Shown here: positions 1 to 64,000 of the stretch, piece after piece
Position numbering within the stretch: the first letter of the stretch is position 1
Layout of the letters: each line of letters opens with the position of its first letter
NCBI RefSeq assembly: GCF_947496075.1
Contig: NZ_CANMBJ010000006.1
Span: 729,001 to 793,000, forward strand
Length of the DNA: 64,000 bases
Reading direction: 5' to 3'
Source of the DNA: an uncultured Tateyamaria sp.
GTDB lineage: Bacteria; Pseudomonadota; Alphaproteobacteria; Rhodobacterales; Rhodobacteraceae
Position numbers and translations under genes: made by a program
Notes under the pieces: model-generated
What the model was told of the DNA's origin: nothing
Databases searched by the model: none
The model's input: only the letters and a program-made list of their open reading frames with translations

Positions 1-310
1 CAGCTTTATGCCCACTGCGCGTTGCTGACTTTGCACTCTTGCCTTTATCGGCGGACGCTCCGGAACCTTTGCCGTTGCTGCCACCGTGACCCTTGCCACC
101 ATCATTATCGTTGCCGTTTCCGCCACCGTTACCACCACCTTTGCCGCCGCCATTGCCACCGCCGTTACCGCCACCACCTTTGCCGTTTTTGGCAAGTGCA
201 ATATCTGGGGTGGTTAGTGCCACTACGATCGCGGTTGTTCCTACCAACGCAGCGGACATTGAAATTGAGAGTGAGAGTGCTCTGAGCACCTTTCCAAATT
301 CGACCTTCAT
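1..310 (-). CDS. Exported Gly/Asn-rich repeat protein, 3' end beyond window
   Basis: Reading the minus strand from the ATG at 310-308 gives an uninterrupted frame that runs off the left edge, so at least 103 residues are present and the stop is not seen. The first 40 residues form a signal peptide (basic start, hydrophobic core, ending near DIALA-K). The mature part is low-complexity: Gly-Gly-Gly-Asn/Lys units followed by a Lys/Ser/Gly/His stretch. It starts divergently from the exported Gly/Asn protein at 512, which has the same repeat type, so the two probably share the 200-bp control region and a function at the cell surface or in the periplasm. No enzymatic domain is visible. The plus-strand proline-rich frame over the same bases is a shadow of the repeat. 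Confidence 0.6.
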   Translation of the reverse strand, partial: MKVEFGKVLRALSLSISMSAALVGTTAIVVALTTPDIALAKNGKGGGGNGGGNGGGKGGGNGGGNGNDNDGGKGHGGSNGKGSGASADKGKSAKSATRSGHKA

Positions 311-332
311 GTGAGGCACCTATGATCTGTTT

Positions 333-347
333 GGTCACTCGGTGACC
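333..347. promoter_or_regulatory. 15-bp inverted repeat in divergent promoter region
   Basis: GGTCAC-TCG-GTGACC is a perfect 6-bp inverted repeat with a 3-base centre, 22 bases upstream of the minus-strand start at 310. It sits in the spacer shared with the plus-strand gene at 512. It could be a regulator site or a 5'-UTR hairpin; the binding protein is unknown. Confidence 0.3.
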
Positions 348-511
348 ACGGTTTCATATCGCAGTTTCGAACGGCGCGTTTGGGAATGAGTCGCGCATTT
401 GCAACAATCAGTCTGCACATAGGTTGTGAACCTGGCTGAAATCGGTTGTTCACCGAGCATTCATCTTGCATTTGCTACCCTGATATCGACGTATTCACGC
501 GAGAAGTGAGG

Positions 512-1087
512 ATGAAACGGGTACAAAGTACGATTATTGCCGCAGTATTGGCCCTGTACACAACGGGGCCGGTTTATGCGGCAGCGCGTGAGTTGAGCCA
601 ATCCGAGTTACGTGAGGAATCTGCATCAGGGCAGGCGATCGGATTGAAGCGTGTGATAGACGGTGTTGCCCAAATAACGGGTGGAACACCCATTGATGCG
701 CGGGCATTCAAGTCGAATGACGTCTATTACCGAATTCTGGTTAAGAAGCCGAGCGGCCAGATCGTGAGTGTCATCGTCAATGCGCGCACCGGGAAGGCAG
801 TGTCCCAGAAGTCCAAAGTTGGCCGGCAGATTGATGCGCTGGTATCCACTCCCGCTAAAGGCCTCAGCAGGACCAACGAAACGACAGGCGTTGGCAAAGG
901 TAAAAATGGGAACGCTGGCGCTGGCGGCAACGGTGGCGGCAATGGCGGCGGTAACGGTGGCGGCAACGGTGGCGGCAATGGCGGCGGTAACGGTGGCGGC
1001 AATGGCGGCGGCAACGGTGGCAGCAATGGCGGCGGCAACGGTGGCGGCAATGGCGGCGGTAACGGTGGCGGCAAAGGTCGCGGATAG
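512..1087 (+). CDS. Exported PepSY-like protein with Gly/Asn repeat tail
   Basis: This encodes 191 residues from ATG 512, preceded by the purine-rich GTGAGG; an upstream in-frame start at 446 would put unlike residues before the signal peptide. Residues 1-24 are a signal peptide ending near YAAA. Residues about 28-105 resemble a PepSY-type fold: the segment around GQAIGLKRVIDGV, then YYRILVKKPSGQIVSVIVNARTG, recalls the small PepSY proteins often found beside PhoPQ/QseBC-like kinases. From about residue 135 the chain becomes a NGGG repeat tail. It lies 52 bases before the response regulator and on the same strand, so it may be a co-transcribed accessory or output of that system. The PepSY assignment is by pattern only. 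Confidence 0.6.
   Translation: MKRVQSTIIAAVLALYTTGPVYAAARELSQSELREESASGQAIGLKRVIDGVAQITGGTPIDARAFKSNDVYYRILVKKPSGQIVSVIVNARTGKAVSQKSKVGRQIDALVSTPAKGLSRTNETTGVGKGKNGNAGAGGNGGGNGGGNGGGNGGGNGGGNGGGNGGGNGGSNGGGNGGGNGGGNGGGKGRG
922..1077 (+). repeat. Tandem 12-bp repeat coding for Asn-Gly-Gly-Gly
   Basis: About 13 copies of a 12-base unit (GGCGGCAACGGT and synonymous variants) encode NGGG. The variants (AAC/AAT, GGC/GGT) alternate, suggesting expansion by slippage or unequal exchange. The gene at 1-310 holds a related but more degenerate array on the other strand. Confidence 0.85.
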
Positions 1088-1139
1088 GTGAAACGATTTC
1101 GCCTTATATTGTCCCCATTTCGCGTCTAATGATTGTGAA

Positions 1140-1799
1140 ATGCGAATACTACTTGCCGAAGATGAACCGCAGCTTTGCAAACAGATCAAGACCCTGTTGA
1201 ATGCAGAAGGTCGGATCGTCGATGTCGTAAATGATGGCGTCGAAGCCCACTTTTTGGGCTCAACCGAACCGTACGATATGATCATCCTCGACATCGGCTT
1301 GCCAGAACGCGACGGAATTTCCGTACTGCGTCAGTGGCGTAAGGAAGGGTTAAAAACGCCGGTCCTTATTCTAACAGCCCGTGATGGGTGGAGCGAGCGC
1401 GTTGATGGTTTGGATGCGGGTGCAGACGACTACATGACAAAGCCGTTCCACATGTCCGAACTGGCTGCGCGGGTCCGCGCGATATTGCGTCGACAAAGTG
1501 GCCACGTGAATCCAGTTTTCGAGAAAGGCGACTTTGTTTTTGACACGCGCAATGGTCGCGTCTCCATCAATGGCCTGCCTGTAGACCTTACGGCTCAGGA
1601 ACTCGCAGTTTTGTCCTATCTCGTGTACAACACGGGCCGGATGATTTCGCGCACTGAACTATCTGAACACATCTACGAATACGACGGCGACCGTGACTCC
1701 AACACGATTGCAGTTTTTGTTACGCGACTCAGAAAGAAACTTGGACCAGATCTGATCACGACCGTTCGCGGCCGTGGGTACATGATCGACGCCGCGTGA
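1140..1799 (+). CDS. Two-component response regulator, OmpR/PhoP type
   Basis: The 219 residues are a typical OmpR-family length. The receiver domain (1-115) has the acidic pair E7/D8, the phosphoacceptor D51 in ILDIGLPERDG, the conserved Thr in LTARD and the Lys in MTKPF. The C-terminal winged helix (about 125-219) ends in the usual TVRGRGYMI. It overlaps the downstream kinase start, so the pair is translationally coupled. The output genes are not evident, but the exported repeat protein just upstream is a plausible target. The family resembles PhoP/QseB; the signal is unknown. Confidence 0.93.
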   Translation: MRILLAEDEPQLCKQIKTLLNAEGRIVDVVNDGVEAHFLGSTEPYDMIILDIGLPERDGISVLRQWRKEGLKTPVLILTARDGWSERVDGLDAGADDYMTKPFHMSELAARVRAILRRQSGHVNPVFEKGDFVFDTRNGRVSINGLPVDLTAQELAVLSYLVYNTGRMISRTELSEHIYEYDGDRDSNTIAVFVTRLRKKLGPDLITTVRGRGYMIDAA

Positions 1800-3148
1800 T
1801 GTTGTCCTTACGCCATCGTGCTCTTTTGGGCAGTTTGGCATCGGGCTTAATATCCGTCGCAGTAGGTGCACTGACCCTTTATGCCTATGTCGACAGCAGA
1901 GTACAGGAGCGGTTTGATGCTACCCTTCGCGACCGTCACACTCAGGTGGTGGTCGCTCTTAGTACTGCAACAAGTGATCCTGAACGGCTAAGAGACCTGA
2001 TATTTGACCCGGCTTACGGCACGCCGTTTTCCGGTCGATATTGGCAAGTGACAAGCAGCGATGGCCAGATTGTCACTTCTGCATCGCTATTTGATCAAAC
2101 CTTTGACGAACCGACGCAAACAGACACAGGTTTGATCGTGTGGGACATCGTAGGTCCAGAGAACGAAGGCGTTCGCGGTGTGTATCAGCGCATCACCTAC
2201 GAAGACGGGAGCGAGTGGGGCGTCAGCGTTGCCGAAAGTCTGACCGAATTGATTCATGAGCGAAGCGACACTCGCCAGAGCTTGCTACTTGTTTTTTCGC
2301 TCGTGGGAATGATTGGTTTGGCGGGATCGGTGATGTTGATATCTACCATTCTGTGGCCTTTGCGGAGACTGCGCAAAGACGTGGCAAAGCGGTGGGACCA
2401 TGACGAAGAATTGGTGCAGGCGGACTATCCCGAAGAAGTCGCGCCCTTGGTCAGTGATATCAACGCGTTACTTCAACGAAACCGTGACATCGTCATGGGC
2501 GCTCGTCGACAGGCGGCCGACCTTGCGCATGCACTCAAGACTCCATCCGCCATTTTGCGCAACGAGTTGGACGTTCTGTCCGACAAAGACGTGGGTGCGC
2601 CGATGGCCTTCGAAGCACTTGACAGAATCGATGCGCAGATCGGCCGGTCTTTGGCTCGAATGCGTGCAGCCAATTCAGCAGAACTCACTCATTCGCGTAC
2701 CGATTTGTCGAACTCTGTCGATAGATTTTCACGCCTGTTTTCGATGATGGCGGAACGTGAAGGAAAATCACTACGGTGCAAAAACGCAAGAGGTTTGTGG
2801 GTGCGAATGGACACTCAAGACATTGAAGAAGTCATTGGGAATCTATTGGACAATGCTCTGAAATGGAGCCGACACACAGTTCAGTTGACTGCTGAGAAAG
2901 CCGACGGCTGTGTCATGATCTATGTCGAAGATGACGGTCCGGGCATTCCAGAGGAATCGCAGCGCGAGGCATTGCGTTCAGGCGGTCGCCTAGACACATC
3001 CAAGCCCGGCACTGGGTTGGGTCTCGCAATAGCTGTTGACTTGCTCAAAGCATATGGGGCTGATCTCGCCCTCGAAAATTCCGGGGATTTAGGCGGCTTA
3101 GCGGTGAAAGTACTGATCCCGACACCATTCGATCTCCAGGCGGCCTAA
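1796..3148 (+). CDS. Sensor histidine kinase, PhoQ/QseC-like
   Basis: This is a 450-residue membrane kinase. TM1 lies near residues 8-30 and TM2 near 162-186, enclosing a periplasmic sensor of about 130 residues, followed by a HAMP-like linker. The H-box is DLAHALKTP, the PhoQ-type form. The ATPase domain shows NLLDNALKWS (N box), DDGPGIP (G1) and GTGLGLAIA (G2). The frame may start at GTG 1796 (4-base overlap with the regulator) or ATG 1799; the sequence does not decide. No terminator was recognised downstream. Confidence 0.92.
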   Translation: MMLSLRHRALLGSLASGLISVAVGALTLYAYVDSRVQERFDATLRDRHTQVVVALSTATSDPERLRDLIFDPAYGTPFSGRYWQVTSSDGQIVTSASLFDQTFDEPTQTDTGLIVWDIVGPENEGVRGVYQRITYEDGSEWGVSVAESLTELIHERSDTRQSLLLVFSLVGMIGLAGSVMLISTILWPLRRLRKDVAKRWDHDEELVQADYPEEVAPLVSDINALLQRNRDIVMGARRQAADLAHALKTPSAILRNELDVLSDKDVGAPMAFEALDRIDAQIGRSLARMRAANSAELTHSRTDLSNSVDRFSRLFSMMAEREGKSLRCKNARGLWVRMDTQDIEEVIGNLLDNALKWSRHTVQLTAEKADGCVMIYVEDDGPGIPEESQREALRSGGRLDTSKPGTGLGLAIAVDLLKAYGADLALENSGDLGGLAVKVLIPTPFDLQAA

Positions 3149-3513
3149 AGTGGTTGCAGAGTGAACGAGGCCTCGCTGACTGGTCTTTTGATTGTGTCTG
3201 GCGTCAGAACCAATGGGAGAGTTTAAGTCGATCTGGTAAGAGAGAGTTTCCAACACATCTTATGCCGCTGAACCTCGTGCGAGCCTTTGGGCGAAGGACC
3301 GCTTTCAGGAAGCTGGGCACCTCGCTTGATGAATGGCTGGTACGGGCCGTGAAGGTCGTTACTCTATGTGCTCGCATCATCGGTGCTGCGCTACTTCCGC
3401 CATCTACTGTGTTCTGACGCCGACATTTCTTTTGCAACTCCCTCAAGTCTTATTCTGAAGTTAGATAGTAGCCGGCAATTCTGAAGTGGCGGGGTATATT
3501 CCTTGGAACCCAG
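3149..3513. other. Intergenic stretch without a recognisable gene
   Basis: The open frames here are short and lack any recognisable motif. A 10-bp palindrome (CGAGGCCTCG, 3166-3175) lies just after the kinase stop. The 10-mer ATTCTGAAGT occurs directly repeated at 3452 and 3478, 26 bp apart, near the 3' end of the TetR gene. Nothing else is recognised. Confidence 0.5.
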
Positions 3514-4110
3514 CTATCGCCTGCGCCACCCGTCAATCGTGAGGTTGCCGACATCGGCGACATCCTTTGCGGCAGTTGTTTTCCCTTCAACGCGGATCAG
3601 TGCGAGCGCCCCCCAAAGCAAACCAAGGAGATAAGTAGCGCGCTGTTCGATCACGTCATCGTCAGCGATCATCTGGCCTTCAGACCGTGCATTTTGTAGC
3701 GCGGAGACAAAGGAGGTTCTAAGGAGTTCGCGGTAGCCCGTGATACGTGCTTTCACCTCGTCCGAGGCACGGCGAACGTCCAGCACGGTGTTGACCATCA
3801 GGCACCCAGCATGTGCTGGCGCGTCTGGATCGGCAGGTGCGCTCATAGCTGTAAAAAGGTTCTGGATCGCATCGAGGTTACCCTGTGCCACCATGCCCTC
3901 ATAGACGTCCCGAGCGCCAAGGTGGTAGCGATCCAGCGCCGCGAGGAACAGCCCTTCTTTGTCGCCGAAGGCATTGTATAGGCTGATCCGCTTGATCCCC
4001 GTCGCGTCTTCCAATGCGTTGATCGGCGTGTCGTCAAACCCCGTCCGCCAAAACGCCACCATCGCAGCGTCCACGACTGTATCTTCGTCAAAAGTTCTCG
4101 GACGGGCCAT
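3514..4110 (-). CDS. TetR/AcrR family transcriptional regulator
   Basis: The 198-residue protein has an N-terminal TetR helix-turn-helix: residues about 8-55 carry DTPINALEDATGIKRISLYN and AFGDKEGLF, a hallmark of the AcrR-like branch. The C-terminal ligand domain is all-helical and has a Cys-containing AHAGCLMVN segment seen in many TetR_C regulators. It is divergent from the SRPBCC-MAPEG-methyltransferase operon starting at 4224, with matching inverted sequence elements in the spacer. It therefore most likely represses itself and that operon in response to an unknown small molecule. Confidence 0.9.
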   Translation of the reverse strand: MARPRTFDEDTVVDAAMVAFWRTGFDDTPINALEDATGIKRISLYNAFGDKEGLFLAALDRYHLGARDVYEGMVAQGNLDAIQNLFTAMSAPADPDAPAHAGCLMVNTVLDVRRASDEVKARITGYRELLRTSFVSALQNARSEGQMIADDDVIEQRATYLLGLLWGALALIRVEGKTTAAKDVADVGNLTIDGWRRR

Positions 4111-4120
4111 ATCACACCTA

Positions 4121-4196
4121 TTTTATAATTCTGAGTATATAACGCTGGACAGCGCCTGAGGCAAACGTTAGTCGTTATGTACCGCGGATTATAAAA
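4121..4196. promoter_or_regulatory. Divergent TetR control region with 9-bp inverted repeat
   Basis: TTTTATAAT at 4121-4129 is the exact reverse complement of ATTATAAAA at 4188-4196. Both are followed (in opposite directions or nearby) by ATTCTGA-like sequence, and TTATA-n8-TATAA lies around the first copy. The elements are AT-rich islands in a GC-rich spacer between the two divergent genes. They may be two TetR operators or paired promoter -10 regions. Confidence 0.4.
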
Positions 4197-4223
4197 CGAT
4201 TCTGATGCGATGGAGTATCGCCC

Positions 4224-4814
4224 ATGAGGACTTTTCTTCAGTACGTCGCCTGCGCGGCAGCCATAGGAGTGACCTCGCCCCTCACAGCCAACGCACAGGA
4301 TTGGGCGCGATCATTCGATGCTGCCATTACCAAGGACATCACGCTGCGGCGGAACGTCAGCGTTCGGTTTGATCAGGCTCCCGCTGAAATCCTTCCGCTG
4401 CTTCTAACGCGCGTTGACCTCTACGATCCGAACATCGTCGAGGTCCGTTTCGATCATTCACAAAGCGAGGTGCCGGGACAGTTTGGCGTAGGATCGCGGC
4501 GCATCTGCGTTTTCGCCGATGGAAGAGAATTGGTCGAACCGCTCGTGGTTTACGACCCACCTCATACTTACGCGTATACCATTGATGCCGACGCTTCGAC
4601 GATGAACCTGCCTGTACGCGACATCGTCCTGCTTTACGCCTTCGAAGCTAACAAAACTGGCGGCACCGACCTTACTGTACAGGCGTATTTCGACCCTCGC
4701 ATACCGGGCACCGGCCCTGTCATCGAACCCGTTTTGACCGGCACCCTCCGCCGTACCTTTCAAACCGCCAGCGAAACATTTGGCGGGACCTATCTCGGCG
4801 ACGAGAAACCCTGA
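4224..4814 (+). CDS. Exported SRPBCC (polyketide cyclase-like) protein
   Basis: This encodes 196 residues with a signal peptide (1-24, cleavage after ANA). The mature part shows the SRPBCC/START-like pattern: VSVRFDQAPAEILPLL at the first helix, GQFGVGSRRICVFADG in the middle strands and a C-terminal helix. It is the first gene of the operon under the divergent TetR gene. SRPBCC folds bind hydrophobic ligands; the ligand is unknown. Periplasmic SRPBCC proteins are less common than cytoplasmic ones, and the pattern recurs at 19292 in this window. Confidence 0.65.
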   Translation: MRTFLQYVACAAAIGVTSPLTANAQDWARSFDAAITKDITLRRNVSVRFDQAPAEILPLLLTRVDLYDPNIVEVRFDHSQSEVPGQFGVGSRRICVFADGRELVEPLVVYDPPHTYAYTIDADASTMNLPVRDIVLLYAFEANKTGGTDLTVQAYFDPRIPGTGPVIEPVLTGTLRRTFQTASETFGGTYLGDEKP

Positions 4815-4856
4815 GACCACAGCGTCTCGCTCAAACATCCCCAAAGGAGAAACACT

Positions 4857-5249
4857 ATGAATCCTGCAAAAATTTTGCGCTTCGTCGCTCTTGCAACCTC
4901 GACCGCATTGATCCCTGCACTCGTGTTCGCTCAAGAGGCAACTGTGATGGAAATCGTGACGTTCCAGGCTGAGGATGGAGCAGATACAGCTTCGGTAACA
5001 GCGGCGCTTGCACCCATCGCCGAGAAGATGGGACAGTACGACACGCTGGTCGCCCGCGCCGTCTCAGAGGGGCCGGACGGCACATGGACGATGGTCAACT
5101 ACTGGACCGACCGCGACGCCATGAACCGCATCAACGAAGAGGCGTTGACCTGGCCAGAGTTCGGCGCCTTGCCCGGCGTGGCCAATCTCGAAACGCTTCA
5201 GATGCAGCAACTCGATATTGCGGCATCGGTTGGTCTGGACGGTGAGTAA
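4857..5249 (+). CDS. Exported ABM-like (dimeric alpha/beta barrel) protein
   Basis: The 130 residues carry a signal peptide (1-25, ending VFAQ). The mature part begins TVMEIVTFQAEDGAD and contains WTMVNYWTDRDAMNRIN, the pattern of ferredoxin-like dimeric alpha/beta barrels (ABM, EthD and relatives) that bind or oxidise small hydrophobic compounds. A good ribosome site, AAGGAG, precedes the ATG. Its stop overlaps the next start by one base. Function unknown; family placement is by pattern. Confidence 0.55.
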   Translation: MNPAKILRFVALATSTALIPALVFAQEATVMEIVTFQAEDGADTASVTAALAPIAEKMGQYDTLVARAVSEGPDGTWTMVNYWTDRDAMNRINEEALTWPEFGALPGVANLETLQMQQLDIAASVGLDGE

Positions 5250-5737
5250 TGCAGATCGCGCGCTCCATGGAGGTTGCAGCCTCCGCTGAACACCTTTGGA
5301 AAATCCTTGCAGAGGATTACGCGAAGGTCGGTCAATGGGCCCGCGCGGTACAATCCTCCGAGCCCAACACGACGGTCGCTCCTCACAAAGGAGCGACCGT
5401 CGGAGGGCGGGTCTGCACCGCGTCCATTGGCGATGTAACCGAGACGATCCGGACCTTCGATGTTCGAAATCACATTCTTGCCTACGACGCCAAGGCCAAG
5501 GCAATGCCGTTCTTTGTCCGTAAACTCAGTGGTCGCTGGACGCTAAATGAGCTCGGAAACGTGACGGAGGTCGATCTTTCGTTTGTGGCCGACCTCATGC
5601 CGCCATTCGGCGTGCTGATGGGATGGGCCATTCGGCGTCAGTTCAGCACTGCCATCGACGAAACGCTCGAAGACCTCAAGCTTTTCGCCGAGACCGGCAA
5701 AATACACCCCGACAAGGCAACCGCGTTGGCCGCCTAA
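5249..5737 (+). CDS. SRPBCC family protein, cytoplasmic
   Basis: The 162 residues have no signal peptide. The N-terminus, MQIARSMEVAASAEHLWKIL, is a classic SRPBCC opening, followed by VGQWARAVQ and GGRVCTASIG-like strands and a long C-terminal helix from about residue 120. The ATG shares a base with the preceding stop, implying coupled translation. It is the second SRPBCC gene of the TetR-linked operon. The ligand is unknown. Confidence 0.75.
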   Translation: MQIARSMEVAASAEHLWKILAEDYAKVGQWARAVQSSEPNTTVAPHKGATVGGRVCTASIGDVTETIRTFDVRNHILAYDAKAKAMPFFVRKLSGRWTLNELGNVTEVDLSFVADLMPPFGVLMGWAIRRQFSTAIDETLEDLKLFAETGKIHPDKATALAA

Positions 5738-5753
5738 AACCTAGGAAAATACT

Positions 5754-6176
5754 ATGACTATAGAACTCTGGTCCGTCTTTGTGACCGGTGGAATGCTTTG
5801 GCTGTCCATCGTAATACAGCAACTCCATCTCGATAAGATCGGCGGCACAGCGTACGCGCTGTCAAACCGCGCTGATCCGCCGCCGGATTCTCCTGCGCAG
5901 GGCAGACTTTTGCGCGCTGTGCGCAATCAAAGCGACGTTGCCGCTGTATGGATTGCGCTGGTCGTCGTTCAGCAGGTCACCGGTTCCTCCGGGACGCTGA
6001 CCTACTGGGCCTCTCTGGCAATGATTGTGTCGCGAATTTTCTACCTGCCGCTCTATGCGTTCGGTATCATACCGTTCCGAAGCCTCAGCTGGGCACTGTT
6101 CCTGATCGCAGCTCCTGTCTTTGCAGTTGGTGTCGTGTTGGGATTGGATGCAGTAGGCATGGTCGCAGGCCAATGA
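5754..6176 (+). CDS. MAPEG family membrane protein
   Basis: The 140-residue protein has four hydrophobic segments. The region RLLRAVRNQSDVAAVWIAL matches the MAPEG (glutathione/eicosanoid) family signature, where RxxRAxxNxxE/D lines the active site; here Asp replaces the usual Glu. LPLYAFG near residue 100 is also typical. AGGAAAAT precedes the ATG. It lies between the SRPBCC and methyltransferase genes and overlaps the latter by four bases (ATGA). Bacterial members are mostly uncharacterised; a glutathione or lipid substrate is only an inference. Confidence 0.75.
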   Translation: MTIELWSVFVTGGMLWLSIVIQQLHLDKIGGTAYALSNRADPPPDSPAQGRLLRAVRNQSDVAAVWIALVVVQQVTGSSGTLTYWASLAMIVSRIFYLPLYAFGIIPFRSLSWALFLIAAPVFAVGVVLGLDAVGMVAGQ

Positions 6177-6856
6177 ACTGGCTAGCAAAACTGATGATGT
6201 CGGAAGGGCGGCCCAAAGCGGATCGCGCTTTCGATGATCGCCGCCGGGCTGCGGACACTCTGTCCCTGGCAGAGCTTGAGCCGGCGCATTCGGTACTGGA
6301 ATTGGAGCCGGGTAAGGGGTGGTTCACAGGCCTTTTGCTGGAACTGATCGACAGTTCAGGGAAATTGGTTGTGCAGCAACCGTCTGCGCTGGACGCATTC
6401 TTTGGAAAAGACGCGCGTAGACGCGTCGAGCGGACGGGCAAACCACATGCGCGTTACAGCTCGTCATCCTGGGAGGAACTTGATGCGCAAGACGCGTCCA
6501 TTGACCGCGTCATCTGGCTTCAGGGGCCGCACGAATTGTGGTTCATGCCTCAGCCAGAAATCTCCTTTGGCCGCCCGAGCAAGGTATTTTCCGAAATAGA
6601 GCGTGTGCTTCGACGTAATGGAAAGTTCTTGCTGATCGACAATCTTGCCCCATCAGGTATCGATCAGGCGTCCGCGGGGGCGCTGCATCGAAGCGTTCCT
6701 GATGAGCTGAAAGCGTTGATTGAAGCCACTGGACTGAGCCTGAGCCATGAAGACCGAGACTGGATCATCGAACCTGACGATCCACTTGATGTGCCCACTT
6801 ACGACCCAAAGGCGCATCTGAAAACGAGGCAGTTCGCGCAGCTTTATACGAAGTAG
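6173..6856 (+). CDS. Class I SAM-dependent methyltransferase-like protein
   Basis: The start at ATG 6173 overlaps the MAPEG stop (ATGA), giving 227 residues; the longer upstream frame is in a MAPEG shadow. VLELEPGKGWFTGLLLEL is motif I of a Rossmann methyltransferase (usually E/DxGxGxG, here EPGKGW). IDRVIWLQGPHELWF and VLRRNGKFLLIDN correspond to later strands. It resembles the COG4798-type predicted methyltransferases. It is the last gene of the TetR-linked operon, so it may modify the compound handled by the SRPBCC and ABM proteins. Confidence 0.65.
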   Translation: MNWLAKLMMSEGRPKADRAFDDRRRAADTLSLAELEPAHSVLELEPGKGWFTGLLLELIDSSGKLVVQQPSALDAFFGKDARRRVERTGKPHARYSSSSWEELDAQDASIDRVIWLQGPHELWFMPQPEISFGRPSKVFSEIERVLRRNGKFLLIDNLAPSGIDQASAGALHRSVPDELKALIEATGLSLSHEDRDWIIEPDDPLDVPTYDPKAHLKTRQFAQLYTK

Positions 6857-6956
6857 TTCGACCAATAGAAGCTCGACCCAGCTGCCTAGCTTGCCGAGGA
6901 CCTGAAAGTCAGAACACTGCCAGTTGACCTCTCAGCCGATTGCGTAGTTGCAGACG

Positions 6957-7024
6957 AATGTCTCCTTCGACGAGCCGCACTGCAGCAATGATGTCCTATG
7001 TTGAACGGCAGGAATGGGCCGCCC
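6957..7024 (+). repeat. 68-bp dispersed repeat, copy A
   Basis: It starts AATGTC, has the hairpin core degenerated to GCACTGCAGC, and ends ATGGGCCGCCC. The length between the AATGTC and GGGCC ends is the same 68 bases as in copies B, D, E, F and G. It lies between the methyltransferase stop and the recombinase stop. Confidence 0.6.
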
Positions 7025-7044
7025 GTGTGGGCGACCCAGACATG

Positions 7045-7677
7045 TTAGATTTCAATAGCTTCCGCAATAGCCAATGCGTCCTCAAGTTCGACGCCGAGAT
7101 ATCTGACCGTACTATCCATCTTGGTGTGGCCTAGAAGGAGCTGAACAGCGCGAAGGTTGCCGGTCTTCTTATAGATTTGGGTAACCTTGGTACGTCGCAT
7201 AGAGTGCGTTCCGTATGCGCTGGCCTCTAGGCCGATTGAGGTGACCCAATCCCGGACAATGCGGGCATACTGGCGGGTCGAGATGTGCAGGCGCTCATGG
7301 AAGCGGCCCGGCCAAAGGTACTCCGAGCCAACCATGAGCTCGTCTTCCATCCACTTCTCGACCGAGGCGCGGGTGCCTTCCGAAATCTCGAAGCGCACCG
7401 GTTTCTGCGTTTTGCTTTGTAGAACGGAAGCGCGTTCCTTGATCTGGCCAGACGCCATTACATCCACGACTTTCATCTTTACAAGGTCACAGCCTCGAAG
7501 CTTGCTGTCGATTGCCATGTTGAACAGTGCTAGGTCGCGGTGGTTTTCGGCCAGTTCGAGACGAACCCTGATCGCCCAGACGTGTTTTGGTTTCAAAGGT
7601 CGCTTCTGGCCTACGATGCGCCCCTTGTTCCAGGCGGGGCGAAGCGCGCGAATGACAGGTAAGTTTGGTGTTTCCAT
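7045..7677 (-). CDS. Tyrosine recombinase/integrase
   Basis: This gives 210 residues from METPNLPV; the upstream in-frame extension is unlikely to be translated. Catalytic residues are visible in order: Arg in AIDSKLRGCDL, Lys region in LQSKTQKPVRFE, His-x-x-Arg in THSMRRTKV, His in LLGHTKMDST and the nucleophile Tyr in VRYLGV. The protein lacks the N-terminal SAM-like arm of full phage integrases, so it is a short stand-alone catalytic type common in Rhodobacteraceae. No tRNA, att direct repeat or phage gene is recognised next to it. Its 3' end abuts repeat copy A, but a link is not shown. Confidence 0.85.
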   Translation of the reverse strand: METPNLPVIRALRPAWNKGRIVGQKRPLKPKHVWAIRVRLELAENHRDLALFNMAIDSKLRGCDLVKMKVVDVMASGQIKERASVLQSKTQKPVRFEISEGTRASVEKWMEDELMVGSEYLWPGRFHERLHISTRQYARIVRDWVTSIGLEASAYGTHSMRRTKVTQIYKKTGNLRAVQLLLGHTKMDSTVRYLGVELEDALAIAEAIEI

Positions 7678-8046
7678 GACTGATCCTCCGATCCGCCATG
7701 CCCTCCCACAACGACAACCCGAAGTTGACAAGGCACCGTATCACGGTCTTGCTGCGCTTCACCCTAGGTCCGGATCACCCTATCCCGCGAGTTCACGTTT
7801 CGCGCAGCCTGCGCTCTTAGCGTAGAACATCCGGCGAGCGTTTGATTTCTGATGCTGGCTTGCGGCGGCCTAACACGCTCTGGACAAAACGGCCTTGTTT
7901 CCTTGCCGTATTCACTCAAGCACGGAAACTGCGCGGTCATGGCTCAAGAATCGCGATGTTGAGGTGGTGTTGTCCAAATTGGCCTTTTGTTCACTTTGGT
8001 CGAGACTCAGCATCGACAAAGCCGTACGGTCGTCATCTGAAGCGAT
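7678..8046. other. Intergenic stretch upstream of the recombinase
   Basis: Open frames here (for example 7842-8087 on plus) have no recognisable motif and biased, Cys/Arg-rich composition. The stretch may hold promoters for the recombinase (minus) and the BLUF gene (plus). Nothing else is recognised. Confidence 0.4.
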
Positions 8047-8052
8047 GTGATC

Positions 8053-8523
8053 ATGCGTCTATCAATGCATGTTCATGCATCGCTTAATCCCGCAGGGAGC
8101 CAAATCATCACAAATCTTATCCAGATCGTTTATGTGTCACAGCCGTTTGGGTTCGACGAGCCGACACTGGCAGGAATTTTGCTAGATGCCAGACGCTGTA
8201 ATAAGCGGGATGACGTGACTGGCGCGTTGGTTTGTCGACATGACATCTACCTTCAACTGCTAGAAGGTCCGGAAGATGCAGTGCGCGCAGCCTATGCACG
8301 GATTTGTCGCGATGATCGTCATGCTGGGGTCAAAGAACTCCTGAATCTCAAGATACAAAGTCGATTGTTTGCAAGTTGGGCGATGCTTCATGATCCTGCG
8401 AAGACTTGGATTTGGACGGAAGAAGAGATCGCAGATGCGGCACTTGATCGCGCAGAACCAGCAGAAATCATAAAAGTATTCAAAGACCTATCGGATCGAT
8501 CCGGGAAACCGGCTGTGCATTGA
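8053..8523 (+). CDS. BLUF-domain blue-light sensor, stand-alone
   Basis: This is about 156 residues from ATG 8053; GTG 8047 and ATG 8065 are alternatives. The BLUF domain starts at about residue 25 with IQIVYVS (flavin-contact Tyr), followed by RRCNKRDDVTGAL (conserved Asn), YLQLLEG (conserved Gln) and FASWAM (Trp-x-Met). All key flavin-site residues are therefore present. There is no output domain, so it belongs to the short BLUF class that signals through a partner protein. A GGGAG lies inside the frame at about 8095, 8 bases before two ATC codons, and a 16-bp palindrome covers 8065-8080, so the true start is uncertain. The next gene, 47 bases on, is a 2OG oxygenase. Confidence 0.85.
   Translation: MRLSMHVHASLNPAGSQIITNLIQIVYVSQPFGFDEPTLAGILLDARRCNKRDDVTGALVCRHDIYLQLLEGPEDAVRAAYARICRDDRHAGVKELLNLKIQSRLFASWAMLHDPAKTWIWTEEEIADAALDRAEPAEIIKVFKDLSDRSGKPAVH
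8065..8080. promoter_or_regulatory. 16-bp palindrome ATGCATG-TT-CATGCAT
   Basis: This is a perfect 7-bp inverted repeat with a 2-base centre, overlapping the possible start region of the BLUF gene. If translation begins further downstream this would be an operator or UTR hairpin. Unproven. Confidence 0.3.
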
Positions 8524-8569
8524 TGCAGACCCTTCTCGCATCCACGCAGACGCGAACCATGATTTGTAA

Positions 8570-9133
8570 ATGGTGGGCGGAATGATGGGTGTGCACTCAG
8601 TGCCCGATGCGTTTACGACGTGGGAATGTGATCGCATTGTTGCGGCAATCGCCAAAATGCCCGCCGACGAGGCGCTGCTTGTGGGCCGCAATCGGGATCA
8701 CAATTTGCGTAATGCGGAACTCCTTTGGATGGACGATGTCGGAGACCTCAGCTGGGTGATGACCCGGTTGATTGAGCTTGTTAGTCATTCTAACAACCAA
8801 CAGTTTGATTTCGACGTGCGTGAATTTGCGGAAAGCCCGCAAATTGCCAGTTATGATGCGGCCAAAGAGGGACATTTTGCATGGCATTCTGACATTGGTC
8901 ATGGTCCCGCTGCCGGTAAAAGAAAGCTCACACTTGTTCTTCAATTGAGCAATCCTGACACCTACGACGGGGGTGACCTGGAAGTCAGGCCAAGTGCTCA
9001 AGTCCTCTTGGCCAATCGGGCGCAGGGATCAGTGAGTGTGTTTCCTAGCTTTGTGCTGCATCAAGTAACGCCGATCAAGCGGGGCATTCGGCGTTCGCTG
9101 ACCGTCTGGGCGCATGGCCCACCGTTTCGCTGA
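8570..9133 (+). CDS. 2OG-Fe(II) oxygenase, PKHD/prolyl-hydroxylase type
   Basis: The 187 residues (from ATG 8570, or 8582 with GGGCGGA close upstream) show the double-stranded beta-helix iron triad: FAWHSDIGHG (His and Asp), FPSFVLHQVTPI (distal His) and RGIRRSLTVWAHGP (Arg that binds 2-oxoglutarate). DGGDLEV is typical of the PiuC/PKHD hydroxylase branch. The enzyme would hydroxylate a protein or small-molecule substrate using O2 and 2-oxoglutarate in the cytoplasm. It follows the BLUF gene by 46 bases on the same strand, so co-transcription is possible. Confidence 0.85.
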   Translation: MVGGMMGVHSVPDAFTTWECDRIVAAIAKMPADEALLVGRNRDHNLRNAELLWMDDVGDLSWVMTRLIELVSHSNNQQFDFDVREFAESPQIASYDAAKEGHFAWHSDIGHGPAAGKRKLTLVLQLSNPDTYDGGDLEVRPSAQVLLANRAQGSVSVFPSFVLHQVTPIKRGIRRSLTVWAHGPPFR

Positions 9134-9544
9134 AGGCGGCTCGAAGAGGTCAAGTGCTAGAAACCACCGGCTCTGTTTGAAAATGGGTCACGTCAGCTAG
9201 CATTGCAAATTAGGCGCTAGGCGACTATGTAGGAGATACAAAGTTGTGGTCTTCTTCGGCAAGGCGCATCGTCTGCCAAAATTAGCTGCAATTATCTATC
9301 ACCAAAATTCGATTGCCACATGCCGGAACAGGGATTTGGCGCTTGGGACGGTTGCCGGCTGATTGCGCACGACCACGTCGCTCATGCGTCATGTTTTTCC
9401 GACCTAGCGGCCGGGCGGACCAGCGATTTGCGCCCGGGCATTGAGTACGAGTCGTCAATAAATCGACCTCGAAACGGCTCTGACAAAATGTCTTGTCAGC
9501 GCAACAAACAGTGAGGCGGCGCTTTCTCCGTCATAGGATCAAAA
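9134..9544. other. Intergenic stretch with hairpin upstream of 9545
   Basis: No frame here looks coding; the 64-codon frame at 9320 lacks motifs. A perfect 7-bp hairpin, CTGACAA-n6-TTGTCAG, lies at 9480-9499, 45 bases before the next ATG, and may be a regulatory or UTR structure. Confidence 0.4.
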
Positions 9545-9898
9545 ATGACTTTTCCTGACTGGACGAAACCCGGCATCTACGGTGCTTTGGGTGGCGCGAT
9601 TGCGGTTTCTATAATTGGCTTCACTTGGGGTGGCTGGACAACAAGCAGCAACGCCCAAACCATGGCGCAGGACCTCGCATCTGAGGAAGTGACTTTGGCG
9701 ATGGTTCCGGTGTGCCTCAACCTGTCGGCGGCTGATCCAGAGCGCACACAGAAGCTCGCAGCTCTACAAGAGATTTCTGGCTTCGGGCGTCGCACTGCGA
9801 TGATGGAAACGGGCTGGGCGACCTACCCAGGCTCAGATACGCCGGACCGTGACCTTGCAGACGCTTGTCTTGCGGGGCTTGAATTGGATGGATCATAG
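9545..9898 (+). CDS. Conserved-looking small membrane-anchored protein
   Basis: The 117 residues carry one N-terminal transmembrane segment (about 10-30, YGALGGAIAVSIIGFTWGGW). The soluble part holds two Cys residues (PVCLNL and DACLAG). The pattern matches small roseobacter proteins I have no name for. It precedes the Cys-repeat protein by 46 bases on the same strand, so both may act at the cell envelope. Function unknown. Confidence 0.6.
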   Translation: MTFPDWTKPGIYGALGGAIAVSIIGFTWGGWTTSSNAQTMAQDLASEEVTLAMVPVCLNLSAADPERTQKLAALQEISGFGRRTAMMETGWATYPGSDTPDRDLADACLAGLELDGS

Positions 9899-9944
9899 AT
9901 CAAAAGCCCCGCTGCAATCGTCGCAATCAGCTTGCGGGACGCCT

Positions 9945-10715
9945 ATGTTGAAGGAAGCCCATATTCTTTGGGTCCTTTTCATGGGCCCCGTTATTGCTCT
10001 GCTACTCTTTGCAATGCCGGCCATTGCCCAAATCATGCCGGAAAACGCCAGCGCAAAGAGCTATGGCGACGGTTGGGAATGCAACGTTGGGTACCGCGCG
10101 ATCGACGAGACCTGTGCAGCTATTGTGGTCCCCGAAAACGCCTATGAGACAAACCGCACCTATGGATCCGGCTGGGAATGTCATCACGGATTTCGCAAGG
10201 TCGATGAAACAGCCTGCGTTGCAGTGGTTGTCCCTGATGGTGGGTTCCTAGACCCTTCAGGCGAACGCTGGCGCTGCCTGCGCGGATTTCTCAAAGTCGA
10301 CGATGCTTGCCAAGAGGTCGTCGTGCCTGAAAATGCCTATCTGGTGGATGGAACCTATGGGTCTGCGTGGGTATGCGAACGCGGGTTCGAGCAGGTGGAT
10401 GACAGTTGCTCCGCAATCGCGGTCCCGGTCAACGGATATCTAAACGGGTCCCGCTACGGTCAACCCTGGTCATGCGAACGTGGGTTTTTCGAACAAGACG
10501 GTCTTTGCGAGGCCGTCGATATCCCGGAATTCGCATATTTCGACGGTGCATCTTACGGCGAGGGATGGAAATGCCAGCGGGGGTATGAAGTTTCAGGTGA
10601 AGGATGCGAAGCGATTAACATGCCCGCCAACGCCCATCTCGACAGGTCTGGGAACCGTTGGGAATGCAACCGGAACTTCCAAAAGTCCAAGGGTCTGTGC
10701 GTTCTCAGGAATTGA
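9945..10715 (+). CDS. Exported protein of seven Cys-pair repeats
   Basis: The start at ATG 9945 gives 256 residues with a signal peptide/TM segment (about 7-27, ending AIAQ); the longer frame from 9849 overlaps the previous gene. The rest is seven tandem repeats of about 33 residues, each reading [IV]P-x-N-A-x5-YG-x-W-x-C-x2-GF-x4-D-x2-C-x-[AE]-V. Each repeat has two Cys 13-15 apart, so one disulfide per repeat is likely. The fold is not one I can name. It lies upstream of the DUF1611/racemase pair in the same orientation with a 70-base gap. A role in binding or in the envelope is inference. Confidence 0.75.
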   Translation: MLKEAHILWVLFMGPVIALLLFAMPAIAQIMPENASAKSYGDGWECNVGYRAIDETCAAIVVPENAYETNRTYGSGWECHHGFRKVDETACVAVVVPDGGFLDPSGERWRCLRGFLKVDDACQEVVVPENAYLVDGTYGSAWVCERGFEQVDDSCSAIAVPVNGYLNGSRYGQPWSCERGFFEQDGLCEAVDIPEFAYFDGASYGEGWKCQRGYEVSGEGCEAINMPANAHLDRSGNRWECNRNFQKSKGLCVLRN

Positions 10716-10785
10716 ACGCCGCGCACCGCGAGATCCACATCAATATCCTGTCGAGCAACAGTCTCGCCACCAAAAGGAAGATACG

Positions 10786-11976
10786 ATGAAATCCGAAATC
10801 CAAACGGTAGATACCGTTCGCCGTCCCGCAAGGGGCGCCCAAACGCCCCCCGTGATCCTTAACGCACCAGCACAATCATCTTCGCTCACTCAAATCCCGA
10901 CAGCAGTTGTCTACTGCGAAGGTAACTTTGCTAAAATTGACGGTAAGACGGCCAACGGCCTTGTACGCCATTCAGAGGCCTACAGGATTGTTTCGGTCAT
11001 CGACAGCACCTGTAGCGACGAGAACGCCGGGCGGGTTCTTGATGACGTGATCAACGATATACCAATCCTCGAGAGCCTGAACATCGCTATCGCCCGCGAA
11101 TCCTCCGTACCTGATACTTTCATCTACGGCATGGCCCCCTCAACAGGGCGGCTTTCGAATGTCGATCGTGGTGTCGTGCTAGATGCGATCGCGCGCGGTA
11201 TGAACATCGTCAGTGGCCTGCATGAATACCTCAGTGACGATCCCGAAATTGCACAAGCCGCATTGGACAGACAGGTCACCATCCGCGACATCCGCAAACC
11301 CAAGAGCAGCAAAAACATGCGCTTGTTCGACGGCAGTGTCGCGGACGTCAATGCGCTACGCATCGCTGTTCTGGGGACCGACTGCGCCATAGGAAAACGG
11401 ACCACTGCGACGGTCTTGGCACGCGCCCTCAACTCAAAGGGCATCAAGACTGTACTGGTTGGCACGGGTCAGACGGGCCTGATGCAAGGCGCAAAATATG
11501 GCGTGGCCATGGATGCCGTCCCGCCCCAATTCTGCTGCGGCGAACTTGAGGGTGCGATTGTCGCCGCCTCAGAGGCGGAACAACCCGATGTCATTTTGAT
11601 CGAGGGCCAAGGTGCGCTCAGCCATCCAGCGTTCTGTACATCGGCCTTTATCCTGCGCGGCAGCCAACCTGACGCCGTCATCCTTCAGCATGCCCCAAAA
11701 CGCAGCCATCGCTGCGATTTTCCCAATATGCCAATGCCCACCCCGACAAGCGAGATTGCTTTGATCGAGGCCTTTTCTGACACCAAGGTCATCGGCATCA
11801 CGCTCAACCACGAGGGGATGTCGGAAGCCGAGATCACGAATACGATTGCAGCCCAAAGCAAGAAACTTGAGCTGCCCGTCACTGACGCGCTTAGCAGACC
11901 AGCGGCGCATTTGCTGGCGATGGTTGCTGCGGCCTATCCTGGCCTGCAGCAAGGAACACCCGTGGCCGCGATTTGA
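10786..11976 (+). CDS. DUF1611/DgcN-like P-loop protein
   Basis: This gives 396 residues from ATG 10786, preceded by AAAGGAAG; the ORF from 10480 extends into the previous gene. An N-terminal Rossmann-like part (about 45-190) is followed by the P-loop domain with LGTDCAIGKRTTA (Walker A variant), VLVGTGQTGLMQG and LIEGQGALSHP, all diagnostic of DUF1611. The family includes DgcN, reported as a D-glutamate N-acetyltransferase that works with a partner enzyme. Here the partner slot is a PLP racemase whose start overlaps this stop, so a D-amino-acid pathway is a fair inference, though the substrate is not shown. Confidence 0.8.
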   Translation: MKSEIQTVDTVRRPARGAQTPPVILNAPAQSSSLTQIPTAVVYCEGNFAKIDGKTANGLVRHSEAYRIVSVIDSTCSDENAGRVLDDVINDIPILESLNIAIARESSVPDTFIYGMAPSTGRLSNVDRGVVLDAIARGMNIVSGLHEYLSDDPEIAQAALDRQVTIRDIRKPKSSKNMRLFDGSVADVNALRIAVLGTDCAIGKRTTATVLARALNSKGIKTVLVGTGQTGLMQGAKYGVAMDAVPPQFCCGELEGAIVAASEAEQPDVILIEGQGALSHPAFCTSAFILRGSQPDAVILQHAPKRSHRCDFPNMPMPTPTSEIALIEAFSDTKVIGITLNHEGMSEAEITNTIAAQSKKLELPVTDALSRPAAHLLAMVAAAYPGLQQGTPVAAI

Positions 11977-13094
11977 ACTGCCCACGCATAGAAGTTGATC
12001 TGCGCAAATTGCGGCACAACACACGAACAGTTGTCGAGCGCTTGAAAGGGCGTGGCATTCGGGTGACTGCGGTGACCAAAGCGGTATGTGGGCATCCGGC
12101 CATGGCACAGGCCATGCTTGACGGCGGCATCGAGGGCTTGGCTGAGGCGCGTTTGAGCAATGTGAAGCGGTTGCGCCAGGCTGGCATGACTTGTCCGATC
12201 ACCTTGATCAGAACACCAATGTTGAGCCAGGTCGATGACATCGTGCAGGTCTGTGAGGCGAGCTACAACACAGAGATACCTGTGATCGCAGCATTGGCCG
12301 CTGCTGCACTCCGGCAAAACACGGCTCACGGCATCATCTTGATGGCCGAAATGGGTGACCTGCGCGAAGGGATCATGCCACAAGACATTGGATATGTAGG
12401 ACAGCAAGTCGTGGACATGCCCGGTGTGGCGCTGAAAGGCATCGGTGCCAACTTCGCCTGTCTGAGCGGCATGGCCCCTAGCGCGACAAAAATGCAGGCC
12501 CTGACTTCGCTTGCCAATAAAGTCGAGGGGCAGTGTGGCCCGTTCCTTGAGACGGTATCTGGCGGCAACTCTGCAAATTTGCCTTGGGCGTTCGGCTCGC
12601 GCGCTACCGGCCGGATTAACGATCTGCGCATTGGCGAAGCCATACTGCTTGGCATGGATCCGATCACAGGAGATCAGATTGGTGGTTTGTTTCGAGACAC
12701 CTTCACGCTTGTCGCCGAAGTGATCGAAACCGACACCAAGACAGTGAACCCACTCTTAGGCACCGCGGATCACGCACCGGCAATAATTCGGCTCGTTCCT
12801 ACCACCTCAGAAACGACAAGGATCATTCTTGCCCTTGGAAACCAAGACGTGGATGTGGCGGGGCTTTCGATGCCTGCTGGCAGTACACTTGTCGGTGCGA
12901 CAAGCGATCATCTCGTCATTGGCACGACAGATCAGAAGCTCCGCGTTGGATCGGAAATGCAGTTTCGGATGAACTATAGCGCATTGATGCGCGCCATGGC
13001 CGCGCCTGACATTCAAACGAATCTACACAATGACCGGCCTCGGTCGCAGGTAAACGATGCCCATGGTCCAAAGAAACACCTGGCATTGGTTTGA
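11973..13094 (+). CDS. Alanine/ornithine racemase family PLP enzyme
   Basis: The 373-residue fold-type III enzyme has its N-terminal strand PRIEVDLRKLRHNTR and the Schiff-base Lys in VTAVTKAVCGHP. MAEMGDLREGI and VSGGNSANLPW mark the PLP-phosphate region, matching the YhfX/ornithine racemase branch rather than Alr. The frame opens with TTG overlapping the upstream TGA (TTGA), which suggests reinitiation and tight coupling. There is no better start nearby. It would interconvert L- and D-amino acids for use by the DgcN-like partner. The exact amino acid is unknown. Confidence 0.8.
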   Translation: MNCPRIEVDLRKLRHNTRTVVERLKGRGIRVTAVTKAVCGHPAMAQAMLDGGIEGLAEARLSNVKRLRQAGMTCPITLIRTPMLSQVDDIVQVCEASYNTEIPVIAALAAAALRQNTAHGIILMAEMGDLREGIMPQDIGYVGQQVVDMPGVALKGIGANFACLSGMAPSATKMQALTSLANKVEGQCGPFLETVSGGNSANLPWAFGSRATGRINDLRIGEAILLGMDPITGDQIGGLFRDTFTLVAEVIETDTKTVNPLLGTADHAPAIIRLVPTTSETTRIILALGNQDVDVAGLSMPAGSTLVGATSDHLVIGTTDQKLRVGSEMQFRMNYSALMRAMAAPDIQTNLHNDRPRSQVNDAHGPKKHLALV

Positions 13095-13143
13095 CCGACA
13101 GTGTTGGGGCCCGGCAAAGAGAAATCAAAGAGGAAATTATCAC

Positions 13144-13335
13144 TTGGCAAAACTAACAAAAACAAGCGTGTTCAAGGCTCAAGCTCCCAATGCCGAACCA
13201 CCATTGGACAAGACAACCCGCATCGTTCGCAAGATGGTCGAAGAAGAGGCCGAGCAGCGCCAAGCCAAGAACGACCGTCTTCGCAACGCGCGCCTTGAAC
13301 GAGAAGCTAACACTCCGACAAAGCCGTCGCGTTAG
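13144..13335 (+). CDS. Small basic/acidic helical protein, unknown
   Basis: A TTG at 13144 lies 9 bases after AGAGGAAA and begins 63 residues, (M)AKLTKTSVFKAQAPNAEPP. The middle, TTRIVRKMVEEEAEQRQAK, is a strongly charged helix. The upstream part of the open frame overlaps the racemase and is not convincing. It looks like a conserved small roseobacter protein, but no function is known to me. Confidence 0.5.
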   Translation: MAKLTKTSVFKAQAPNAEPPLDKTTRIVRKMVEEEAEQRQAKNDRLRNARLEREANTPTKPSR

Positions 13336-13441
13336 GGGCGTAGGAAAGGTTTAACCAAGGTGACCACATCGCGACAACCCAGGTTTTGCCCGCATCTTTC
13401 AATCTGCTTGAGCGACCGGACACACCAGAAGGAATTTGCCA

Positions 13442-13723
13442 ATGACGCACGCAGACGAGAGCACAACAAAAGTTCACTATATCTGTCAGACATACGTGGA
13501 ACAGAAGCCAGGGCGCGACGGGCACACGAGCCTGAAGATTGGCAAACAATTTCAGTATTCCACGGCAGCAGATGCTCAGAATAGAGCGGAACGGGAAGCC
13601 CAGTCCGAGGATTGTGCCGGTGCCGATGCCTATATGATTAGTGAAGACCCAGTCAGTGGTGAGGTCGGATCACCGAGCTTCCTTGTCAGGCTCGGGAATG
13701 TCCCGGAAACCGATGACTACTAG
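13442..13723 (+). CDS. Small hypothetical protein, 93 residues
   Basis: ATG 13442 follows AGAAGGA with a normal spacer. The protein (MTHADESTTKVHYICQTYVE...) is acidic, with two Cys and no signal peptide; SLKIGKQFQYSTAADAQNRAER suggests a compact alpha/beta fold. It is the last gene of this same-strand run before repeat copy B. Function unknown. Confidence 0.55.
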   Translation: MTHADESTTKVHYICQTYVEQKPGRDGHTSLKIGKQFQYSTAADAQNRAEREAQSEDCAGADAYMISEDPVSGEVGSPSFLVRLGNVPETDDY

Positions 13724-13811
13724 CACTATGCTTATGGCTTGGGATCGTCCACGACGCATCTCACGACCATTGGCCGAGTTCGTCCGCAGTACAAATCGAG
13801 CATGCGCAGCG

Positions 13812-13879
13812 AATGGCAGCAGTGCGGGCTGCGACCGCAGCATTCAATGATCACGCCGAAGGTCCGGTATGGGCCGTTG
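13812..13879 (+). repeat. 68-bp dispersed repeat, copy B
   Basis: It begins AATGGC, has the core GGGCTGC-GACC-GCAGCATT (perfect 5-bp hairpin stem) and ends TATGGGCCGTTG. It lies just left of the AT-rich gene at 14017, which has copy C on its right. Confidence 0.75.
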
Positions 13880-14016
13880 AAACGCTCGCATCCCCAATTT
13901 GATCACGTCTTTCATTTGCTGCAGGTTACCCAAGATGATTACTTAGGTTTTCCATCATCAACAAAATGATATGACTATACGCAACCAAACAAACTATACT
14001 CTTGGTAAGGACATCC

Positions 14017-14775
14017 ATGAGCAACCTTGTAGAATTCTTGGATGCCCCAGAAAACTCACACGCAAAAGAATCTATCTTGATGAACAAGCTTTTCTTGGAC
14101 ATCAAAACCAGTGCTGCCAAGCGAGGCTACTACCTCAACACCTATTTTGACACAGTAGATCATGATGGATTTGACGTCATTTTTGATGACCACGATGCCT
14201 TGATCAAAACGCAACTGAAGTCAGTTCGCTCCGATGCAAAAACGAATAAGTGGGCCATTAAGAAGAGTGTTCTACGACCTTCAATCGAGGCTGCCGAGAA
14301 CCTTGGTTTTGAGTTTTCTCCCGAAGGACTAGGTGTCGGCGGCGGAGCACTGCTAATGAAATATGGTGAGTTGGACGGGAGTATTGTCGCTGATTACTAT
14401 TACACCGATGCATACATATTGTCCGCTTTCCATCACGATGTGATCCGTCGCAAACATGCCTCTAGCCGCAAAGCGTTAAAAACATGCCTCGCAGGTTTGC
14501 GTAGCGGTGTTGGATCAAAGTTTCTGTCGGTACCTAAATCAGCCTTTCTAAAGGCAAAGGATACAGATCACCTCTTGGCACTTATGTGCTTGCATGGCCC
14601 AACGAGCTCTTTTTGGCCTGGAAATTTAGCAAAACTCGCTTCATATGAAGGAGGCCTAAAGGCTGCAAACGAACTCCCATCGCCGCCAAACAAATTGAGG
14701 AAATTCATCTGGGACGAAATTTCAGAATTGACTGATGAGCCAAAGCTAACTCACGGAAGCTTTGAAGAAGAGTAG
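14017..14775 (+). CDS. AT-rich orphan, possible PD-(D/E)xK nuclease fold
   Basis: This gives 252 residues from ATG 14017, with TAAGGA six bases upstream. Around residues 45-70, the run HDGFDVIFDDHDALIKTQLK has the Asp-strand-turn-strand-QxK spacing seen in restriction-endonuclease-like folds, where the Glu of (D/E)xK is sometimes Gln. The remainder is mixed alpha/beta with no family I recognise. Base composition is visibly lower in GC than its neighbours. It sits alone between two copies of the 68-bp repeat, which points to acquisition. A defence or DNA-processing role is a guess only. Confidence 0.5.
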   Translation: MSNLVEFLDAPENSHAKESILMNKLFLDIKTSAAKRGYYLNTYFDTVDHDGFDVIFDDHDALIKTQLKSVRSDAKTNKWAIKKSVLRPSIEAAENLGFEFSPEGLGVGGGALLMKYGELDGSIVADYYYTDAYILSAFHHDVIRRKHASSRKALKTCLAGLRSGVGSKFLSVPKSAFLKAKDTDHLLALMCLHGPTSSFWPGNLAKLASYEGGLKAANELPSPPNKLRKFIWDEISELTDEPKLTHGSFEEE

Positions 14776-14898
14776 ACAAAAAAGCTTGACCCAGAGGACA
14801 CCATTGGTGGGAAGTCGACTACGAGGATTGCTCGATTTGTCTTTAACTTTGTCCTACGCGCCGGCCATGGACGCCCCAAGACTGTTGTGGAATGTACG

Positions 14899-14966
14899 AA
14901 CGGCGGCTTTGCGGAAGCTGCACCGCAGCGACCCGCCCAAATGTGAGAGTCCGGTTTGGGCCGTCT
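14899..14966 (+). repeat. 68-bp dispersed repeat, copy C
   Basis: It begins AACGGC, has the core AAGCTGC-ACC-GCAGCGA with a 3-base rather than 4-base loop, and ends TTTGGGCCGTCT. Small compensating indels keep the total at 68 bases. A further TTTGGGCC at about 14981 may be a second remnant. Confidence 0.65.
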
Positions 14967-15074
14967 CCCTCGTCGTGATTTGGGCCCTCCAATAAAATGC
15001 CGTGGTTGCTCCGATTGCGGCATCAAGCCCACCCCCCCCAAGCTATTGCAACGCAACGAAAGTCGGTTGTGAAG

Positions 15075-15102
15075 GCCCCTCGCCAGTTGAATGACGAGGG
15101 GC
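15075..15102. terminator. Hairpin downstream of the GNAT pseudogene
   Basis: GCCCCTCG-n12-CGAGGGGC is a perfect 8-bp stem located just past the minus-strand GNAT stop. There is no clear T tract, so factor-independent termination is uncertain. Confidence 0.45.
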
Positions 15103-15109
15103 GTGCGGT

Positions 15110-15573
15110 TCAAAGAACCTTGCAGAAGGTTACCTTGTCGTCTCCGTCAGCCCAAAAGTCGCGGATGCGGGCTTCTTCTTTGTAGCCATTTTGGGCGTAG
15201 AACTTGCGTGTGAGGGCGAAGTCCTCTGTTCCGGATGTATCCACGATTAGAATACGTTGCCCTTTGTCCTTTAGGTGCCGCTCTGTGGCAGCGACCGCGC
15301 CGCTCCAAGCCGCTTGCCTTGCAGGTCCGGACGCACACCGAGAGCAAGCATGTTCCAGGTCCCATCAGCAAAATCCTCGGGGACCGTGTAGCAAAAGCCC
15401 ACAGCTTCATCTTTGCTGTGGCACGTCAGCCAAAACGCCTCGGTTTCGCCTGCCGATGAAGGGGTCAGCATATCTGGAAGCATCTCGCTCGGGAAAAGCT
15501 CAGTTCCGTCCAGCACGGCTTGCAGCCCAACAATATCGGCGGTTGATGTGGGTTTGATGATTGGATTTGTCAT
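15110..15573 (-). pseudogene. GNAT acetyltransferase, frameshifted
   Basis: From ATG 15573 the frame reads MTNPIIKPTSTADIVGLQAV and reaches the acetyl-CoA motif LGVRPDLQGKRLGA, then meets an early stop. One base step away the minus strand resumes GAVAATERHLKDKGQRIL and runs to a natural C-terminus (RKFYAQNGYKEEARIRDFW...) ending at 15110. The two halves make one normal-length GNAT (about 153 residues) if one base is restored near 15300. Either a recent frameshift or a read error explains this. The substrate is unknown. Confidence 0.8.
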
Positions 15574-15676
15574 TCTCTGGATGTCCTTATCGGTTGTTGT
15601 ATCGAAGTTGAATGGAGCGGAGCGGCGTGGGACACTTCCGCAGCGCCGTCCGAGATCAATCGCAGCCTTGCAAGCT

Positions 15677-16618
15677 TTAAAGCGGAGAGAACACAATCAC
15701 AGCAAACCAGGCTTGCGAGTCGGTGTAGAACGCGTCGATCTTCCAGCCGGACGCTTTCGCCAATTCATGGAGCCCTTCTTCGGTGTATTTTCGACTGTTC
15801 TCGGTATGAATGGTTTCACCAACCTCAAAATGAATATGCGTGTCACCAATGCTTACGCTCTGATTCACTTCGCTGCGTAGGTGCATCTCGACCCGGCTTT
15901 CATCTGCGTTCCAGCGGGCCTCGTGCCGGAAGGTTGACGGTACGAAGGTTGCACCAATCTCCCGGTTAAGCCGGCGCAGGATGTTCAGGTTGAACTTAGC
16001 TGTCACACCAGTCCCGTCATCATAGGCCGGAATAAGGATCTCAGGCGGCTTCACCAGGTCAGCTCCTAGGATGAACCGATGAATTCCGTCCCACGCCCGT
16101 ATGCCAGAGAGCAGCTCCACAGCCTGATCTTGATCTAGATTGCCGATAGTCGATCCGGGAAAGAAGACCGTTTTTGGAACGTCCTACAGGTCTTTTGACA
16201 AGCCAAGTAGTCCAGTGAAATCGGCGACGACCGGTTGCACGGTCAGGTGTGGGTATTCCGTCGCCAGACTGGACGAAGATTGCTGTAGGAAGTCGTCTGC
16301 TATGTCGACCGGCACATAGCGGCTAACTTGCCGCGCAGCGTCGAGCAGGATGCGGGTTTTGACGCTTGAGCCGCTGCCAAGCTCGACAAGCGCTCCGCCC
16401 GACGCAATTGACGTGGCAAGCTCGCCCGCGTTTGACCGCAATATCTGCGTTTCAGTCCGACTGGGATAGTACTCTGGGAGTTGCGTGATCTCCTCAAACA
16501 GGCGGCTGCCTTCGGTGTCATAGAACCATCTGCTTGGTAGCTCTTTCGGGGTCCGCTGAAGACCGTCCAGCGCCGCGGACAGGAGCGCCTCGTTCTTGAC
16601 TATCGGCTTGTCTAACAT
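15677..16618 (-). pseudogene. egtD: L-histidine Nalpha-methyltransferase EgtD with in-frame TAG
   Basis: EgtD makes hercynine from histidine and three SAM in ergothioneine synthesis. ATG 16618 shares one base with the egtB stop. The frame shows LPSRWFYDTEGSRLFEEIT, LPEYYPSRTE, LVELGSGSSVKTRILL and YVPVDIADDFL, all characteristic. Codon 145 (16186-16184) is TAG inside SKDL-stop-DVPKTVFFPGSTIGN; after it the same frame continues through ILGADLVKPPEILIPAY and FNLNILRRLNREIGA to a natural stop. The full length (about 313 codons) and all motifs are otherwise intact. It is thus a single nonsense change, a read error or, least likely, recoding. Confidence 0.88.
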
Positions 16619-17871
16619 CACGCGTCCTTTGCCAACCGAAGGCCAAGCATCTGCCGGCGCTGATGAGGATAGAAAAACGTCCGATAGGTCGGTCGCATCT
16701 GCTCGCGCGGTGTTGCGCAGGATCCTCCGCGCAAGACGAACTGGTTGACCATAAACTTGCCATTGTATTCGCCGATGGCGCCAGTAGGGGCGCGGAACCC
16801 GGGGTAAGGGGTGTAGGGGCTCTGCGTCCATTCCCAGACGTCGCCCCAGACGCCGTCGCCGGGCAGCGGACGGAAAGCGTTGGTATCCGCGAAGTTGCCC
16901 TCGATCGGCCGGTTGCGGAATGCCGCCTCGTGTTCTGCCTCTGTGGGCAGACGCGCTTCTGCCCAATGTGCGAATGCATCCGCCTCGTAGTAGCTGACAT
17001 GAACAACCGGAGAGCCGAGGGCAACGGGTTGTGCGCCGCGCAAGGTAAACGACCACCACTCGTCATCCTGTCGCCACCAATAAAGCGGCGCATCCCAGCC
17101 TTCCCGCTGGCGCGTTGCCCAGCCGTCGGACAACCACAGGGTCTGTGTGTCGTATCCTCCGTCCTCGATGAAGGCGATCCAGTCGCGGTTTGTGACTGGG
17201 CGGTTTGCTAGCGCATATGGGGCCAGGTGGGACGGGTGTCTAGGGCTTTCACAGTCGTAGTGAAATGCATCGCCTGTATAGCCGACCTCCACGAGGCCAC
17301 CGGCATGGCCAATGAATTCCAGCTCTGGTGCCTGGACAATCGGGAGCGGTTCGGGTGGGCGATAGGACGGCATCAAAGGGTTATGGGACAGGCCATGAAG
17401 CAGATCCGTCACCAGCAACTCCTGGTGTTGCATCTCGTGGTGACACCTAAGTTCTACCAACGCCGCGATATCGACCAGCTCATCCCGCCCTGAGTTGAGA
17501 AGCCTGTCGAGCGACGCATCGACATGAGCGCGATAGGTGTGAACGTCCTGCAGGGAAGGGCGCGAAATCAGACCGCGTTTGTCACGGGCATGCCGTGGAC
17601 CTGCTTGAACGTAGTAGGAATTGAAAAGGAACGCGAAACGGTCGTCGGGCGAGACGTAGTCTTCGACAGTTGGCCGAAGGATAAATTCCTCAAAAAACCA
17701 AGTGGTATGGGCCAAATGCCATTTGGCCGGGCTGGCATCTTCCATAGACTGCAGCATGGCATCTTCGGGAGAGAGCGGCTCGACCAGTGTGGTCGAGCGT
17801 TGACGGACCTGGGACAAGAGCGTTTGCGCCGCACCCAAGTCATCTGTTTTGAAATACAGTGCTTCGGTCAT
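16618..17871 (-). CDS. egtB: Ergothioneine biosynthesis sulfoxide synthase EgtB
   Basis: ATG 17871, preceded by GGAGG, gives 417 residues. EgtB is a non-haem iron enzyme joining hercynine with a thiol donor using O2. The N-terminal DinB-like domain carries the iron ligands in KWHLAHTTWFFEEF and RCHHEMQHQELL (HxxxxHxE pattern). The C-terminal FGE-sulfatase-like domain (from about residue 200) ends LRGGSCATPREQMRPTYRTFF. It follows the esterase-DsbA fusion by 28 bases and precedes egtD, in a minus-strand operon. EgtC and EgtE are not in the window, as in many alphaproteobacteria. With egtD interrupted, its activity depends on another source of hercynine. Confidence 0.92.
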   Translation of the reverse strand: MTEALYFKTDDLGAAQTLLSQVRQRSTTLVEPLSPEDAMLQSMEDASPAKWHLAHTTWFFEEFILRPTVEDYVSPDDRFAFLFNSYYVQAGPRHARDKRGLISRPSLQDVHTYRAHVDASLDRLLNSGRDELVDIAALVELRCHHEMQHQELLVTDLLHGLSHNPLMPSYRPPEPLPIVQAPELEFIGHAGGLVEVGYTGDAFHYDCESPRHPSHLAPYALANRPVTNRDWIAFIEDGGYDTQTLWLSDGWATRQREGWDAPLYWWRQDDEWWSFTLRGAQPVALGSPVVHVSYYEADAFAHWAEARLPTEAEHEAAFRNRPIEGNFADTNAFRPLPGDGVWGDVWEWTQSPYTPYPGFRAPTGAIGEYNGKFMVNQFVLRGGSCATPREQMRPTYRTFFYPHQRRQMLGLRLAKDA

Positions 17872-17899
17872 ATCTGGGGCCTCCGGCAAGTGTCTGGGG

Positions 17900-19267
17900 T
17901 TATTGCAGGGTTACGCCAGCGAAGGCCGCAATTGCCTGCGCGTCCCAGCCGGTAAACATCTGTTCGCGGCCATCTGGCAAACGGACGAAGAATCCCGGCG
18001 TTCCCACGAGACCAAGCGCGCGCATCGCCGCTGTGTTGACCCGCATGTTGTTCTGGTATGCGCCAATTGCAGCCTCGGTATCTGCGATACCGACAGCGAT
18101 CCCGAGATCTTCAAGCTCGCGGAGCGCGCGGGCGCCCGTCATCTGGCCCCGGCCATCCATGAGCGCGTGGTAGGCGCGGTTATAGTCTTCCGGCTTTGCG
18201 ATCGAGAACGTCAACGCCGCGGCTTCGCGCGATCCGGGACCAATCAACGGAACGTCCACCGCGACCACCCGCGTGTTATCGGGCATCTGCGACAAGAACC
18301 GGTCCATCTGACGGTGCGCGATGCGGCAGATCGAGCAGTTGAAATCGAAGAATTTGTAGATCACAAGATCGCCGTCGGGGTTCCCGAAATAGCCGCCTCG
18401 CGCCTCAGCCGCGGCCAAAGCTTCGGCAATCACGGCATCCGGCTCACCGCCAGCGTCCGGCGCAGCTGTGACCGCAATGGGAAGTGGCCGGGTTCGTGCC
18501 ACTGGCACACCGGCGATCCGGTCGTCTATCCAGGAGGCAATAACGCGGCGTCCCGCCCCGCTGACGACATGGGGGACTGGGAAGGTTTCGAGCTGGACGG
18601 ACAACCCAGCATCTGAAAGCGTGGCGACTGTAGCATCCAGTTCCTCGGCGCTAAATCGTGCGTCGCGTGTGCCGTACCCTAAAAGTACGGGCGCGCCGCC
18701 TTCGACGGTCCAATCTTCTGCTCGGACCTCGGGCGGCAACCCACCCGCAAAAGCAACGTAGCCTGCCGCGAGATCGGGATGGGTCAACGCAAGACCAAGC
18801 GCCATCGACGCACCCTGGCTGAAACCGACGATGTAGACGTGCTCCGGGTCCGCGCCGGTTTCGGCAACCAGGGCCGCAGTCGCGCTGGCAACCCAATCAG
18901 CGCTCAAGCGCACATTGTCCGGATCTACCGCGACGGAGCCGGAGCTATCGTCGAGAGGGAACCAGGCGCCCCCTCCGCCCTCCACGGGCACCGGCGCGTT
19001 CAAGGCAACAAAGGAGTGGTCTGTGTTTGGCTCAATATTGACGAGTGTTTCAATCTGCTTGGCGTCCATGCCGTAACCATGGAGGCCGATGATGAGCGCG
19101 GCGCCGGGTGTGTCCGCCTCTCGTATGATCCGTGCATCGATCTCACCCTGATCGGTCACGAGCGTGATGATGTCCGCGTCAGATTGCGCCGCGGCCCCTT
19201 TGGGGGCCACGGCAGCGAAGGGGATCGACAAGCCGACTGCTAGCAGAAGAGATAGTATTTTGCGCAT
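17900..19267 (-). CDS. Exported esterase-DsbA fusion protein
   Basis: The 455 residues start with a signal peptide (about 1-28). Residues about 30-250 are an alpha/beta hydrolase of the phospholipase/carboxylesterase type: LIIGLHGYGMD (oxyanion strand), VYIVGFSQGASMALG (nucleophile Ser), a GTRDARF Asp region and PVPHVVS (catalytic His). Residues about 285-455 are a DsbA-like thioredoxin fold: YKFFDFNCSICRIAH has a CSIC active site, and GLVGTPGFFV carries the cis-Pro. I know no standard protein with this order. It is co-oriented with the double-SRPBCC gene and egtB with gaps under 30 bases. The frame is continuous, so the fusion is real in this sequence. Confidence 0.82.
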   Translation of the reverse strand: MRKILSLLLAVGLSIPFAAVAPKGAAAQSDADIITLVTDQGEIDARIIREADTPGAALIIGLHGYGMDAKQIETLVNIEPNTDHSFVALNAPVPVEGGGGAWFPLDDSSGSVAVDPDNVRLSADWVASATAALVAETGADPEHVYIVGFSQGASMALGLALTHPDLAAGYVAFAGGLPPEVRAEDWTVEGGAPVLLGYGTRDARFSAEELDATVATLSDAGLSVQLETFPVPHVVSGAGRRVIASWIDDRIAGVPVARTRPLPIAVTAAPDAGGEPDAVIAEALAAAEARGGYFGNPDGDLVIYKFFDFNCSICRIAHRQMDRFLSQMPDNTRVVAVDVPLIGPGSREAAALTFSIAKPEDYNRAYHALMDGRGQMTGARALRELEDLGIAVGIADTEAAIGAYQNNMRVNTAAMRALGLVGTPGFFVRLPDGREQMFTGWDAQAIAAFAGVTLQ

Positions 19268-19291
19268 GTTCGACCCCCTTGGCGATCAGTT

Positions 19292-20341
19292 TTAAGACGG
19301 GAACTGGCGCGCGTAGGGCGTACCATTCTCAAGGAAGTACTTGAGATCGTCGATCCCGAAGCCGGCGAACATGAAGAAGCTCGTCCGCGCGAAAGCGACA
19401 GCCTGCGGCGGTACGCCCGGTGCGCTTTCGAAGACGATGGACACCGTGACTTCAGACGAATCTTCATCAATCGGTTTGACGCTCCACTCGGCCTCGTTGG
19501 TGGTCACAAACGGAGGCATGCCTGCTTCGATCGTGTAAGCATAGGTGAGATTGTCTTCGTCGTAGCGTGTGATGATCTCACGGGTCGCGCCCCCAAGCCC
19601 GGGGATGAAACAGGCGCGTACGTCGCCGACTTTTCCATCCGTGTCCTCGAATTCGATGGACTCGATCACGCTCGACCATTCGTGGGCACCTGCGTAGTTT
19701 TCGGCAACCTCAGCCCAGACGGCCTGCGCCGATACGTTGAACATCCGGGTGTGGGTCAACGTGACATCGGCGATCCCGCTGTGCATCCCGCTGGAGTAGC
19801 CGCCAAATCGGTCAGTGAGGCTTGCCGCAGCTTCGGTATAAAGCGCCATCACCTCCTCGGAGGTCTCGCCGTCGAAATACTGCTGCCAGGACAGGACTGC
19901 GCCTTCGCGTTCTTCAGCGGGGCGTACCTGCATCACGGCAAGGTGGTTGGACAAGCCCAATGGGTTGTCGCCGGGCAAGCTGTAGGCAAAAGACATTTTG
20001 CCTGTATTGTTCACGAGGATCGTTTCGGTCACCACCGTACCATCCGCGAGTGTCAGGTCACGGGACATACCGTCGCCGGACACGGAGACACTGGACACCA
20101 CGCCGATCATGTCATCAACGTTGTTGCTGTCAGAGACGAAGGCAAAAACGTCAGCGGGCGAGGCGGCGAGTTCGACCTCGATTGCGAACTGCATGGGTGC
20201 CATAGTCAGTTCGTCGACCATGACCGCACCGACGACACGCGGTGGAATATCCTGAGCGACCGCAACGGGTGCGGTAGCCGCGAGGCTTGTGGCAACGGCC
20301 AGAACGGCGGCAGTTGTCGTGAGATTAGAAATCAGGCGCAT
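19292..20341 (-). CDS. Exported protein with two SRPBCC domains
   Basis: The 349 residues have a signal peptide (1-29, ending AVAQ). Two SRPBCC-like halves follow: VELAASPADVFAFVSDSNNV (about 57-76) and MFNVSAQAVWAEVAENYAGAHEW-type sequence (about 205-225), each with the helix-strand opening of the family. It is the first gene of the minus-strand operon leading to the esterase-DsbA fusion and egtB/egtD, and is divergent from a LysR gene. Ligand unknown. Tandem secreted SRPBCC architecture is unusual. Confidence 0.7.
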   Translation of the reverse strand: MRLISNLTTTAAVLAVATSLAATAPVAVAQDIPPRVVGAVMVDELTMAPMQFAIEVELAASPADVFAFVSDSNNVDDMIGVVSSVSVSGDGMSRDLTLADGTVVTETILVNNTGKMSFAYSLPGDNPLGLSNHLAVMQVRPAEEREGAVLSWQQYFDGETSEEVMALYTEAAASLTDRFGGYSSGMHSGIADVTLTHTRMFNVSAQAVWAEVAENYAGAHEWSSVIESIEFEDTDGKVGDVRACFIPGLGGATREIITRYDEDNLTYAYTIEAGMPPFVTTNEAEWSVKPIDEDSSEVTVSIVFESAPGVPPQAVAFARTSFFMFAGFGIDDLKYFLENGTPYARQFPS

Positions 20342-20376
20342 GGAATCCTCCTGGTTGGGTACCTGCGCACGAAGCT

Positions 20377-20434
20377 ACACTAGTCGAAAATGCACCTCAT
20401 GTTCCGTTTGAGGGCCACACTGGACGAAAAATGG
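20377..20434. promoter_or_regulatory. Direct repeats in LysR/SRPBCC divergent spacer
   Basis: ACACTAGTCGAAAATG (20377-20392) and ACACTGGACGAAAAATGG (20417-20434) match closely and start exactly 40 bp apart, about four helical turns. The spacer lies between the LysR gene (plus) and the SRPBCC operon (minus), so these are good candidates for LysR binding sites. Confidence 0.5.
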
Positions 20435-20496
20435 AACGCCTGCTACGTTTTGAAGTGTGACATCCACACGCGAAAAATACAGATTTTAAACCAAAG

Positions 20497-21405
20497 GTGA
20501 TCTTAACGTTGTCTGTCGATTGGAACGATTTGAAGGTCTTTCTCGCCGTCGCGCGTGCGGGTTCGATCCGCGGTGCATCAGAGAGCCTGAAGGTCGCGCA
20601 CTCCACTGTATCCCGCAGGATGGATGCGCTTGAATTTGCGTTGAAGGCCCGCTTGTTCGACCGGACGCCGGACGGCTTACTGATCACCTCGGCGGGTGAA
20701 GACCTGCTCGGATCTGCCCGAACGATTGAAGAAACAATGCATTCGGCCGAACGGTCCGTCGCGGGGCGCGACCGCGAGCTGTCCGGCGACGTCCGCTTTA
20801 CTCTTCCGCTACCAATGGCTGTTTGCGTTCTGACCGACGACCTAGCCAGCTTCGTTGAGCAAAACCCACTCGTTAACCTGATCCTCGATATAACCGAGGA
20901 CCTTCTTGATCTGTCAAAGCGGGAAGCTGACATTGCAATGCGTTTTACGTCACGGGGTAATTCGCCGCCTGACTACCTGGTTGGGCGTAACCTGGCGACA
21001 CAAGCGTCCTGTGCCTATGCTTCGACCGATTACATCGAGGCACATACCTTTTCAGGACCCAATCGAAATGGGCGCTGGCTGGGATGGGATGACGTTGTCG
21101 AGTATCCAAAATGGGTTCATTCGGCGGGGCTGGAGCCGATGCCGGTCATGGGCAGTTTCGACGACGTGTTTGTCCAGATGGCTTTTGCCAAGCGTGGCCT
21201 CGGTATGGCCTTCCTTCCATGCATGATGGGCGACCTAGATCCGGCGCTTCAGCGAGTGCCCGACGCGCGACCAGTTCCTCATACGACACTTTGGGTTCTG
21301 ACCCATCCGGACCTGCGGGACAGCGTACGACTTCGGAGTTTCCGCGAGTATCTATACGACGTTGTGTCCGACAAGCTTGACCTCATCGAAGGGCGCGGCG
21401 CTTAG
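20497..21405 (+). CDS. LysR family transcriptional regulator
   Basis: This gives 302 residues from GTG 20497 (TTG 20509 is also possible; AAAGG overlaps the GTG). The helix-turn-helix covers about 10-65 with DLKVFLAVARAGSIRGAS and VAHSTVSRRMDALEF. The effector domain follows (about 95-290). It is divergent from the SRPBCC-esterase-egtB operon, with two direct repeats in between, so local control of that operon is likely. Its stop overlaps the DsbD-like gene's stop by four bases (convergent). Confidence 0.9.
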   Translation: MILTLSVDWNDLKVFLAVARAGSIRGASESLKVAHSTVSRRMDALEFALKARLFDRTPDGLLITSAGEDLLGSARTIEETMHSAERSVAGRDRELSGDVRFTLPLPMAVCVLTDDLASFVEQNPLVNLILDITEDLLDLSKREADIAMRFTSRGNSPPDYLVGRNLATQASCAYASTDYIEAHTFSGPNRNGRWLGWDDVVEYPKWVHSAGLEPMPVMGSFDDVFVQMAFAKRGLGMAFLPCMMGDLDPALQRVPDARPVPHTTLWVLTHPDLRDSVRLRSFREYLYDVVSDKLDLIEGRGA

Positions 21406-23465
21406 CCTTGCGCTTCGCGAAGGGCGTCCAGGACGGCGCCGGGGCTCAAAAGCTCGGGCAGCACGATCCCTTCAGGAGCCCCAGGTCCGTAAACCACGTT
21501 GAATGGGATGCCGTAGCGGCCGTGGCTCGTCAGGTACGAAAGAATGCTGTCGTCGCGCTGCGTCCAATCGGCCTGCAGGGGGGCTACACCTTCTGCTTCC
21601 AATGCCGCGCGCACCTCGCCATCGCTCAGGGCGACGCGTTTGTTGACCTGGCACGTGATACACCAATCCGCTGTCACATCGACGAAGACGATCTCGCCCG
21701 CCGAGACGAGACGGTCTCGCTCTGCGATGGAGAAGACTCCGAAATCGGCTGTCGCCACAGAGGAGGCACCGGCCTGCGACGAAGTGATCACGCTGGGGCT
21801 GAACATCAGGGCCAGTGCGACAATGGCAAGTGTCGCCCCAATGGCGCTGCCCCGGCCTTCGACTGACCGGCCTGTCCAAAGCGCTGCCCCCATCACGACA
21901 AGGCCAACCGATACGACGATGGCCAAGGTCTGCCCGGAAACGCCAGCGATGACGAAGAGAAGCCAAACGGTCGTTGCCGCCAGGGCAAGCCCAAGCACCT
22001 TCTTCATTGTGAGCATCCACTTGCCGGGCTTGGGCATCGAGGTCGCAAGCCCGGGGAACACAGCCACAAGCAGGAAGGGCGCAGCAAGGCCGACACCGAG
22101 CGCCGTGAAAATAGCGAGTATCTCGAACGTACCCGAAGACAGCGCGAACCCGATTGCTGTCCCGACGAAAGGCGCGGAACACGGGGTGGCGAGCAGCGTG
22201 GCGAAGACACCGGTCAGGAAGTGACCCTTGAGCGTGTCGGAGTTGCCAATCTGCGCGGTCCCGGACATCCATTTTGGCAGCGGGATTTCAAACATACCCA
22301 GCAGATTGTAGGCGAACACCGTGACGACGATGGCCATGAAGACGAGAAAGTAGGGGTTCTGGAACTGAATGCCCCATCCCACCGCCACGCCAACCGACCG
22401 CAGTGCAACGGCCCCGAGGGCGAGAACCCAGAAAGACGCAAGGATGCCCATGGCAGACGCCATGAACGACAGGCGGACGCGGGCCGGGCTATGTCCGCCG
22501 TGAGAGACCACCGAGAGCAGCTTGATCGATAGCACAGGCAGGACGCACGGCATCAGGTTCAGGATCATTCCGCCGACAAAGGCGATCCCGACAAAGCCCA
22601 GAAACGCGGAGACAGAGATGCCGACCGCTGCCTGGGCGAGTGCTGCGGTGTCCAGCTGAGCTTCGAGGCCGCGCGTGCCATCCACAATGGTGAGAGTCAG
22701 GTCTTTCCCCGAGAGGTCGGCGGGCGTGCCTTCAAACGTCTCGGCGTCCAGCGTCGCGGTGAAGCCCAACCCATCTTCTTGCAGATCAACGGCAGGGCGG
22801 GAAAACGGGACGTCCTCCGGTCCCTCCACGATTACGTCTGGAGCGGTCAGCGGGAAAACGGAGGTGACGCGCACTGCGATGCTGTTACCAGTGTCTGAGC
22901 GGGTGACCTCGTCCAGAGACAACCCGGATTGAGACCCATCGCCGGGAACCTGGGATTGGTAGAGGTCGATTAACTGGGCATCCAGGCCAGCAGACGGAGT
23001 GCCGGGATCGAGTGTGAGAGAGACTGTGGCGACTTGCGGGACGCAGATTTCCTTGCAAAGCAAATAGTCGACCACCGCGTTTAAAAGAACAGGCTGTGTC
23101 GGGTCCGGGATATCCACATTCACCGGAAAGACGATGCGTTCGCCGTATCCAAAGGTGTCGAGATCGAACAGCGAAAACCGATGCGGTGCGGGCCATTGCA
23201 TTTGGGATGGTTCGGCGTTGTCCGAACCCGACCAATCCACCGTGACCGGGTACCCTGCGTCGCCTGGGGTTCTCCAATAGGTTTTCCAGCCATCGTTGAG
23301 CCGAATGTCGATGCCGACCTGAAGCGAACCATCTGCTGGCGCTGCCGTTTGCGCCGCGATCAGCCGCGCGCTCGACAAATCCAGGTCCGTCCATCCTTCA
23401 TCCGCATGTGCGGACAGCCCGGAAAGGAGAGCAATCACAACTGCAAACGATCTGAAAAACCGCAT
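21402..23465 (-). CDS. DsbD/ScsB-like thiol-disulfide membrane reductase
   Basis: The 687 residues start with a signal peptide (1-21). The N-terminal periplasmic domain (about 25-260) carries a Cys pair in VDYLLCKEICVPQV. The central membrane domain (about 285-560) has eight or so TM segments with conserved Cys in NLMPCVLPVLSIK and LATPCSAPFVGTA. The C-terminal thioredoxin domain has VTADWCITCQVNKRV. This layout moves electrons from cytoplasmic thioredoxin to periplasmic thiol proteins; the long N-domain fits the ScsB branch. The nearby exported CSIC protein at 17900 is a plausible client. It converges on the LysR gene. Confidence 0.92.
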   Translation of the reverse strand: MRFFRSFAVVIALLSGLSAHADEGWTDLDLSSARLIAAQTAAPADGSLQVGIDIRLNDGWKTYWRTPGDAGYPVTVDWSGSDNAEPSQMQWPAPHRFSLFDLDTFGYGERIVFPVNVDIPDPTQPVLLNAVVDYLLCKEICVPQVATVSLTLDPGTPSAGLDAQLIDLYQSQVPGDGSQSGLSLDEVTRSDTGNSIAVRVTSVFPLTAPDVIVEGPEDVPFSRPAVDLQEDGLGFTATLDAETFEGTPADLSGKDLTLTIVDGTRGLEAQLDTAALAQAAVGISVSAFLGFVGIAFVGGMILNLMPCVLPVLSIKLLSVVSHGGHSPARVRLSFMASAMGILASFWVLALGAVALRSVGVAVGWGIQFQNPYFLVFMAIVVTVFAYNLLGMFEIPLPKWMSGTAQIGNSDTLKGHFLTGVFATLLATPCSAPFVGTAIGFALSSGTFEILAIFTALGVGLAAPFLLVAVFPGLATSMPKPGKWMLTMKKVLGLALAATTVWLLFVIAGVSGQTLAIVVSVGLVVMGAALWTGRSVEGRGSAIGATLAIVALALMFSPSVITSSQAGASSVATADFGVFSIAERDRLVSAGEIVFVDVTADWCITCQVNKRVALSDGEVRAALEAEGVAPLQADWTQRDDSILSYLTSHGRYGIPFNVVYGPGAPEGIVLPELLSPGAVLDALREAQG

Positions 23466-23624
23466 CGGACGACTCCTGTTTTTGAGGCAAACGCCGTCAT
23501 CCTAACGGACCAATTTCAGACCAGCACGTACCATTATTGGAACTGACCGGTGCGAAATTGAACGTGGCAAGGGAGAAGTCGTGACGCCACATTCGCAGCA
23601 TCAAGCCCCGGAGGATTTCGCGCT

Positions 23625-24218
23625 ATGCCCAAGCCACCACTCATCTCAGTTGAGCTCAAGACGCCCGACACCGCAGAAGGCGCCGCAGCGGGTATCCTTG
23701 CTGGTGCCCGCGGCCAGCTTGGCTTTGTCCCGAACATGTACGCGGCCATGGCGAACCTGCCCGCCGTTCTGGAGCAGTACTCCGCAAGTTATGCAGCATT
23801 CCGTGAAACGGCGGGTTTTACGCCTGCCGAGCAGGAGACGGTCTTCCTCACGATCAGTCAGGCAAACGATTGCCACTACTGTACCGCCGCGCATTCCATG
23901 CTGGCGGACGTGATGTCTGGCGTTCCGAAGTACGCGCTGGAGGCGCTGCGTAAGGGCGACACGCCTGCAGACGACCGGCTTGGTGCCTTGTCCGAGTTCA
24001 CCCGCAGAATGACTCTCTTGCGGGGGGCGGTCGAGAAAGACGATGTGGACCGCTTTCTGGCCGCCGGTTTCACCAATCAGCACGTCTTTGGGGTAATCCT
24101 CGCCATCGCGTGCAAGACATTCTCCAATTACACCAACCATTTGGTCGGAACCGAGATCGATGACGCGATGGCGGCCTATGCCCTGTCCGGTGACGAATTC
24201 GCAGAAGCGACTGCGTAA
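23625..24218 (+). CDS. Carboxymuconolactone decarboxylase/AhpD-like protein
   Basis: The 197 residues include the AhpD-type redox motif ANDCHYCTAAHSML (CxxC followed by His three on), near residue 83-95, and the upstream Glu in TPAEQETVFLTIS. These are features of peroxidase-related CMD proteins. It would reduce peroxides or act as a thiol oxidoreductase in the cytoplasm. It leads a three-gene plus-strand operon with two SRPBCC genes that ends at a strong terminator at 25462. Confidence 0.85.
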   Translation: MPKPPLISVELKTPDTAEGAAAGILAGARGQLGFVPNMYAAMANLPAVLEQYSASYAAFRETAGFTPAEQETVFLTISQANDCHYCTAAHSMLADVMSGVPKYALEALRKGDTPADDRLGALSEFTRRMTLLRGAVEKDDVDRFLAAGFTNQHVFGVILAIACKTFSNYTNHLVGTEIDDAMAAYALSGDEFAEATA

Positions 24219-24265
24219 GCGCGTGTCCCGCGCAACTCACCCTTAAACCTAGAAGGAACAAAAAC

Positions 24266-24769
24266 ATGCATGCAGAAATGACAAAACGCGTGAATGCGTC
24301 GGCGGAAGACATCTGGGCAGCCTTCAACGACTGGGGCGGCATCTGGCGCTTTCAGCCGTGGGTCGTCCGTTCCCCGCTGCTCAGCCAGAACAATGAGGGC
24401 GTGGGCGCCAAGCGCCGCTGCGAGTTCGTCGACAAGACGTCCATCGTTGAGACAATCACCAAGATCGAGGACGGTCGCGCCATTCACATGACGCTGAGCG
24501 AAACCCCCAAACCCATGAAGGGCGGCAAGTCCGTCATCCGCCTGAGCCCAAGTGGCAACGGCACCGACGTCATCGTGGAGATGGACATCGAAATCGGCAT
24601 GGGCCCTCTCGGCGCGATTATGGGAAATCTCATGATGAAGCCGATGATGAAAAAGCGCGTGTCGCTGATGCTGGAGAGCCTTGAGCACCACCTCAAGACC
24701 GGCGGCAAGATCGACAGCAAAGGCGTCAAGCACAACTCCCCGTCCGCTGCTGGTGCCGTGCCTGCATAA
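24266..24769 (+). CDS. SRPBCC family protein
   Basis: The 167 residues have ATG preceded by AGAAGGAAC. MHAEMTKRVNASAEDIWAAF and EGVGAKRRCEF are the SRPBCC opening and second-strand motif, and the C-terminal helix covers about 118-150. There is no signal peptide. It lies 47 bases after the CMD-like gene. SRPBCC with an AhpD-like enzyme recalls handling of aromatic or polyketide-like ligands; the substrate is unknown. Confidence 0.75.
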   Translation: MHAEMTKRVNASAEDIWAAFNDWGGIWRFQPWVVRSPLLSQNNEGVGAKRRCEFVDKTSIVETITKIEDGRAIHMTLSETPKPMKGGKSVIRLSPSGNGTDVIVEMDIEIGMGPLGAIMGNLMMKPMMKKRVSLMLESLEHHLKTGGKIDSKGVKHNSPSAAGAVPA

Positions 24770-24829
24770 CCCAATGAAATCAAAAGCCGGGTGTGGCGGG
24801 TCGCCGCCACGCTCAAGATGGAGAACGAA

Positions 24830-25429
24830 ATGAAGAAGATACTCAAAATAGTTGGCGGCCTCGTCGTGATCGCTATCGTTGGGGGATTTGGGTTTCTGAG
24901 TTTGAGCCCCACACTAAGAAGCGACCCGAACGTTGGCCTTTCGCCCGAAACTCACGTGTTTGGGGAGTTGGATGTTCGAGACTTCACCGACAAACCGCTC
25001 GGTGCTGAAGTTAAGGTATTCCTACCCATGACACCGTCGGAAGCCATGGCGATTGTCGCGGCGTTCGAAGACTACTCCGATTGGGTATCCCCTCCACCTG
25101 AGAACGTTGTGATTGACAATTCAGCGAGGGAAGCTGGGAATTTTGGTGTTGGTTCTTTTGTCTCTTACAAGGAAGGCGAAACAGACGAAATCGTACACCT
25201 CGACCCCGAGTCTTCCATGGTTGCGAAGCCACTCTGGGCACCTGATGCCTTTGAAGGCCACCGAGGGGTCGTGATCGTGACGCCAGCTGAAGGCGGCTCA
25301 ATCATGCATATGCGGCGGTATTTTGAGACCACTAGTATGCAAGGCTGGATGATGTCCAAGATGATGCCGATGTTCATGGAAGGAAGCGCTGAAAACCTGG
25401 CAGAGATTTATGGCGGTGAAGTTCTTTGA
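24830..25429 (+). CDS. Membrane-anchored SRPBCC-like protein
   Basis: ATG 24830 has GGAG seven bases upstream and is preferred over in-frame starts at 24791 and 24818; it gives 199 residues. One TM helix (about 7-25, VGGLVVIAIVGGFGFLSL) anchors a domain that begins LGAEVKVFLPMTPSEAMAIV, ending MKMMPMFMEGSAENL-like. The layout recalls an SRPBCC domain on the outer face of the inner membrane. It is the third gene of the CMD operon, just before the terminator. Confidence 0.6.
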   Translation: MKKILKIVGGLVVIAIVGGFGFLSLSPTLRSDPNVGLSPETHVFGELDVRDFTDKPLGAEVKVFLPMTPSEAMAIVAAFEDYSDWVSPPPENVVIDNSAREAGNFGVGSFVSYKEGETDEIVHLDPESSMVAKPLWAPDAFEGHRGVVIVTPAEGGSIMHMRRYFETTSMQGWMMSKMMPMFMEGSAENLAEIYGGEVL

Positions 25430-25461
25430 ATGTGTCCGTACGGACTTTGGCGGGAGAATAG

Positions 25462-25497
25462 GCCGTGCCGCGCAGATAAAGCGCGGCATGGCTTTTT
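25462..25497 (+). terminator. Rho-independent terminator of the CMD/SRPBCC operon
   Basis: GCCGTGCCGCGC-n7-GCGCGGCATGGC forms a 12-bp stem (one G-T pair) followed by TTTTT. It lies 33 bases after the last gene. Confidence 0.85.
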
Positions 25498-25612
25498 GTT
25501 AGTGCGCCAATTCCATTCCGCAAGCAAAGAGGACTGATGATGAACGATCGGTATCGCGAGCTTCGCTATGTCCAAAAAACGGGCAGGCAATGGCGGCGTA
25601 AATTCACACAAC

Positions 25613-25951
25613 TCAATCGACGTGAACACCCAGGAGGAGTCTCTTGGGATCTCCGCCGGATTTTCCAATCAAGTAAATCAGGTAAGGCGCTAAGAAGAGA
25701 ATGCCTAACGGCGGTGCGAGGAGACCCAATCCAATACTGCCGCCGGTGAAGCCACCGCGCCAGGCCATCCAGACACCCGACAAGATCAAGTAGGTCGTGA
25801 AGTCCACGTTGAACTGACCTTGCCACGTGAGCGCGAAGATCGGGCCGAAGAAGTGTGGCAGGAGGTTCCATCCGTCGTTCGCAACAGCGGCGATGGTGAA
25901 CACGACGATCACAACCGTGATCGCAATGAGAAGCAGGCGAAATTGTGCCAT
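25613..25951 (-). CDS. Small multi-pass membrane protein
   Basis: ATG 25951 gives 112 residues; the longer open frame upstream overlaps the next gene out of frame. There are three hydrophobic segments (about 5-25, 45-62, 75-97), and the C-terminus IGKSGGDPKRLLLG is short and polar. No family is recognised with confidence. It is 17 bases after the membrane protein gene at 25969 and likely co-transcribed with it. Confidence 0.6.
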   Translation of the reverse strand: MAQFRLLLIAITVVIVVFTIAAVANDGWNLLPHFFGPIFALTWQGQFNVDFTTYLILSGVWMAWRGGFTGGSIGLGLLAPPLGILFLAPYLIYLIGKSGGDPKRLLLGVHVD

Positions 25952-25968
25952 GGTGGTATCCTTTCTCG

Positions 25969-26397
25969 TCAAGCGGTGCTTTGAGCCGGTCGCCACATCG
26001 GACCGACCAGTATGACCAGAACGAGGATGTTCCAGACCGCGTTCTCCCAATTGCCCGAGGTGATCGACCCTGAGCTGTCTACAAGGAACCAGCCGAGCAG
26101 CCCCGCAAAGACGGTCTTGCGGCAGCGCTCGCCGTCGAGGTCGTAGAGCCAGAGCGACACACAGTACATCGTCACGCCCCAGCCGGTGAGGAAGCCACCG
26201 GACAGCGCGGACAAGAACCATGTCTCGCGCGACTCGTAGGACGGGAAGCCGTCCAGCGGCCACGACAGCAAGTCGAGGCCCCATCGCAACGGCTCGTTGG
26301 TCGCCGGCATTGTGCCGAAAAAGCCCAATATCCCGAACCCTATGAGCGCGCCGCCCGAGAATTTCATCCAGAACTTATGTGCTGCGTGGCCGAACAT
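25969..26397 (-). CDS. Membrane protein of unknown function
   Basis: ATG 26397 (MFGHAAHKFWMKFSGG) gives 142 residues; an internal Met follows at residue 11. Four hydrophobic segments are seen, with the loop WPLDGFPSYESRETWFLSAL between the first two. It is divergent from the XRE regulator at 26508, 110 bases away, which may control it. No named family is recognised. Confidence 0.6.
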   Translation of the reverse strand: MFGHAAHKFWMKFSGGALIGFGILGFFGTMPATNEPLRWGLDLLSWPLDGFPSYESRETWFLSALSGGFLTGWGVTMYCVSLWLYDLDGERCRKTVFAGLLGWFLVDSSGSITSGNWENAVWNILVLVILVGPMWRPAQSTA

Positions 26398-26507
26398 GTC
26401 TTGCACACTCCATATGTATTTCGCCCCATTGCTATGAAGCACGAGGGACCTCAGCAATTACTTTGGAGGTAAGTGACAGCTCAGGATGCGGCGTATACCT
26501 TCCGGAC

Positions 26508-27281
26508 ATGCAAACCTTCCCCAACACATTGCGCCATTGGCGAAACCTACGGCGCTTCTCGCAACTCGACCTGGCAAACGAGGCGGGCATTTCCTCTCGC
26601 CATCTGTCGTTTCTCGAAACCGGTCGTGCGCGGCCAAGTCGCGAAATGGTCGTGCGGCTTGGTGAGACGCTGGAAGTTCCACTAGAGGCCCGGAACGAAA
26701 TGCTGACGGCCGCCGGTTTTGCCGCGCGGTATCGGTCTGCGGATTGGACCGCCGAAGAGATGGACCCGGTTCGCGCTGCGATTGAAACGACGCTTGCCAA
26801 TCACATGCCTATGCCCGGCCTCGCCGTTGATCGCCTCTGGACGATCCGCATGGCCAACCCTGCCGCACTGGCGCTTTTCTCATCCTTCGGAATCGGCGTC
26901 GGCGACAGCCTGCTGGACCTCATGGTGTCGGACGCGCTTCCGACCGTGGTGGAGAACTGGCCCGAGGTCGCCCATCACGCCGCGAAGCGGCTCCGAACCG
27001 AGAGCGCATCTGAAGGCGGCATTCCGGAGTTTGGTCCCGTCATTGCGCACCTTGAGAAGGCCCTGAAACCGATTGACCCCGCTCGAACACCGGTTATTCC
27101 GACGATCGTCGTTCAGGGCGATCAAAGGCTGTCCCTGTTCGCGACAATCGCCCAATTCGGAACGCCCGAAGATGTTGCGCTCGGCTCGTTGAAGATCGAA
27201 CTCTACTTCCCGATGGATCTGGAAACGGAGCACGTCTTTAAAGGAATGGCAGAGGACGAGACCGCTCAGCCTGCAATGTGA
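26508..27281 (+). CDS. XRE regulator with MmyB-like ligand domain
   Basis: The start at ATG 26508 gives 257 residues. The helix-turn-helix spans about 7-60: LRHWRNLRRFSQLDLANEAG and ISSRHLSFLETGRARPSREM. The remainder (about 95-250) follows the MmyB-like pattern, PMPGLAVDRLWTIRMANPAA, a PAS-like fatty-acid-binding fold in relatives. These regulators commonly control a divergent gene; here that is the membrane pair at 25613-26397. Confidence 0.88.
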   Translation: MQTFPNTLRHWRNLRRFSQLDLANEAGISSRHLSFLETGRARPSREMVVRLGETLEVPLEARNEMLTAAGFAARYRSADWTAEEMDPVRAAIETTLANHMPMPGLAVDRLWTIRMANPAALALFSSFGIGVGDSLLDLMVSDALPTVVENWPEVAHHAAKRLRTESASEGGIPEFGPVIAHLEKALKPIDPARTPVIPTIVVQGDQRLSLFATIAQFGTPEDVALGSLKIELYFPMDLETEHVFKGMAEDETAQPAM

Positions 27282-27685
27282 GCGCGAGGATCGTACCCAC
27301 CGGAGTTGCATATTGTTCGTACAGCCTGGGCACGTCTTCCCAAACCAGCGGAATATCGGTTTCGAACCTATAGGTCTTGCCGTCGCCGATATTGGAGAAG
27401 ACCGGCGTCGCACAAAGTCGTGCCCCTGCCCGGAGGTTGTCCATCGATGTGTGAGCTCAAGCAAGCACAGAGTTAGGGTCGCGGCGAATGGCGGCTAACA
27501 TAGGCCGAAAGCCATCGATTGTGTCCGCGATTTGTGAGCTAGCCAGAAGTTATATTTTGCACATGCAGCGAATGACCGGAATACGGGCTGCGAGCGCAGC
27601 ATCTTGATCGGTCGATAAATGACAGGAATGGGCCGTACTAGATTTGCCGTAGTGCAAAGAGACAGGGGACGCCATTTCGTCTACT
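27282..27685. other. Intergenic stretch with repeat copy D
   Basis: This lies between two convergent regulator genes. It holds the 68-bp repeat copy D and short frames without motifs. No gene is supported. Confidence 0.5.
27571..27638 (+). repeat. 68-bp dispersed repeat, copy D
   Basis: It begins AATGAC, has the core GGGCTGC-GAGC-GCAGCATC and ends GAATGGGCCGTAC. The stem is perfect and the length is 68 bases. Confidence 0.75.
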
Positions 27686-28585
27686 TCATGTATCGACAAG
27701 AAGTTGTGCATTGCACCAGTCCTGGACCGCATTGCAAAAGCGCTCGACGCGGGCGGGTCGCTTCGTTCCTGAAGCCAAAGCTAAATTCACCGGCAAACGC
27801 GCAGCTCTCAGGCTTGGTGCTACATCGGTCAAGGTTCCATGTTTGAGGTCTGACGCCACAAACCAATGCGGTAGGATGGCGATGCCGATGCCCTGCATTG
27901 CCGCTTCATAGACGGCAAAGATGTTGTCGCTTGCCAGTTTCGGTCGGACGTTAAATGTCCGAGTGGCATCGTTTTCATCAAACAGTTCGATCCGGTTCCC
28001 TTCGAAGGGACCAAGTGTCAGCCAGGGCAGTGCATCGACATCACTTCCAGCATGTCGCGCCAAGCAGTCCGGTGTTCCGACGACAAGGCGCTCCACCCGC
28101 GTCAACTCTCGAACAACGAGCGTCTCATCGGGCACGGGGCCGATCTTGAGCCAACAATCACACCCTTCCTCGGCAAAGCGAATGGTGTCATCGCGCAACT
28201 GCCAATCGATCGTTATGTTCGGGTGTTGCTTCATGAACTTGGCCGCTGCTTTAATGAACAGCCGTTGGCCCAATGCGACTGGCGCGATGACCCGGATCGT
28301 GCCTTTCAGTTCGTCATTCTCGCTATGACGATCTTCGATGGCCTCCCATTCTCCGAACATGCGGCGCGCATCTGACAGCAGCGCCAGACCGTCAGGGGTC
28401 AGTGTCACGTCATGTGTTGTGCGCCGCACCAGAACGACACCGAGGCGTTCTTCGAGTGCGGCGAGTTGTCGGGATACTGACGGCTGAGATGTGCCGAGAT
28501 CACGTGCAGCGCCGGACAGCGATTGCCGTTCCGCAATCCGAACAAAGGTCTCAAGCAGGGTGAGGCGGTCAAAACGAGTGCTCAT
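27686..28585 (-). CDS. LysR family transcriptional regulator
   Basis: The 299 residues have the helix-turn-helix at about 8-62: LLETFVRIAERQSLSGAARD and SQPSVSRQLAALEERLG. The effector domain belongs to the CrgA-like branch, with LGQRLFIKAAAKFMKQHP. It is divergent from the aldo/keto reductase at 28680, 94 bases away. This is the standard arrangement for a LysR gene that controls an AKR. Confidence 0.92.
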   Translation of the reverse strand: MSTRFDRLTLLETFVRIAERQSLSGAARDLGTSQPSVSRQLAALEERLGVVLVRRTTHDVTLTPDGLALLSDARRMFGEWEAIEDRHSENDELKGTIRVIAPVALGQRLFIKAAAKFMKQHPNITIDWQLRDDTIRFAEEGCDCWLKIGPVPDETLVVRELTRVERLVVGTPDCLARHAGSDVDALPWLTLGPFEGNRIELFDENDATRTFNVRPKLASDNIFAVYEAAMQGIGIAILPHWFVASDLKHGTLTDVAPSLRAARLPVNLALASGTKRPARVERFCNAVQDWCNAQLLVDT

Positions 28586-28679
28586 ACGCCTATCGTATAG
28601 CAGTGTTACTTTTCATGCTACTACCGTTGTTCACTCCGGTGGGTATGTTCCTTGCAACACAAACGAAAGGAACCACGAC

Positions 28680-29474
28680 ATGACAAACGATCTGAACACG
28701 ACCTTCACTTTCCTGAACGGGCGGACCGTAGATCGCATCGGATATGGCGCAATGCGCCTGACCGGTCAGCCGCGTAACTTTGGGCCCTACGCCGATTGGC
28801 AGGGCGGCATTGAACTATTGCGACGCGCCCGTGATCTTGGTGTCTCCCATATCGACACAGCCCGGGCATATGGACCTCATGACAACGAAAGGCTGATTGC
28901 AGACGCCTTGGTCGATGACGATGGCAGCTACGGTGAGATGTTCATCGCCTCCAAGGGTGGTGTGGAGAAGTCCGCCACCAGCATCAGTCGAGACACATCG
29001 GCTGAAACCATGAAGCGGCATCTTGATGAAAGCTTAGACAATCTTCGAACAGACAAGATCGATCTTTACTACGTGCATGCGCCAGACGGCATCACGCCAA
29101 TCTCTGAAAGTGTGGCTGCGCTTGAAGAGATGCGCCAGACGGGGAAGATCGACATGATAGGCCTGTCGAACGTGTCCCGTTCACAAGTCGAGGAAGCTTT
29201 GCGCGTCGCGCCTATAGCGGCTGTCCAGAACCGGTACTCGCCTGCCGACGCACGCGATGAGGCCCTCGAAGATATGATTGACTGGTTGAATGATCAGGGC
29301 ATCGCCTTTGTCCCACACGGACCCTTGGGTGCGAACCCGATGAAGCAGGGTGCGGCGGTCAATCCCAGTGATGCGCTCCGCACATTGTTGGCGCGCGCAC
29401 CGAACGTTCTTGTCATTCCGGGAACGACGACCATCGCACATCTGGAAGACAACGCAGCGGCATTGGCGGCATGA
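28680..29474 (+). CDS. Aldo/keto reductase
   Basis: ATG 28680 after AAAGGAACC gives 264 residues. The TIM-barrel AKR signature is complete: RIGYGAMRL, ISHIDTA-like VSHIDTARAYGPHDNE (catalytic Asp and Tyr), FIASKGG (catalytic Lys) and YYVHAPDG (His). The C-terminal IPGTTTIAHLEDN binds NADPH phosphate. It reduces an aldehyde or ketone with NADPH; the substrate is unknown. It is divergent from a LysR regulator and followed after one base by a small membrane protein gene. Confidence 0.93.
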   Translation: MTNDLNTTFTFLNGRTVDRIGYGAMRLTGQPRNFGPYADWQGGIELLRRARDLGVSHIDTARAYGPHDNERLIADALVDDDGSYGEMFIASKGGVEKSATSISRDTSAETMKRHLDESLDNLRTDKIDLYYVHAPDGITPISESVAALEEMRQTGKIDMIGLSNVSRSQVEEALRVAPIAAVQNRYSPADARDEALEDMIDWLNDQGIAFVPHGPLGANPMKQGAAVNPSDALRTLLARAPNVLVIPGTTTIAHLEDNAAALAA

Positions 29475-29475
29475 C

Positions 29476-29694
29476 ATGCGGTCGGTTCTGATCACCTGGG
29501 CGGCAGCATGGCCAACAATCTCGGCCCTGCTGTTTGCTTTTGAAGGAATGCTTGAGCATTGGCCGCTGGCCTTCAGGACGCTTGTTTTGACCGGCCTTAT
29601 GGTCCCTGCAATGAGCCTCTTTGTTGTTCCCTACCTGACCCGATTACTTGATCGTATATACGCAAGCTGGCGCTCAGCCGAAAAGACCAGATAA
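29476..29694 (+). CDS. Small membrane protein after the AKR gene
   Basis: ATG 29476 starts one base after the AKR stop and gives 72 residues. Two hydrophobic helices (about 5-24 and 33-54) and a basic C-terminus are seen. It resembles the small DUF2798-like membrane proteins by layout, but that is not firm. It is probably translated by coupling with the reductase. Confidence 0.55.
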   Translation: MRSVLITWAAAWPTISALLFAFEGMLEHWPLAFRTLVLTGLMVPAMSLFVVPYLTRLLDRIYASWRSAEKTR

Positions 29695-29748
29695 AAGCTT
29701 GTGCTTACACTGGCTGACCATGAACGCGATTACTGCTTGGGTGAGGCC

Positions 29749-29816
29749 AATGTCTGCTATGCGGGCTGCGACTGCAGCATCGAAGTCGTGTGCTGAAAGT
29801 CGGCTATGGGCCGACC
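29749..29816 (+). repeat. 68-bp dispersed repeat, copy E
   Basis: It begins AATGTC, has the core GGGCTGC-GACT-GCAGCATC and ends CTATGGGCCGACC. It ends 8 bases before the stop of the minus-strand HNH-like gene. Confidence 0.75.
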
Positions 29817-29824
29817 ATGACACC

Positions 29825-30511
29825 TCAATCAAACGGTCTTCTAAATTCAATTTTTCGAATTCGGCCTGTGCGCTCTCGTAACCAGTCAATACCATTCACG
29901 TCTGTGTATTCGACTTCCACAACAGGGTGACCGAACATAGAACTCTCGAGGTTCTCGTACGGCACCGCATCACTGATTGTTTGACGAGGTGGAATTGTGC
30001 CAAACACGACCTCTATGTCAGCGAAAGGCTCATCGAAATTTTCCACACGGTATGCTCTCGCAACGCAATCAAGAAATGGAGCCGTAGTTGGGTTTTTGAT
30101 ACGCAGGATCCAACTGCCGTTTTCTTCTTCGCACCAACCAGTTAACCCTATGTCAGACTGTCCAGTTGACAGTTCGGAGAAGACAGCCTCTTCGTGTAAC
30201 TCTTTCCATATTTGAAGCACTGACTCTTTAAAGTCGGCTCCGTTGTTCTTGTCGATGAGCGTTGCACAAGCACCGCAAAGCCAAATCCCGTTACTAGCAG
30301 ATTTACGCTGAAGGGCGGTTTGCTCGGAGTTATAGCGCGGTCCATTGTCTTGAGCTGCGCAGATATGTGCTGCAACCCCCTGAGAGATCGACTTGGCTTG
30401 GTCGGCTGTAGATGGACCAACGGTGGTTTTTCTACAATCTGGATTACTGCATCTGTAGCCCGCACGTTCTGCCAAAAGTCGCTTAGTTGTCGCAGTAAAA
30501 TCATCTCTCAT
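29825..30511 (-). CDS. HNH-like zinc-binding protein, AT-rich orphan
   Basis: The 228 residues begin with an HNH-related module: RAGYRCSNPDCRKTTVGP, GVAAHICAAQDNGPRY and NGIWLCGACATLIDKNN. This is the CxxC...AHI...GPRY...NGIWLCxxCAxLID family, where the last His of classical HNH is an Ala, so nuclease activity cannot be assumed. The C-terminal half (about 120-228) is a beta-rich region of unknown type. Relatives with this N-module are often found next to mobile or defence genes, as far as I recall. GC is lower than in the flanks. It lies between repeat copies E and F. Confidence 0.7.
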   Translation of the reverse strand: MRDDFTATTKRLLAERAGYRCSNPDCRKTTVGPSTADQAKSISQGVAAHICAAQDNGPRYNSEQTALQRKSASNGIWLCGACATLIDKNNGADFKESVLQIWKELHEEAVFSELSTGQSDIGLTGWCEEENGSWILRIKNPTTAPFLDCVARAYRVENFDEPFADIEVVFGTIPPRQTISDAVPYENLESSMFGHPVVEVEYTDVNGIDWLRERTGRIRKIEFRRPFD

Positions 30512-30540
30512 GAGTAATTTTCTCGTCCAAGAACGTCTGA

Positions 30541-30610
30541 AATGTCACCGCAACTTAGCCATACTAGCTCCGTAACGTCAGCCCAAAACGCCCCTGATCT
30601 TTGGGCCGTT
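30541..30610 (+). repeat. Possible degenerate 68-bp repeat next to copy F
   Basis: It begins AATGTCACC and ends ATCTTTGGGCCGTT about 70 bases later, immediately before copy F. The hairpin core is not preserved, so this is tentative. Confidence 0.3.
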
Positions 30611-30611
30611 C

Positions 30612-30679
30612 AACGTCCGGTTCGGCGTGCTGCACCGCAGCAGCAGTTCGACCGGCTCAATGACCGCAATGGGCCGGAC
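30612..30679 (+). repeat. 68-bp dispersed repeat, copy F
   Basis: It begins AACGTC, has the core GTGCTGC-ACC-GCAGCAGC and ends GCAATGGGCCGGAC, 68 bases in all. It lies between the two AT-rich minus-strand genes. Confidence 0.7.
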
Positions 30680-30726
30680 GCATAATTCTGCAGCTGCGCA
30701 TCAAAGAACTTCAGTTGGCTATGGAT

Positions 30727-32397
30727 TCATTCCCAGAACCCGTCGGGAGCAGGTCGCTCAACCTCGAACTCATCGTATTTCCTGACCCATTGATAGTTTG
30801 TTGTAGCGCTGCCGGTACGCTCGAAATCAGAATTTAGACATTCAATCTGTTGGTTGGAGAGTGGAAACCGGGTGCCGGTAAGTATGTGTTCACCGTTCGG
30901 GGCCAACAATGGTTGGCCCGTTTGGACCCTATCCCGCAGGTACCAATATGCCCATGAGGTCTCCGCACAACCGCCCTCTGACTGGGTCGCTTCTTGTTTG
31001 TATCGATAAGCTACATCAAAGGGAGTTGGGTAGAAGTTCTTATCCCCAAATAGATAAACTGACTGTCCCGTACTGATTTTGAAAGCTAAGATCTTCTCCC
31101 AGAACAAGAATGACAGAGTGGAGGTGCCGTCATCATATGGGTGTATCCAAGAGTTGAAGTTTACATCATCGGCAACAGGTAAGAGCTGTACAGTAATTCG
31201 ATAATCCTCGTCGCTCCAGTTGACCCAAGTGCGGTGTAGACCGTTCATGATGTGATTTGCATCTGTGTCGTCTGAGATGACAACAATGTTTCCTAGTGTT
31301 GGACCACCTGTTCGCTCGAAGGTTGCGTGATCAGCGCTGAACCAAGGCGATGAAACCGTCGCGAGTAGATCGATGCTAGAAAACACTGATCCCGAAAAGT
31401 CGACACCAGTTGCATCGATCCCAACAAAATCTGTCCCTCGAAGGTTCGCACCAGTTAAAACAGTCTTTCCTAGGCTGCGAAGTTCTTGCTGGTAAAGGTC
31501 TATGCTACCAACAAGTTTGAGGGAGCTGAGATCGGCGTCAGGGATCTGGAAAGGTACAGACAACTCGTCGAAATTCACCCCCGCAGATATTAGGAGTTGA
31601 AGCAACTGACCTCGTTCTGGACTATAAGTTGAATTACTAAGATCTTGCCCCGCAAGCGTTTCAAGGTCACCCGGAACCATCTCGCCTAGTTCACTTTTTT
31701 CCACACTCAACTGCATTTGACCAATTATTTCAGCGACTTGGTTGTCTACCTGATAAGGCTCAAGGGAGTAAATTAAAGCTTGGATCCTAGCCTGCAGGCT
31801 TTGGCTTGGTGTCCATAAGCTTTGCTCCGCCCTTTCCCGGTACATTTCGTCCATTAGACTAGGCATCTGTGCCGCAAAAACTGCTGAACTTCTGGCCGAC
31901 TTAGCTATCGATATCTGCAAGTCAATCAACTCGTTTTGTTTGTCGAGCCTGTCAACCTGCCGGATCGCCGCCAACGCAGTGATGGTAGCAATTACAGCGC
32001 CTATTGCCGTGAAACAGAAGCCAATTGCTATTGTCGCTCCCCAGAAGCTCATGACGGTTTTCGAAATAGCTCTCACTCGTGTCAGAATTTCGTCACGAGA
32101 ACCCGAAAGCTGGGAGGAATTTGGTAGGATCTCTCCCAAGAGGCTCTCAAAGATGTCTTGATCTGACTTACTTTCCGAGTTGCCTCGCAAATCTGAAAAT
32201 GAGCGTGTCAGGCTTCGAAAGACTGCAAAAAGGAATAACGCAAACGTTGCTCCTGCAAATCCAACCCAAACGCTTCCTTCTAACAACCACTCCGCGCGAA
32301 ATAAAAAGCCAAGCGCAAGGACGATGCCTATGGCAACACCAATTAGAACTGGCGTCAAAGCTCCCAACACGCGGGCTAACACAGTAACAGACTTCAT
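30727..32397 (-). CDS. Membrane protein with pentapeptide-like segment, orphan
   Basis: The 556 residues have two N-terminal TM helices (about 12-32 and 38-58), a third near 118-140 and a coiled-coil-prone stretch (about 140-165, AIRQVDRLDKQNELIDLQIS). Around 315-345 there is a short pentapeptide-type run, ANLRGTDFVGIDATGVDFSG. The C-terminal region (about 350-556) is a soluble domain of unknown fold, rich in aromatic residues. GC is clearly lower than in housekeeping genes. It lies between repeat copies F and G. Proteins of this build are seen as singletons in accessory islands; function unknown. Confidence 0.65.
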   Translation of the reverse strand: MKSVTVLARVLGALTPVLIGVAIGIVLALGFLFRAEWLLEGSVWVGFAGATFALFLFAVFRSLTRSFSDLRGNSESKSDQDIFESLLGEILPNSSQLSGSRDEILTRVRAISKTVMSFWGATIAIGFCFTAIGAVIATITALAAIRQVDRLDKQNELIDLQISIAKSARSSAVFAAQMPSLMDEMYRERAEQSLWTPSQSLQARIQALIYSLEPYQVDNQVAEIIGQMQLSVEKSELGEMVPGDLETLAGQDLSNSTYSPERGQLLQLLISAGVNFDELSVPFQIPDADLSSLKLVGSIDLYQQELRSLGKTVLTGANLRGTDFVGIDATGVDFSGSVFSSIDLLATVSSPWFSADHATFERTGGPTLGNIVVISDDTDANHIMNGLHRTWVNWSDEDYRITVQLLPVADDVNFNSWIHPYDDGTSTLSFLFWEKILAFKISTGQSVYLFGDKNFYPTPFDVAYRYKQEATQSEGGCAETSWAYWYLRDRVQTGQPLLAPNGEHILTGTRFPLSNQQIECLNSDFERTGSATTNYQWVRKYDEFEVERPAPDGFWE

Positions 32398-32509
32398 CGC
32401 TTTTGGTGCGCTCCCAGGTTGTCGATTAGTCTCTACAACGTCGCTTCGAAATCAAGTACTCGTTTTGGTGTCCTAAAGCTCTCCGCCGCAATATGCCGCT
32501 GGCCCATCG

Positions 32510-32577
32510 AATGTCGGCTATCCAGGCTGCAATCGCAGCATCAAATTCAATGATCGAACGGCGGCTTTGGGCCGTTT
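32510..32577 (+). repeat. 68-bp dispersed repeat, copy G
   Basis: It begins AATGTC, has the core AGGCTGC-AATC-GCAGCATC and ends CTTTGGGCCGTTT. The stem is perfect and the length is 68 bases. Confidence 0.75.
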
Positions 32578-32631
32578 GTCAAAATTTGCAAAGTCCGCTT
32601 CCTGCACTCCGCCGCCATTAGTGCATCGTGC

Positions 32632-32712
32632 AGCATAAAGCTATTTGGGCTCAGAGCGGACGTTTGTTCGAAACGCAGCACCTGACAATATGGGCTCGCT
32701 GCGGACATACAC
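32632..32712 (+). repeat. Two degenerate pieces related to the 68-bp repeat
   Basis: GCAGCA-n-TTTGGGCTC-n3-GCGGAC is followed by GCAGCA-n-TATGGGCTC-n3-GCGGAC in tandem. The spacing from GCAGCA to GGGCT resembles a shortened right half of the 68-bp family. Confidence 0.35.
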
Positions 32713-32835
32713 GCAAACTTTGCAACGTTGGCTTTCTGCGCTCCCGGTCGTTTCGATCCAGCCACACCCTGCCCAAACCGCCCCAAACACCCTTACCCCC
32801 TTGGCATTCCGCCCCAAACCGACTAACCAACCTGC

Positions 32836-32868
32836 GAGGGCTTCCGTGTGATTCGGCAAGCCCTCATT
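32836..32868 (+). terminator. Hairpin upstream of rplJ, possible attenuator
   Basis: GAGGGCTTCCG-n7-CGG-C-AAGCCCTC forms an 8+3-bp stem with one bulged C, followed by ATTTC. It may end transcription coming from the left or attenuate the rplJ operon. Confidence 0.5.
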
Positions 32869-32964
32869 TCGTCCGAGACGGTGGGTGACTGGGATATGCC
32901 AGTCATAATTCCTGCCCGAGGCGGGAACAGGCCACGTTAAGCTCAGATGCTCTGTCGAGCCTCG

Positions 32965-33003
32965 GGCGGCTTTGGACCCGTGTATTTCGAGGACCAAACC
33001 GCC
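32965..33003 (+). promoter_or_regulatory. Candidate rplJ mRNA leader hairpin
   Basis: GGCGG-C-TTTGGACC pairs with GGACCAAACCGCC across a 12-base loop, with one bulge and one mismatch. Its place, 60 bases before rplJ, suits an autoregulatory L10-L7/L12 leader, but no consensus was checked. Confidence 0.4.
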
Positions 33004-33063
33004 GGAGTGATCCGGTGCAAACTGAGCCGGGGACCATCAAGGCCCCCAAATTTGGAGAAAACT

Positions 33064-33576
33064 GTGGATAGAGCCCAGAAAGAGAAAGTGGTCGAGGAAC
33101 TCGGCCAGATCTTTGAAAGCTCTGGCGTCGTCGTGGTTGCCCACTACGCCGGTCTGACAGTTGCCGAAATGCAGGACCTGCGCGCACGTGCCCGTGACGC
33201 GGAAGCTTCTGTTCGGGTTGCAAAAAACAGGCTCGCCAAGATCGCCCTGGACGGGAAGCCATGCGAAAGCATCGGTGATTACCTGACGGGCATGACCGTT
33301 CTGACCTTTTCCGAAGACCCCGTGGCAGCCGCCAAGGTGTCCGAGGACTTTGCCAAGGAAAACGACAAGTTCGTGATCCTGGGCGGGGCCATGGGTGAGA
33401 ACGCGTTGGACCGGGCCGGTGTGACGGCTGTGTCGAAGATGCCTTCGCGCGAGGAGCTTATCAGCACCATCGCGGGCATGCTTGGCGCACCTGCATCGAA
33501 CATCGCCGGGGCCATTGGCGCACCTGCAAGCAACATCGCCTCCGTTCTCTCGACCATCGAGGAAAAGGCGGCCTAA
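33064..33576 (+). CDS. rplJ: 50S ribosomal protein L10
   Basis: GTG 33064, seven bases after GGAG, begins (M)[18 protein letters not shown], the usual alphaproteobacterial L10 start; 170 residues. The L7/L12-binding C-terminal helix is at about 135-170, with a duplicated [21 protein letters not shown]10 anchors L7/L12 dimers on the ribosome stalk. It leads the rplJ-rplL-rpoB-rpoC run. The genes that usually precede it (rplK, rplA) are not in the window, where accessory genes stand instead. Confidence 0.97.
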
Positions 33577-33645
33577 GGCATTGTCTGATTGGCGTGCGGA
33601 CATCGCGCACGTTGGAACACACTGTAAACGGAAAGAGCTGATAAA

Positions 33646-34023
33646 ATGGCTGATCTGAAGAAACTGGCAGAAGAGATCGTTGGTCTGACCCTGCTGGAAG
33701 CACAAGAACTGAAAACCATCCTCAAGGACGAGTACGGCATCGAGCCCGCCGCTGGCGGCGCTGTGATGATGGCTGGTCCTGCTGACGGCGCTGGCGCTGC
33801 AGCTGAGGAAGAAAAGTCGGAATTCGACGTCGTCCTGAAAAACGCTGGCGCCTCCAAGATCAACGTGATCAAGGAAGTCCGCGGCATCACAGGCCTGGGC
33901 CTGAAAGAAGCCAAGGACCTGGTCGAAGCCGGTGGCAAGATCAAAGAAGGCTGCGGCAAAGACGAAGCCGAAGAGATCAAAGGCAAGCTGGAAGCAGCTG
34001 GCGCCGAGGTCGAACTGGCCTAA
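33646..34023 (+). CDS. rplL: 50S ribosomal protein L7/L12
   Basis: The 125 residues have an N-terminal dimer domain ([20 protein letters not shown]), an Ala/Gly hinge (about 40-55) and the C-terminal factor-binding domain, [20 protein letters not shown] and [14 protein letters not shown]. It recruits translation GTPases. It follows rplJ by 69 bases and is separated from rpoB by about 290 bases with small hairpins. Confidence 0.98.
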
Positions 34024-34198
34024 GTCCCGCTGGGACGGGGGCGCCTTTGTGCATCAAGGGCGACAGGGGTTCTTGCCGAATTCCACGCCCCCACTTGAAA
34101 ACGATGGGCTGGATGCGCATATCGCGCGTCCGGCCCGACCCGTCTTGGTAAGGGCTTTCCTGAAAAGTCTTTTCCAAGATGCGGTTTGAAAGGTCGGG

Positions 34199-34223
34199 AG
34201 GCCGCCGGTGGGACGGTGGCCAT
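34199..34223 (+). promoter_or_regulatory. Hairpin in the rplL-rpoB spacer
   Basis: AGGCCGCC-n8-GGTGGCC forms an imperfect 7-bp stem (one G-T pair) about 95 bases before rpoB. A partial terminator or RNase processing site is possible in this position, as in other bacteria. There is no T tract. Confidence 0.3.
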
Positions 34224-34316
34224 GAATTGACCTGAAACCCATCGTCTCACGGGTGCAGCGTGCCGGGGCCCGACGGCATTGCAGTGTCCAGAGAAACGCT
34301 GAAAGGTGACACCAGT

Positions 34317-38453
<4,137 letters not shown>

Positions 38454-38467
38454 CGGCGCAATCGTAA

Positions 38468-38485
38468 GGCGGGGTTAACCCCGCC
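38468..38485. repeat. 18-bp perfect palindrome between rpoB and rpoC
   Basis: GGCGGGGTTAACCCCGCC reads the same on both strands. It lies 15 bases after the rpoB stop and 45 before rpoC. As RNA it would form a 9-bp stem with almost no loop, or 7 bp with a TTAA loop. It resembles the GGCGGGGTT-type short palindromes scattered in many Rhodobacteraceae genomes. Confidence 0.7.
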
Positions 38486-38530
38486 CTACAGCTCCAATCT
38501 TCCCTCCGCTCCCCTTTCAAGGATTTGAAA

Positions 38531-41500
38531 ATGAACCAGGAACTGACAAACAACCCGTTCAACCCGCTGACGCCACCCAAGGTCTTTGATGAGATCAAGG
38601 TGAGCCTGGCGTCGCCCGAACGCATCCTCTCGTGGTCGTTTGGCGAGATCAAGAAGCCCGAGACCATCAACTACCGCACGTTCAAGCCCGAGCGTGATGG
38701 CCTGTTCTGTGCGCGTATCTTTGGCCCGATCAAGGATTATGAATGCCTGTGCGGCAAGTACAAGCGCATGAAGTATCGCGGCGTTGTCTGCGAGAAATGC
38801 GGTGTCGAAGTCACGCTGCAAAAGGTCCGCCGCGAGCGGATGGGCCACATCGAACTGGCGGCTCCCGTCGCGCACATCTGGTTTCTGAAATCGCTGCCCT
38901 CCCGTATTGGTTTGATGCTGGATATGACGCTGCGCGATCTGGAGCGTGTGCTGTACTTTGAAAACTACGTGGTGACCGAGCCGGGTCTGACCGACCTGTC
39001 CTATGGCCAGATGCTGTCGGAAGAAGAGTTCATGGACGCGCAGGACGCGTTCGGCATGGACGCCTTCACCGCCAATATCGGTGCCGAAGCGATCCGCGAG
39101 ATGCTGTCCCAGATCGACCTTGAGCAAGAGGCAGAGACCCTGCGCGCCGATCTGAAAGAGGCGACAGGCGAGCTGAAGCCCAAGAAGATCATCAAGCGCC
39201 TGAAAGTGGTGGAAAGCTTCCTGGAATCCGGCAACCGCCCGGAGTGGATGGTTCTGACCGTGATCCCCGTGATCCCGCCGGAACTGCGCCCGCTGGTGCC
39301 GCTGGATGGGGGCCGTTTTGCGACGTCCGACCTGAACGATCTGTATCGCCGGGTCATCAACCGGAACAATCGTCTGAAGCGTCTGATCGAACTGCGCGCG
39401 CCTGACATCATCGTCCGCAACGAAAAGCGGATGCTGCAGGAATCTGTCGATGCGCTGTTTGACAACGGCCGTCGCGGCCGCGTGATCACGGGTGCCAACA
39501 AGCGCCCGCTGAAATCGCTGTCGGACATGCTGAAAGGCAAGCAGGGTCGTTTCCGTCAGAACCTTTTGGGTAAGCGGGTCGACTTCTCGGGCCGTTCGGT
39601 CATCGTGACCGGGCCGGAACTGAAGCTGCATCAATGTGGTCTTCCGAAGAAGATGGCGCTGGAGCTGTTCAAGCCGTTCATCTATTCGCGGCTTGAGGCG
39701 AAGGGGCTGTCGTCCACCGTTAAGCAAGCCAAGAAACTGGTCGAGAAAGAGCGTCCCGAAGTTTGGGATATCCTTGACGAGGTAATCCGCGAACACCCTG
39801 TCATGCTGAACCGTGCGCCCACGCTGCACCGTCTTGGCATTCAGGCGTTCGAGCCCGTGCTGATCGAAGGCAAAGCCATCCAGTTGCACCCGCTCGTTTG
39901 TTCGGCTTTTAACGCCGACTTCGACGGTGACCAGATGGCTGTGCACGTCCCGCTGAGCCTTGAGGCGCAGCTTGAAGCACGCGTGCTGATGATGTCGACG
40001 AACAACGTTCTGTCGCCTGCAAACGGCGCGCCGATCATCGTTCCTTCGCAGGACATGATCCTGGGTCTCTACTATGTGACCCTGGAACGCGAAGGCATGA
40101 AGGGCGAAGGCATGGTCTTTGGTTCGATCGAGGAAGTGCAACACGCCCTCGACGCTGGTGTTGTGCACCTGCACTCAAAGATCACCGCTCGTGTTCCGCA
40201 AATCAACCCCGAAGGGCTTGAGGTGATGGAACGGTTCGAAACGACCCCGGGTCGTGTCCTTTTGGGTGCGCTTCTGCCGCTCAACAACAAGGCACCGTTT
40301 GCACTGGTGAACCGTCTTCTGCGGAAGAAGGAAGTGCAGCAGGTGATCGACACCGTCTACCGCTATTGTGGTCAGAAAGAGTCGGTCATCTTCTGTGACC
40401 AGATCATGACCATGGGCTTCCGTCACGCGTTCAAGGCGGGCATCTCGTTCGGCAAGGACGACATGCTGATCCCCGACACCAAGTGGACCATCGTGGATGA
40501 AACCCGCGATCAGGTGAAGGACTTTGAACAGCAGTACATGGACGGTCTGATCACCCAGGGCGAAAAGTACAACAAGGTGGTCGATGCCTGGTCGAAGTGT
40601 AACGATAAGGTCACCGACGCGATGATGGGCTCGATCTCGGCGGATCGTCGGGATGAGAGTGGCGCTGAAATGGAGCCGAACTCGGTCTACATGATGGCGC
40701 ACTCCGGTGCCCGTGGCTCGGTCACGCAGATGAAGCAGCTGGGCGGGATGCGCGGCCTGATGGCCCGTCCGAACGGCGACATCATCGAAACGCCCGTGAT
40801 CTCGAACTTCAAGGAAGGTCTGACCGTTCTTGAATACTTCAACTCGACCCACGGTGCGCGGAAAGGTCTGTCGGACACCGCTCTGAAGACGGCGAACTCG
40901 GGTTACTTGACCCGTCGTCTGGTGGACGTCGCACAGGACTGCATCGTGCGCGATCTGGACTGTGGCACCGAAAACGCCATCACTGCTGAAGCGGCCGTGA
41001 ATGACGGTGAGGTGGTTGCATCGCTGGCCGAGCGTGTGCTGGGCCGTGTTGCCGCCGATGACGTGCTCAAGCCCGGCACCGACGAGGTGATCTTGGCAGC
41101 CGGCACGTTGATCGACGAGCGTATGTCGGACGCCATCGAAGAGATGGGCGTGCAGTCGATGCGCATCCGGTCGCCGCTGACCTGTGAGGCCGAAGAAGGC
41201 GTGTGTACGATGTGCTATGGTCGTGACCTGGCGCGCGGCACCATGGTCAACACCGGTGAAGCGGTCGGCATCATTGCCGCCCAGTCCATCGGTGAACCGG
41301 GCACGCAGCTGACGATGCGGACCTTCCACATCGGCGGCGTTGCTCAAGGTGGCCAGCAGTCGTTCCTGGAAGCAAGTCAGGAAGGCAAGATCGTCTTTGA
41401 GAACGCGCAGACGCTGACTAACGCAGCAGGTCAGGTTCTGGTCATGGGCCGGAACATGAAACTGATCATCCAGGACGAGAACGGCGACGAGCGCGCCAAT

Positions 41501-42775
41501 CACAAACTGGGCTACGGTACGGCATTGTTCGTCACTGATGGTCAGGATGTAAAGCGTGGCGAAAAGCTGTTTGAGTGGGATCCCTACACTCTGCCGATCA
41601 TCGCGGAGAAAGCCGGTACTGCGAAATATGTCGACCTGGTTTCGGGCCTTGCGGTTCGCGACGAGACTGACGAAGCAACCGGCATGACCCAGAAGATCGT
41701 GATCGACTGGCGGACCGCACCGAAAGGCAACGAGCTGAAGCCGGAAATCATCCTTGTGGGTGAAGACGGTGAGCCCGTGCGGAACGATGCGGGCAACCCG
41801 ATCACTTACGCGATGTCCGTGGACGCGGTTCTGTCGGTGGAAGACGGTCAGGAGGTCGCCGCTGGTGACGTCGTGGCACGTATTCCGCGTGAAGGCGCCA
41901 AGACCAAGGACATCACCGGTGGTCTGCCACGTGTGGCTGAACTGTTCGAAGCCCGTCGTCCCAAGGATCACGCGATCATCGCCGAAATCGATGGTTACGT
42001 GCGCTTTGGCAAGGACTACAAGAACAAGCGCCGCATTGCGATTGAACCCGCCGACGAGACCATGGACAAGGTCGAGTACATGGTGCCCAAGGGCAAGCAC
42101 ATCCCGGTGGCCGAAGGCGACTTCATCCAGAAGGGTGACTACATCATGGATGGCAACCCCGCCCCCCATGACATCCTTGCCATCATGGGTGTCGAGGCCT
42201 TGGCCGACTACATGATCAACGAGGTGCAGGAGGTCTATCGTCTGCAGGGCGTGAAGATCAACGACAAGCACATCGAGGTCATCGTCCGGCAAATGCTCCA
42301 GAAATGGGAGATCGAGGACTCGGGCGACACCACGCTGCTGAAAGGTGAGCACGTGGACAAGCAGGAGTTCGATGCTGCGAATGAGAAGGCGCTGTCGAAA
42401 GGCGGACGGCCAGCTCAGGGTGGTCCGATCCTGTTGGGTATCACCAAGGCGTCACTGCAGACCCGGTCGTTCATCTCGGCTGCGTCCTTCCAGGAAACAA
42501 CCCGCGTGCTGACCGAAGCGTCGGTGCAGGGCAAGAAGGACAAGCTGGTCGGTCTGAAAGAGAACGTGATCGTGGGCCGTCTGATCCCTGCCGGGACCGG
42601 TGGTGCAACACAGTCCGTGCGCAAGATCGCATCGGACCGCGACAACGTCGTCATCGAAGCCCGTCGGGAAGAGGCCGAAGCGGCTGCTGCCCTGGCAGCA
42701 CCGGCTGCCGAAGATGTGGTGGGTGGCGATGTGTTCGACACGGTCATCGACCATTCGGAAGACAGCCGCGACTGA
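38531..42775 (+). CDS. rpoC: RNA polymerase beta' subunit
   Basis: ATG 38531 ([17 protein letters not shown]), after AAGGA, gives 1414 residues. The N-terminal zinc site is [15 protein letters not shown] and [10 protein letters not shown], the catalytic Mg site is [12 protein letters not shown] near 465, the trigger loop region is about 910-950, and the second zinc site is [15 protein letters not shown]. It is the last gene of the operon; a strong terminator follows 25 bases later. Confidence 0.99.
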
Positions 42776-42797
42776 CCTGGGTCGCAGTTTGAAAATC

Positions 42798-42828
42798 AAA
42801 CCCCCGCCAGAGATGGCGGGGGTTTTCT
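42798..42828 (+). terminator. Rho-independent terminator after rpoC
   Basis: CCCCCGCC-n6-GGCGGGGG followed by TTTTCTTG and more T residues is a textbook terminator. It closes rplJL-rpoBC and separates it from the convergent sau operon. Confidence 0.95.
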
Positions 42829-42947
42829 TGTTTTTGTGCGCTGTGGAAGAGTGCGAGCCGCCCGTTCGCCCGCAATTGGGTCATCGCTGGTCCCGAGGCA
42901 TGTTTCTTTGGTTGCCGATGGTGAGAAGAAGGCCCGTTGAAGGGCGT

Positions 42948-44435
42948 TCAGATCAAGGATGCCAACTTGAGCCTTTGGATTTTCCCGGATGGTCCTTTCG
43001 GCAACTCCTTGAGAAAGTGGATGCTTTCCGGGGATTTGAATGCGCCAAGCCGTTGGTGGCACAGGGCGATCAAGGCAGCCTCTGAGAGCTGTGACCCGGG
43101 TTTGACGCTGACGGCAGCTTCGACCCGTTCACCATAGCTTTTGCAAGGGCGAGCGAAGGCAGCCGCTTCGATGATGTCCGGCTCGGAATAGAGAACCTCG
43201 TCAATCTCGCGGGGGGCGATGTTTTCACCCCCCTTGATGATCAGCTCTTTCAGGCGACCGGTCACGAAAACATAGCCGTCTTCGTCTATGTGCCCGAGAT
43301 CCCCGGTGCGGAGCCATTCTCCGGCAAAGGTTTTGGCTGTGGCCTCCGGGTTGTGCAGGTATTCGACCATCACGTTCGGGCCGCGAATGGCGATTTCACC
43401 CTCTTGCAGGGGCGGTGCATCCTCAAGATCGGCGGTCAGGATGCGCACCTTGTTGCCAAAGGCGATGCCGGGGGATCCGATTTTGCGTGTGCCGGGGGGG
43501 AGTGGGTTTGAAAGAATTTGCGCTGCGGTTTCGGTCAGTCCCATTGTCTCGATGATCGGAACCTTGAAACGCTCTTCAAAGGCGGATTGAGTCTCGACCG
43601 CCAGGGCGGAGGAGGCAGAGCGCCCAAATCTCAGCCGGGCGGAAACATCTGTGTTCGGGTTGGTGTCGCTGTGCAGAAGATGGCTGATGATTGTCGGCAC
43701 GACCGAGAACCAGGTTACCTTGGCACGGTCGGCCTGTTCCCAGAACTGGCTGGCTGAAAACTTGGCGGTCATCGCCAGCGATCCGCCAGAGACGAGTGAC
43801 CCCATCAAGGTGACGCAAAGCCCGTTGATGTGGTAGATTGGCAAAACGCAAAAGCCGCGATCCTTTGCCGATAAGTCATGTGCGATGGCAGTCGTCCATC
43901 CGCCCGCGAGCAGGCTGGCGTGTGCATGCACGACACCTTTTGGCTGACCGGTTGTGCCGGACGTGTACATCAGCAATGCATGCTGCGCGGCATCGAAAGT
44001 TGCCAACGACGCCCGCTGCGCCAGCATGTCTGGTTCAAGGATTGTCAGTCGGGTTGGTGCAACCCGAGCAATCACGTCCCTCTGACTGTCGTGGACAAAG
44101 GCGTAGCGCGCACCGCTGTGATCGAGGGCATAAGCGATTGCATCAGGGCCCGCCGCCAGATTGATCATGGTTGCCCGAAACCCACCATAAAGAGCGGCAT
44201 AGAGCGCCACGACACCGGCACGACCGTTGGGATGAACGATGGCTACGCTTTCGCCGGGGGCGACACCTTGCCCTGCCAGTCCTTCGGCCGCTGCTCGGGC
44301 CTCATCGCGCAGGGTTCGCCAATTAAGCGCATCCCCCGTTTCGGGGAACACAATCGCGACGCCACCCGTGTCTGCCCTGGCATCAAGCCAGTCCTTCACG
44401 GTGCCTTTGGGCGGCGTGTTCCGGTCAAGGATCAT
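42948..44435 (-). CDS. sauT: AMP-forming acyl-CoA ligase, probable sulfoacetate-CoA ligase
   Basis: The 495 residues are an ANL-family ligase: LLMYTSGTTGQPKGVV (P-loop), MGLTETAAQ, EWLRTGDLG and the C-terminal LIIKGGENIAPREIDEVLY with its catalytic Lys further on (GKIQRLK). The start overlaps the upstream aldehyde dehydrogenase stop (ATGA). In the known sulfoacetate pathway SauT forms sulfoacetyl-CoA, which SauS reduces to sulfoacetaldehyde. The fused order here, with a TTT transporter, supports that role. Ligases for malonate or other acids look alike, so the substrate is inferred from context. Confidence 0.68.
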   Translation of the reverse strand: MILDRNTPPKGTVKDWLDARADTGGVAIVFPETGDALNWRTLRDEARAAAEGLAGQGVAPGESVAIVHPNGRAGVVALYAALYGGFRATMINLAAGPDAIAYALDHSGARYAFVHDSQRDVIARVAPTRLTILEPDMLAQRASLATFDAAQHALLMYTSGTTGQPKGVVHAHASLLAGGWTTAIAHDLSAKDRGFCVLPIYHINGLCVTLMGSLVSGGSLAMTAKFSASQFWEQADRAKVTWFSVVPTIISHLLHSDTNPNTDVSARLRFGRSASSALAVETQSAFEERFKVPIIETMGLTETAAQILSNPLPPGTRKIGSPGIAFGNKVRILTADLEDAPPLQEGEIAIRGPNVMVEYLHNPEATAKTFAGEWLRTGDLGHIDEDGYVFVTGRLKELIIKGGENIAPREIDEVLYSEPDIIEAAAFARPCKSYGERVEAAVSVKPGSQLSEAALIALCHQRLGAFKSPESIHFLKELPKGPSGKIQRLKLASLI

Positions 44436-45835
44436 TGTCCGGCTTCGTTCCAGTAGTCGCCAAAAATCTCATCGAGTGCGGGTTCATTGGCCGGGATTTC
44501 CCGCACGATCTTGGTGGTTTGCATGAAGTGGCGCCAGTGCAGGTTGGTATCAATCGAATTGCCACCCCAAGACCCGCACCCCATCGACAGCGAAAAGGGC
44601 ATGCCATTGGTGAACGATCCGCCCGTGGCAAATGTATGGGCCTGATTGACGATCACCCGGCTGGTGGGGATTGCCTGTGCGAGGATCAATGGCCGGTCTT
44701 CCATTTGCGTATGTAGCCCGACGGAATGACCCGCGCCCTGATGCAACTCGATCTCGCGGGTGATGCGCACCGCATCCTCGAAATCCTTTGCACGATAGAC
44801 TGTCAGAACCCGGCTGAGTTTCTCGCCCGACAGCGGATGATCGGGCCCGATGCCTGATGTTTCGACGGCCAGATAGGATGTGTCGGCCGGCACCTCATCT
44901 GTCAGCCCGAGTGCGGCGATCATCTTGTCTGCGTCCTGCGCGATGGCCCTTGGGTTCAAGTGGCCTTTTACCCACAGCTTGGACGTGACCTTGGTTTCGT
45001 CTCGGATCAGCGCGCCGCCCGTGCGGGCCATTTCGGCGGCAAAGTCGTCATAGACCGCATCCACCACAACGACTGCGTTCTCGGATGAGCAGGAGGTGGC
45101 GTTGTCGAACGTCTTCGATGCTTTTATTTTCTCTGCTGCCGCTGCCAGATCTGCTGTTTCGTCAACGATCACCGCCACGTTGCCTGCCCCAACGGCGAGT
45201 GCGGGTGTGCCCGACGTATAGGCCCGTTTCACATTGTTCTGGCTGCCGGTGACGACGATCAGATCGGTGATCTCAAGTAGGCGCTGCGTCGTCTCCTTGG
45301 AGCCACGTCCGGGAATCATCTGGACAAGATCCTTGTCGATGCCCAGCTTGTCGAATTCGGCGTGGATATAGCCCAATAGTGTTTCGCAGGTCGGCACGCC
45401 TTTGGGGGAGGGCGAAACGACGATGGCGTTGCCACATTTCAACGCGTTGATGATGTTATTTGCAGGGGTCGCGCCCGGATTGGTCGAGGGCACCACCGCT
45501 CCGATGACACCAATGGGCCTGGCCACCTCGGTGATACCAGTGGTTGGGTCGTCGGCGATGACCCCATATGTCCGCGCCTCTTTGATGTCGCGCATCAGGC
45601 CAAGGGTCTTGCGATGGTTCTTGGTGATCTTGTCAGGCACATTTCCCAGGCCCGTGGTCTCAACCGCGAGCTCCGCCAAATGGCGGTTGCGAGCGGGTTC
45701 CATGATCGCCCATGCGGCGGCTTGGGCTGCGCGGTCATATGCTTGCTGTGATCCATTGCGTTCAAAGGCGACTTGCGCCGCCCGCGCGCGGGCTACGATG
45801 GCTTCCACGTCTGCAATGGGATCAATGGTGTTCAT
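44432..45835 (-). CDS. sauS: Acylating aldehyde dehydrogenase, probable sulfoacetaldehyde dehydrogenase
   Basis: The 467 residues are a CoA-acylating ALDH: VVPSTNPGATPANNIINALK, IVVTGSQNNVK and the nucleophile Cys in NATSCSSENAVVV. It is the EutE/AdhE-type short form without an ADH domain. RBS AGGACA precedes ATG. Together with the ligase it would interconvert an acyl-CoA and its aldehyde with NAD(P)H; sulfoacetyl-CoA is the likely substrate by analogy with SauS. The next enzyme, sulfoacetaldehyde acetyltransferase Xsc, is not in the window. Confidence 0.7.
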   Translation of the reverse strand: MNTIDPIADVEAIVARARAAQVAFERNGSQQAYDRAAQAAAWAIMEPARNRHLAELAVETTGLGNVPDKITKNHRKTLGLMRDIKEARTYGVIADDPTTGITEVARPIGVIGAVVPSTNPGATPANNIINALKCGNAIVVSPSPKGVPTCETLLGYIHAEFDKLGIDKDLVQMIPGRGSKETTQRLLEITDLIVVTGSQNNVKRAYTSGTPALAVGAGNVAVIVDETADLAAAAEKIKASKTFDNATSCSSENAVVVVDAVYDDFAAEMARTGGALIRDETKVTSKLWVKGHLNPRAIAQDADKMIAALGLTDEVPADTSYLAVETSGIGPDHPLSGEKLSRVLTVYRAKDFEDAVRITREIELHQGAGHSVGLHTQMEDRPLILAQAIPTSRVIVNQAHTFATGGSFTNGMPFSLSMGCGSWGGNSIDTNLHWRHFMQTTKIVREIPANEPALDEIFGDYWNEAGQ

Positions 45836-45889
45836 GGGTGTGTCCTGATTAGTGTGCAGCGCCCGCGAATCGGGCGCTGCACTTGTGAT

Positions 45890-46861
45890 TTAGAGACCGG
45901 CAAGCAGTTCTTCGAGTGTTGCCTGGCGCGCTGCCCACATTTTGAGCACTTCGTCGCGCGTCATGATGTTCATGGGCGAGCCGCCCGCGGCCATCCGGCT
46001 TTGCACCCGACCGTTTTCGAACATGGCGGGCACGGTTGTCGCCAGCTTGTCGATGATCGGCTGTGGCGTACCCTTGGGCACCATCACGCCGCGGAAGTTG
46101 ACCGACGCGTTGTCGATCTCAAAGCCCTGTTCCTTCATGGTGGGGACATCGGGCAGGAACTCTTCGTTCCGTTCCAGATCAAAGACGCCGAGGATTTTGA
46201 CGTTGCCCGCTTCACGCGCGCGGAATGCGTCGGACAGGTTGTTCACTCCGCCCAGTACTTCGCCTGCGATGACGGCACGCATCGCACCTGCGCCCCCTTT
46301 GTTGTTGGGGATGTAGGCGAGTTTCACGCCTGCTGCCTTTTCGAGCTGGAGCGCGGCAATGTGGTGACCCACGAACAAACCGGCACCAGAGAACGTCAAG
46401 CCGCCCGGGTTTTCCTTGGCATAGTTGACGACGTCTTCCATCGAGTTGAATGCGCTGTCCGCACCAACAACAAAGACCGCAGGGTCTGCGCCCCAGTTCG
46501 CAATCGGTTCAAAGCTGTCGGCAGAGTAGGATACGCCGCCTTCGATCGACTGCGCGATGAAGTGCGGGATGTTGTAAGCACCCAGCGTGTAGCCGTCAGC
46601 CTCGGCTTCGGAGGCGAACCAGTTCCAGCCGACGCGGCCACCCGCGCCGGGACGGTTGACGATGGCAATGGGCATGCCAAGCGCATCTTCATTCCCGGCG
46701 GTCATTGTGACGATGCGCGCCTGGAAATCCGTCGCACCACCGGCACCGTAGCTGACCATCATCAGGATGGGCCGTTCTGGATAGGCTTCATGGCCATCGG
46801 CATGCGCCGACCCCGCCATTGCGGCGAGTGCAAGCGCCGCCCCTGTGATCCATTTTTTCAT
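45890..46861 (-). CDS. TTT transporter solute-binding protein, TctC family
   Basis: The 323 residues have a signal peptide (1-22, ending SAHA) and the TctC/Bug fold: PILMMVSYGAGGATDFQARI and IVNRPGAGGRVGWNW at the ligand site, plus the region LTFSGAGLFVGHHIAAL. It captures a carboxylate in the periplasm for the TctAB permease encoded just upstream in the same operon. By context the ligand is sulfoacetate. Confidence 0.88.
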   Translation of the reverse strand: MKKWITGAALALAAMAGSAHADGHEAYPERPILMMVSYGAGGATDFQARIVTMTAGNEDALGMPIAIVNRPGAGGRVGWNWFASEAEADGYTLGAYNIPHFIAQSIEGGVSYSADSFEPIANWGADPAVFVVGADSAFNSMEDVVNYAKENPGGLTFSGAGLFVGHHIAALQLEKAAGVKLAYIPNNKGGAGAMRAVIAGEVLGGVNNLSDAFRAREAGNVKILGVFDLERNEEFLPDVPTMKEQGFEIDNASVNFRGVMVPKGTPQPIIDKLATTVPAMFENGRVQSRMAAGGSPMNIMTRDEVLKMWAARQATLEELLAGL

Positions 46862-46901
46862 TTTATTCCTCCCTTGGGGTTAAATCTGCCGCTTTTGCGG
46901 T

Positions 46902-47366
46902 TCAGAAAAAAATCTCTCGCGGTGTGAAGACATTCAGCAATGCCGCGAAGAGGCCGTACATGACCGCCATGAAACCGGCGGTGATGAGTATCCGTTTGAT
47001 CCAGCTTTTGATGTCTGAATGCGGGGCCGGATCGTAGAGCGATACAAGCACAAAGAAGGCGATGGTGGTTGCCGTGTAGAACCCCAGCCCCTTGGCCGCC
47101 CAGAAGACATAGATGATCGCAACAATCAGCCCCGGCAGCATCTTACGCATTGCGTCTGCGCTGATCCCGTTCCCGACTTTTGTCCGACCAAGGATGGCCT
47201 TTGCGAACGTCCAGATGGCGAGAACCGCAAAGACGGATGAGATCAGTCGTGGGAAGACAAATGCGTCTGCTGGTTCCTGCGTGAAACTGATGTAAGCGAC
47301 GCTGATGCCAACCCCGGCGATAAGACCCGAGGCGATGATGTGCTGGCTGCGGGGCAGATCGCTCAT
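46902..47366 (-). CDS. TTT transporter small membrane subunit, TctB family
   Basis: The 154-residue protein has four TM segments (about 13-30, 38-56, 78-108, 122-148), the normal TctB build. Its start overlaps the TctA stop by four bases. It partners the large subunit and the binding protein at 45890. Confidence 0.85.
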   Translation of the reverse strand: MSDLPRSQHIIASGLIAGVGISVAYISFTQEPADAFVFPRLISSVFAVLAIWTFAKAILGRTKVGNGISADAMRKMLPGLIVAIIYVFWAAKGLGFYTATTIAFFVLVSLYDPAPHSDIKSWIKRILITAGFMAVMYGLFAALLNVFTPREIFF

Positions 47367-48892
47367 GACATTGCCTCTTCCTTGGCGACGGCGTCGTCCT
47401 TGGTAGTGTATCGACGCGCGGCGATCTCCATCCAGATCGAGTAGCTGATGGACGCCAACACGATCAGGATCAGGAACCAGTTGAGCCAGCCGGTGAAGAA
47501 ATAGGCCCCGGTTCCAACTGTTGCGTTGGCGATCATGGACCCTTGGATAAAGTTCGCTTCGGCAATGGGCCCGAGGATCAGACCAAGGACAAGCGGGGCT
47601 GCCGAGAAGCCGAACCGTTCAAGAAAGTACATCGCCATCCCCAGCGTCGCCATCACATAGACATCGCCCATGGAGTTCTGAACCGAGTAGCTTCCGAAAA
47701 CGGCCAGGCCCAGCACAATTGCGGCCATCACCGCATGCGGCACCCGTGCAACGCTGGCCGCCAGCCCAGCGATGTAAAGCCCAAAGACACACATGAGGAT
47801 TTGCCCGATCAGCATGGAGTCGATGAATGTCCAGGCGACTTGCGGGTAGTTCATGAAGAGATCAGGACCGGGGAAAATCCCGTGGATCAAAAGCCCGCCA
47901 AGCAGCACCGCCGCTGTGGGTGAGCCCGGAATTGAAAGCGTGAGCAGTGGTACAAGAGAGGGTCCGACCATTGCGTTATTGGCACTTTCCGCCGCGATGA
48001 TGCCTTCGCTATGGCCGGTTCCGAATTTCTGGCTTTCCTTGCTGAATTTCTTGGATTGGTCATAGGCCACCAACCCTGCGATCTGGCCACCGACCCCGGG
48101 GATCAGCCCAATGATGGAGCCTGTCAAAGTGCCGATGGTCAGTGCCGTCTTGCGCTTGATCACTTCGACGACGGCGAGCCGGATCGGATGCCGCTTGACG
48201 CTGATCACCTCAGCATCATCGCTCGAGCGTCCCTTGGTGAACATGGTGATCACCTGCGGGATGGCGAAGAGGCCAATAAGCGCGGGGATCACGTTGATCC
48301 CCCCGCTGACTGACGGATGGAATATGAAACGCTGCGCCCCCATGATGTCGTCAAAGCCAATTGTAGCGAGCCAAAGGCCGATGCACCCGGACAGCAAACC
48401 CTTCACGACCGAGCTGGAGTCGAGGGTTCCGATCACGGTCACGCCGAGGATTGCCAGCCAGAACAGATGGGATGGGCCAAATGCCAGTGCCCACTGCGCA
48501 AGAACGGGTGTGAGGAAAATCAAAAGGAAGACGCCGAACAATCCTCCCACTGCGGAGGCGAGGAAGGAAAGCTGCAGCGCTTTCGCGCCTTCGCCTTTGG
48601 TGGCCATGGTGTGGCCATCCAGCGTTGTGGCGATATTGGCAGGTGCGCCTGGGATTTTCAGCAGGATTGCACTTACCGCGCCGCCTGCCACGGTCGATGT
48701 GTAGGCGGCCCCAAGCAGGATCAGCCCCTGTTGCGGTTCCAGTTGAAAGGTGAAGGGGATCAACAGCGCAACGGCCATTGTTGGCGAGAGCCCGGGTGTC
48801 GCCCCAAGGATCAGGCCGCCAATTGTGCCGAGCAACAACAGCCCGAAATTGATCGGGGTAAAGACATCGCCCATGTAGAACAGAAAGTCCAT
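47363..48892 (-). CDS. TTT transporter large permease, TctA family
   Basis: ATG 48892, nine bases after GGAGGAG, gives 509 residues; the in-frame TTG at 48901 lies too close to the ribosome site. Twelve or so TM helices and the paired motifs LGATPGLSPTMAVALL and IGLIPGVGGQIAGLVAYDQS are diagnostic of TctA. It is the first gene of the minus-strand tctA-tctB-tctC-sauS-sauT operon, divergent from a LacI gene. Confidence 0.93.
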   Translation of the reverse strand: MDFLFYMGDVFTPINFGLLLLGTIGGLILGATPGLSPTMAVALLIPFTFQLEPQQGLILLGAAYTSTVAGGAVSAILLKIPGAPANIATTLDGHTMATKGEGAKALQLSFLASAVGGLFGVFLLIFLTPVLAQWALAFGPSHLFWLAILGVTVIGTLDSSSVVKGLLSGCIGLWLATIGFDDIMGAQRFIFHPSVSGGINVIPALIGLFAIPQVITMFTKGRSSDDAEVISVKRHPIRLAVVEVIKRKTALTIGTLTGSIIGLIPGVGGQIAGLVAYDQSKKFSKESQKFGTGHSEGIIAAESANNAMVGPSLVPLLTLSIPGSPTAAVLLGGLLIHGIFPGPDLFMNYPQVAWTFIDSMLIGQILMCVFGLYIAGLAASVARVPHAVMAAIVLGLAVFGSYSVQNSMGDVYVMATLGMAMYFLERFGFSAAPLVLGLILGPIAEANFIQGSMIANATVGTGAYFFTGWLNWFLILIVLASISYSIWMEIAARRYTTKDDAVAKEEAMS

Positions 48893-48939
48893 CAGGCCCA
48901 ACTCCTCCCAAACTCAGGCTTGACCCGTAACGCTAAGCA

Positions 48940-48967
48940 ATGAAAATAGTTTTGCAAATGTTTTCAT
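48940..48967. promoter_or_regulatory. Putative LacI operator in the tctA/lacI spacer
   Basis: ATGAAAA at 48940-48946 and TTTTCAT at 48961-48967 are exact inverted repeats around a TTTGCAAA palindrome (48951-48958). They lie in the 99-base spacer between the operon and its divergent LacI regulator. Confidence 0.5.
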
Positions 48968-48991
48968 AACTCTCCGAGTTTAGGTATTTAG

Positions 48992-50026
48992 GTGTCTGAA
49001 ACAAAACCAAAAAAAGTGGATATCCTGACGGTCGCAAAAGCCGCGCGGGTGTCAGCGTCGACGGTTTCACGCTACTTCAATCATCCCGACTTGCTTAAGC
49101 CTGCGACGCGCAAGCGCATCGATTCCGCGGTGCGTAGGACGGGATACATTCGAAATCGTGCGGCCCAAACCATCCACGGCATTCGTTCGGGAACGATTGG
49201 TGTGCTTATCCCGACATTGGACCATGCGATCTTTGCCGAAGTTGTGCAGGCCTTTTCCGACACCGTGGCCGAAAAGGGTTTTACTATTCTTCTCGCCTCG
49301 CACGGGTATGACTTGCAGCGCGAATACGCGATCTTGCGTAAGTTCCTTGAACATCGCGTAGATGGGGTCGTTCTGACGGGTCTGGATCATGATGACGCTG
49401 TGTTTCAGCTTCTTGACCAGCAGGAGATCCCTTGCGTGCTGATGTGGAACCACGCGGCAGGATCGCGTTTCCCCTGTATCGGTGCAGACAATGAACAGGC
49501 AGGGCGCATGATCGCGGAGCATGTCTTGTCACTGGGGCACCGAAAGATCGCCTGCATGTTTCCACCCACTGACGGCAATGACCGGGCGCTTGCCCGGCGC
49601 GACATCGTGTTACAGACTTTGAAAAACGCAGGTGTATCCGTTCCCGATGCTTGGTCTCTCACCACCGTTTACAGCATCTCTGAGTCGAAAACGGACGCTC
49701 GAAAACTGTTTTCTGGTCTCAACCGGCCCACCGCTCTGATTTGTGGCAACGACATCCTTGCAACCGGGGCACTTTATGGTGCCAAGGCGGCTGGGCTGTC
49801 GGTCCCGGACGATATCTCGATCGTTGGGATTGGCGACTTCAAAGGGTCGTCGGACATCGAACCTGCGTTGACGACAGTGCGGCTTCCGGCAAAGCGTATT
49901 GGTCACGAGGCCGGCAAGGCCCTGGTCGCTGCAATCATCGACCAAGAGACCTGGGACCAGCGCAGTTTACACTGCGAACCTACGCTCATGCTTCGTCATT
50001 CTGCGCGGGCGGTGTCAGTTGGGTAA
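48992..50026 (+). CDS. LacI family regulator of the sulfoacetate operon
   Basis: GTG 48992 gives 344 residues. The helix-turn-helix is VDILTVAKAARVSASTVSRY with hinge helix LLKPATRKRIDSAVRRTGY. The effector domain (about 62-340) is a periplasmic-binding-like fold, RSGTIGVLIPTLDHAIFAEV. It is divergent from tctA with operator-like inverted repeats between. It most likely represses the transport/sau genes until a sulfonate or its intermediate binds. Confidence 0.9.
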   Translation: MSETKPKKVDILTVAKAARVSASTVSRYFNHPDLLKPATRKRIDSAVRRTGYIRNRAAQTIHGIRSGTIGVLIPTLDHAIFAEVVQAFSDTVAEKGFTILLASHGYDLQREYAILRKFLEHRVDGVVLTGLDHDDAVFQLLDQQEIPCVLMWNHAAGSRFPCIGADNEQAGRMIAEHVLSLGHRKIACMFPPTDGNDRALARRDIVLQTLKNAGVSVPDAWSLTTVYSISESKTDARKLFSGLNRPTALICGNDILATGALYGAKAAGLSVPDDISIVGIGDFKGSSDIEPALTTVRLPAKRIGHEAGKALVAAIIDQETWDQRSLHCEPTLMLRHSARAVSVG

Positions 50027-50092
50027 TGGCGAAAGCGCTTCTTTCCTTGAAGTTGGCCCGACCGGAAATAGCCGTTTTGGGGCCATAAAAAA

Positions 50093-50126
50093 GAAAACCC
50101 GGCGCGAGGTAGTCCTCACGCCGGGT
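50093..50126. terminator. Bidirectional terminator between lacI gene and tmoX
   Basis: AAACCCGGCG-n14-CGCCGGGTTT is a perfect 10-bp stem. Toward the minus strand it runs into TTTTCTTTTTTATGG, so it chiefly ends the TMAO operon; it also stands after the LacI gene on the plus strand. Confidence 0.9.
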
Positions 50127-50145
50127 TTCCTGAACTGTCAGCGGC

Positions 50146-51096
50146 TTAGTTGATCCAGCCGTTCACGACGTCCATGTTTTCGGCCACCCATTCTTCGGCC
50201 ACATCTTGCGGATCCATCTCGTCCCGACCGATTGCCAGGATCCAGCCGTTCACGACCGCAGGATCCAGTTGGATTTGGCTCAGGAACTTGGCCGCGGGTG
50301 GGTTCCGCTCTTCCAGCGACTTGGAGTAGCTGACAAAGATCTGAGCGTCCGGCGTTTTGCAGCCTGCTTCGGACACTTCCAGCCAGTCCTCACCATCCAG
50401 CTGCAGGTTCAGGCAGCCTTCTGAGTGCTCGGGCTCTGCCAGTGGCGCGATGTCATAGGCGGCGTGGATCCATTCAGGCGTCCAGTAGTAGAACAGGATC
50501 GGTTTCTGGTTGCCGTAGGACGATTTCAGCTGTGCCTTGAAGGTCGCGTCCGAGATGATCTCGGGCTCCCACAGTTCAGAGAGGCCATAGGACTTCATCT
50601 TGACCTGCCAGATCTTCGTGGATTTCCACGATGCATCACCGGCCCAGTATTCACCCTTGCCGTTGCCGTCCTTGTCGAACATGGCCGCAACCGCCGGGTC
50701 CTTCAGATCCTCGAACGAGCTGATCTGGTCGGACATGTAGCTGGGCACGTACATTTGCTGTGTACCGGCATAGGGCTGGTTATGCGCGACGGTGCCTGCG
50801 TCTTCGATGAAGCGATCCCATGGGCCTTGCTGGTTCGGCATCCACATGTCGGTCCAGACGTCGGCCGAGCCGTCGCCCTTGTCCATACCGGTCGCGATGA
50901 TCGCCTGGTCGGACAGACCTTCGACGATTTCGGCTTCAGAACCGAGCGGCCCCTCGATGACCGTCTTGATGACGTGCGCGATGGCTTTGGCACCGGTCCA
51001 GTTCAGGTCCGAAATGGCTACCTTTTCCTGGGCCGAGGCACCGACTGCGGCAACCGACAGGGCCCCTGCAGCGGTGAGGGTTGTCATGAGTTTCAT
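50146..51096 (-). CDS. tmoX: TMAO ABC transporter substrate-binding protein
   Basis: ATG 51096 after GGGAGAC gives 316 residues; an upstream Met at 51120 is less likely. A signal peptide (1-22, ending ASAQ) precedes a ProX/OpuAC-type fold: VAISDLNWTGAKAIAHVIK, a GDGSADVWTDMWMPNQQ ligand segment and several Trp (YYWTPEWIH) for quaternary-amine binding. Position in an operon with tdm and the long permease matches the roseobacter TmoX. Betaine or choline binding would look similar. Confidence 0.8.
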   Translation of the reverse strand: MKLMTTLTAAGALSVAAVGASAQEKVAISDLNWTGAKAIAHVIKTVIEGPLGSEAEIVEGLSDQAIIATGMDKGDGSADVWTDMWMPNQQGPWDRFIEDAGTVAHNQPYAGTQQMYVPSYMSDQISSFEDLKDPAVAAMFDKDGNGKGEYWAGDASWKSTKIWQVKMKSYGLSELWEPEIISDATFKAQLKSSYGNQKPILFYYWTPEWIHAAYDIAPLAEPEHSEGCLNLQLDGEDWLEVSEAGCKTPDAQIFVSYSKSLEERNPPAAKFLSQIQLDPAVVNGWILAIGRDEMDPQDVAEEWVAENMDVVNGWIN

Positions 51097-51126
51097 ATGT
51101 GTCTCCCTTATTGAACTCATTCTTGG

Positions 51127-52713
51127 TTAGTGTTTGACGGTGTTGGCCTTCTGAACGACCCGGTCGATCATCATCGCCAGAAGTGCGATGCCGATGCCGG
51201 CCAGGATGCCAGCACCTGTACGGGTGTTTGCCAGCGCTTCGGTCACGATGAAGCCCATGCCGCCCGCGCCGATCAGGGCCGCGACAACGACCATCGACAG
51301 CGCCATCATCACAACCTGGTTCACACCGGCCATGATCGAGGGAAGCGCCTGGGGCAGTTCCACCTTTGTCAGCAGCTGACGGGGGTTGGCGCCAAAGGCG
51401 AGCGCCGCTTCCTTGGTGTTTTCAGGCACGTGTTTGATCCCGAGCGCTGTCAGCCGCACCATGGGTGGCATGGCGAAAATCACCGTGGCGAGGATGCCCG
51501 GCGGCTTGCCTATTGAGAAGAAGGCGACCGCAGGCAGCAGGTACACGAACGACGGGATCGTCTGCATGATGTCGAGGATGGGCGTAATGATCGCCTGTCC
51601 GCGTGTCGACTTGCCCACCCATATGCCCAGCGGCAGGCCGAAGACCACGCAGATGATCGATGCCGCGACCACGAGGCTCATCGTGTCCATGGCCGTTTGC
51701 CAGAAGCCGAAGAGGGCGAGGTACACGAGAGAGGCGGCTACGAATATGGTTATTCGCGCCCCGGCCATCGTGTAACTGATGGCCATGATGGCCCCCATGG
51801 CGATGATCCACGGCGTGCCTACGAAGACGGCGGTGATGGCTGACAGCATTGATCGAAGGAAGGTCGTGATCCCGTCAAAGAAGAAGCCGTAGAAGGCTGT
51901 GAGGTAGCCGATGCCGTCATCGATCAATTGCGCTGTGTAGCTGTTCAGGTTGACCGGCGGCAGACCGTCGCGCGGTGCTTCACGGCGCACAAAGCGGTTG
52001 CCGTCATCGTCCCGGGGATAGGTGACGGTGTCGCGCCGTTCGAGCCAGACAATGGTGGGAAATTCCCCGATGATCATGCAGTCGAATTGATCCTTGAACG
52101 CCACCTCTTCGCCTGCTGCAATGGATCGTGCCTGTTTGATGCAAGTCCGTTCTTCGGGTGGGAATTGCGAGGCGCGATACAGCATCAGTGGTGCGATCAT
52201 GGCGACGATGACTGCAGCCCAAATCAGCCGTTTCATGTCCCATCCCGAGGGTTTGCTGTGATCCACCCGCCAGACATTGTATTGCCGGAAATAGATGCGG
52301 TCGGCGAGCCATCCAAACAGCACACGACCCAGGACAAAGATGATCACAGCCGCCCAGAGGCTGGACATCGTCCAGTCTTCGTAGCGAACCACGAGGAAGT
52401 CCTTGCCGTCGATCACGGCCTGTTCCGCAGCACGGGAGAATTTCCAGACCTGCATCAGGTAGACGGCTGCCACGAGGTCGATCAGGAAGCCGATCCAGAA
52501 CAGCATTTTGTTGGCGCGGATCGCGGCCCAGGGAAAGCCAGCAATGGCAGCCAACCAGTTGATGTGGGTGGAAGGCAGCTTGGCCTTTTGGATCGATAGA
52601 AACGTCTGGGCGAAATAGCCGCCAGACTTGTCGGCGAAATCGGCAAAGGGCTTGGTTTCATCCGTTGCTGCCGCTGGCGCACCGCCTATTTGATCGGGTG
52701 TTGTATCGGTCAT
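51127..52713 (-). CDS. tmoV: TMAO ABC transporter permease
   Basis: ATG 52713, one base after the TmoW stop, gives 528 residues. This is long for a ProW-type permease because of an N-terminal part (about 1-250) with four extra TM helices and a periplasmic loop. The conserved permease core is at about 300-520, with LPLGIWVGKST, DIMQTIPSFVYLLP and the EAA loop, ALAFGANPRQLLTKVELPQA. This length is what I recall for TmoV. It forms the channel for the tmoX-bound substrate. Confidence 0.8.
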   Translation of the reverse strand: MTDTTPDQIGGAPAAATDETKPFADFADKSGGYFAQTFLSIQKAKLPSTHINWLAAIAGFPWAAIRANKMLFWIGFLIDLVAAVYLMQVWKFSRAAEQAVIDGKDFLVVRYEDWTMSSLWAAVIIFVLGRVLFGWLADRIYFRQYNVWRVDHSKPSGWDMKRLIWAAVIVAMIAPLMLYRASQFPPEERTCIKQARSIAAGEEVAFKDQFDCMIIGEFPTIVWLERRDTVTYPRDDDGNRFVRREAPRDGLPPVNLNSYTAQLIDDGIGYLTAFYGFFFDGITTFLRSMLSAITAVFVGTPWIIAMGAIMAISYTMAGARITIFVAASLVYLALFGFWQTAMDTMSLVVAASIICVVFGLPLGIWVGKSTRGQAIITPILDIMQTIPSFVYLLPAVAFFSIGKPPGILATVIFAMPPMVRLTALGIKHVPENTKEAALAFGANPRQLLTKVELPQALPSIMAGVNQVVMMALSMVVVAALIGAGGMGFIVTEALANTRTGAGILAGIGIALLAMMIDRVVQKANTVKH

Positions 52714-52714
52714 T

Positions 52715-53773
52715 TTATGCCTCCCCCTGAACGCCGTGCAGGATTGCATCCTTGGACACGACGCCCACAACGTTGCCGTCATCCTTGATCAGGACCGGAT
52801 GGTCTTGGTTGACGCTGAGCGCGATCAGTTTGTCGAGGTCGTCATCCGGTTCCGCCACGGGTGCCTCGGCCTGTGCCACAGGCCCTTTACGCGCCTCGTA
52901 GGCGGCCAGTGGCTCCATAACCGTGTGGGCGTAGAGCAATTTCAGTTTCGAGATGCCCGCCACGAAGTCGGCCACATAGGCGTCCGCCGGATTGGTCACG
53001 ATGTCTTCGGGCGTGCCGACCTGAACGATCTCACCATCCTTCATGATGGCGATGCGGCTGCCCATGCGGATCGCTTCATCCAGATCGTGGGTGATGAACA
53101 GCGTCGTCTTGTTCATCGACTTTGACAGCTCGAGGAATTCATCCTGCAGTACCCGCCGGATGAGCGGGTCGAGGGCCGAGAATGGTTCGTCCATCAGCAG
53201 GATATCCGGGTCGGCGGCCATGGCGCGGGCAAGGCCCACACGCTGCTGCATCCCGCCCGACAGTTCGGAGGGCAGGCGGTCGCCGTAGCCTTGCAGGCTG
53301 ACCAGTTCGATCACACGGTCCGCGACTTGCGCCCGCGTGTAGGCATCGACATTGCGCAGCTCCAGAGACAGGGCGACGTTGTCACGCACCGTGCGGTGCG
53401 GCAGCAGGGCCATGTTCTGGAACACCATCCCGATCTTGTCGGCGCGCATGGCACGCAATTCTTCGGCATTCAGTTGGCCGACATTGGCGCCGTTGATCAG
53501 GATCTCTCCGCCCGTGGGTTCGATCAGACGGTTGATATGGCGAACAAGGGTGGATTTGCCTGAGCCCGACAGGCCCATGATGCAGAAGATTTCTCCTTCA
53601 CCGACCGAGATCGACACGTCCTTGACCCCGACAACGGCGCCGAATTCTTCCAGCACGTCCGCCTTTGACAGGTTGTCCCTGCGGACGGCTTCCATGGCTT
53701 CGTCAGCCCGGTTGCCAAATATCTTCCAAACGTTGCGGGTGACGACCACCCCTTCTTCTGTATTTTCGGTCAC
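52715..53773 (-). CDS. tmoW: TMAO ABC transporter ATPase
   Basis: GTG 53773 overlaps the tdm stop (GTGA) and gives 352 residues; the longer frame lies within tdm. Walker A is MGLSGSGKSTLVRHIN, the signature is ELSGGMQQRVGLARAMA, Walker B is DILLMDEPFSALDP, and the H-loop is FITHDLDEAIRMG. A C-terminal CBS-like region (about 285-350) ends HPVLIKDDGNVVGVVSKDA, typical of glycine-betaine-type ATPases and used in osmotic or ligand sensing. It powers TmoXV. Confidence 0.85.
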   Translation of the reverse strand: MTENTEEGVVVTRNVWKIFGNRADEAMEAVRRDNLSKADVLEEFGAVVGVKDVSISVGEGEIFCIMGLSGSGKSTLVRHINRLIEPTGGEILINGANVGQLNAEELRAMRADKIGMVFQNMALLPHRTVRDNVALSLELRNVDAYTRAQVADRVIELVSLQGYGDRLPSELSGGMQQRVGLARAMAADPDILLMDEPFSALDPLIRRVLQDEFLELSKSMNKTTLFITHDLDEAIRMGSRIAIMKDGEIVQVGTPEDIVTNPADAYVADFVAGISKLKLLYAHTVMEPLAAYEARKGPVAQAEAPVAEPDDDLDKLIALSVNQDHPVLIKDDGNVVGVVSKDAILHGVQGEA

Positions 53774-56118
53774 GCGCGTGCCTTTTCTCTTTTTGGGTCC
53801 AGGAAGGGCAGGTCGACAAGCGTAGCACCTAGGCGCTTCATATGTCCGTCCAGTTTGCCCACTTCCAGTTCCGTGCCGGGTGCGGCGTTTTCGATGGCGA
53901 CCCGCGCCATGCATATGGCATGGCCGAGCGCAGGAGAGTGGCAGGCGCTGGTGATCGTGCCCACCTGTTCGCGGCCGACAAAGACGCCATCGCCGTGGCT
54001 TGGCACCTCGTTTCCGACCATGGATAGCCCCACGAGTTTGCGTCGGGGGGCAATGTTATTGCGCTCAAGCGCGGCGCGTCCGATGAAGTCGGGTTTCTTC
54101 AGATCGACTGCAAAGCCCAGCCCGGATTCAAACGCATCCATGTCGGGGCCGAATTCTGCGCCGGCGATCATCAAGCCTGCTTCGATCCGCAGCATTTCGA
54201 GCGCGTCACCGCCCATCGGCACCAAGCCAAGCGGGGTTCCCGCGTCGATCAACGCGTCCCAAATGGCAACGGCGTCGTTGCTGTCGCAAAAAATTTCGTA
54301 TCCCAGTTCACCTGTGAAACCAGTGCGACACAGCATGAACATCGGCCCCTCCCGGTCGTGAAGCCGGGCAATGGTGAAGCCGAACCACTTAAGGTTATCA
54401 AGTGTGGGACGGGACGGTTGGGTAAAGACCAGCTTGCGCAGGATGTCCCGTGATTTCGGCCCCTGCAGCGCAAGGTTCTGCATCTTGCTGCCATGGCTAA
54501 GGACCCGCACATTCAGGCCATGTGCCTCTGCCTGTTCGCGCAAATGCAAGCTGGAATTATCCGATCCACAGCACCAGCGGAATGCGGTGTCTTCCAGCCT
54601 GAACAGCGTCCCGTCGTCCAGCACGGATCCGCGCTGATCGCACAGCAAGGCATACAAGCCGCGATGGACAGACAGCTTGGCCACATTGCGTGTCATGCAA
54701 AGCTGCAAAAGCTCTTCGGCATCCGGTCCCACGATGTCGAACTTCCTGAGCCCGGACATGTCCTGCAGGGTGGCGGCGTTCTTGCAGGCCCAATACTCGG
54801 CAACCGCGCCGGTTGCGTCATACTGTGTCGGCATCCAGAGTTGCCGGGCGACCTGGTAGCTGCTTGTCAGTTTCGAGATGCGTGGGTGGAAGGCCGAATG
54901 GGCCGTCATCTGTACAGCATCTCCAGGATTTGACCGCCACGACACCGCGTGTTGGATATCGCTGTTTTCTTCATAAATACGCACGTGAATATCCGTTGGG
55001 TTCCAGCCATTGATGGGATCGACATCATCGGGGCAGGCCGTAGACACGCAGACCAGATCCGTCAGCGCCTGAAGGGCCACGTAATCTCCGGGTCGTGACC
55101 ATGCCTCGTCTGTTGCGATGTGGTGGTCTTGCCAATCGATCCACGAGTTGAAAAAGAAGTTGATCGCGGGCCAGGCGCGCCGCGATTGAATGCCGTAGGG
55201 GGCAAATGCTCCGCTTATGTTGTCGGAACAGTTGATGTGGCCGGGAAATCCGCGTTCCTCGTACCCGCGTGCGGTGCAGGCAAGCGCAAAGGTGTCGTGC
55301 CGTCCGACGGTATCCTGGCGCACCGCCAGCAGCGGTTTCATGTCCTGATCAAAGAACTTGTCGTGCAAGCCGGGCAGGGGATAGGCGCCGCGTGCCAGTG
55401 TGCGGGAAACGGCACTGTCGATGTACCGTTCGGTTCCTTGGTCCAGTGCGTCATTGCGCATCGCCATGAAATCCGAGCACTGCTGCCCGTCGACATCAAT
55501 AATCTGGACGAATTGCCCCTTTTTTAATGTGTAAGCGTGTGCCGTACCGCGGCTGACACGCCATTCGTCAACAACACGGCCCATCGGTTCGGGCAGCGAT
55601 GCGTCACGGATCGATCCAGTTGGAGGTTGGACGGACAGAGCGACAAGACCGCCGCCACCGATACTGAGATATTCCCGCGACACGGGGACGATGCAAAACA
55701 GGTCAGCGTCCTCGGTCATCTTCGCAATGTGGATGTCACCCGGTGCGTCTGATGCGCCAAAGATGCGCAGGCCGCGGCCCCGGGCAAGATCACTGTCGCG
55801 TCCATGTGCGAGCATGTCCATCTGACGTTTGTCGAACCCATCGACGGGCAGTGGTTGACCAGCTTCGCCGACTTGCGCAAATGCCGAGAGGTCAAAATCG
55901 CGGGTATTGTCCGTCAGCGCGGTCAACCAGACGTCACATCCGCCGTCCACATTGGTGATCGATATCACCGAGCCTGCGCGAACGCGTATCCTGCCCATTT
56001 CGCCGTAACGTATGTCGCGGCGGAGTGCGGCGGCGTCCTTTAGACCCTGATACCGCGCGCGAGCAGGCGTGTAGGTATCGCTTCGTTTTAGCACGTGGCT
56101 ATTCCCTGTTTGGTTCAA
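53770..56118 (-). CDS. tdm: Trimethylamine N-oxide demethylase
   Basis: The 782 residues have a DUF1989 region (about 20-380) with VRAGSVISITNVDGGCDVW, LKKGQFVQIIDVDGQQCSDF, CTARGYEERGFPGHINCSDN and VCVSTACPDDVDPING (metal-binding Cys and Asp), followed by a GcvT-type folate-binding domain (about 400-780, LQDMSGLRKFDIVGPDAEEL and CRTGFTGELGYE). That order and length match the TMAO demethylase Tdm, which splits TMAO to dimethylamine and formaldehyde, passing the one-carbon unit to tetrahydrofolate. It is first in tdm-tmoW-tmoV-tmoX and divergent from a LacI gene. Tmm and the dimethylamine enzymes are not in the window. Confidence 0.87.
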   Translation of the reverse strand: MNQTGNSHVLKRSDTYTPARARYQGLKDAAALRRDIRYGEMGRIRVRAGSVISITNVDGGCDVWLTALTDNTRDFDLSAFAQVGEAGQPLPVDGFDKRQMDMLAHGRDSDLARGRGLRIFGASDAPGDIHIAKMTEDADLFCIVPVSREYLSIGGGGLVALSVQPPTGSIRDASLPEPMGRVVDEWRVSRGTAHAYTLKKGQFVQIIDVDGQQCSDFMAMRNDALDQGTERYIDSAVSRTLARGAYPLPGLHDKFFDQDMKPLLAVRQDTVGRHDTFALACTARGYEERGFPGHINCSDNISGAFAPYGIQSRRAWPAINFFFNSWIDWQDHHIATDEAWSRPGDYVALQALTDLVCVSTACPDDVDPINGWNPTDIHVRIYEENSDIQHAVSWRSNPGDAVQMTAHSAFHPRISKLTSSYQVARQLWMPTQYDATGAVAEYWACKNAATLQDMSGLRKFDIVGPDAEELLQLCMTRNVAKLSVHRGLYALLCDQRGSVLDDGTLFRLEDTAFRWCCGSDNSSLHLREQAEAHGLNVRVLSHGSKMQNLALQGPKSRDILRKLVFTQPSRPTLDNLKWFGFTIARLHDREGPMFMLCRTGFTGELGYEIFCDSNDAVAIWDALIDAGTPLGLVPMGGDALEMLRIEAGLMIAGAEFGPDMDAFESGLGFAVDLKKPDFIGRAALERNNIAPRRKLVGLSMVGNEVPSHGDGVFVGREQVGTITSACHSPALGHAICMARVAIENAAPGTELEVGKLDGHMKRLGATLVDLPFLDPKREKARA

Positions 56119-56140
56119 GCGTCAATTGATAGGTGCGCTG

Positions 56141-56154
56141 TGTAACCGGTTACA
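56141..56154. promoter_or_regulatory. LacI-type operator palindrome for the TMAO operon
   Basis: TGTAACCGGTTACA is a perfect 14-bp palindrome with a central CG, the form bound by LacI/GalR proteins. It lies 22 bases upstream of tdm and 57 upstream of the divergent regulator's start at 56212. Confidence 0.75.
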
Positions 56155-56211
56155 TTTGAACACTTGCGAATCGCTTTGGTCAAGCATCTGGTGCGGAGGA
56201 GGGGGATTATC

Positions 56212-57213
56212 GTGGCAAAAATCGCGGCAAGTATCAGAGATGTGGCACGGGACACCGGGTTATCCACGGCGACGATCTCTCGCGTCGTGAATGGTGACAC
56301 GAAGGTCAGCGAAAAGACCCGGCAACTTGTGCTAGATGCGTGTAGCCGTCTTGACTATCTGCCCAACCCGGCGGCTCGCGCGCTGTCAACGCGCCGGAGC
56401 AGAGTGGTGGCTGCCATTATCCCGACAATTGAGCATTCGGTCTTTGCCAAGTTCATTTCAGCCATCGAACGGACGCTCGGCCTGCATGGCTATTCCCTGG
56501 TTCTTGCGATCTCGAATGCCGATGAGGCAGAGGAATTGGCGGCAGCCCGCAAGCTTTTGGGTATGGGCGCGGATGCGTTCATTCTCAGCGGTCAGACGCA
56601 TTCCAAAGCACTCTTGGGTATGTTGGCCAAGCGACAGGTGCCTTACGTCTATACGTCCGTCTGGGATCCGCTTTGTGAGCAACCTACCGTGGGATATGAC
56701 AATGCTGATTTGGCAGGCCAAGCTTTGCGGCATCTATACGCCAATGGGCACAGAAGGGTGGCAGTCGTCCATGGGCCGCTTGCTGAAAGCGACAGGACAG
56801 TGGCGCGCCGGGATGGCGCGCGGGCATTGCGCGGCCTTTTCGATACGCTGGATTTCTTCGAAACGCCATTGAGTGTGGCGGGGGGCAAAGCCTGCGTTGG
56901 TCACCGGTTGGCGGATGGGGGAGGGTACTCCGCATATCTGTGTTTTTCCGACGTGCTTGCACTAGGCGCTTACTTTGCTTGCGCAGACGTAGGCAAACAG
57001 ATCCCGCAAGACGTGTCGGTCATGGGGTTTGACAACCTCGATTGGGCGGAGGCCGTTGTGCCGCCGCTCACGACCATCGACCTGCCTGCGTCTGGCATGG
57101 GGGAAGCTGTGGGCACCCACATCGTGGAATGCCTTGAAACCAGCGCGCCGATGCAAAGCCAACAGTTGACCGCACGCATAATCGAACGAGGGTCGGTGGC
57201 GCAGCTGACCTAG
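56212..57213 (+). CDS. LacI family regulator of the TMAO operon
   Basis: GTG 56212, six bases after GGAGGAGGGGG, gives 333 residues; the TTG-started frame from 56164 would lack a site. The HTH is IRDVARDTGLSTATISRVVN, with hinge VSEKTRQLVLDACSRLDYLP. The effector fold follows, RRSRVVAAIIPTIEHSVFAK. It is divergent from tdm with a perfect operator palindrome between, so repression of tdm-tmoWVX relieved by a ligand is the simplest model. A weak hairpin (57248-57270) follows. Confidence 0.9.
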   Translation: MAKIAASIRDVARDTGLSTATISRVVNGDTKVSEKTRQLVLDACSRLDYLPNPAARALSTRRSRVVAAIIPTIEHSVFAKFISAIERTLGLHGYSLVLAISNADEAEELAAARKLLGMGADAFILSGQTHSKALLGMLAKRQVPYVYTSVWDPLCEQPTVGYDNADLAGQALRHLYANGHRRVAVVHGPLAESDRTVARRDGARALRGLFDTLDFFETPLSVAGGKACVGHRLADGGGYSAYLCFSDVLALGAYFACADVGKQIPQDVSVMGFDNLDWAEAVVPPLTTIDLPASGMGEAVGTHIVECLETSAPMQSQQLTARIIERGSVAQLT

Positions 57214-57247
57214 CGATCCGACGTCGGTAGCCGACCGTTTTACGCGT

Positions 57248-57270
57248 GTCGCTGAGTGCTGTGCAGCGAC
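57248..57270. terminator. Hairpin between convergent lacI and MFS genes
   Basis: GTCGCTG-n9-CAGCGAC is a perfect 7-bp stem in the 70-base convergent spacer. It has no T tract, so termination is uncertain. Confidence 0.35.
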
Positions 57271-57283
57271 GCATACTACCCGT

Positions 57284-58549
57284 CTAGTTGGACCGGTTCA
57301 TCGGTTGAAAGCCACGCCCCAACGGTCTCCATGCGCACACCGTCAGGAGAGCCGCCCCGGCGGCTGCCAAGACAAAGGGTGATATCAGTGCAAATGAACG
57401 CGGTATTGTCTCTTCTGCCACGCCCACGACCAGCCCGGACAGCAGCAAGCCGATGGGCATCATGCCCCAGGCCAGCAGGCGATAGATGCTGTTCACGCGT
57501 CCAAGCAAGGCGTCGGGAATGTATCGTTGGCGGTAAGATACCGAAACGGTATTCCAGATCAGGCCGGTGAACTCGAACAACGCCAGAACCAGAGCCAGCA
57601 CATAACCGTTCGGTGCAAATGGGATGATGGCGAAGGCCACGGCCGACGCCAGTGTCATCCATTGGGCGGCCCTGTTCTGACCAATGACTTTCACCACCCG
57701 GTCCGCGACAAAACCTCCGGCAATCCCCCCAACCGCGCCGGCGGCAAGGATCAGTCCGTACCCTTGCGCTCCGATCCCGAGGTTCTCTTGAACGTGCAAA
57801 ATGAGTGCGATCACGACCATCTGATGCAGCAGGTTCCAAACGCCGGTGATCACGGCAAGCACCTGAAGAAAGGGGGCTGCCCGCAGGAAGGCGATACCTT
57901 CGGCCAGATCGGCACGCAGTGAGCTTTGCTGTGTGCGCGTTGGTCTGAAATTGCCAGGTAGCGTTAATATGAGCAGGGCGGCGAGCGCAAACATGACGGC
58001 ATTCATTGAAAAAGGCGCCCAGACCACGGCGGCGATCAGAAAGGCGCCGAGCGCGGGGCCAAGCAGCGAATTGCCAACCAGTTCAACACTCCAGAGCCGA
58101 CCGTTGGCCTTTTCAAGTTGATCGTGCGGCACAAGGGCCGGCAACATGGTTTGAGCGGCATTATCCCGAAAGACCTCGGCCGTGCCCACAAGCAGCGCAC
58201 AGGCGAGGAGAGCATAAAAAAGAAATGGGTCCGATGTTCCGTCGTTGGGCGCTGGTGCCAGTGGGGACGCGGTCCAGACCAGGATCGTGGCGGATGCAAA
58301 GGCAACTGCGCGCAGAACGTCCATGCCTAGAATAAGCTTCCTGCGATCCACGCGGTCCGTCACCACTCCTGCAGGCAAGGCAAACAGGAACCATGGCAGT
58401 CGCAGTGCAATGGGCATAAGCGCAATCAAAAGCGGATCGCGGCTGAGCAGCGAAGCGATCCAAGCCCATACAACCAGGGCAATGCCATCTGCCAGATTTG
58501 TCATGCCGCTCGCGGCAATGAAACGGGGCAGACGGTTGGGCTTGGACAT
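57284..58549 (-). CDS. MFS transporter, EntS-like
   Basis: ATG 58549, five bases after GAGG, gives 421 residues; the GTG two codons upstream is too close to that site. It has twelve TM helices and the MFS loop VVTDRVDRRKLILGMDVLR between TM2 and TM3, repeated as FVADRVVKVIGQNR in the second half, features of the MFS_3/enterobactin-exporter branch. The substrate is unknown. Its neighbours do not suggest a siderophore. It converges on the LacI gene. Confidence 0.88.
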   Translation of the reverse strand: MSKPNRLPRFIAASGMTNLADGIALVVWAWIASLLSRDPLLIALMPIALRLPWFLFALPAGVVTDRVDRRKLILGMDVLRAVAFASATILVWTASPLAPAPNDGTSDPFLFYALLACALLVGTAEVFRDNAAQTMLPALVPHDQLEKANGRLWSVELVGNSLLGPALGAFLIAAVVWAPFSMNAVMFALAALLILTLPGNFRPTRTQQSSLRADLAEGIAFLRAAPFLQVLAVITGVWNLLHQMVVIALILHVQENLGIGAQGYGLILAAGAVGGIAGGFVADRVVKVIGQNRAAQWMTLASAVAFAIIPFAPNGYVLALVLALFEFTGLIWNTVSVSYRQRYIPDALLGRVNSIYRLLAWGMMPIGLLLSGLVVGVAEETIPRSFALISPFVLAAAGAALLTVCAWRPLGRGFQPMNRSN

Positions 58550-58664
58550 GGTCACCTCGTTACATGCGATGGACCATGTGTAGGGGTTTAAGTGAACTTG
58601 AGGTCAAGCCCCAAACGGACGCCTTGTTTTTGCTTGCGGCTGTGAAGCAGAAACCGCTCGGAAA

Positions 58665-58994
58665 TCACTCGTACTCGTGACGAATGGTTATGTTTTCCCC
58701 GTTCTCGCGCGTGATCTCGCGCGCATAAAACTCGTTCAGAAAAAGATCATTGTCGAGGACACCCGACACACGGATGCGTTCGCCGCTTTTTAGGTCAATC
58801 ATTTGCGGCCCAAGGTACACACGCACCGTGCCGGATTCATCGCGCAGCCGGATTTCATCGCTGTCAAAAAACTTGTCTACAACACCTTCGACAGTGGCGG
58901 TCTGGCCACGTTGCATACTGGCGATAGGTACAACGTCGGACAGTGCAGGAGTTGTAATGCCGATGGCGACCGCCAAAGACAGAAAGAAACGCAT
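58665..58994 (-). CDS. Exported OB-fold (YdeI/BOF-type) protein
   Basis: The 109 residues have a signal peptide (1-19, ending ALSD). The mature part has the BOF-type pattern of an OB fold: TATVEGVVDKFFDSDEIRLR, ESGTVRVYLG and ERIRVSGVLDNDLFLNEFYA. Relatives such as YgiW/YdeI act in periplasmic stress tolerance. It stands alone with its own spacer upstream. The function here is inferred only from the fold. Confidence 0.75.
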   Translation of the reverse strand: MRFFLSLAVAIGITTPALSDVVPIASMQRGQTATVEGVVDKFFDSDEIRLRDESGTVRVYLGPQMIDLKSGERIRVSGVLDNDLFLNEFYAREITRENGENITIRHEYE

Positions 58995-59173
58995 GAGATC
59001 CTCATTTTGTTGAATACCTGATTGATTTAGTGTGATTTAGATGCTTCACAAGTGAGCCGGACACGGGATACGCGAAACGACGCTGACCGGCGGCCTGCTG
59101 TCCGTCCGGTTTCGCTCTGGTCTTCACTGCGGCTGAACGCTAGCGTGCCCGTGAATTGATCCGGCAGGTCCTG

Positions 59174-60040
59174 ATGTCCCCCAACACAATCGGCGCGCTC
59201 TTGATGATGGCGTCCATGGCGTCGTTCACGATCAATGATACGTTGATCAAGCTAACGGATGGCGCGGTGCCGCTGATGCAGCTGTTGGTCATCCGAGGTG
59301 TGCTGTCATCATTGTTGATCCTGTGCATGGCCCGGTGGCTGGGAAGGATCCACTTTCGCATTGGGGCGCAGGACTGGGCATTGATCGCGGTGCGATCGGT
59401 GGCAGAGGTAGGCGCCGCCTACTTCTTCATAACCGCACTACTGAATATGCCGCTGGCGAATGTGACCGCGATCCTGCAGGTCTTGCCTTTGACCGTCGCA
59501 GTTGGGGCAGCCCTGTTTTTTCGAGAACCATTGGGTTGGCGCCGTATGTCGGCGATCCTTCTGGGCTTTATGGGTATGCTTTTGATCGTGCGACCGGGGG
59601 CGGAAGGTTTTTCACTGTGGTCAGTTTATGCCCTGATCGCCGTGCTTTGTGTCACAGCGCGTGACCTGGCGACGCGTCGATTGTCGGCGGATGTGCCGTC
59701 CATGACGGTAACTTGGATCGCCGCACTGACCGTTACTGCCTTTGCCGGTGTTGCCTCAACCACTACGGAATGGGTGCCCATCGACATGCGCCTTGGCCTG
59801 CTGATCGGCGGTGCATCGGTCTTTATCATCGGCGGCTACTTCTTTTCCGTACAGGTGATGCGTGTGGGCGAGATCAGCTTTATCGCACCGTTCAGGTACA
59901 CCGGCCTTGTGTGGGCCCTGGTTCTGGGCTGGTTGGTATTCGGTGACTGGCCATCGTCTCTGACCTTGGTGGGGGCCGCCATCGTGGTGGCGACTGGTCT
60001 GTTCACCCTTTATCGCGAGCGTAAGCTGTCAGCGCGCTGA
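59174..60040 (+). CDS. EamA/DMT family permease
   Basis: ATG 59174 after GGCAGG gives 288 residues (TTG 59156 is an alternative). Ten TM helices fall in two EamA repeats: LLMMASMASFTINDTLIKL opens the first and AEVGAAYFFITALLNMPLAN gives its conserved middle; the second ends VVATGLFTLYRERK. Such carriers export small metabolites across the inner membrane. It overlaps the converging rhamnosyltransferase-like gene by 12 bases. The substrate is unknown. Confidence 0.88.
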   Translation: MSPNTIGALLMMASMASFTINDTLIKLTDGAVPLMQLLVIRGVLSSLLILCMARWLGRIHFRIGAQDWALIAVRSVAEVGAAYFFITALLNMPLANVTAILQVLPLTVAVGAALFFREPLGWRRMSAILLGFMGMLLIVRPGAEGFSLWSVYALIAVLCVTARDLATRRLSADVPSMTVTWIAALTVTAFAGVASTTTEWVPIDMRLGLLIGGASVFIIGGYFFSVQVMRVGEISFIAPFRYTGLVWALVLGWLVFGDWPSSLTLVGAAIVVATGLFTLYRERKLSAR

Positions 60041-60835
60041 GAACACGCTGCGCACGTGGTCAATATCCACGGCGAAGCGGTCTCGGAACAGTTGTTCCTG
60101 CTGCGGTGTCAGCGGATCGACCGGCACCGGTTTGACCTTTTTCTGACGGCTGTCATTGTATCCGTTGTGCGTGCGAACAAACATGTCCGGGTCGGCATAG
60201 GTGATGCACGGCATGAATTGCGGGATCCGTTCATGCATGAAGTTGTGGATCGTCAACTTGCAGTCCCCCTGAATGTACATCCCCAGGGCCGACACATAGA
60301 ACGCGCGGTAGATCTGCGTCGCTGAAATGCCATCTGCTCCAACCTCGGCGACATATCCCTGGTTCCAGTCCAATCCGATGGTCTTGTGTTTCTTTGTCAG
60401 GGGGCGCGCGTCCTTGGCCGCCTCGCGCAGCTTCTCGATGAAGTCGACGGCACATGCGTCATCATCATCGTGCCGGAACTGGATGCACGGGTTCGAGGGG
60501 TTGCGGCGGGCATTGTTCAGTAATGCCTTGGACATCTCGCGGCTGGGATGGGGTGGCTCGGCTATGATCTGTACCTGTTTCATGTCTGACGTCAGATCAT
60601 GCAACCGGTCGCGATGTTCCTTGGGAAACTGATCACCGATCAGGATCAGAAGGTCAAAGTCCTGATCTGTTTGTGCGCGCAAGCAGGGCAGGGCCATCGT
60701 TTCAAGAAGGCGGAACCGTTCTTCGAGCCGGTCGCGCGCCCAGAGATAGGCCATACGATCTTCGATCGTTTCATGGCCTACCTGGAACCCGCCAATGGCG
60801 GGGTAGGAAAAGCGGCAGAGCCCGATGATCTGCAT
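60029..60835 (-). CDS. Putative rhamnosyltransferase-like protein
   Basis: The 268 residues match the rhamnosyl-transferase-like family (Rhamno_transf): IGLCRFSYPAIGGFQV at the N-terminus, LILIGDQFPKEHRDRLHDL, and IQFRHDDDDACAVDFIEKL with a DxD-like metal site. It probably transfers a sugar to an exopolysaccharide or O-chain. It lies next to the polysaccharide-lyase-like gene on the same strand with a 21-base gap, so both may serve one polysaccharide. Confidence 0.78.
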   Translation of the reverse strand: MQIIGLCRFSYPAIGGFQVGHETIEDRMAYLWARDRLEERFRLLETMALPCLRAQTDQDFDLLILIGDQFPKEHRDRLHDLTSDMKQVQIIAEPPHPSREMSKALLNNARRNPSNPCIQFRHDDDDACAVDFIEKLREAAKDARPLTKKHKTIGLDWNQGYVAEVGADGISATQIYRAFYVSALGMYIQGDCKLTIHNFMHERIPQFMPCITYADPDMFVRTHNGYNDSRQKKVKPVPVDPLTPQQEQLFRDRFAVDIDHVRSVFSAR

Positions 60836-60856
60836 GGTCTGGTTGTGCCTCTTTGC

Positions 60857-61666
60857 TCAGTCGACTGCTCGGCGTTGAGCGTCGACCGTGACCTTTTCAT
60901 AATTGCGCCCCATTCGCACCTCGTCAAAATACACCACTTGTGTTGGCATGGGCCCGCGGTGCTGACTGACGAAAGACCGATAGATGCCATATTTGAAGTA
61001 ATACGCCTTGGGCGCATAGTTCTGATTGTAATTATGCGCCGCCACACGCGTTCCGTTCTTGTACACTTCGATGGTGCCGGGTGCCGTCTTGGTGTTCACG
61101 CGCACAACGAAGTCCGTCCATTTGCCGCGTAACTCACGGATGGAGGCAATGTTGTAGTCCTTGATGTCATTGCGCACGTTGTCGAACGGGCCGGACAGCA
61201 CGTGCACACGCAGGAAGTAGCGGTCGCCCAGCATCTCCATCTGGAACACGCCCGGCTCGGACGGGAAGCCGCCGGTAAAGCCGGTCGGGCCGCCCTTCAT
61301 CTTGACCTGACCCACTGTTGTGCGGACGCGTGAACTGGTCTTGAAATCCGGCGGCAGGTAGATCGAGAATCCAATCCATTGGTCCGTGCCCGCACGCCAG
61401 TCCTTCTTGACGTAAAGCTCGGATCGTTCCCGGTCATTGTCGCAATCGCTCCAGCCATCGTCCCAACCACAATCACCTGCTCGCACTTCGAAACGCTGCG
61501 CGCGTTTGCCCAACCGTGCATTACCTTTGACCTTTGCAAAGCCGTGCTTGGTGGTGTTCTGTTTCATGCTGCGTTCGACGGGCAGACGCTGGGCGTTGAC
61601 CGGGTCGGGTATGGTGAAAGCGGTGAGGGTGAGGCAGAGCAGCCCAAAAAGCGATAAGAGTTTCAT
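60857..61666 (-). CDS. Exported polysaccharide lyase-like protein
   Basis: The 269 residues have a signal peptide (1-25, ending VNAQ). The mature part has the jelly-roll pattern of heparin lyase I-type proteins: AQRFEVRAGDCGWDDGWSDC, ERSELYVKKDWRAGTDQWIG and PMPTQVVYFDEVRMGRNYEK at the C-terminus. It would bind or cleave an acidic polysaccharide outside the inner membrane; catalytic residues cannot be confirmed by eye. It is first in a two-gene minus-strand unit with the rhamnosyltransferase-like gene, divergent from the str operon. Confidence 0.75.
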   Translation of the reverse strand: MKLLSLFGLLCLTLTAFTIPDPVNAQRLPVERSMKQNTTKHGFAKVKGNARLGKRAQRFEVRAGDCGWDDGWSDCDNDRERSELYVKKDWRAGTDQWIGFSIYLPPDFKTSSRVRTTVGQVKMKGGPTGFTGGFPSEPGVFQMEMLGDRYFLRVHVLSGPFDNVRNDIKDYNIASIRELRGKWTDFVVRVNTKTAPGTIEVYKNGTRVAAHNYNQNYAPKAYYFKYGIYRSFVSQHRGPMPTQVVYFDEVRMGRNYEKVTVDAQRRAVD

Positions 61667-62045
61667 TTTTCGTCCGAAATACTATTGCCTCAAGGTCTAG
61701 CGGCCATCTCGCGGACCTGTCCAGTGAAAGGGGCCGATCCGTGAGAGTTGGAATTCGGCAATGTGCCCTATCTCACGGTCGGCCGCCCTGTTGACACCCT
61801 CAGAGACTCGCCATATACGCGCGCTATCTCGGCAAGGGGGTCGCCCCGGCACCGAAATCAAAACTTAAGTGGACACGATCCGGCCCCTGCATTGGCCCGA
61901 TCCTCTGGAAACCCACCGCGTCGCCCCTTCGACAGGAGCGATTGCGGTTTTTGCGCTGTTGTGGACGCACAGGCAGCGATGGAATTGAAACCGCGGGTTG
62001 GACCCGCATGACACATGTGTTGATGAGACGGGGAAAGAACCTGCA
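61667..62045. other. Divergent spacer upstream of the str operon
   Basis: It holds a promoter-like sequence for rpsL and a leader of about 220 bases. No gene is supported. The leader has GC-rich inverted segments but no named element that I recognise. Confidence 0.6.
61791..61819 (+). promoter_or_regulatory. Probable rpsL (str operon) promoter
   Basis: TTGACA at 61791-61796 and TATACG at 61814-61819 are spaced by 17 bases, close to the sigma-70 consensus. Transcription would begin near 61826 and carry a 220-base leader to rpsL. Confidence 0.75.
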
Positions 62046-62417
62046 ATGCCAACGATCCAACAGCTGATCCGCAAGCCGCGGCAGCCCAAAGTAAAACGCT
62101 CGAAGTCGCTGCACCTTGAGGGCAACCCTCAGAAGCGCGGCGTGTGCACCCGTGTGTACACCACCACACCCAAGAAGCCGAACTCGGCCATGCGTAAGGT
62201 TGCCAAAGTGCGCCTGACCAATGGTTACGAGGTCATCAGCTACATCCCCGGCGAGAGCCACAACCTGCAAGAGCACTCGGTTGTGTTGATCCGCGGCGGT
62301 CGTGTCAAAGACCTTCCTGGTGTACGTTACCACATCCTGCGCGGTGTTCTGGATACCCAGGGCGTCAAAGATCGTAAGCAACGTCGTTCGAAATACGGCG
62401 CCAAGCGCCCCAAATAA
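62046..62417 (+). CDS. rpsL: 30S ribosomal protein S12
   Basis: The start at ATG 62046 ([20 protein letters not shown]) gives 123 residues, the family length. The decoding-site Lys in [12 protein letters not shown] and the segment [13 protein letters not shown] are the streptomycin-sensitive form. The C-terminus is [11 protein letters not shown]. It leads rpsL-rpsG-fusA. Confidence 0.99.
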
Positions 62418-62900
<483 letters not shown>

Positions 62901-62926
62901 TCCAGACACCCTGAGGAAGCAGCCCC

Positions 62927-64000
62927 ATGGCACGCGAATATCCGCTCGACCGCTACCGCAACTTCGGCATCATGGCTCACATCGATGCCGGCAAGACCAC
63001 ATGTTCGGAACGCATCCTGTACTACACAGGCAAGTCCCACAACATCGGTGAGGTGCACGATGGTGCGGCCACCATGGACTGGATGGAGCAAGAGCAGGAA
63101 CGCGGCATCACCATCACGTCGGCTGCGACCACCACGTTCTGGGAACGCACCGAGGACGGTCAGACGGCGGAAACTGAAAAGCATCGCCTGAACATCATCG
63201 ACACCCCCGGCCACGTGGACTTCACCATTGAAGTTGAGCGTTCGCTGGCGGTTCTTGATGGAGCTGTCTGTGTTCTGGACGCCAACGCTGGCGTTGAGCC
63301 GCAGACCGAAACCGTGTGGCGTCAGGCTGACCGCTACAAGGTGCCGCGCATGGTCTTCGTCAACAAGATGGACAAGATCGGCGCCGACTTCTTCAACTGC
63401 GTGAACATGATTGAAGACCGTACCGGCGCCCGCGCTGTTCCTGTCGGTATCCCGATCGGTGCAGAGACCGAGCTGGAAGGTCTGATCGACCTCGTGACCA
63501 TGGAAGAGTGGCTGTGGCAGGGTGAAGACCTGGGCGCGTCCTGGATCAAAGCTCCCATCCGCGCCGATCTGGCTGACATGGCCGCCGAATGGCGCGAGAA
63601 GATGATCGAAGCCGCCGTCGAGCAAGACGACGACGCGATGGAAGCCTACCTTGAAGGCAACGAACCCGACGTTCCCACGCTGCGCAAACTGCTGCGCAAG
63701 GGCACGCTGGCGCTGGACTTTGTTCCGGTTCTTGGTGGCTCGGCCTTTAAAAACAAAGGTGTGCAACCGCTGCTGAATGCCGTGATCGACTACCTACCCA
63801 GCCCGCTGGACGTTGTTGATTACATGGGCTTCAAACCCGGTGACGAAACCGAAGAGCGTAACATCGCCCGTCGTGCGGATGATGACATGGCGTTCTCGGG
63901 CCTCGCATTCAAAATTATGAACGACCCCTTCGTGGGCTCGCTGACCTTCGTCCGCGTCTATTCGGGCACCCTGTCGAAGGGCGACTCGATGCTGAACTCG
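62927..64000 (+). CDS. fusA: Elongation factor G, N-terminal 358 residues
   Basis: ATG 62927 after TGAGGAAG opens a frame that runs to the window end without a stop. G-domain motifs are complete: [17 protein letters not shown] (G1), [14 protein letters not shown] (G2), [15 protein letters not shown] (G3) and [13 protein letters not shown] (G4); domain II starts near residue 310. EF-G drives ribosome translocation. It is the third gene of the str operon; a tuf gene would be expected beyond the edge. Confidence 0.99.

What the first reader, a model, noticed from the sequence alone, without database searches (positions are those of the whole stretch)
6957..32577. Family of 68-bp hairpin repeats with fixed length
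Seven intergenic elements (6957, 13812, 14899, 27571, 29749, 30612, 32510) share an AATGTC-like left end, a GCTGC-n3/4-GCAGC hairpin near base 20-30, and a right end of TNTGGGCCGTY. Six of the seven keep exact spacing from end to end, and the seventh compensates its indels. The sequences between are diverged, so selection or copying preserves the geometry. All seven lie on the same strand orientation and in the left 33 kb; none was seen in the right 31 kb. I know dispersed repeats of this general look from marine proteobacteria, but no described function.
Basis: seen in the sequence. Interest (0 to 1): 0.72.

Follow-up and report, generated by a model that had tools for sequence, protein, structure and literature searches.

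The report
Gene-cassette joining sites of roseobacters
The repeats are real, and they look like the joints at which a very conserved DNA-recombining enzyme of marine roseobacter bacteria adds or swaps gene cassettes, a set-up that works like an integron but has a different enzyme and different sites.

Summary
Observation confirmed: seven copies, one strand, end-to-end spacing kept; a model of the seven finds 24 more in the genome at E<0.005. 78 of 149 family genomes (one per genus, own included) have copies, against 6 of 190 class-wide, three of them in the family. The hairpin is not the conserved feature (perfect in 61 of 177 copies; folding z near 0).

The 68 bp are boxes B-C of a longer site (A-B-C). 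A 210-aa tyrosine recombinase under strong purifying selection (median dN/dS 0.013) lies 20-25 bp from box C in 66 of 77 roseobacter loci. Loci with similar recombinase-side sequence match from GGGCCG of box C rightwards, while left of it 102 of 105 pairs are at background. Box C is thus a recombination joint. A two-gene 2.24-kb segment (SDR, AraC regulator) is shared with another roseobacter, both ends at the GGGCC joint. Neighbouring sites nearly always share orientation, regardless of gene direction. Best reading: an integron-like gene-cassette system with a non-IntI recombinase and a double-stranded composite site. Catalysis by this enzyme is inferred, not shown.

The parts
6908..7022 (+). 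A-B-C site 1 (reported copy 6957); junction GGGCC at 7016
   Evidence: nhmmer 61.8 bits; R1 54.8 bits
7016..7770 (.). recombinase unit: GGGCCG ... recombinase ... CCTAGGTC (degenerate box D; the GAGCCC right arm is not seen here)
   Evidence: left boundary by comparison with other recombinase loci; right boundary less sharp; coordinates
7045..7677 (-). tyrosine recombinase, 210 aa from ATG; catalytic R..K..HxxR..H..Y residues present by eye (motif recalled); stop codon 22 bp from the end of site 1
   Evidence: Pfam Phage_integrase 1.2e-16
13777..13877 (+). A-B-C site 2 (reported copy 13812); junction GGGCC at 13871
   Evidence: 63.1 bits
14897..14965 (+). B-C site 3 (reported copy 14899, compensated indels); junction GGGCC at 14958
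   Evidence: 35.8 bits
14997..15066 (+). box D-E following site 3 at the standard ~32-bp spacing (gene-less mini-unit)
   Evidence: E 1.8e-5
27437..27498 (+). partial A-B copy in front of site 4
   Evidence: E 2.8e-5
27517..27636 (+). A-B-C site 4 (reported copy 27571); junction GGGCC at 27630
   Evidence: 85.0 bits
27630..29807 (.). interval between consecutive junctions: LysR regulator (27686-28585 -) and aldo/keto reductase (28680-29474 +)
29741..29813 (+). B-C site 5 (reported copy 29749); junction GGGCC at 29808
   Evidence: 56.2 bits
29808..30670 (.). interval: 228-aa gene (29825-30511 -), no Pfam hit
30572..30676 (+). A-B-C site 6 (reported copy 30612); junction GGGCC at 30671
   Evidence: 33.6 bits
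30671..32568 (.). interval: pentapeptide-repeat protein gene (30727-32397 -)
32487..32575 (+). A-B-C site 7 (reported copy 32510); junction GGGCC at 32569; the segment 32324-32582 is shared (78.8%) with a Tritonibacter plasmid, near a recombinase gene there
   Evidence: 51.5 bits
32612..32708 (-). two overlapping box D-E matches in inverted orientation at the end of the cluster
   Evidence: E 3.4e-10 and 7.4e-10
3291..3350 (+). weak, degenerate B-C copy
   Evidence: 15.8 bits; E 0.0074

Best explanation
The repeats are the recombination sites of a gene-cassette system. A cassette runs from GGGCCG (the right arm of one site) through one or two genes to the next A-B-C site, ending at that site's left arm AAnGTC; sites in a cluster therefore point one way whatever the direction of the genes. 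The likely enzyme is the 210-aa tyrosine recombinase whose gene is itself such a unit (GGGCCG ... recombinase ... GAGGTC). It would cut in the 6-bp spacer between the two arms and join unit ends to AAnGTC-N6-GAGCCC targets, giving junction C (AAnGTC-N6-GGGCCG) on one side and D (GAGGTC-N6-GAGCCCA) on the other; the closed circle would carry GAGGTC-N6-GGGCCG or AAnGTC-N6-GGGCCG. Boxes A and B would be accessory binding sites. Shown here: conserved boxes, a fixed B-C distance, a sharp joint at C and a less sharp one at D, fixed recombinase-site geometry, purifying selection on the recombinase, one gene cassette with both ends at C. Inferred: that this enzyme does the cutting, that circles form, the 6-bp length of the spacer as the exchange region, the role of A and B, and any benefit to the host.
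For: Fixed geometry: A-B-C ends 20-25 bp (mostly 22-24) after the recombinase stop in 66 of 77 loci with enough flank, and box D starts mostly 71-74 bp before the start codon in 62 of 76. Joint at C: of 105 locus pairs with >=85% identical recombinase-side sequence, 102 have left flanks below 70% identity; in these 102, mean identity is 0.91 over 0..+25 from GGGCCG and at the all-pairs level left of it (linker 0.29 versus 0.30). Joint at D: in the 19 pairs (19 loci) that are >=95% identical between gene and D, identity is 1.00 through the nGKC of GAGGTC, 0.71 in the spacer block and 0.32 (background 0.29) 60-90 bases on. Other genes: 5 of 31 distinct ends of non-recombinase homology blocks (from four blocks) lie within 15 bp of a C junction; null mean 0.056, maximum 2 in 500. 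A 2.24-kb SDR+AraC cassette (86%) starts at GGGCC and ends at the GGGCC of its own A-B-C site (GGGTC in the partner) in the window's genome and in an uncultured Rhodobacteraceae, with unrelated sequence outside. The window's own last site: homology with a Tritonibacter plasmid ends 13 bp past its GGGCC. Orientation: neighbouring copies <=10 kb apart are 13 same, 0 opposite in the own genome (31 copies) and 12 same, 2 opposite in complete genome G090 (the 26 copies listed; one search counts 29); 44 same, 3 opposite around 61 recombinase loci; in L123 ten sites are all + while the ten ORFs I picked between them run 5 + and 5 -. Selection: recombinase median pS 0.70, pN 0.023, dN/dS 0.013; B-C spacing kept despite internal indels.
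Against: No circle, empty site or activity was seen; the enzyme-site link rests on position and junctions. Only one gene cassette was found with both ends at C; for that gene pair, 11 other roseobacter loci examined hold the genes without C-bounded ends. The window's LysR-aldo/keto reductase interval gave no junction evidence: five homologous loci match the genes only, no A-B-C site was found in them and one has a box D. The D joint is sharp only in the closest pairs: in the 256 pairs at 85-95% the excess identity is confined to the first bases of D, and L171/L211 and L189/L191 stay similar well past D. The window's own recombinase unit has a degenerate D. A 316-bp fragment next to a C box in G007 has no detected C at its other copy, so one-sided joins occur. 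Two homology ends fall about 34 bp and one about 82 bp left of the element end, not at C. G001 has 9 sites and no recombinase hit at E<=1e-20. In the two loci compared by eye (L168, L192) the spacers at C and D differ, unlike classical phage-type recombination. Eleven of 77 loci lack a scored A-B-C; nine of them keep GGGCC at that place.
Confidence: 0.7

Rival explanations
1. An insertion-sequence-like element: only the recombinase unit (and gene-less C-32-D derivatives) moves, A-B-C is its preferred target, and genes between sites are ordinary island genes carried along.
For: The recombinase unit has a precise left end and, in the closest pairs, a precise right end; gene-less C-(29-33 bp)-D copies exist: 26 of 101 copies score >=18 of 27 for box D, 25 of them at 29-33 bp, versus 1 of 202 control windows; several gene pairs occur elsewhere without sites.
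Against: The SDR+AraC cassette has both ends at C; non-recombinase homology ends are enriched at C; clusters have one orientation across several genes.
Confidence: 0.21
2. A non-autonomous transposable repeat of MITE or REP type, whose length is kept by its own transposition; recombinase association is incidental.
For: Dispersed, up to tens of copies per genome; an inverted box (AAGCnGACATT) before box A seen by eye in several copies.
Against: Spacers are randomised while boxes and B-C distance stay; fixed placement of the recombinase in 66 of 77 (C) and 62 of 76 (D) loci; mostly one orientation per cluster.
Confidence: 0.05
3. A structured RNA or cis-regulatory element of neighbouring genes.
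For: A short stem in part of the copies; intergenic position.
Against: Orientation does not follow genes; no folding signal; no supporting covariation; no Rfam family matches it at gathering score.
Confidence: 0.02
4. A chromosome-organisation site with a polarity set by replication, such as a segregation or translocation signal.
For: Local polarity of copies.
Against: Copies cluster (G090: 14 adjacent pairs <=10 kb versus 1.5 expected), both polarities occur on one contig, and copies lie on plasmids and in a stretch absent from the same place in 19 genus-mates.
Confidence: 0.02

Closest known systems
Integrons (IntI, attI, attC, gene cassettes; features recalled)
   Same: Arrays of gene units with sites in one orientation, recombination at a fixed point near the site's end, a tyrosine recombinase, many genes without a known domain (7 of 10 in L123).
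   Different: The recombinase is 210 aa and far below the IntI cut-off (23 bits versus 265); no IntI above cut-off in 21 genomes; no attC-like folding; the GTTRRRY core (recalled) is not at the joint; genes run in both directions; the recombinase is itself a unit, in several copies in some genomes.
[quoted passage not shown] PMC9345347, passages read)
   Same: Tyrosine recombinases; element ends C and C' with a 6-bp spacer that includes bases from the neighbour.
   Different: SE-6945 is a 7.1-kb multi-gene Vibrio element with two tyrosine recombinases; here one gene, or gene cassettes, in roseobacter arrays with composite sites.
Tn916/CTnDOT-type tyrosine recombinase elements (recalled)
   Same: Non-identical spacer (coupling sequence) at the two junctions.
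   Different: Large conjugative elements with loose targets; no arrays of composite sites.
Xer/pdif modules (recalled)
   Same: Gene modules bounded by recombinase sites.
   Different: Sites are 28-bp dif-like, used by XerC/XerD in trans; here a longer site with its own nearby recombinase.

Membership tests
integron | integron integrase (IntI) with its own subfamily score | tested here: not met
   Recombinase scores 23 bits against TIGR02249 (cut-off 265); 0 of 21 genomes have a hit over the cut-off
integron | attC sites that fold as single strands into a hairpin | tested here: not met
   40 of the 105 full-length copies folded: mean z -0.27 and -0.35; 4 and 3 of 40 below -2
integron | sites of an array in one orientation | tested here: met
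   13:0, 12:2 and 44:3 same to opposite
integron | gene cassettes that move as units joined at one point of the site | tested here: inconclusive
   joint at C shown for the recombinase unit and enriched for other blocks; one gene cassette with both ends at C
integron | fixed platform: integrase gene next to attI and a cassette promoter | tested here: inconclusive
   recombinase has fixed C and D neighbours but lies inside arrays and in several copies in some genomes; promoter not tested
SE elements | 6-bp spacer carried at the joints | tested here: inconclusive
   6 bp between the arms, differing between loci; origin of the spacer not traced
SE elements | several genes including two tyrosine recombinases | tested here: not met
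   unit of about 750 bp with one recombinase gene
Xer/pdif modules | 28-bp dif-like site used by XerC/XerD | not tested
   only compared by eye with a recalled dif sequence; no similarity seen
structured RNA / Rfam family | match to a described family or covarying stem | tested here: not met
MITE/REP repeats | terminal inverted repeats with target duplication, or RAYT partner | not tested
   no empty sites were examined for duplications

The most novel reading that the evidence does not exclude
A second, independently evolved gene-cassette platform besides integrons: a hyperconserved, catalytic-domain-sized tyrosine recombinase that is itself a cassette builds one-way arrays of genes in roseobacter islands and plasmids through a double-stranded composite site (A-B-C / D-E), and has shaped variable genome regions across the family.
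Probability: 0.43. Interest if true: 0.92.

Novelty: new variant of a known kind. Interest (0 to 1): 0.8.

Why it matters
Roseobacters are abundant marine bacteria with very variable genomes (recalled). If these sites are cassette joints, part of their island and plasmid gene traffic has a mechanism that present annotation does not name: the enzyme is listed only as 'tyrosine-type recombinase/integrase' in the annotated records seen. It would also be a natural comparison for how integrons arose, because it builds arrays with a smaller enzyme and without folded single-stranded sites, and it gives a simple signature (GGGCCG joints) for finding cassettes and unknown genes.

Tried and rejected
RNA or DNA hairpin as the conserved feature: rejected. 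Replication-polarity site: disfavoured. Conventional integron: membership fails. Orthologous rpoB loci in 19 genus-mates: none of the 20 stretches (9.6-19.9 kb each) matches the window left of 32,758, so no empty-site comparison was possible. Prospective junction test with the window's LysR-aldo/keto reductase interval: matches cover genes only; inconclusive; of the window stretch 27400-32700 only the last site matched a plasmid record. Structure prediction from 24 near-identical sequences: mean pLDDT 42, not used. A divergent recombinase group (62-68% identical) lacks box C and was not followed. Literature: ten searches; six found no paper, and nothing on these repeats or this recombinase-site pairing showed in the titles and abstract starts of the other four (one search listed 20 of 89 papers, one search listed 11, one each; of these only PMC9345347 was opened). 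Subscription papers and preprints are not held, so absence from print is not established. Of PMC9345347 only 12 passages were read.
Full report
CHECK. The seven reported copies are present, on one strand, with fixed geometry. A sequence-only model of these seven, run over the whole 4.94-Mb genome (window = C6:729001-793000), lists 42 matches at E<=10, of which 31 have E<0.005; 24 of the 31 were not used to build it (150 of 1877 first-look candidates were scored, so weak copies may be missed). In the window the full-sensitivity scan finds the seven plus one weak copy at 3291. In 41 genomes, 24 have hits at E<=0.01: own, 18 of 19 genus-mates, 4 of 5 other family members, 1 of 16 class members. 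A model from 81 matches finds copies at E<=0.001 in 78 of 149 family genomes, one per genus and own included, and in 6 of 190 genomes drawn from the class, three of these six in the family.

ANATOMY. A local profile finds 101 copies in 799,471 bp of fetched clusters. The site is A-B-C: A = CGAAnGnCnGCTTTGTCCGC..TGAGTTCG..GATTTTGC, B = CGAATGTCnGCTATG + GCTGC/GCCGC..GCAGCATC, a linker of about 10 bp with almost no information, C = GAAnGTCnGCTATGGGCCGTC. The same core, AAnGnCnGCwwTG, starts each box. Box D (GATGCTGCG.....TCCGAnGGCGGC...GAGCCCA) follows C at 29-33 bp in 25 of the 26 copies (of 101) that score >=18 of 27; 1 of 202 control windows scores as high. D continues into GATGCTGC..TGCACGAATGTC, called E. 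The distance from B to GGGCCG is exactly 61 bp in 84 of 90 measurable copies, 8 of these by compensating +1/-1 changes. The perfect hairpin is in 61 of 177 copies and folding of 40 copies is about that of shuffled sequence.

ARRANGEMENT. Neighbouring copies mostly share orientation: own genome 13 same to 0 opposite within 10 kb and 17 to 1 within 20 kb; G090 (26 listed copies) 12 to 2 and 13 to 4. In L123 (G013) ten sites are all +, while the ten ORFs I picked between them run 5 forward and 5 backward, two of them filling the space between sites to within 40 bp on each side; 7 of these 10 ORFs have no Pfam hit and one is an IS-type transposase. In the window the last intervals hold a LysR-aldo/keto reductase pair, a 228-aa gene and a pentapeptide-repeat gene. 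At the orthologous rpoB position of 19 genus-mates nothing left of window base 32,758 is found in the 20 stretches fetched.

RECOMBINASE. The ORF beside copy 6957 is a tyrosine recombinase (Pfam Phage_integrase) of 210 aa from its ATG; catalytic residues R, K, HxxR, H, Y are present by eye. Of 77 with at least 90 bp of 3' flank, 66 have an A-B-C site ending 20-25 bp (mostly 22-24) after the stop; of 76 with enough 5' flank, 62 have box D, mostly 71-74 bp before the start. Of the 11 without a scored A-B-C, nine keep GGGCC at the same place by eye. For 68 open, ungapped genes, 2278 pairs: median pS 0.70, pN 0.023, dN/dS 0.013 (1665 pairs with usable dS; 608 saturated). Plasmids of Phaeobacter, Ruegeria TM1040 and Sulfitobacter carry it, annotated 'tyrosine-type recombinase/integrase'; all 68 phage records with a match are below 60% identity.

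JOINTS. Blast between clusters showed recombinase loci matching from GGGCCG onward, with differing sequence before it. Of 83 loci given, 78 had C located; of their 3003 pairs 105 are >=85% identical on the recombinase side; 3 of them also share the left flank (>=70%) and were set aside; in the other 102 the identity is 0.91 over the first 26 bases and, left of GGGCCG, about that of all pairs (0.45/0.42 at -70..-51, 0.40/0.40 at -50..-31, 0.29/0.30 in the linker, 0.45/0.42 at -19..-9, 0.54/0.54 at -8..-1). On the 5' side (69 of 83 loci) the joint is less uniform: 19 pairs that are >=95% identical up to D stay identical through the nGKC of GAGGTC (1.00), fall to 0.71 in the spacer block, 0.89 in GAGCCCA (0.73 in all pairs) and to background 60-90 bases on; in the 256 pairs at 85-95% only the first bases of D are more alike than in all pairs. 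L171/L211 and L189/L191 stay similar further. So the unit starts at GGGCCG and ends in D, in the closest pairs at or just after GAGGTC; C and D read as hybrid sites with a 6-bp spacer.

GENE CASSETTES. Leaving recombinase matches out, 407 homology blocks gave 59 usable and 31 distinct ends; 5 ends, from four blocks, are within 15 bp of a C junction (null 0.056, maximum 2 of 500). Two of the five are the two ends of one block: 2243 bp at 86% between the own genome (C1) and an uncultured Rhodobacteraceae (L197). It begins at GGGCC and ends at the GGGCC of its A-B-C site (GGGTC in L197), with unrelated sequence on both sides; in L197 the recombinase unit follows. It holds a short-chain dehydrogenase and an AraC-family regulator. 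The same gene pair or part of it occurs in 36 of 295 family genomes, own included; of 13 loci inspected only these two extend to C junctions. The window's last site is shared, with the start of its gene, with a Tritonibacter plasmid up to 13 bp past its GGGCC; a further A-B-C-like site and a recombinase gene follow there. Counter-evidence: the LysR-aldo/keto reductase interval gave no junctions, one C box abuts a gene fragment with no detected C at its other copy, and three block ends lie 34-82 bp left of the element end.

READING. The simplest account of one-way arrays, fixed spacing, a fixed recombinase-site geometry and joints at one point is site-specific recombination that adds whole gene units at box C. 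It works like an integron but is not one by tested features. That the neighbouring recombinase performs it is the most likely but unproven step.

Noticed in passing
34191-34284 (+): Rhodo-rpoB RNA (RF03074, 83.3 bits), the only Rfam match at gathering score in the window, just upstream of a 1397-aa ORF taken to be rpoB.
   Followed up: no
32612-32708 (-): Two inverted box D-E matches at the right end of the cluster, just before sequence conserved in the genus-mates; G010 has an inverted D about 70 bp from the same border.
   Followed up: partly
L088, L089, L090, L095, L105: A second recombinase group (62-68% identical) without box C but with another hairpin after the gene; perhaps with its own site family.
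   Followed up: no
hits listed, e.g. G013:C13:70-138, G013:C17:70-138, G011:C33:137-205, G011:C126:137-206: Several copies lie at identical short distances from contig ends in different contigs, suggesting near-identical longer repeats that break assemblies.
   Followed up: no
L140 (G000:C5:147066-147354): Remnant pieces of a second recombinase gene beside a partial site in the own genome.
   Followed up: no
recombinase loci, first ~22 bp of the unit: GGGCCGYC-n6-GRCGGCCC inverted repeat close to the recombinase stop codon, stem changes often compensated between loci by eye; may be a terminator that doubles as the unit end.
   Followed up: partly
window 10480-13094: DgcN-like N-acetyltransferase and ornithine-racemase-like ORFs inside the site cluster, both below their curated NCBIfam cut-offs.
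   Followed up: no
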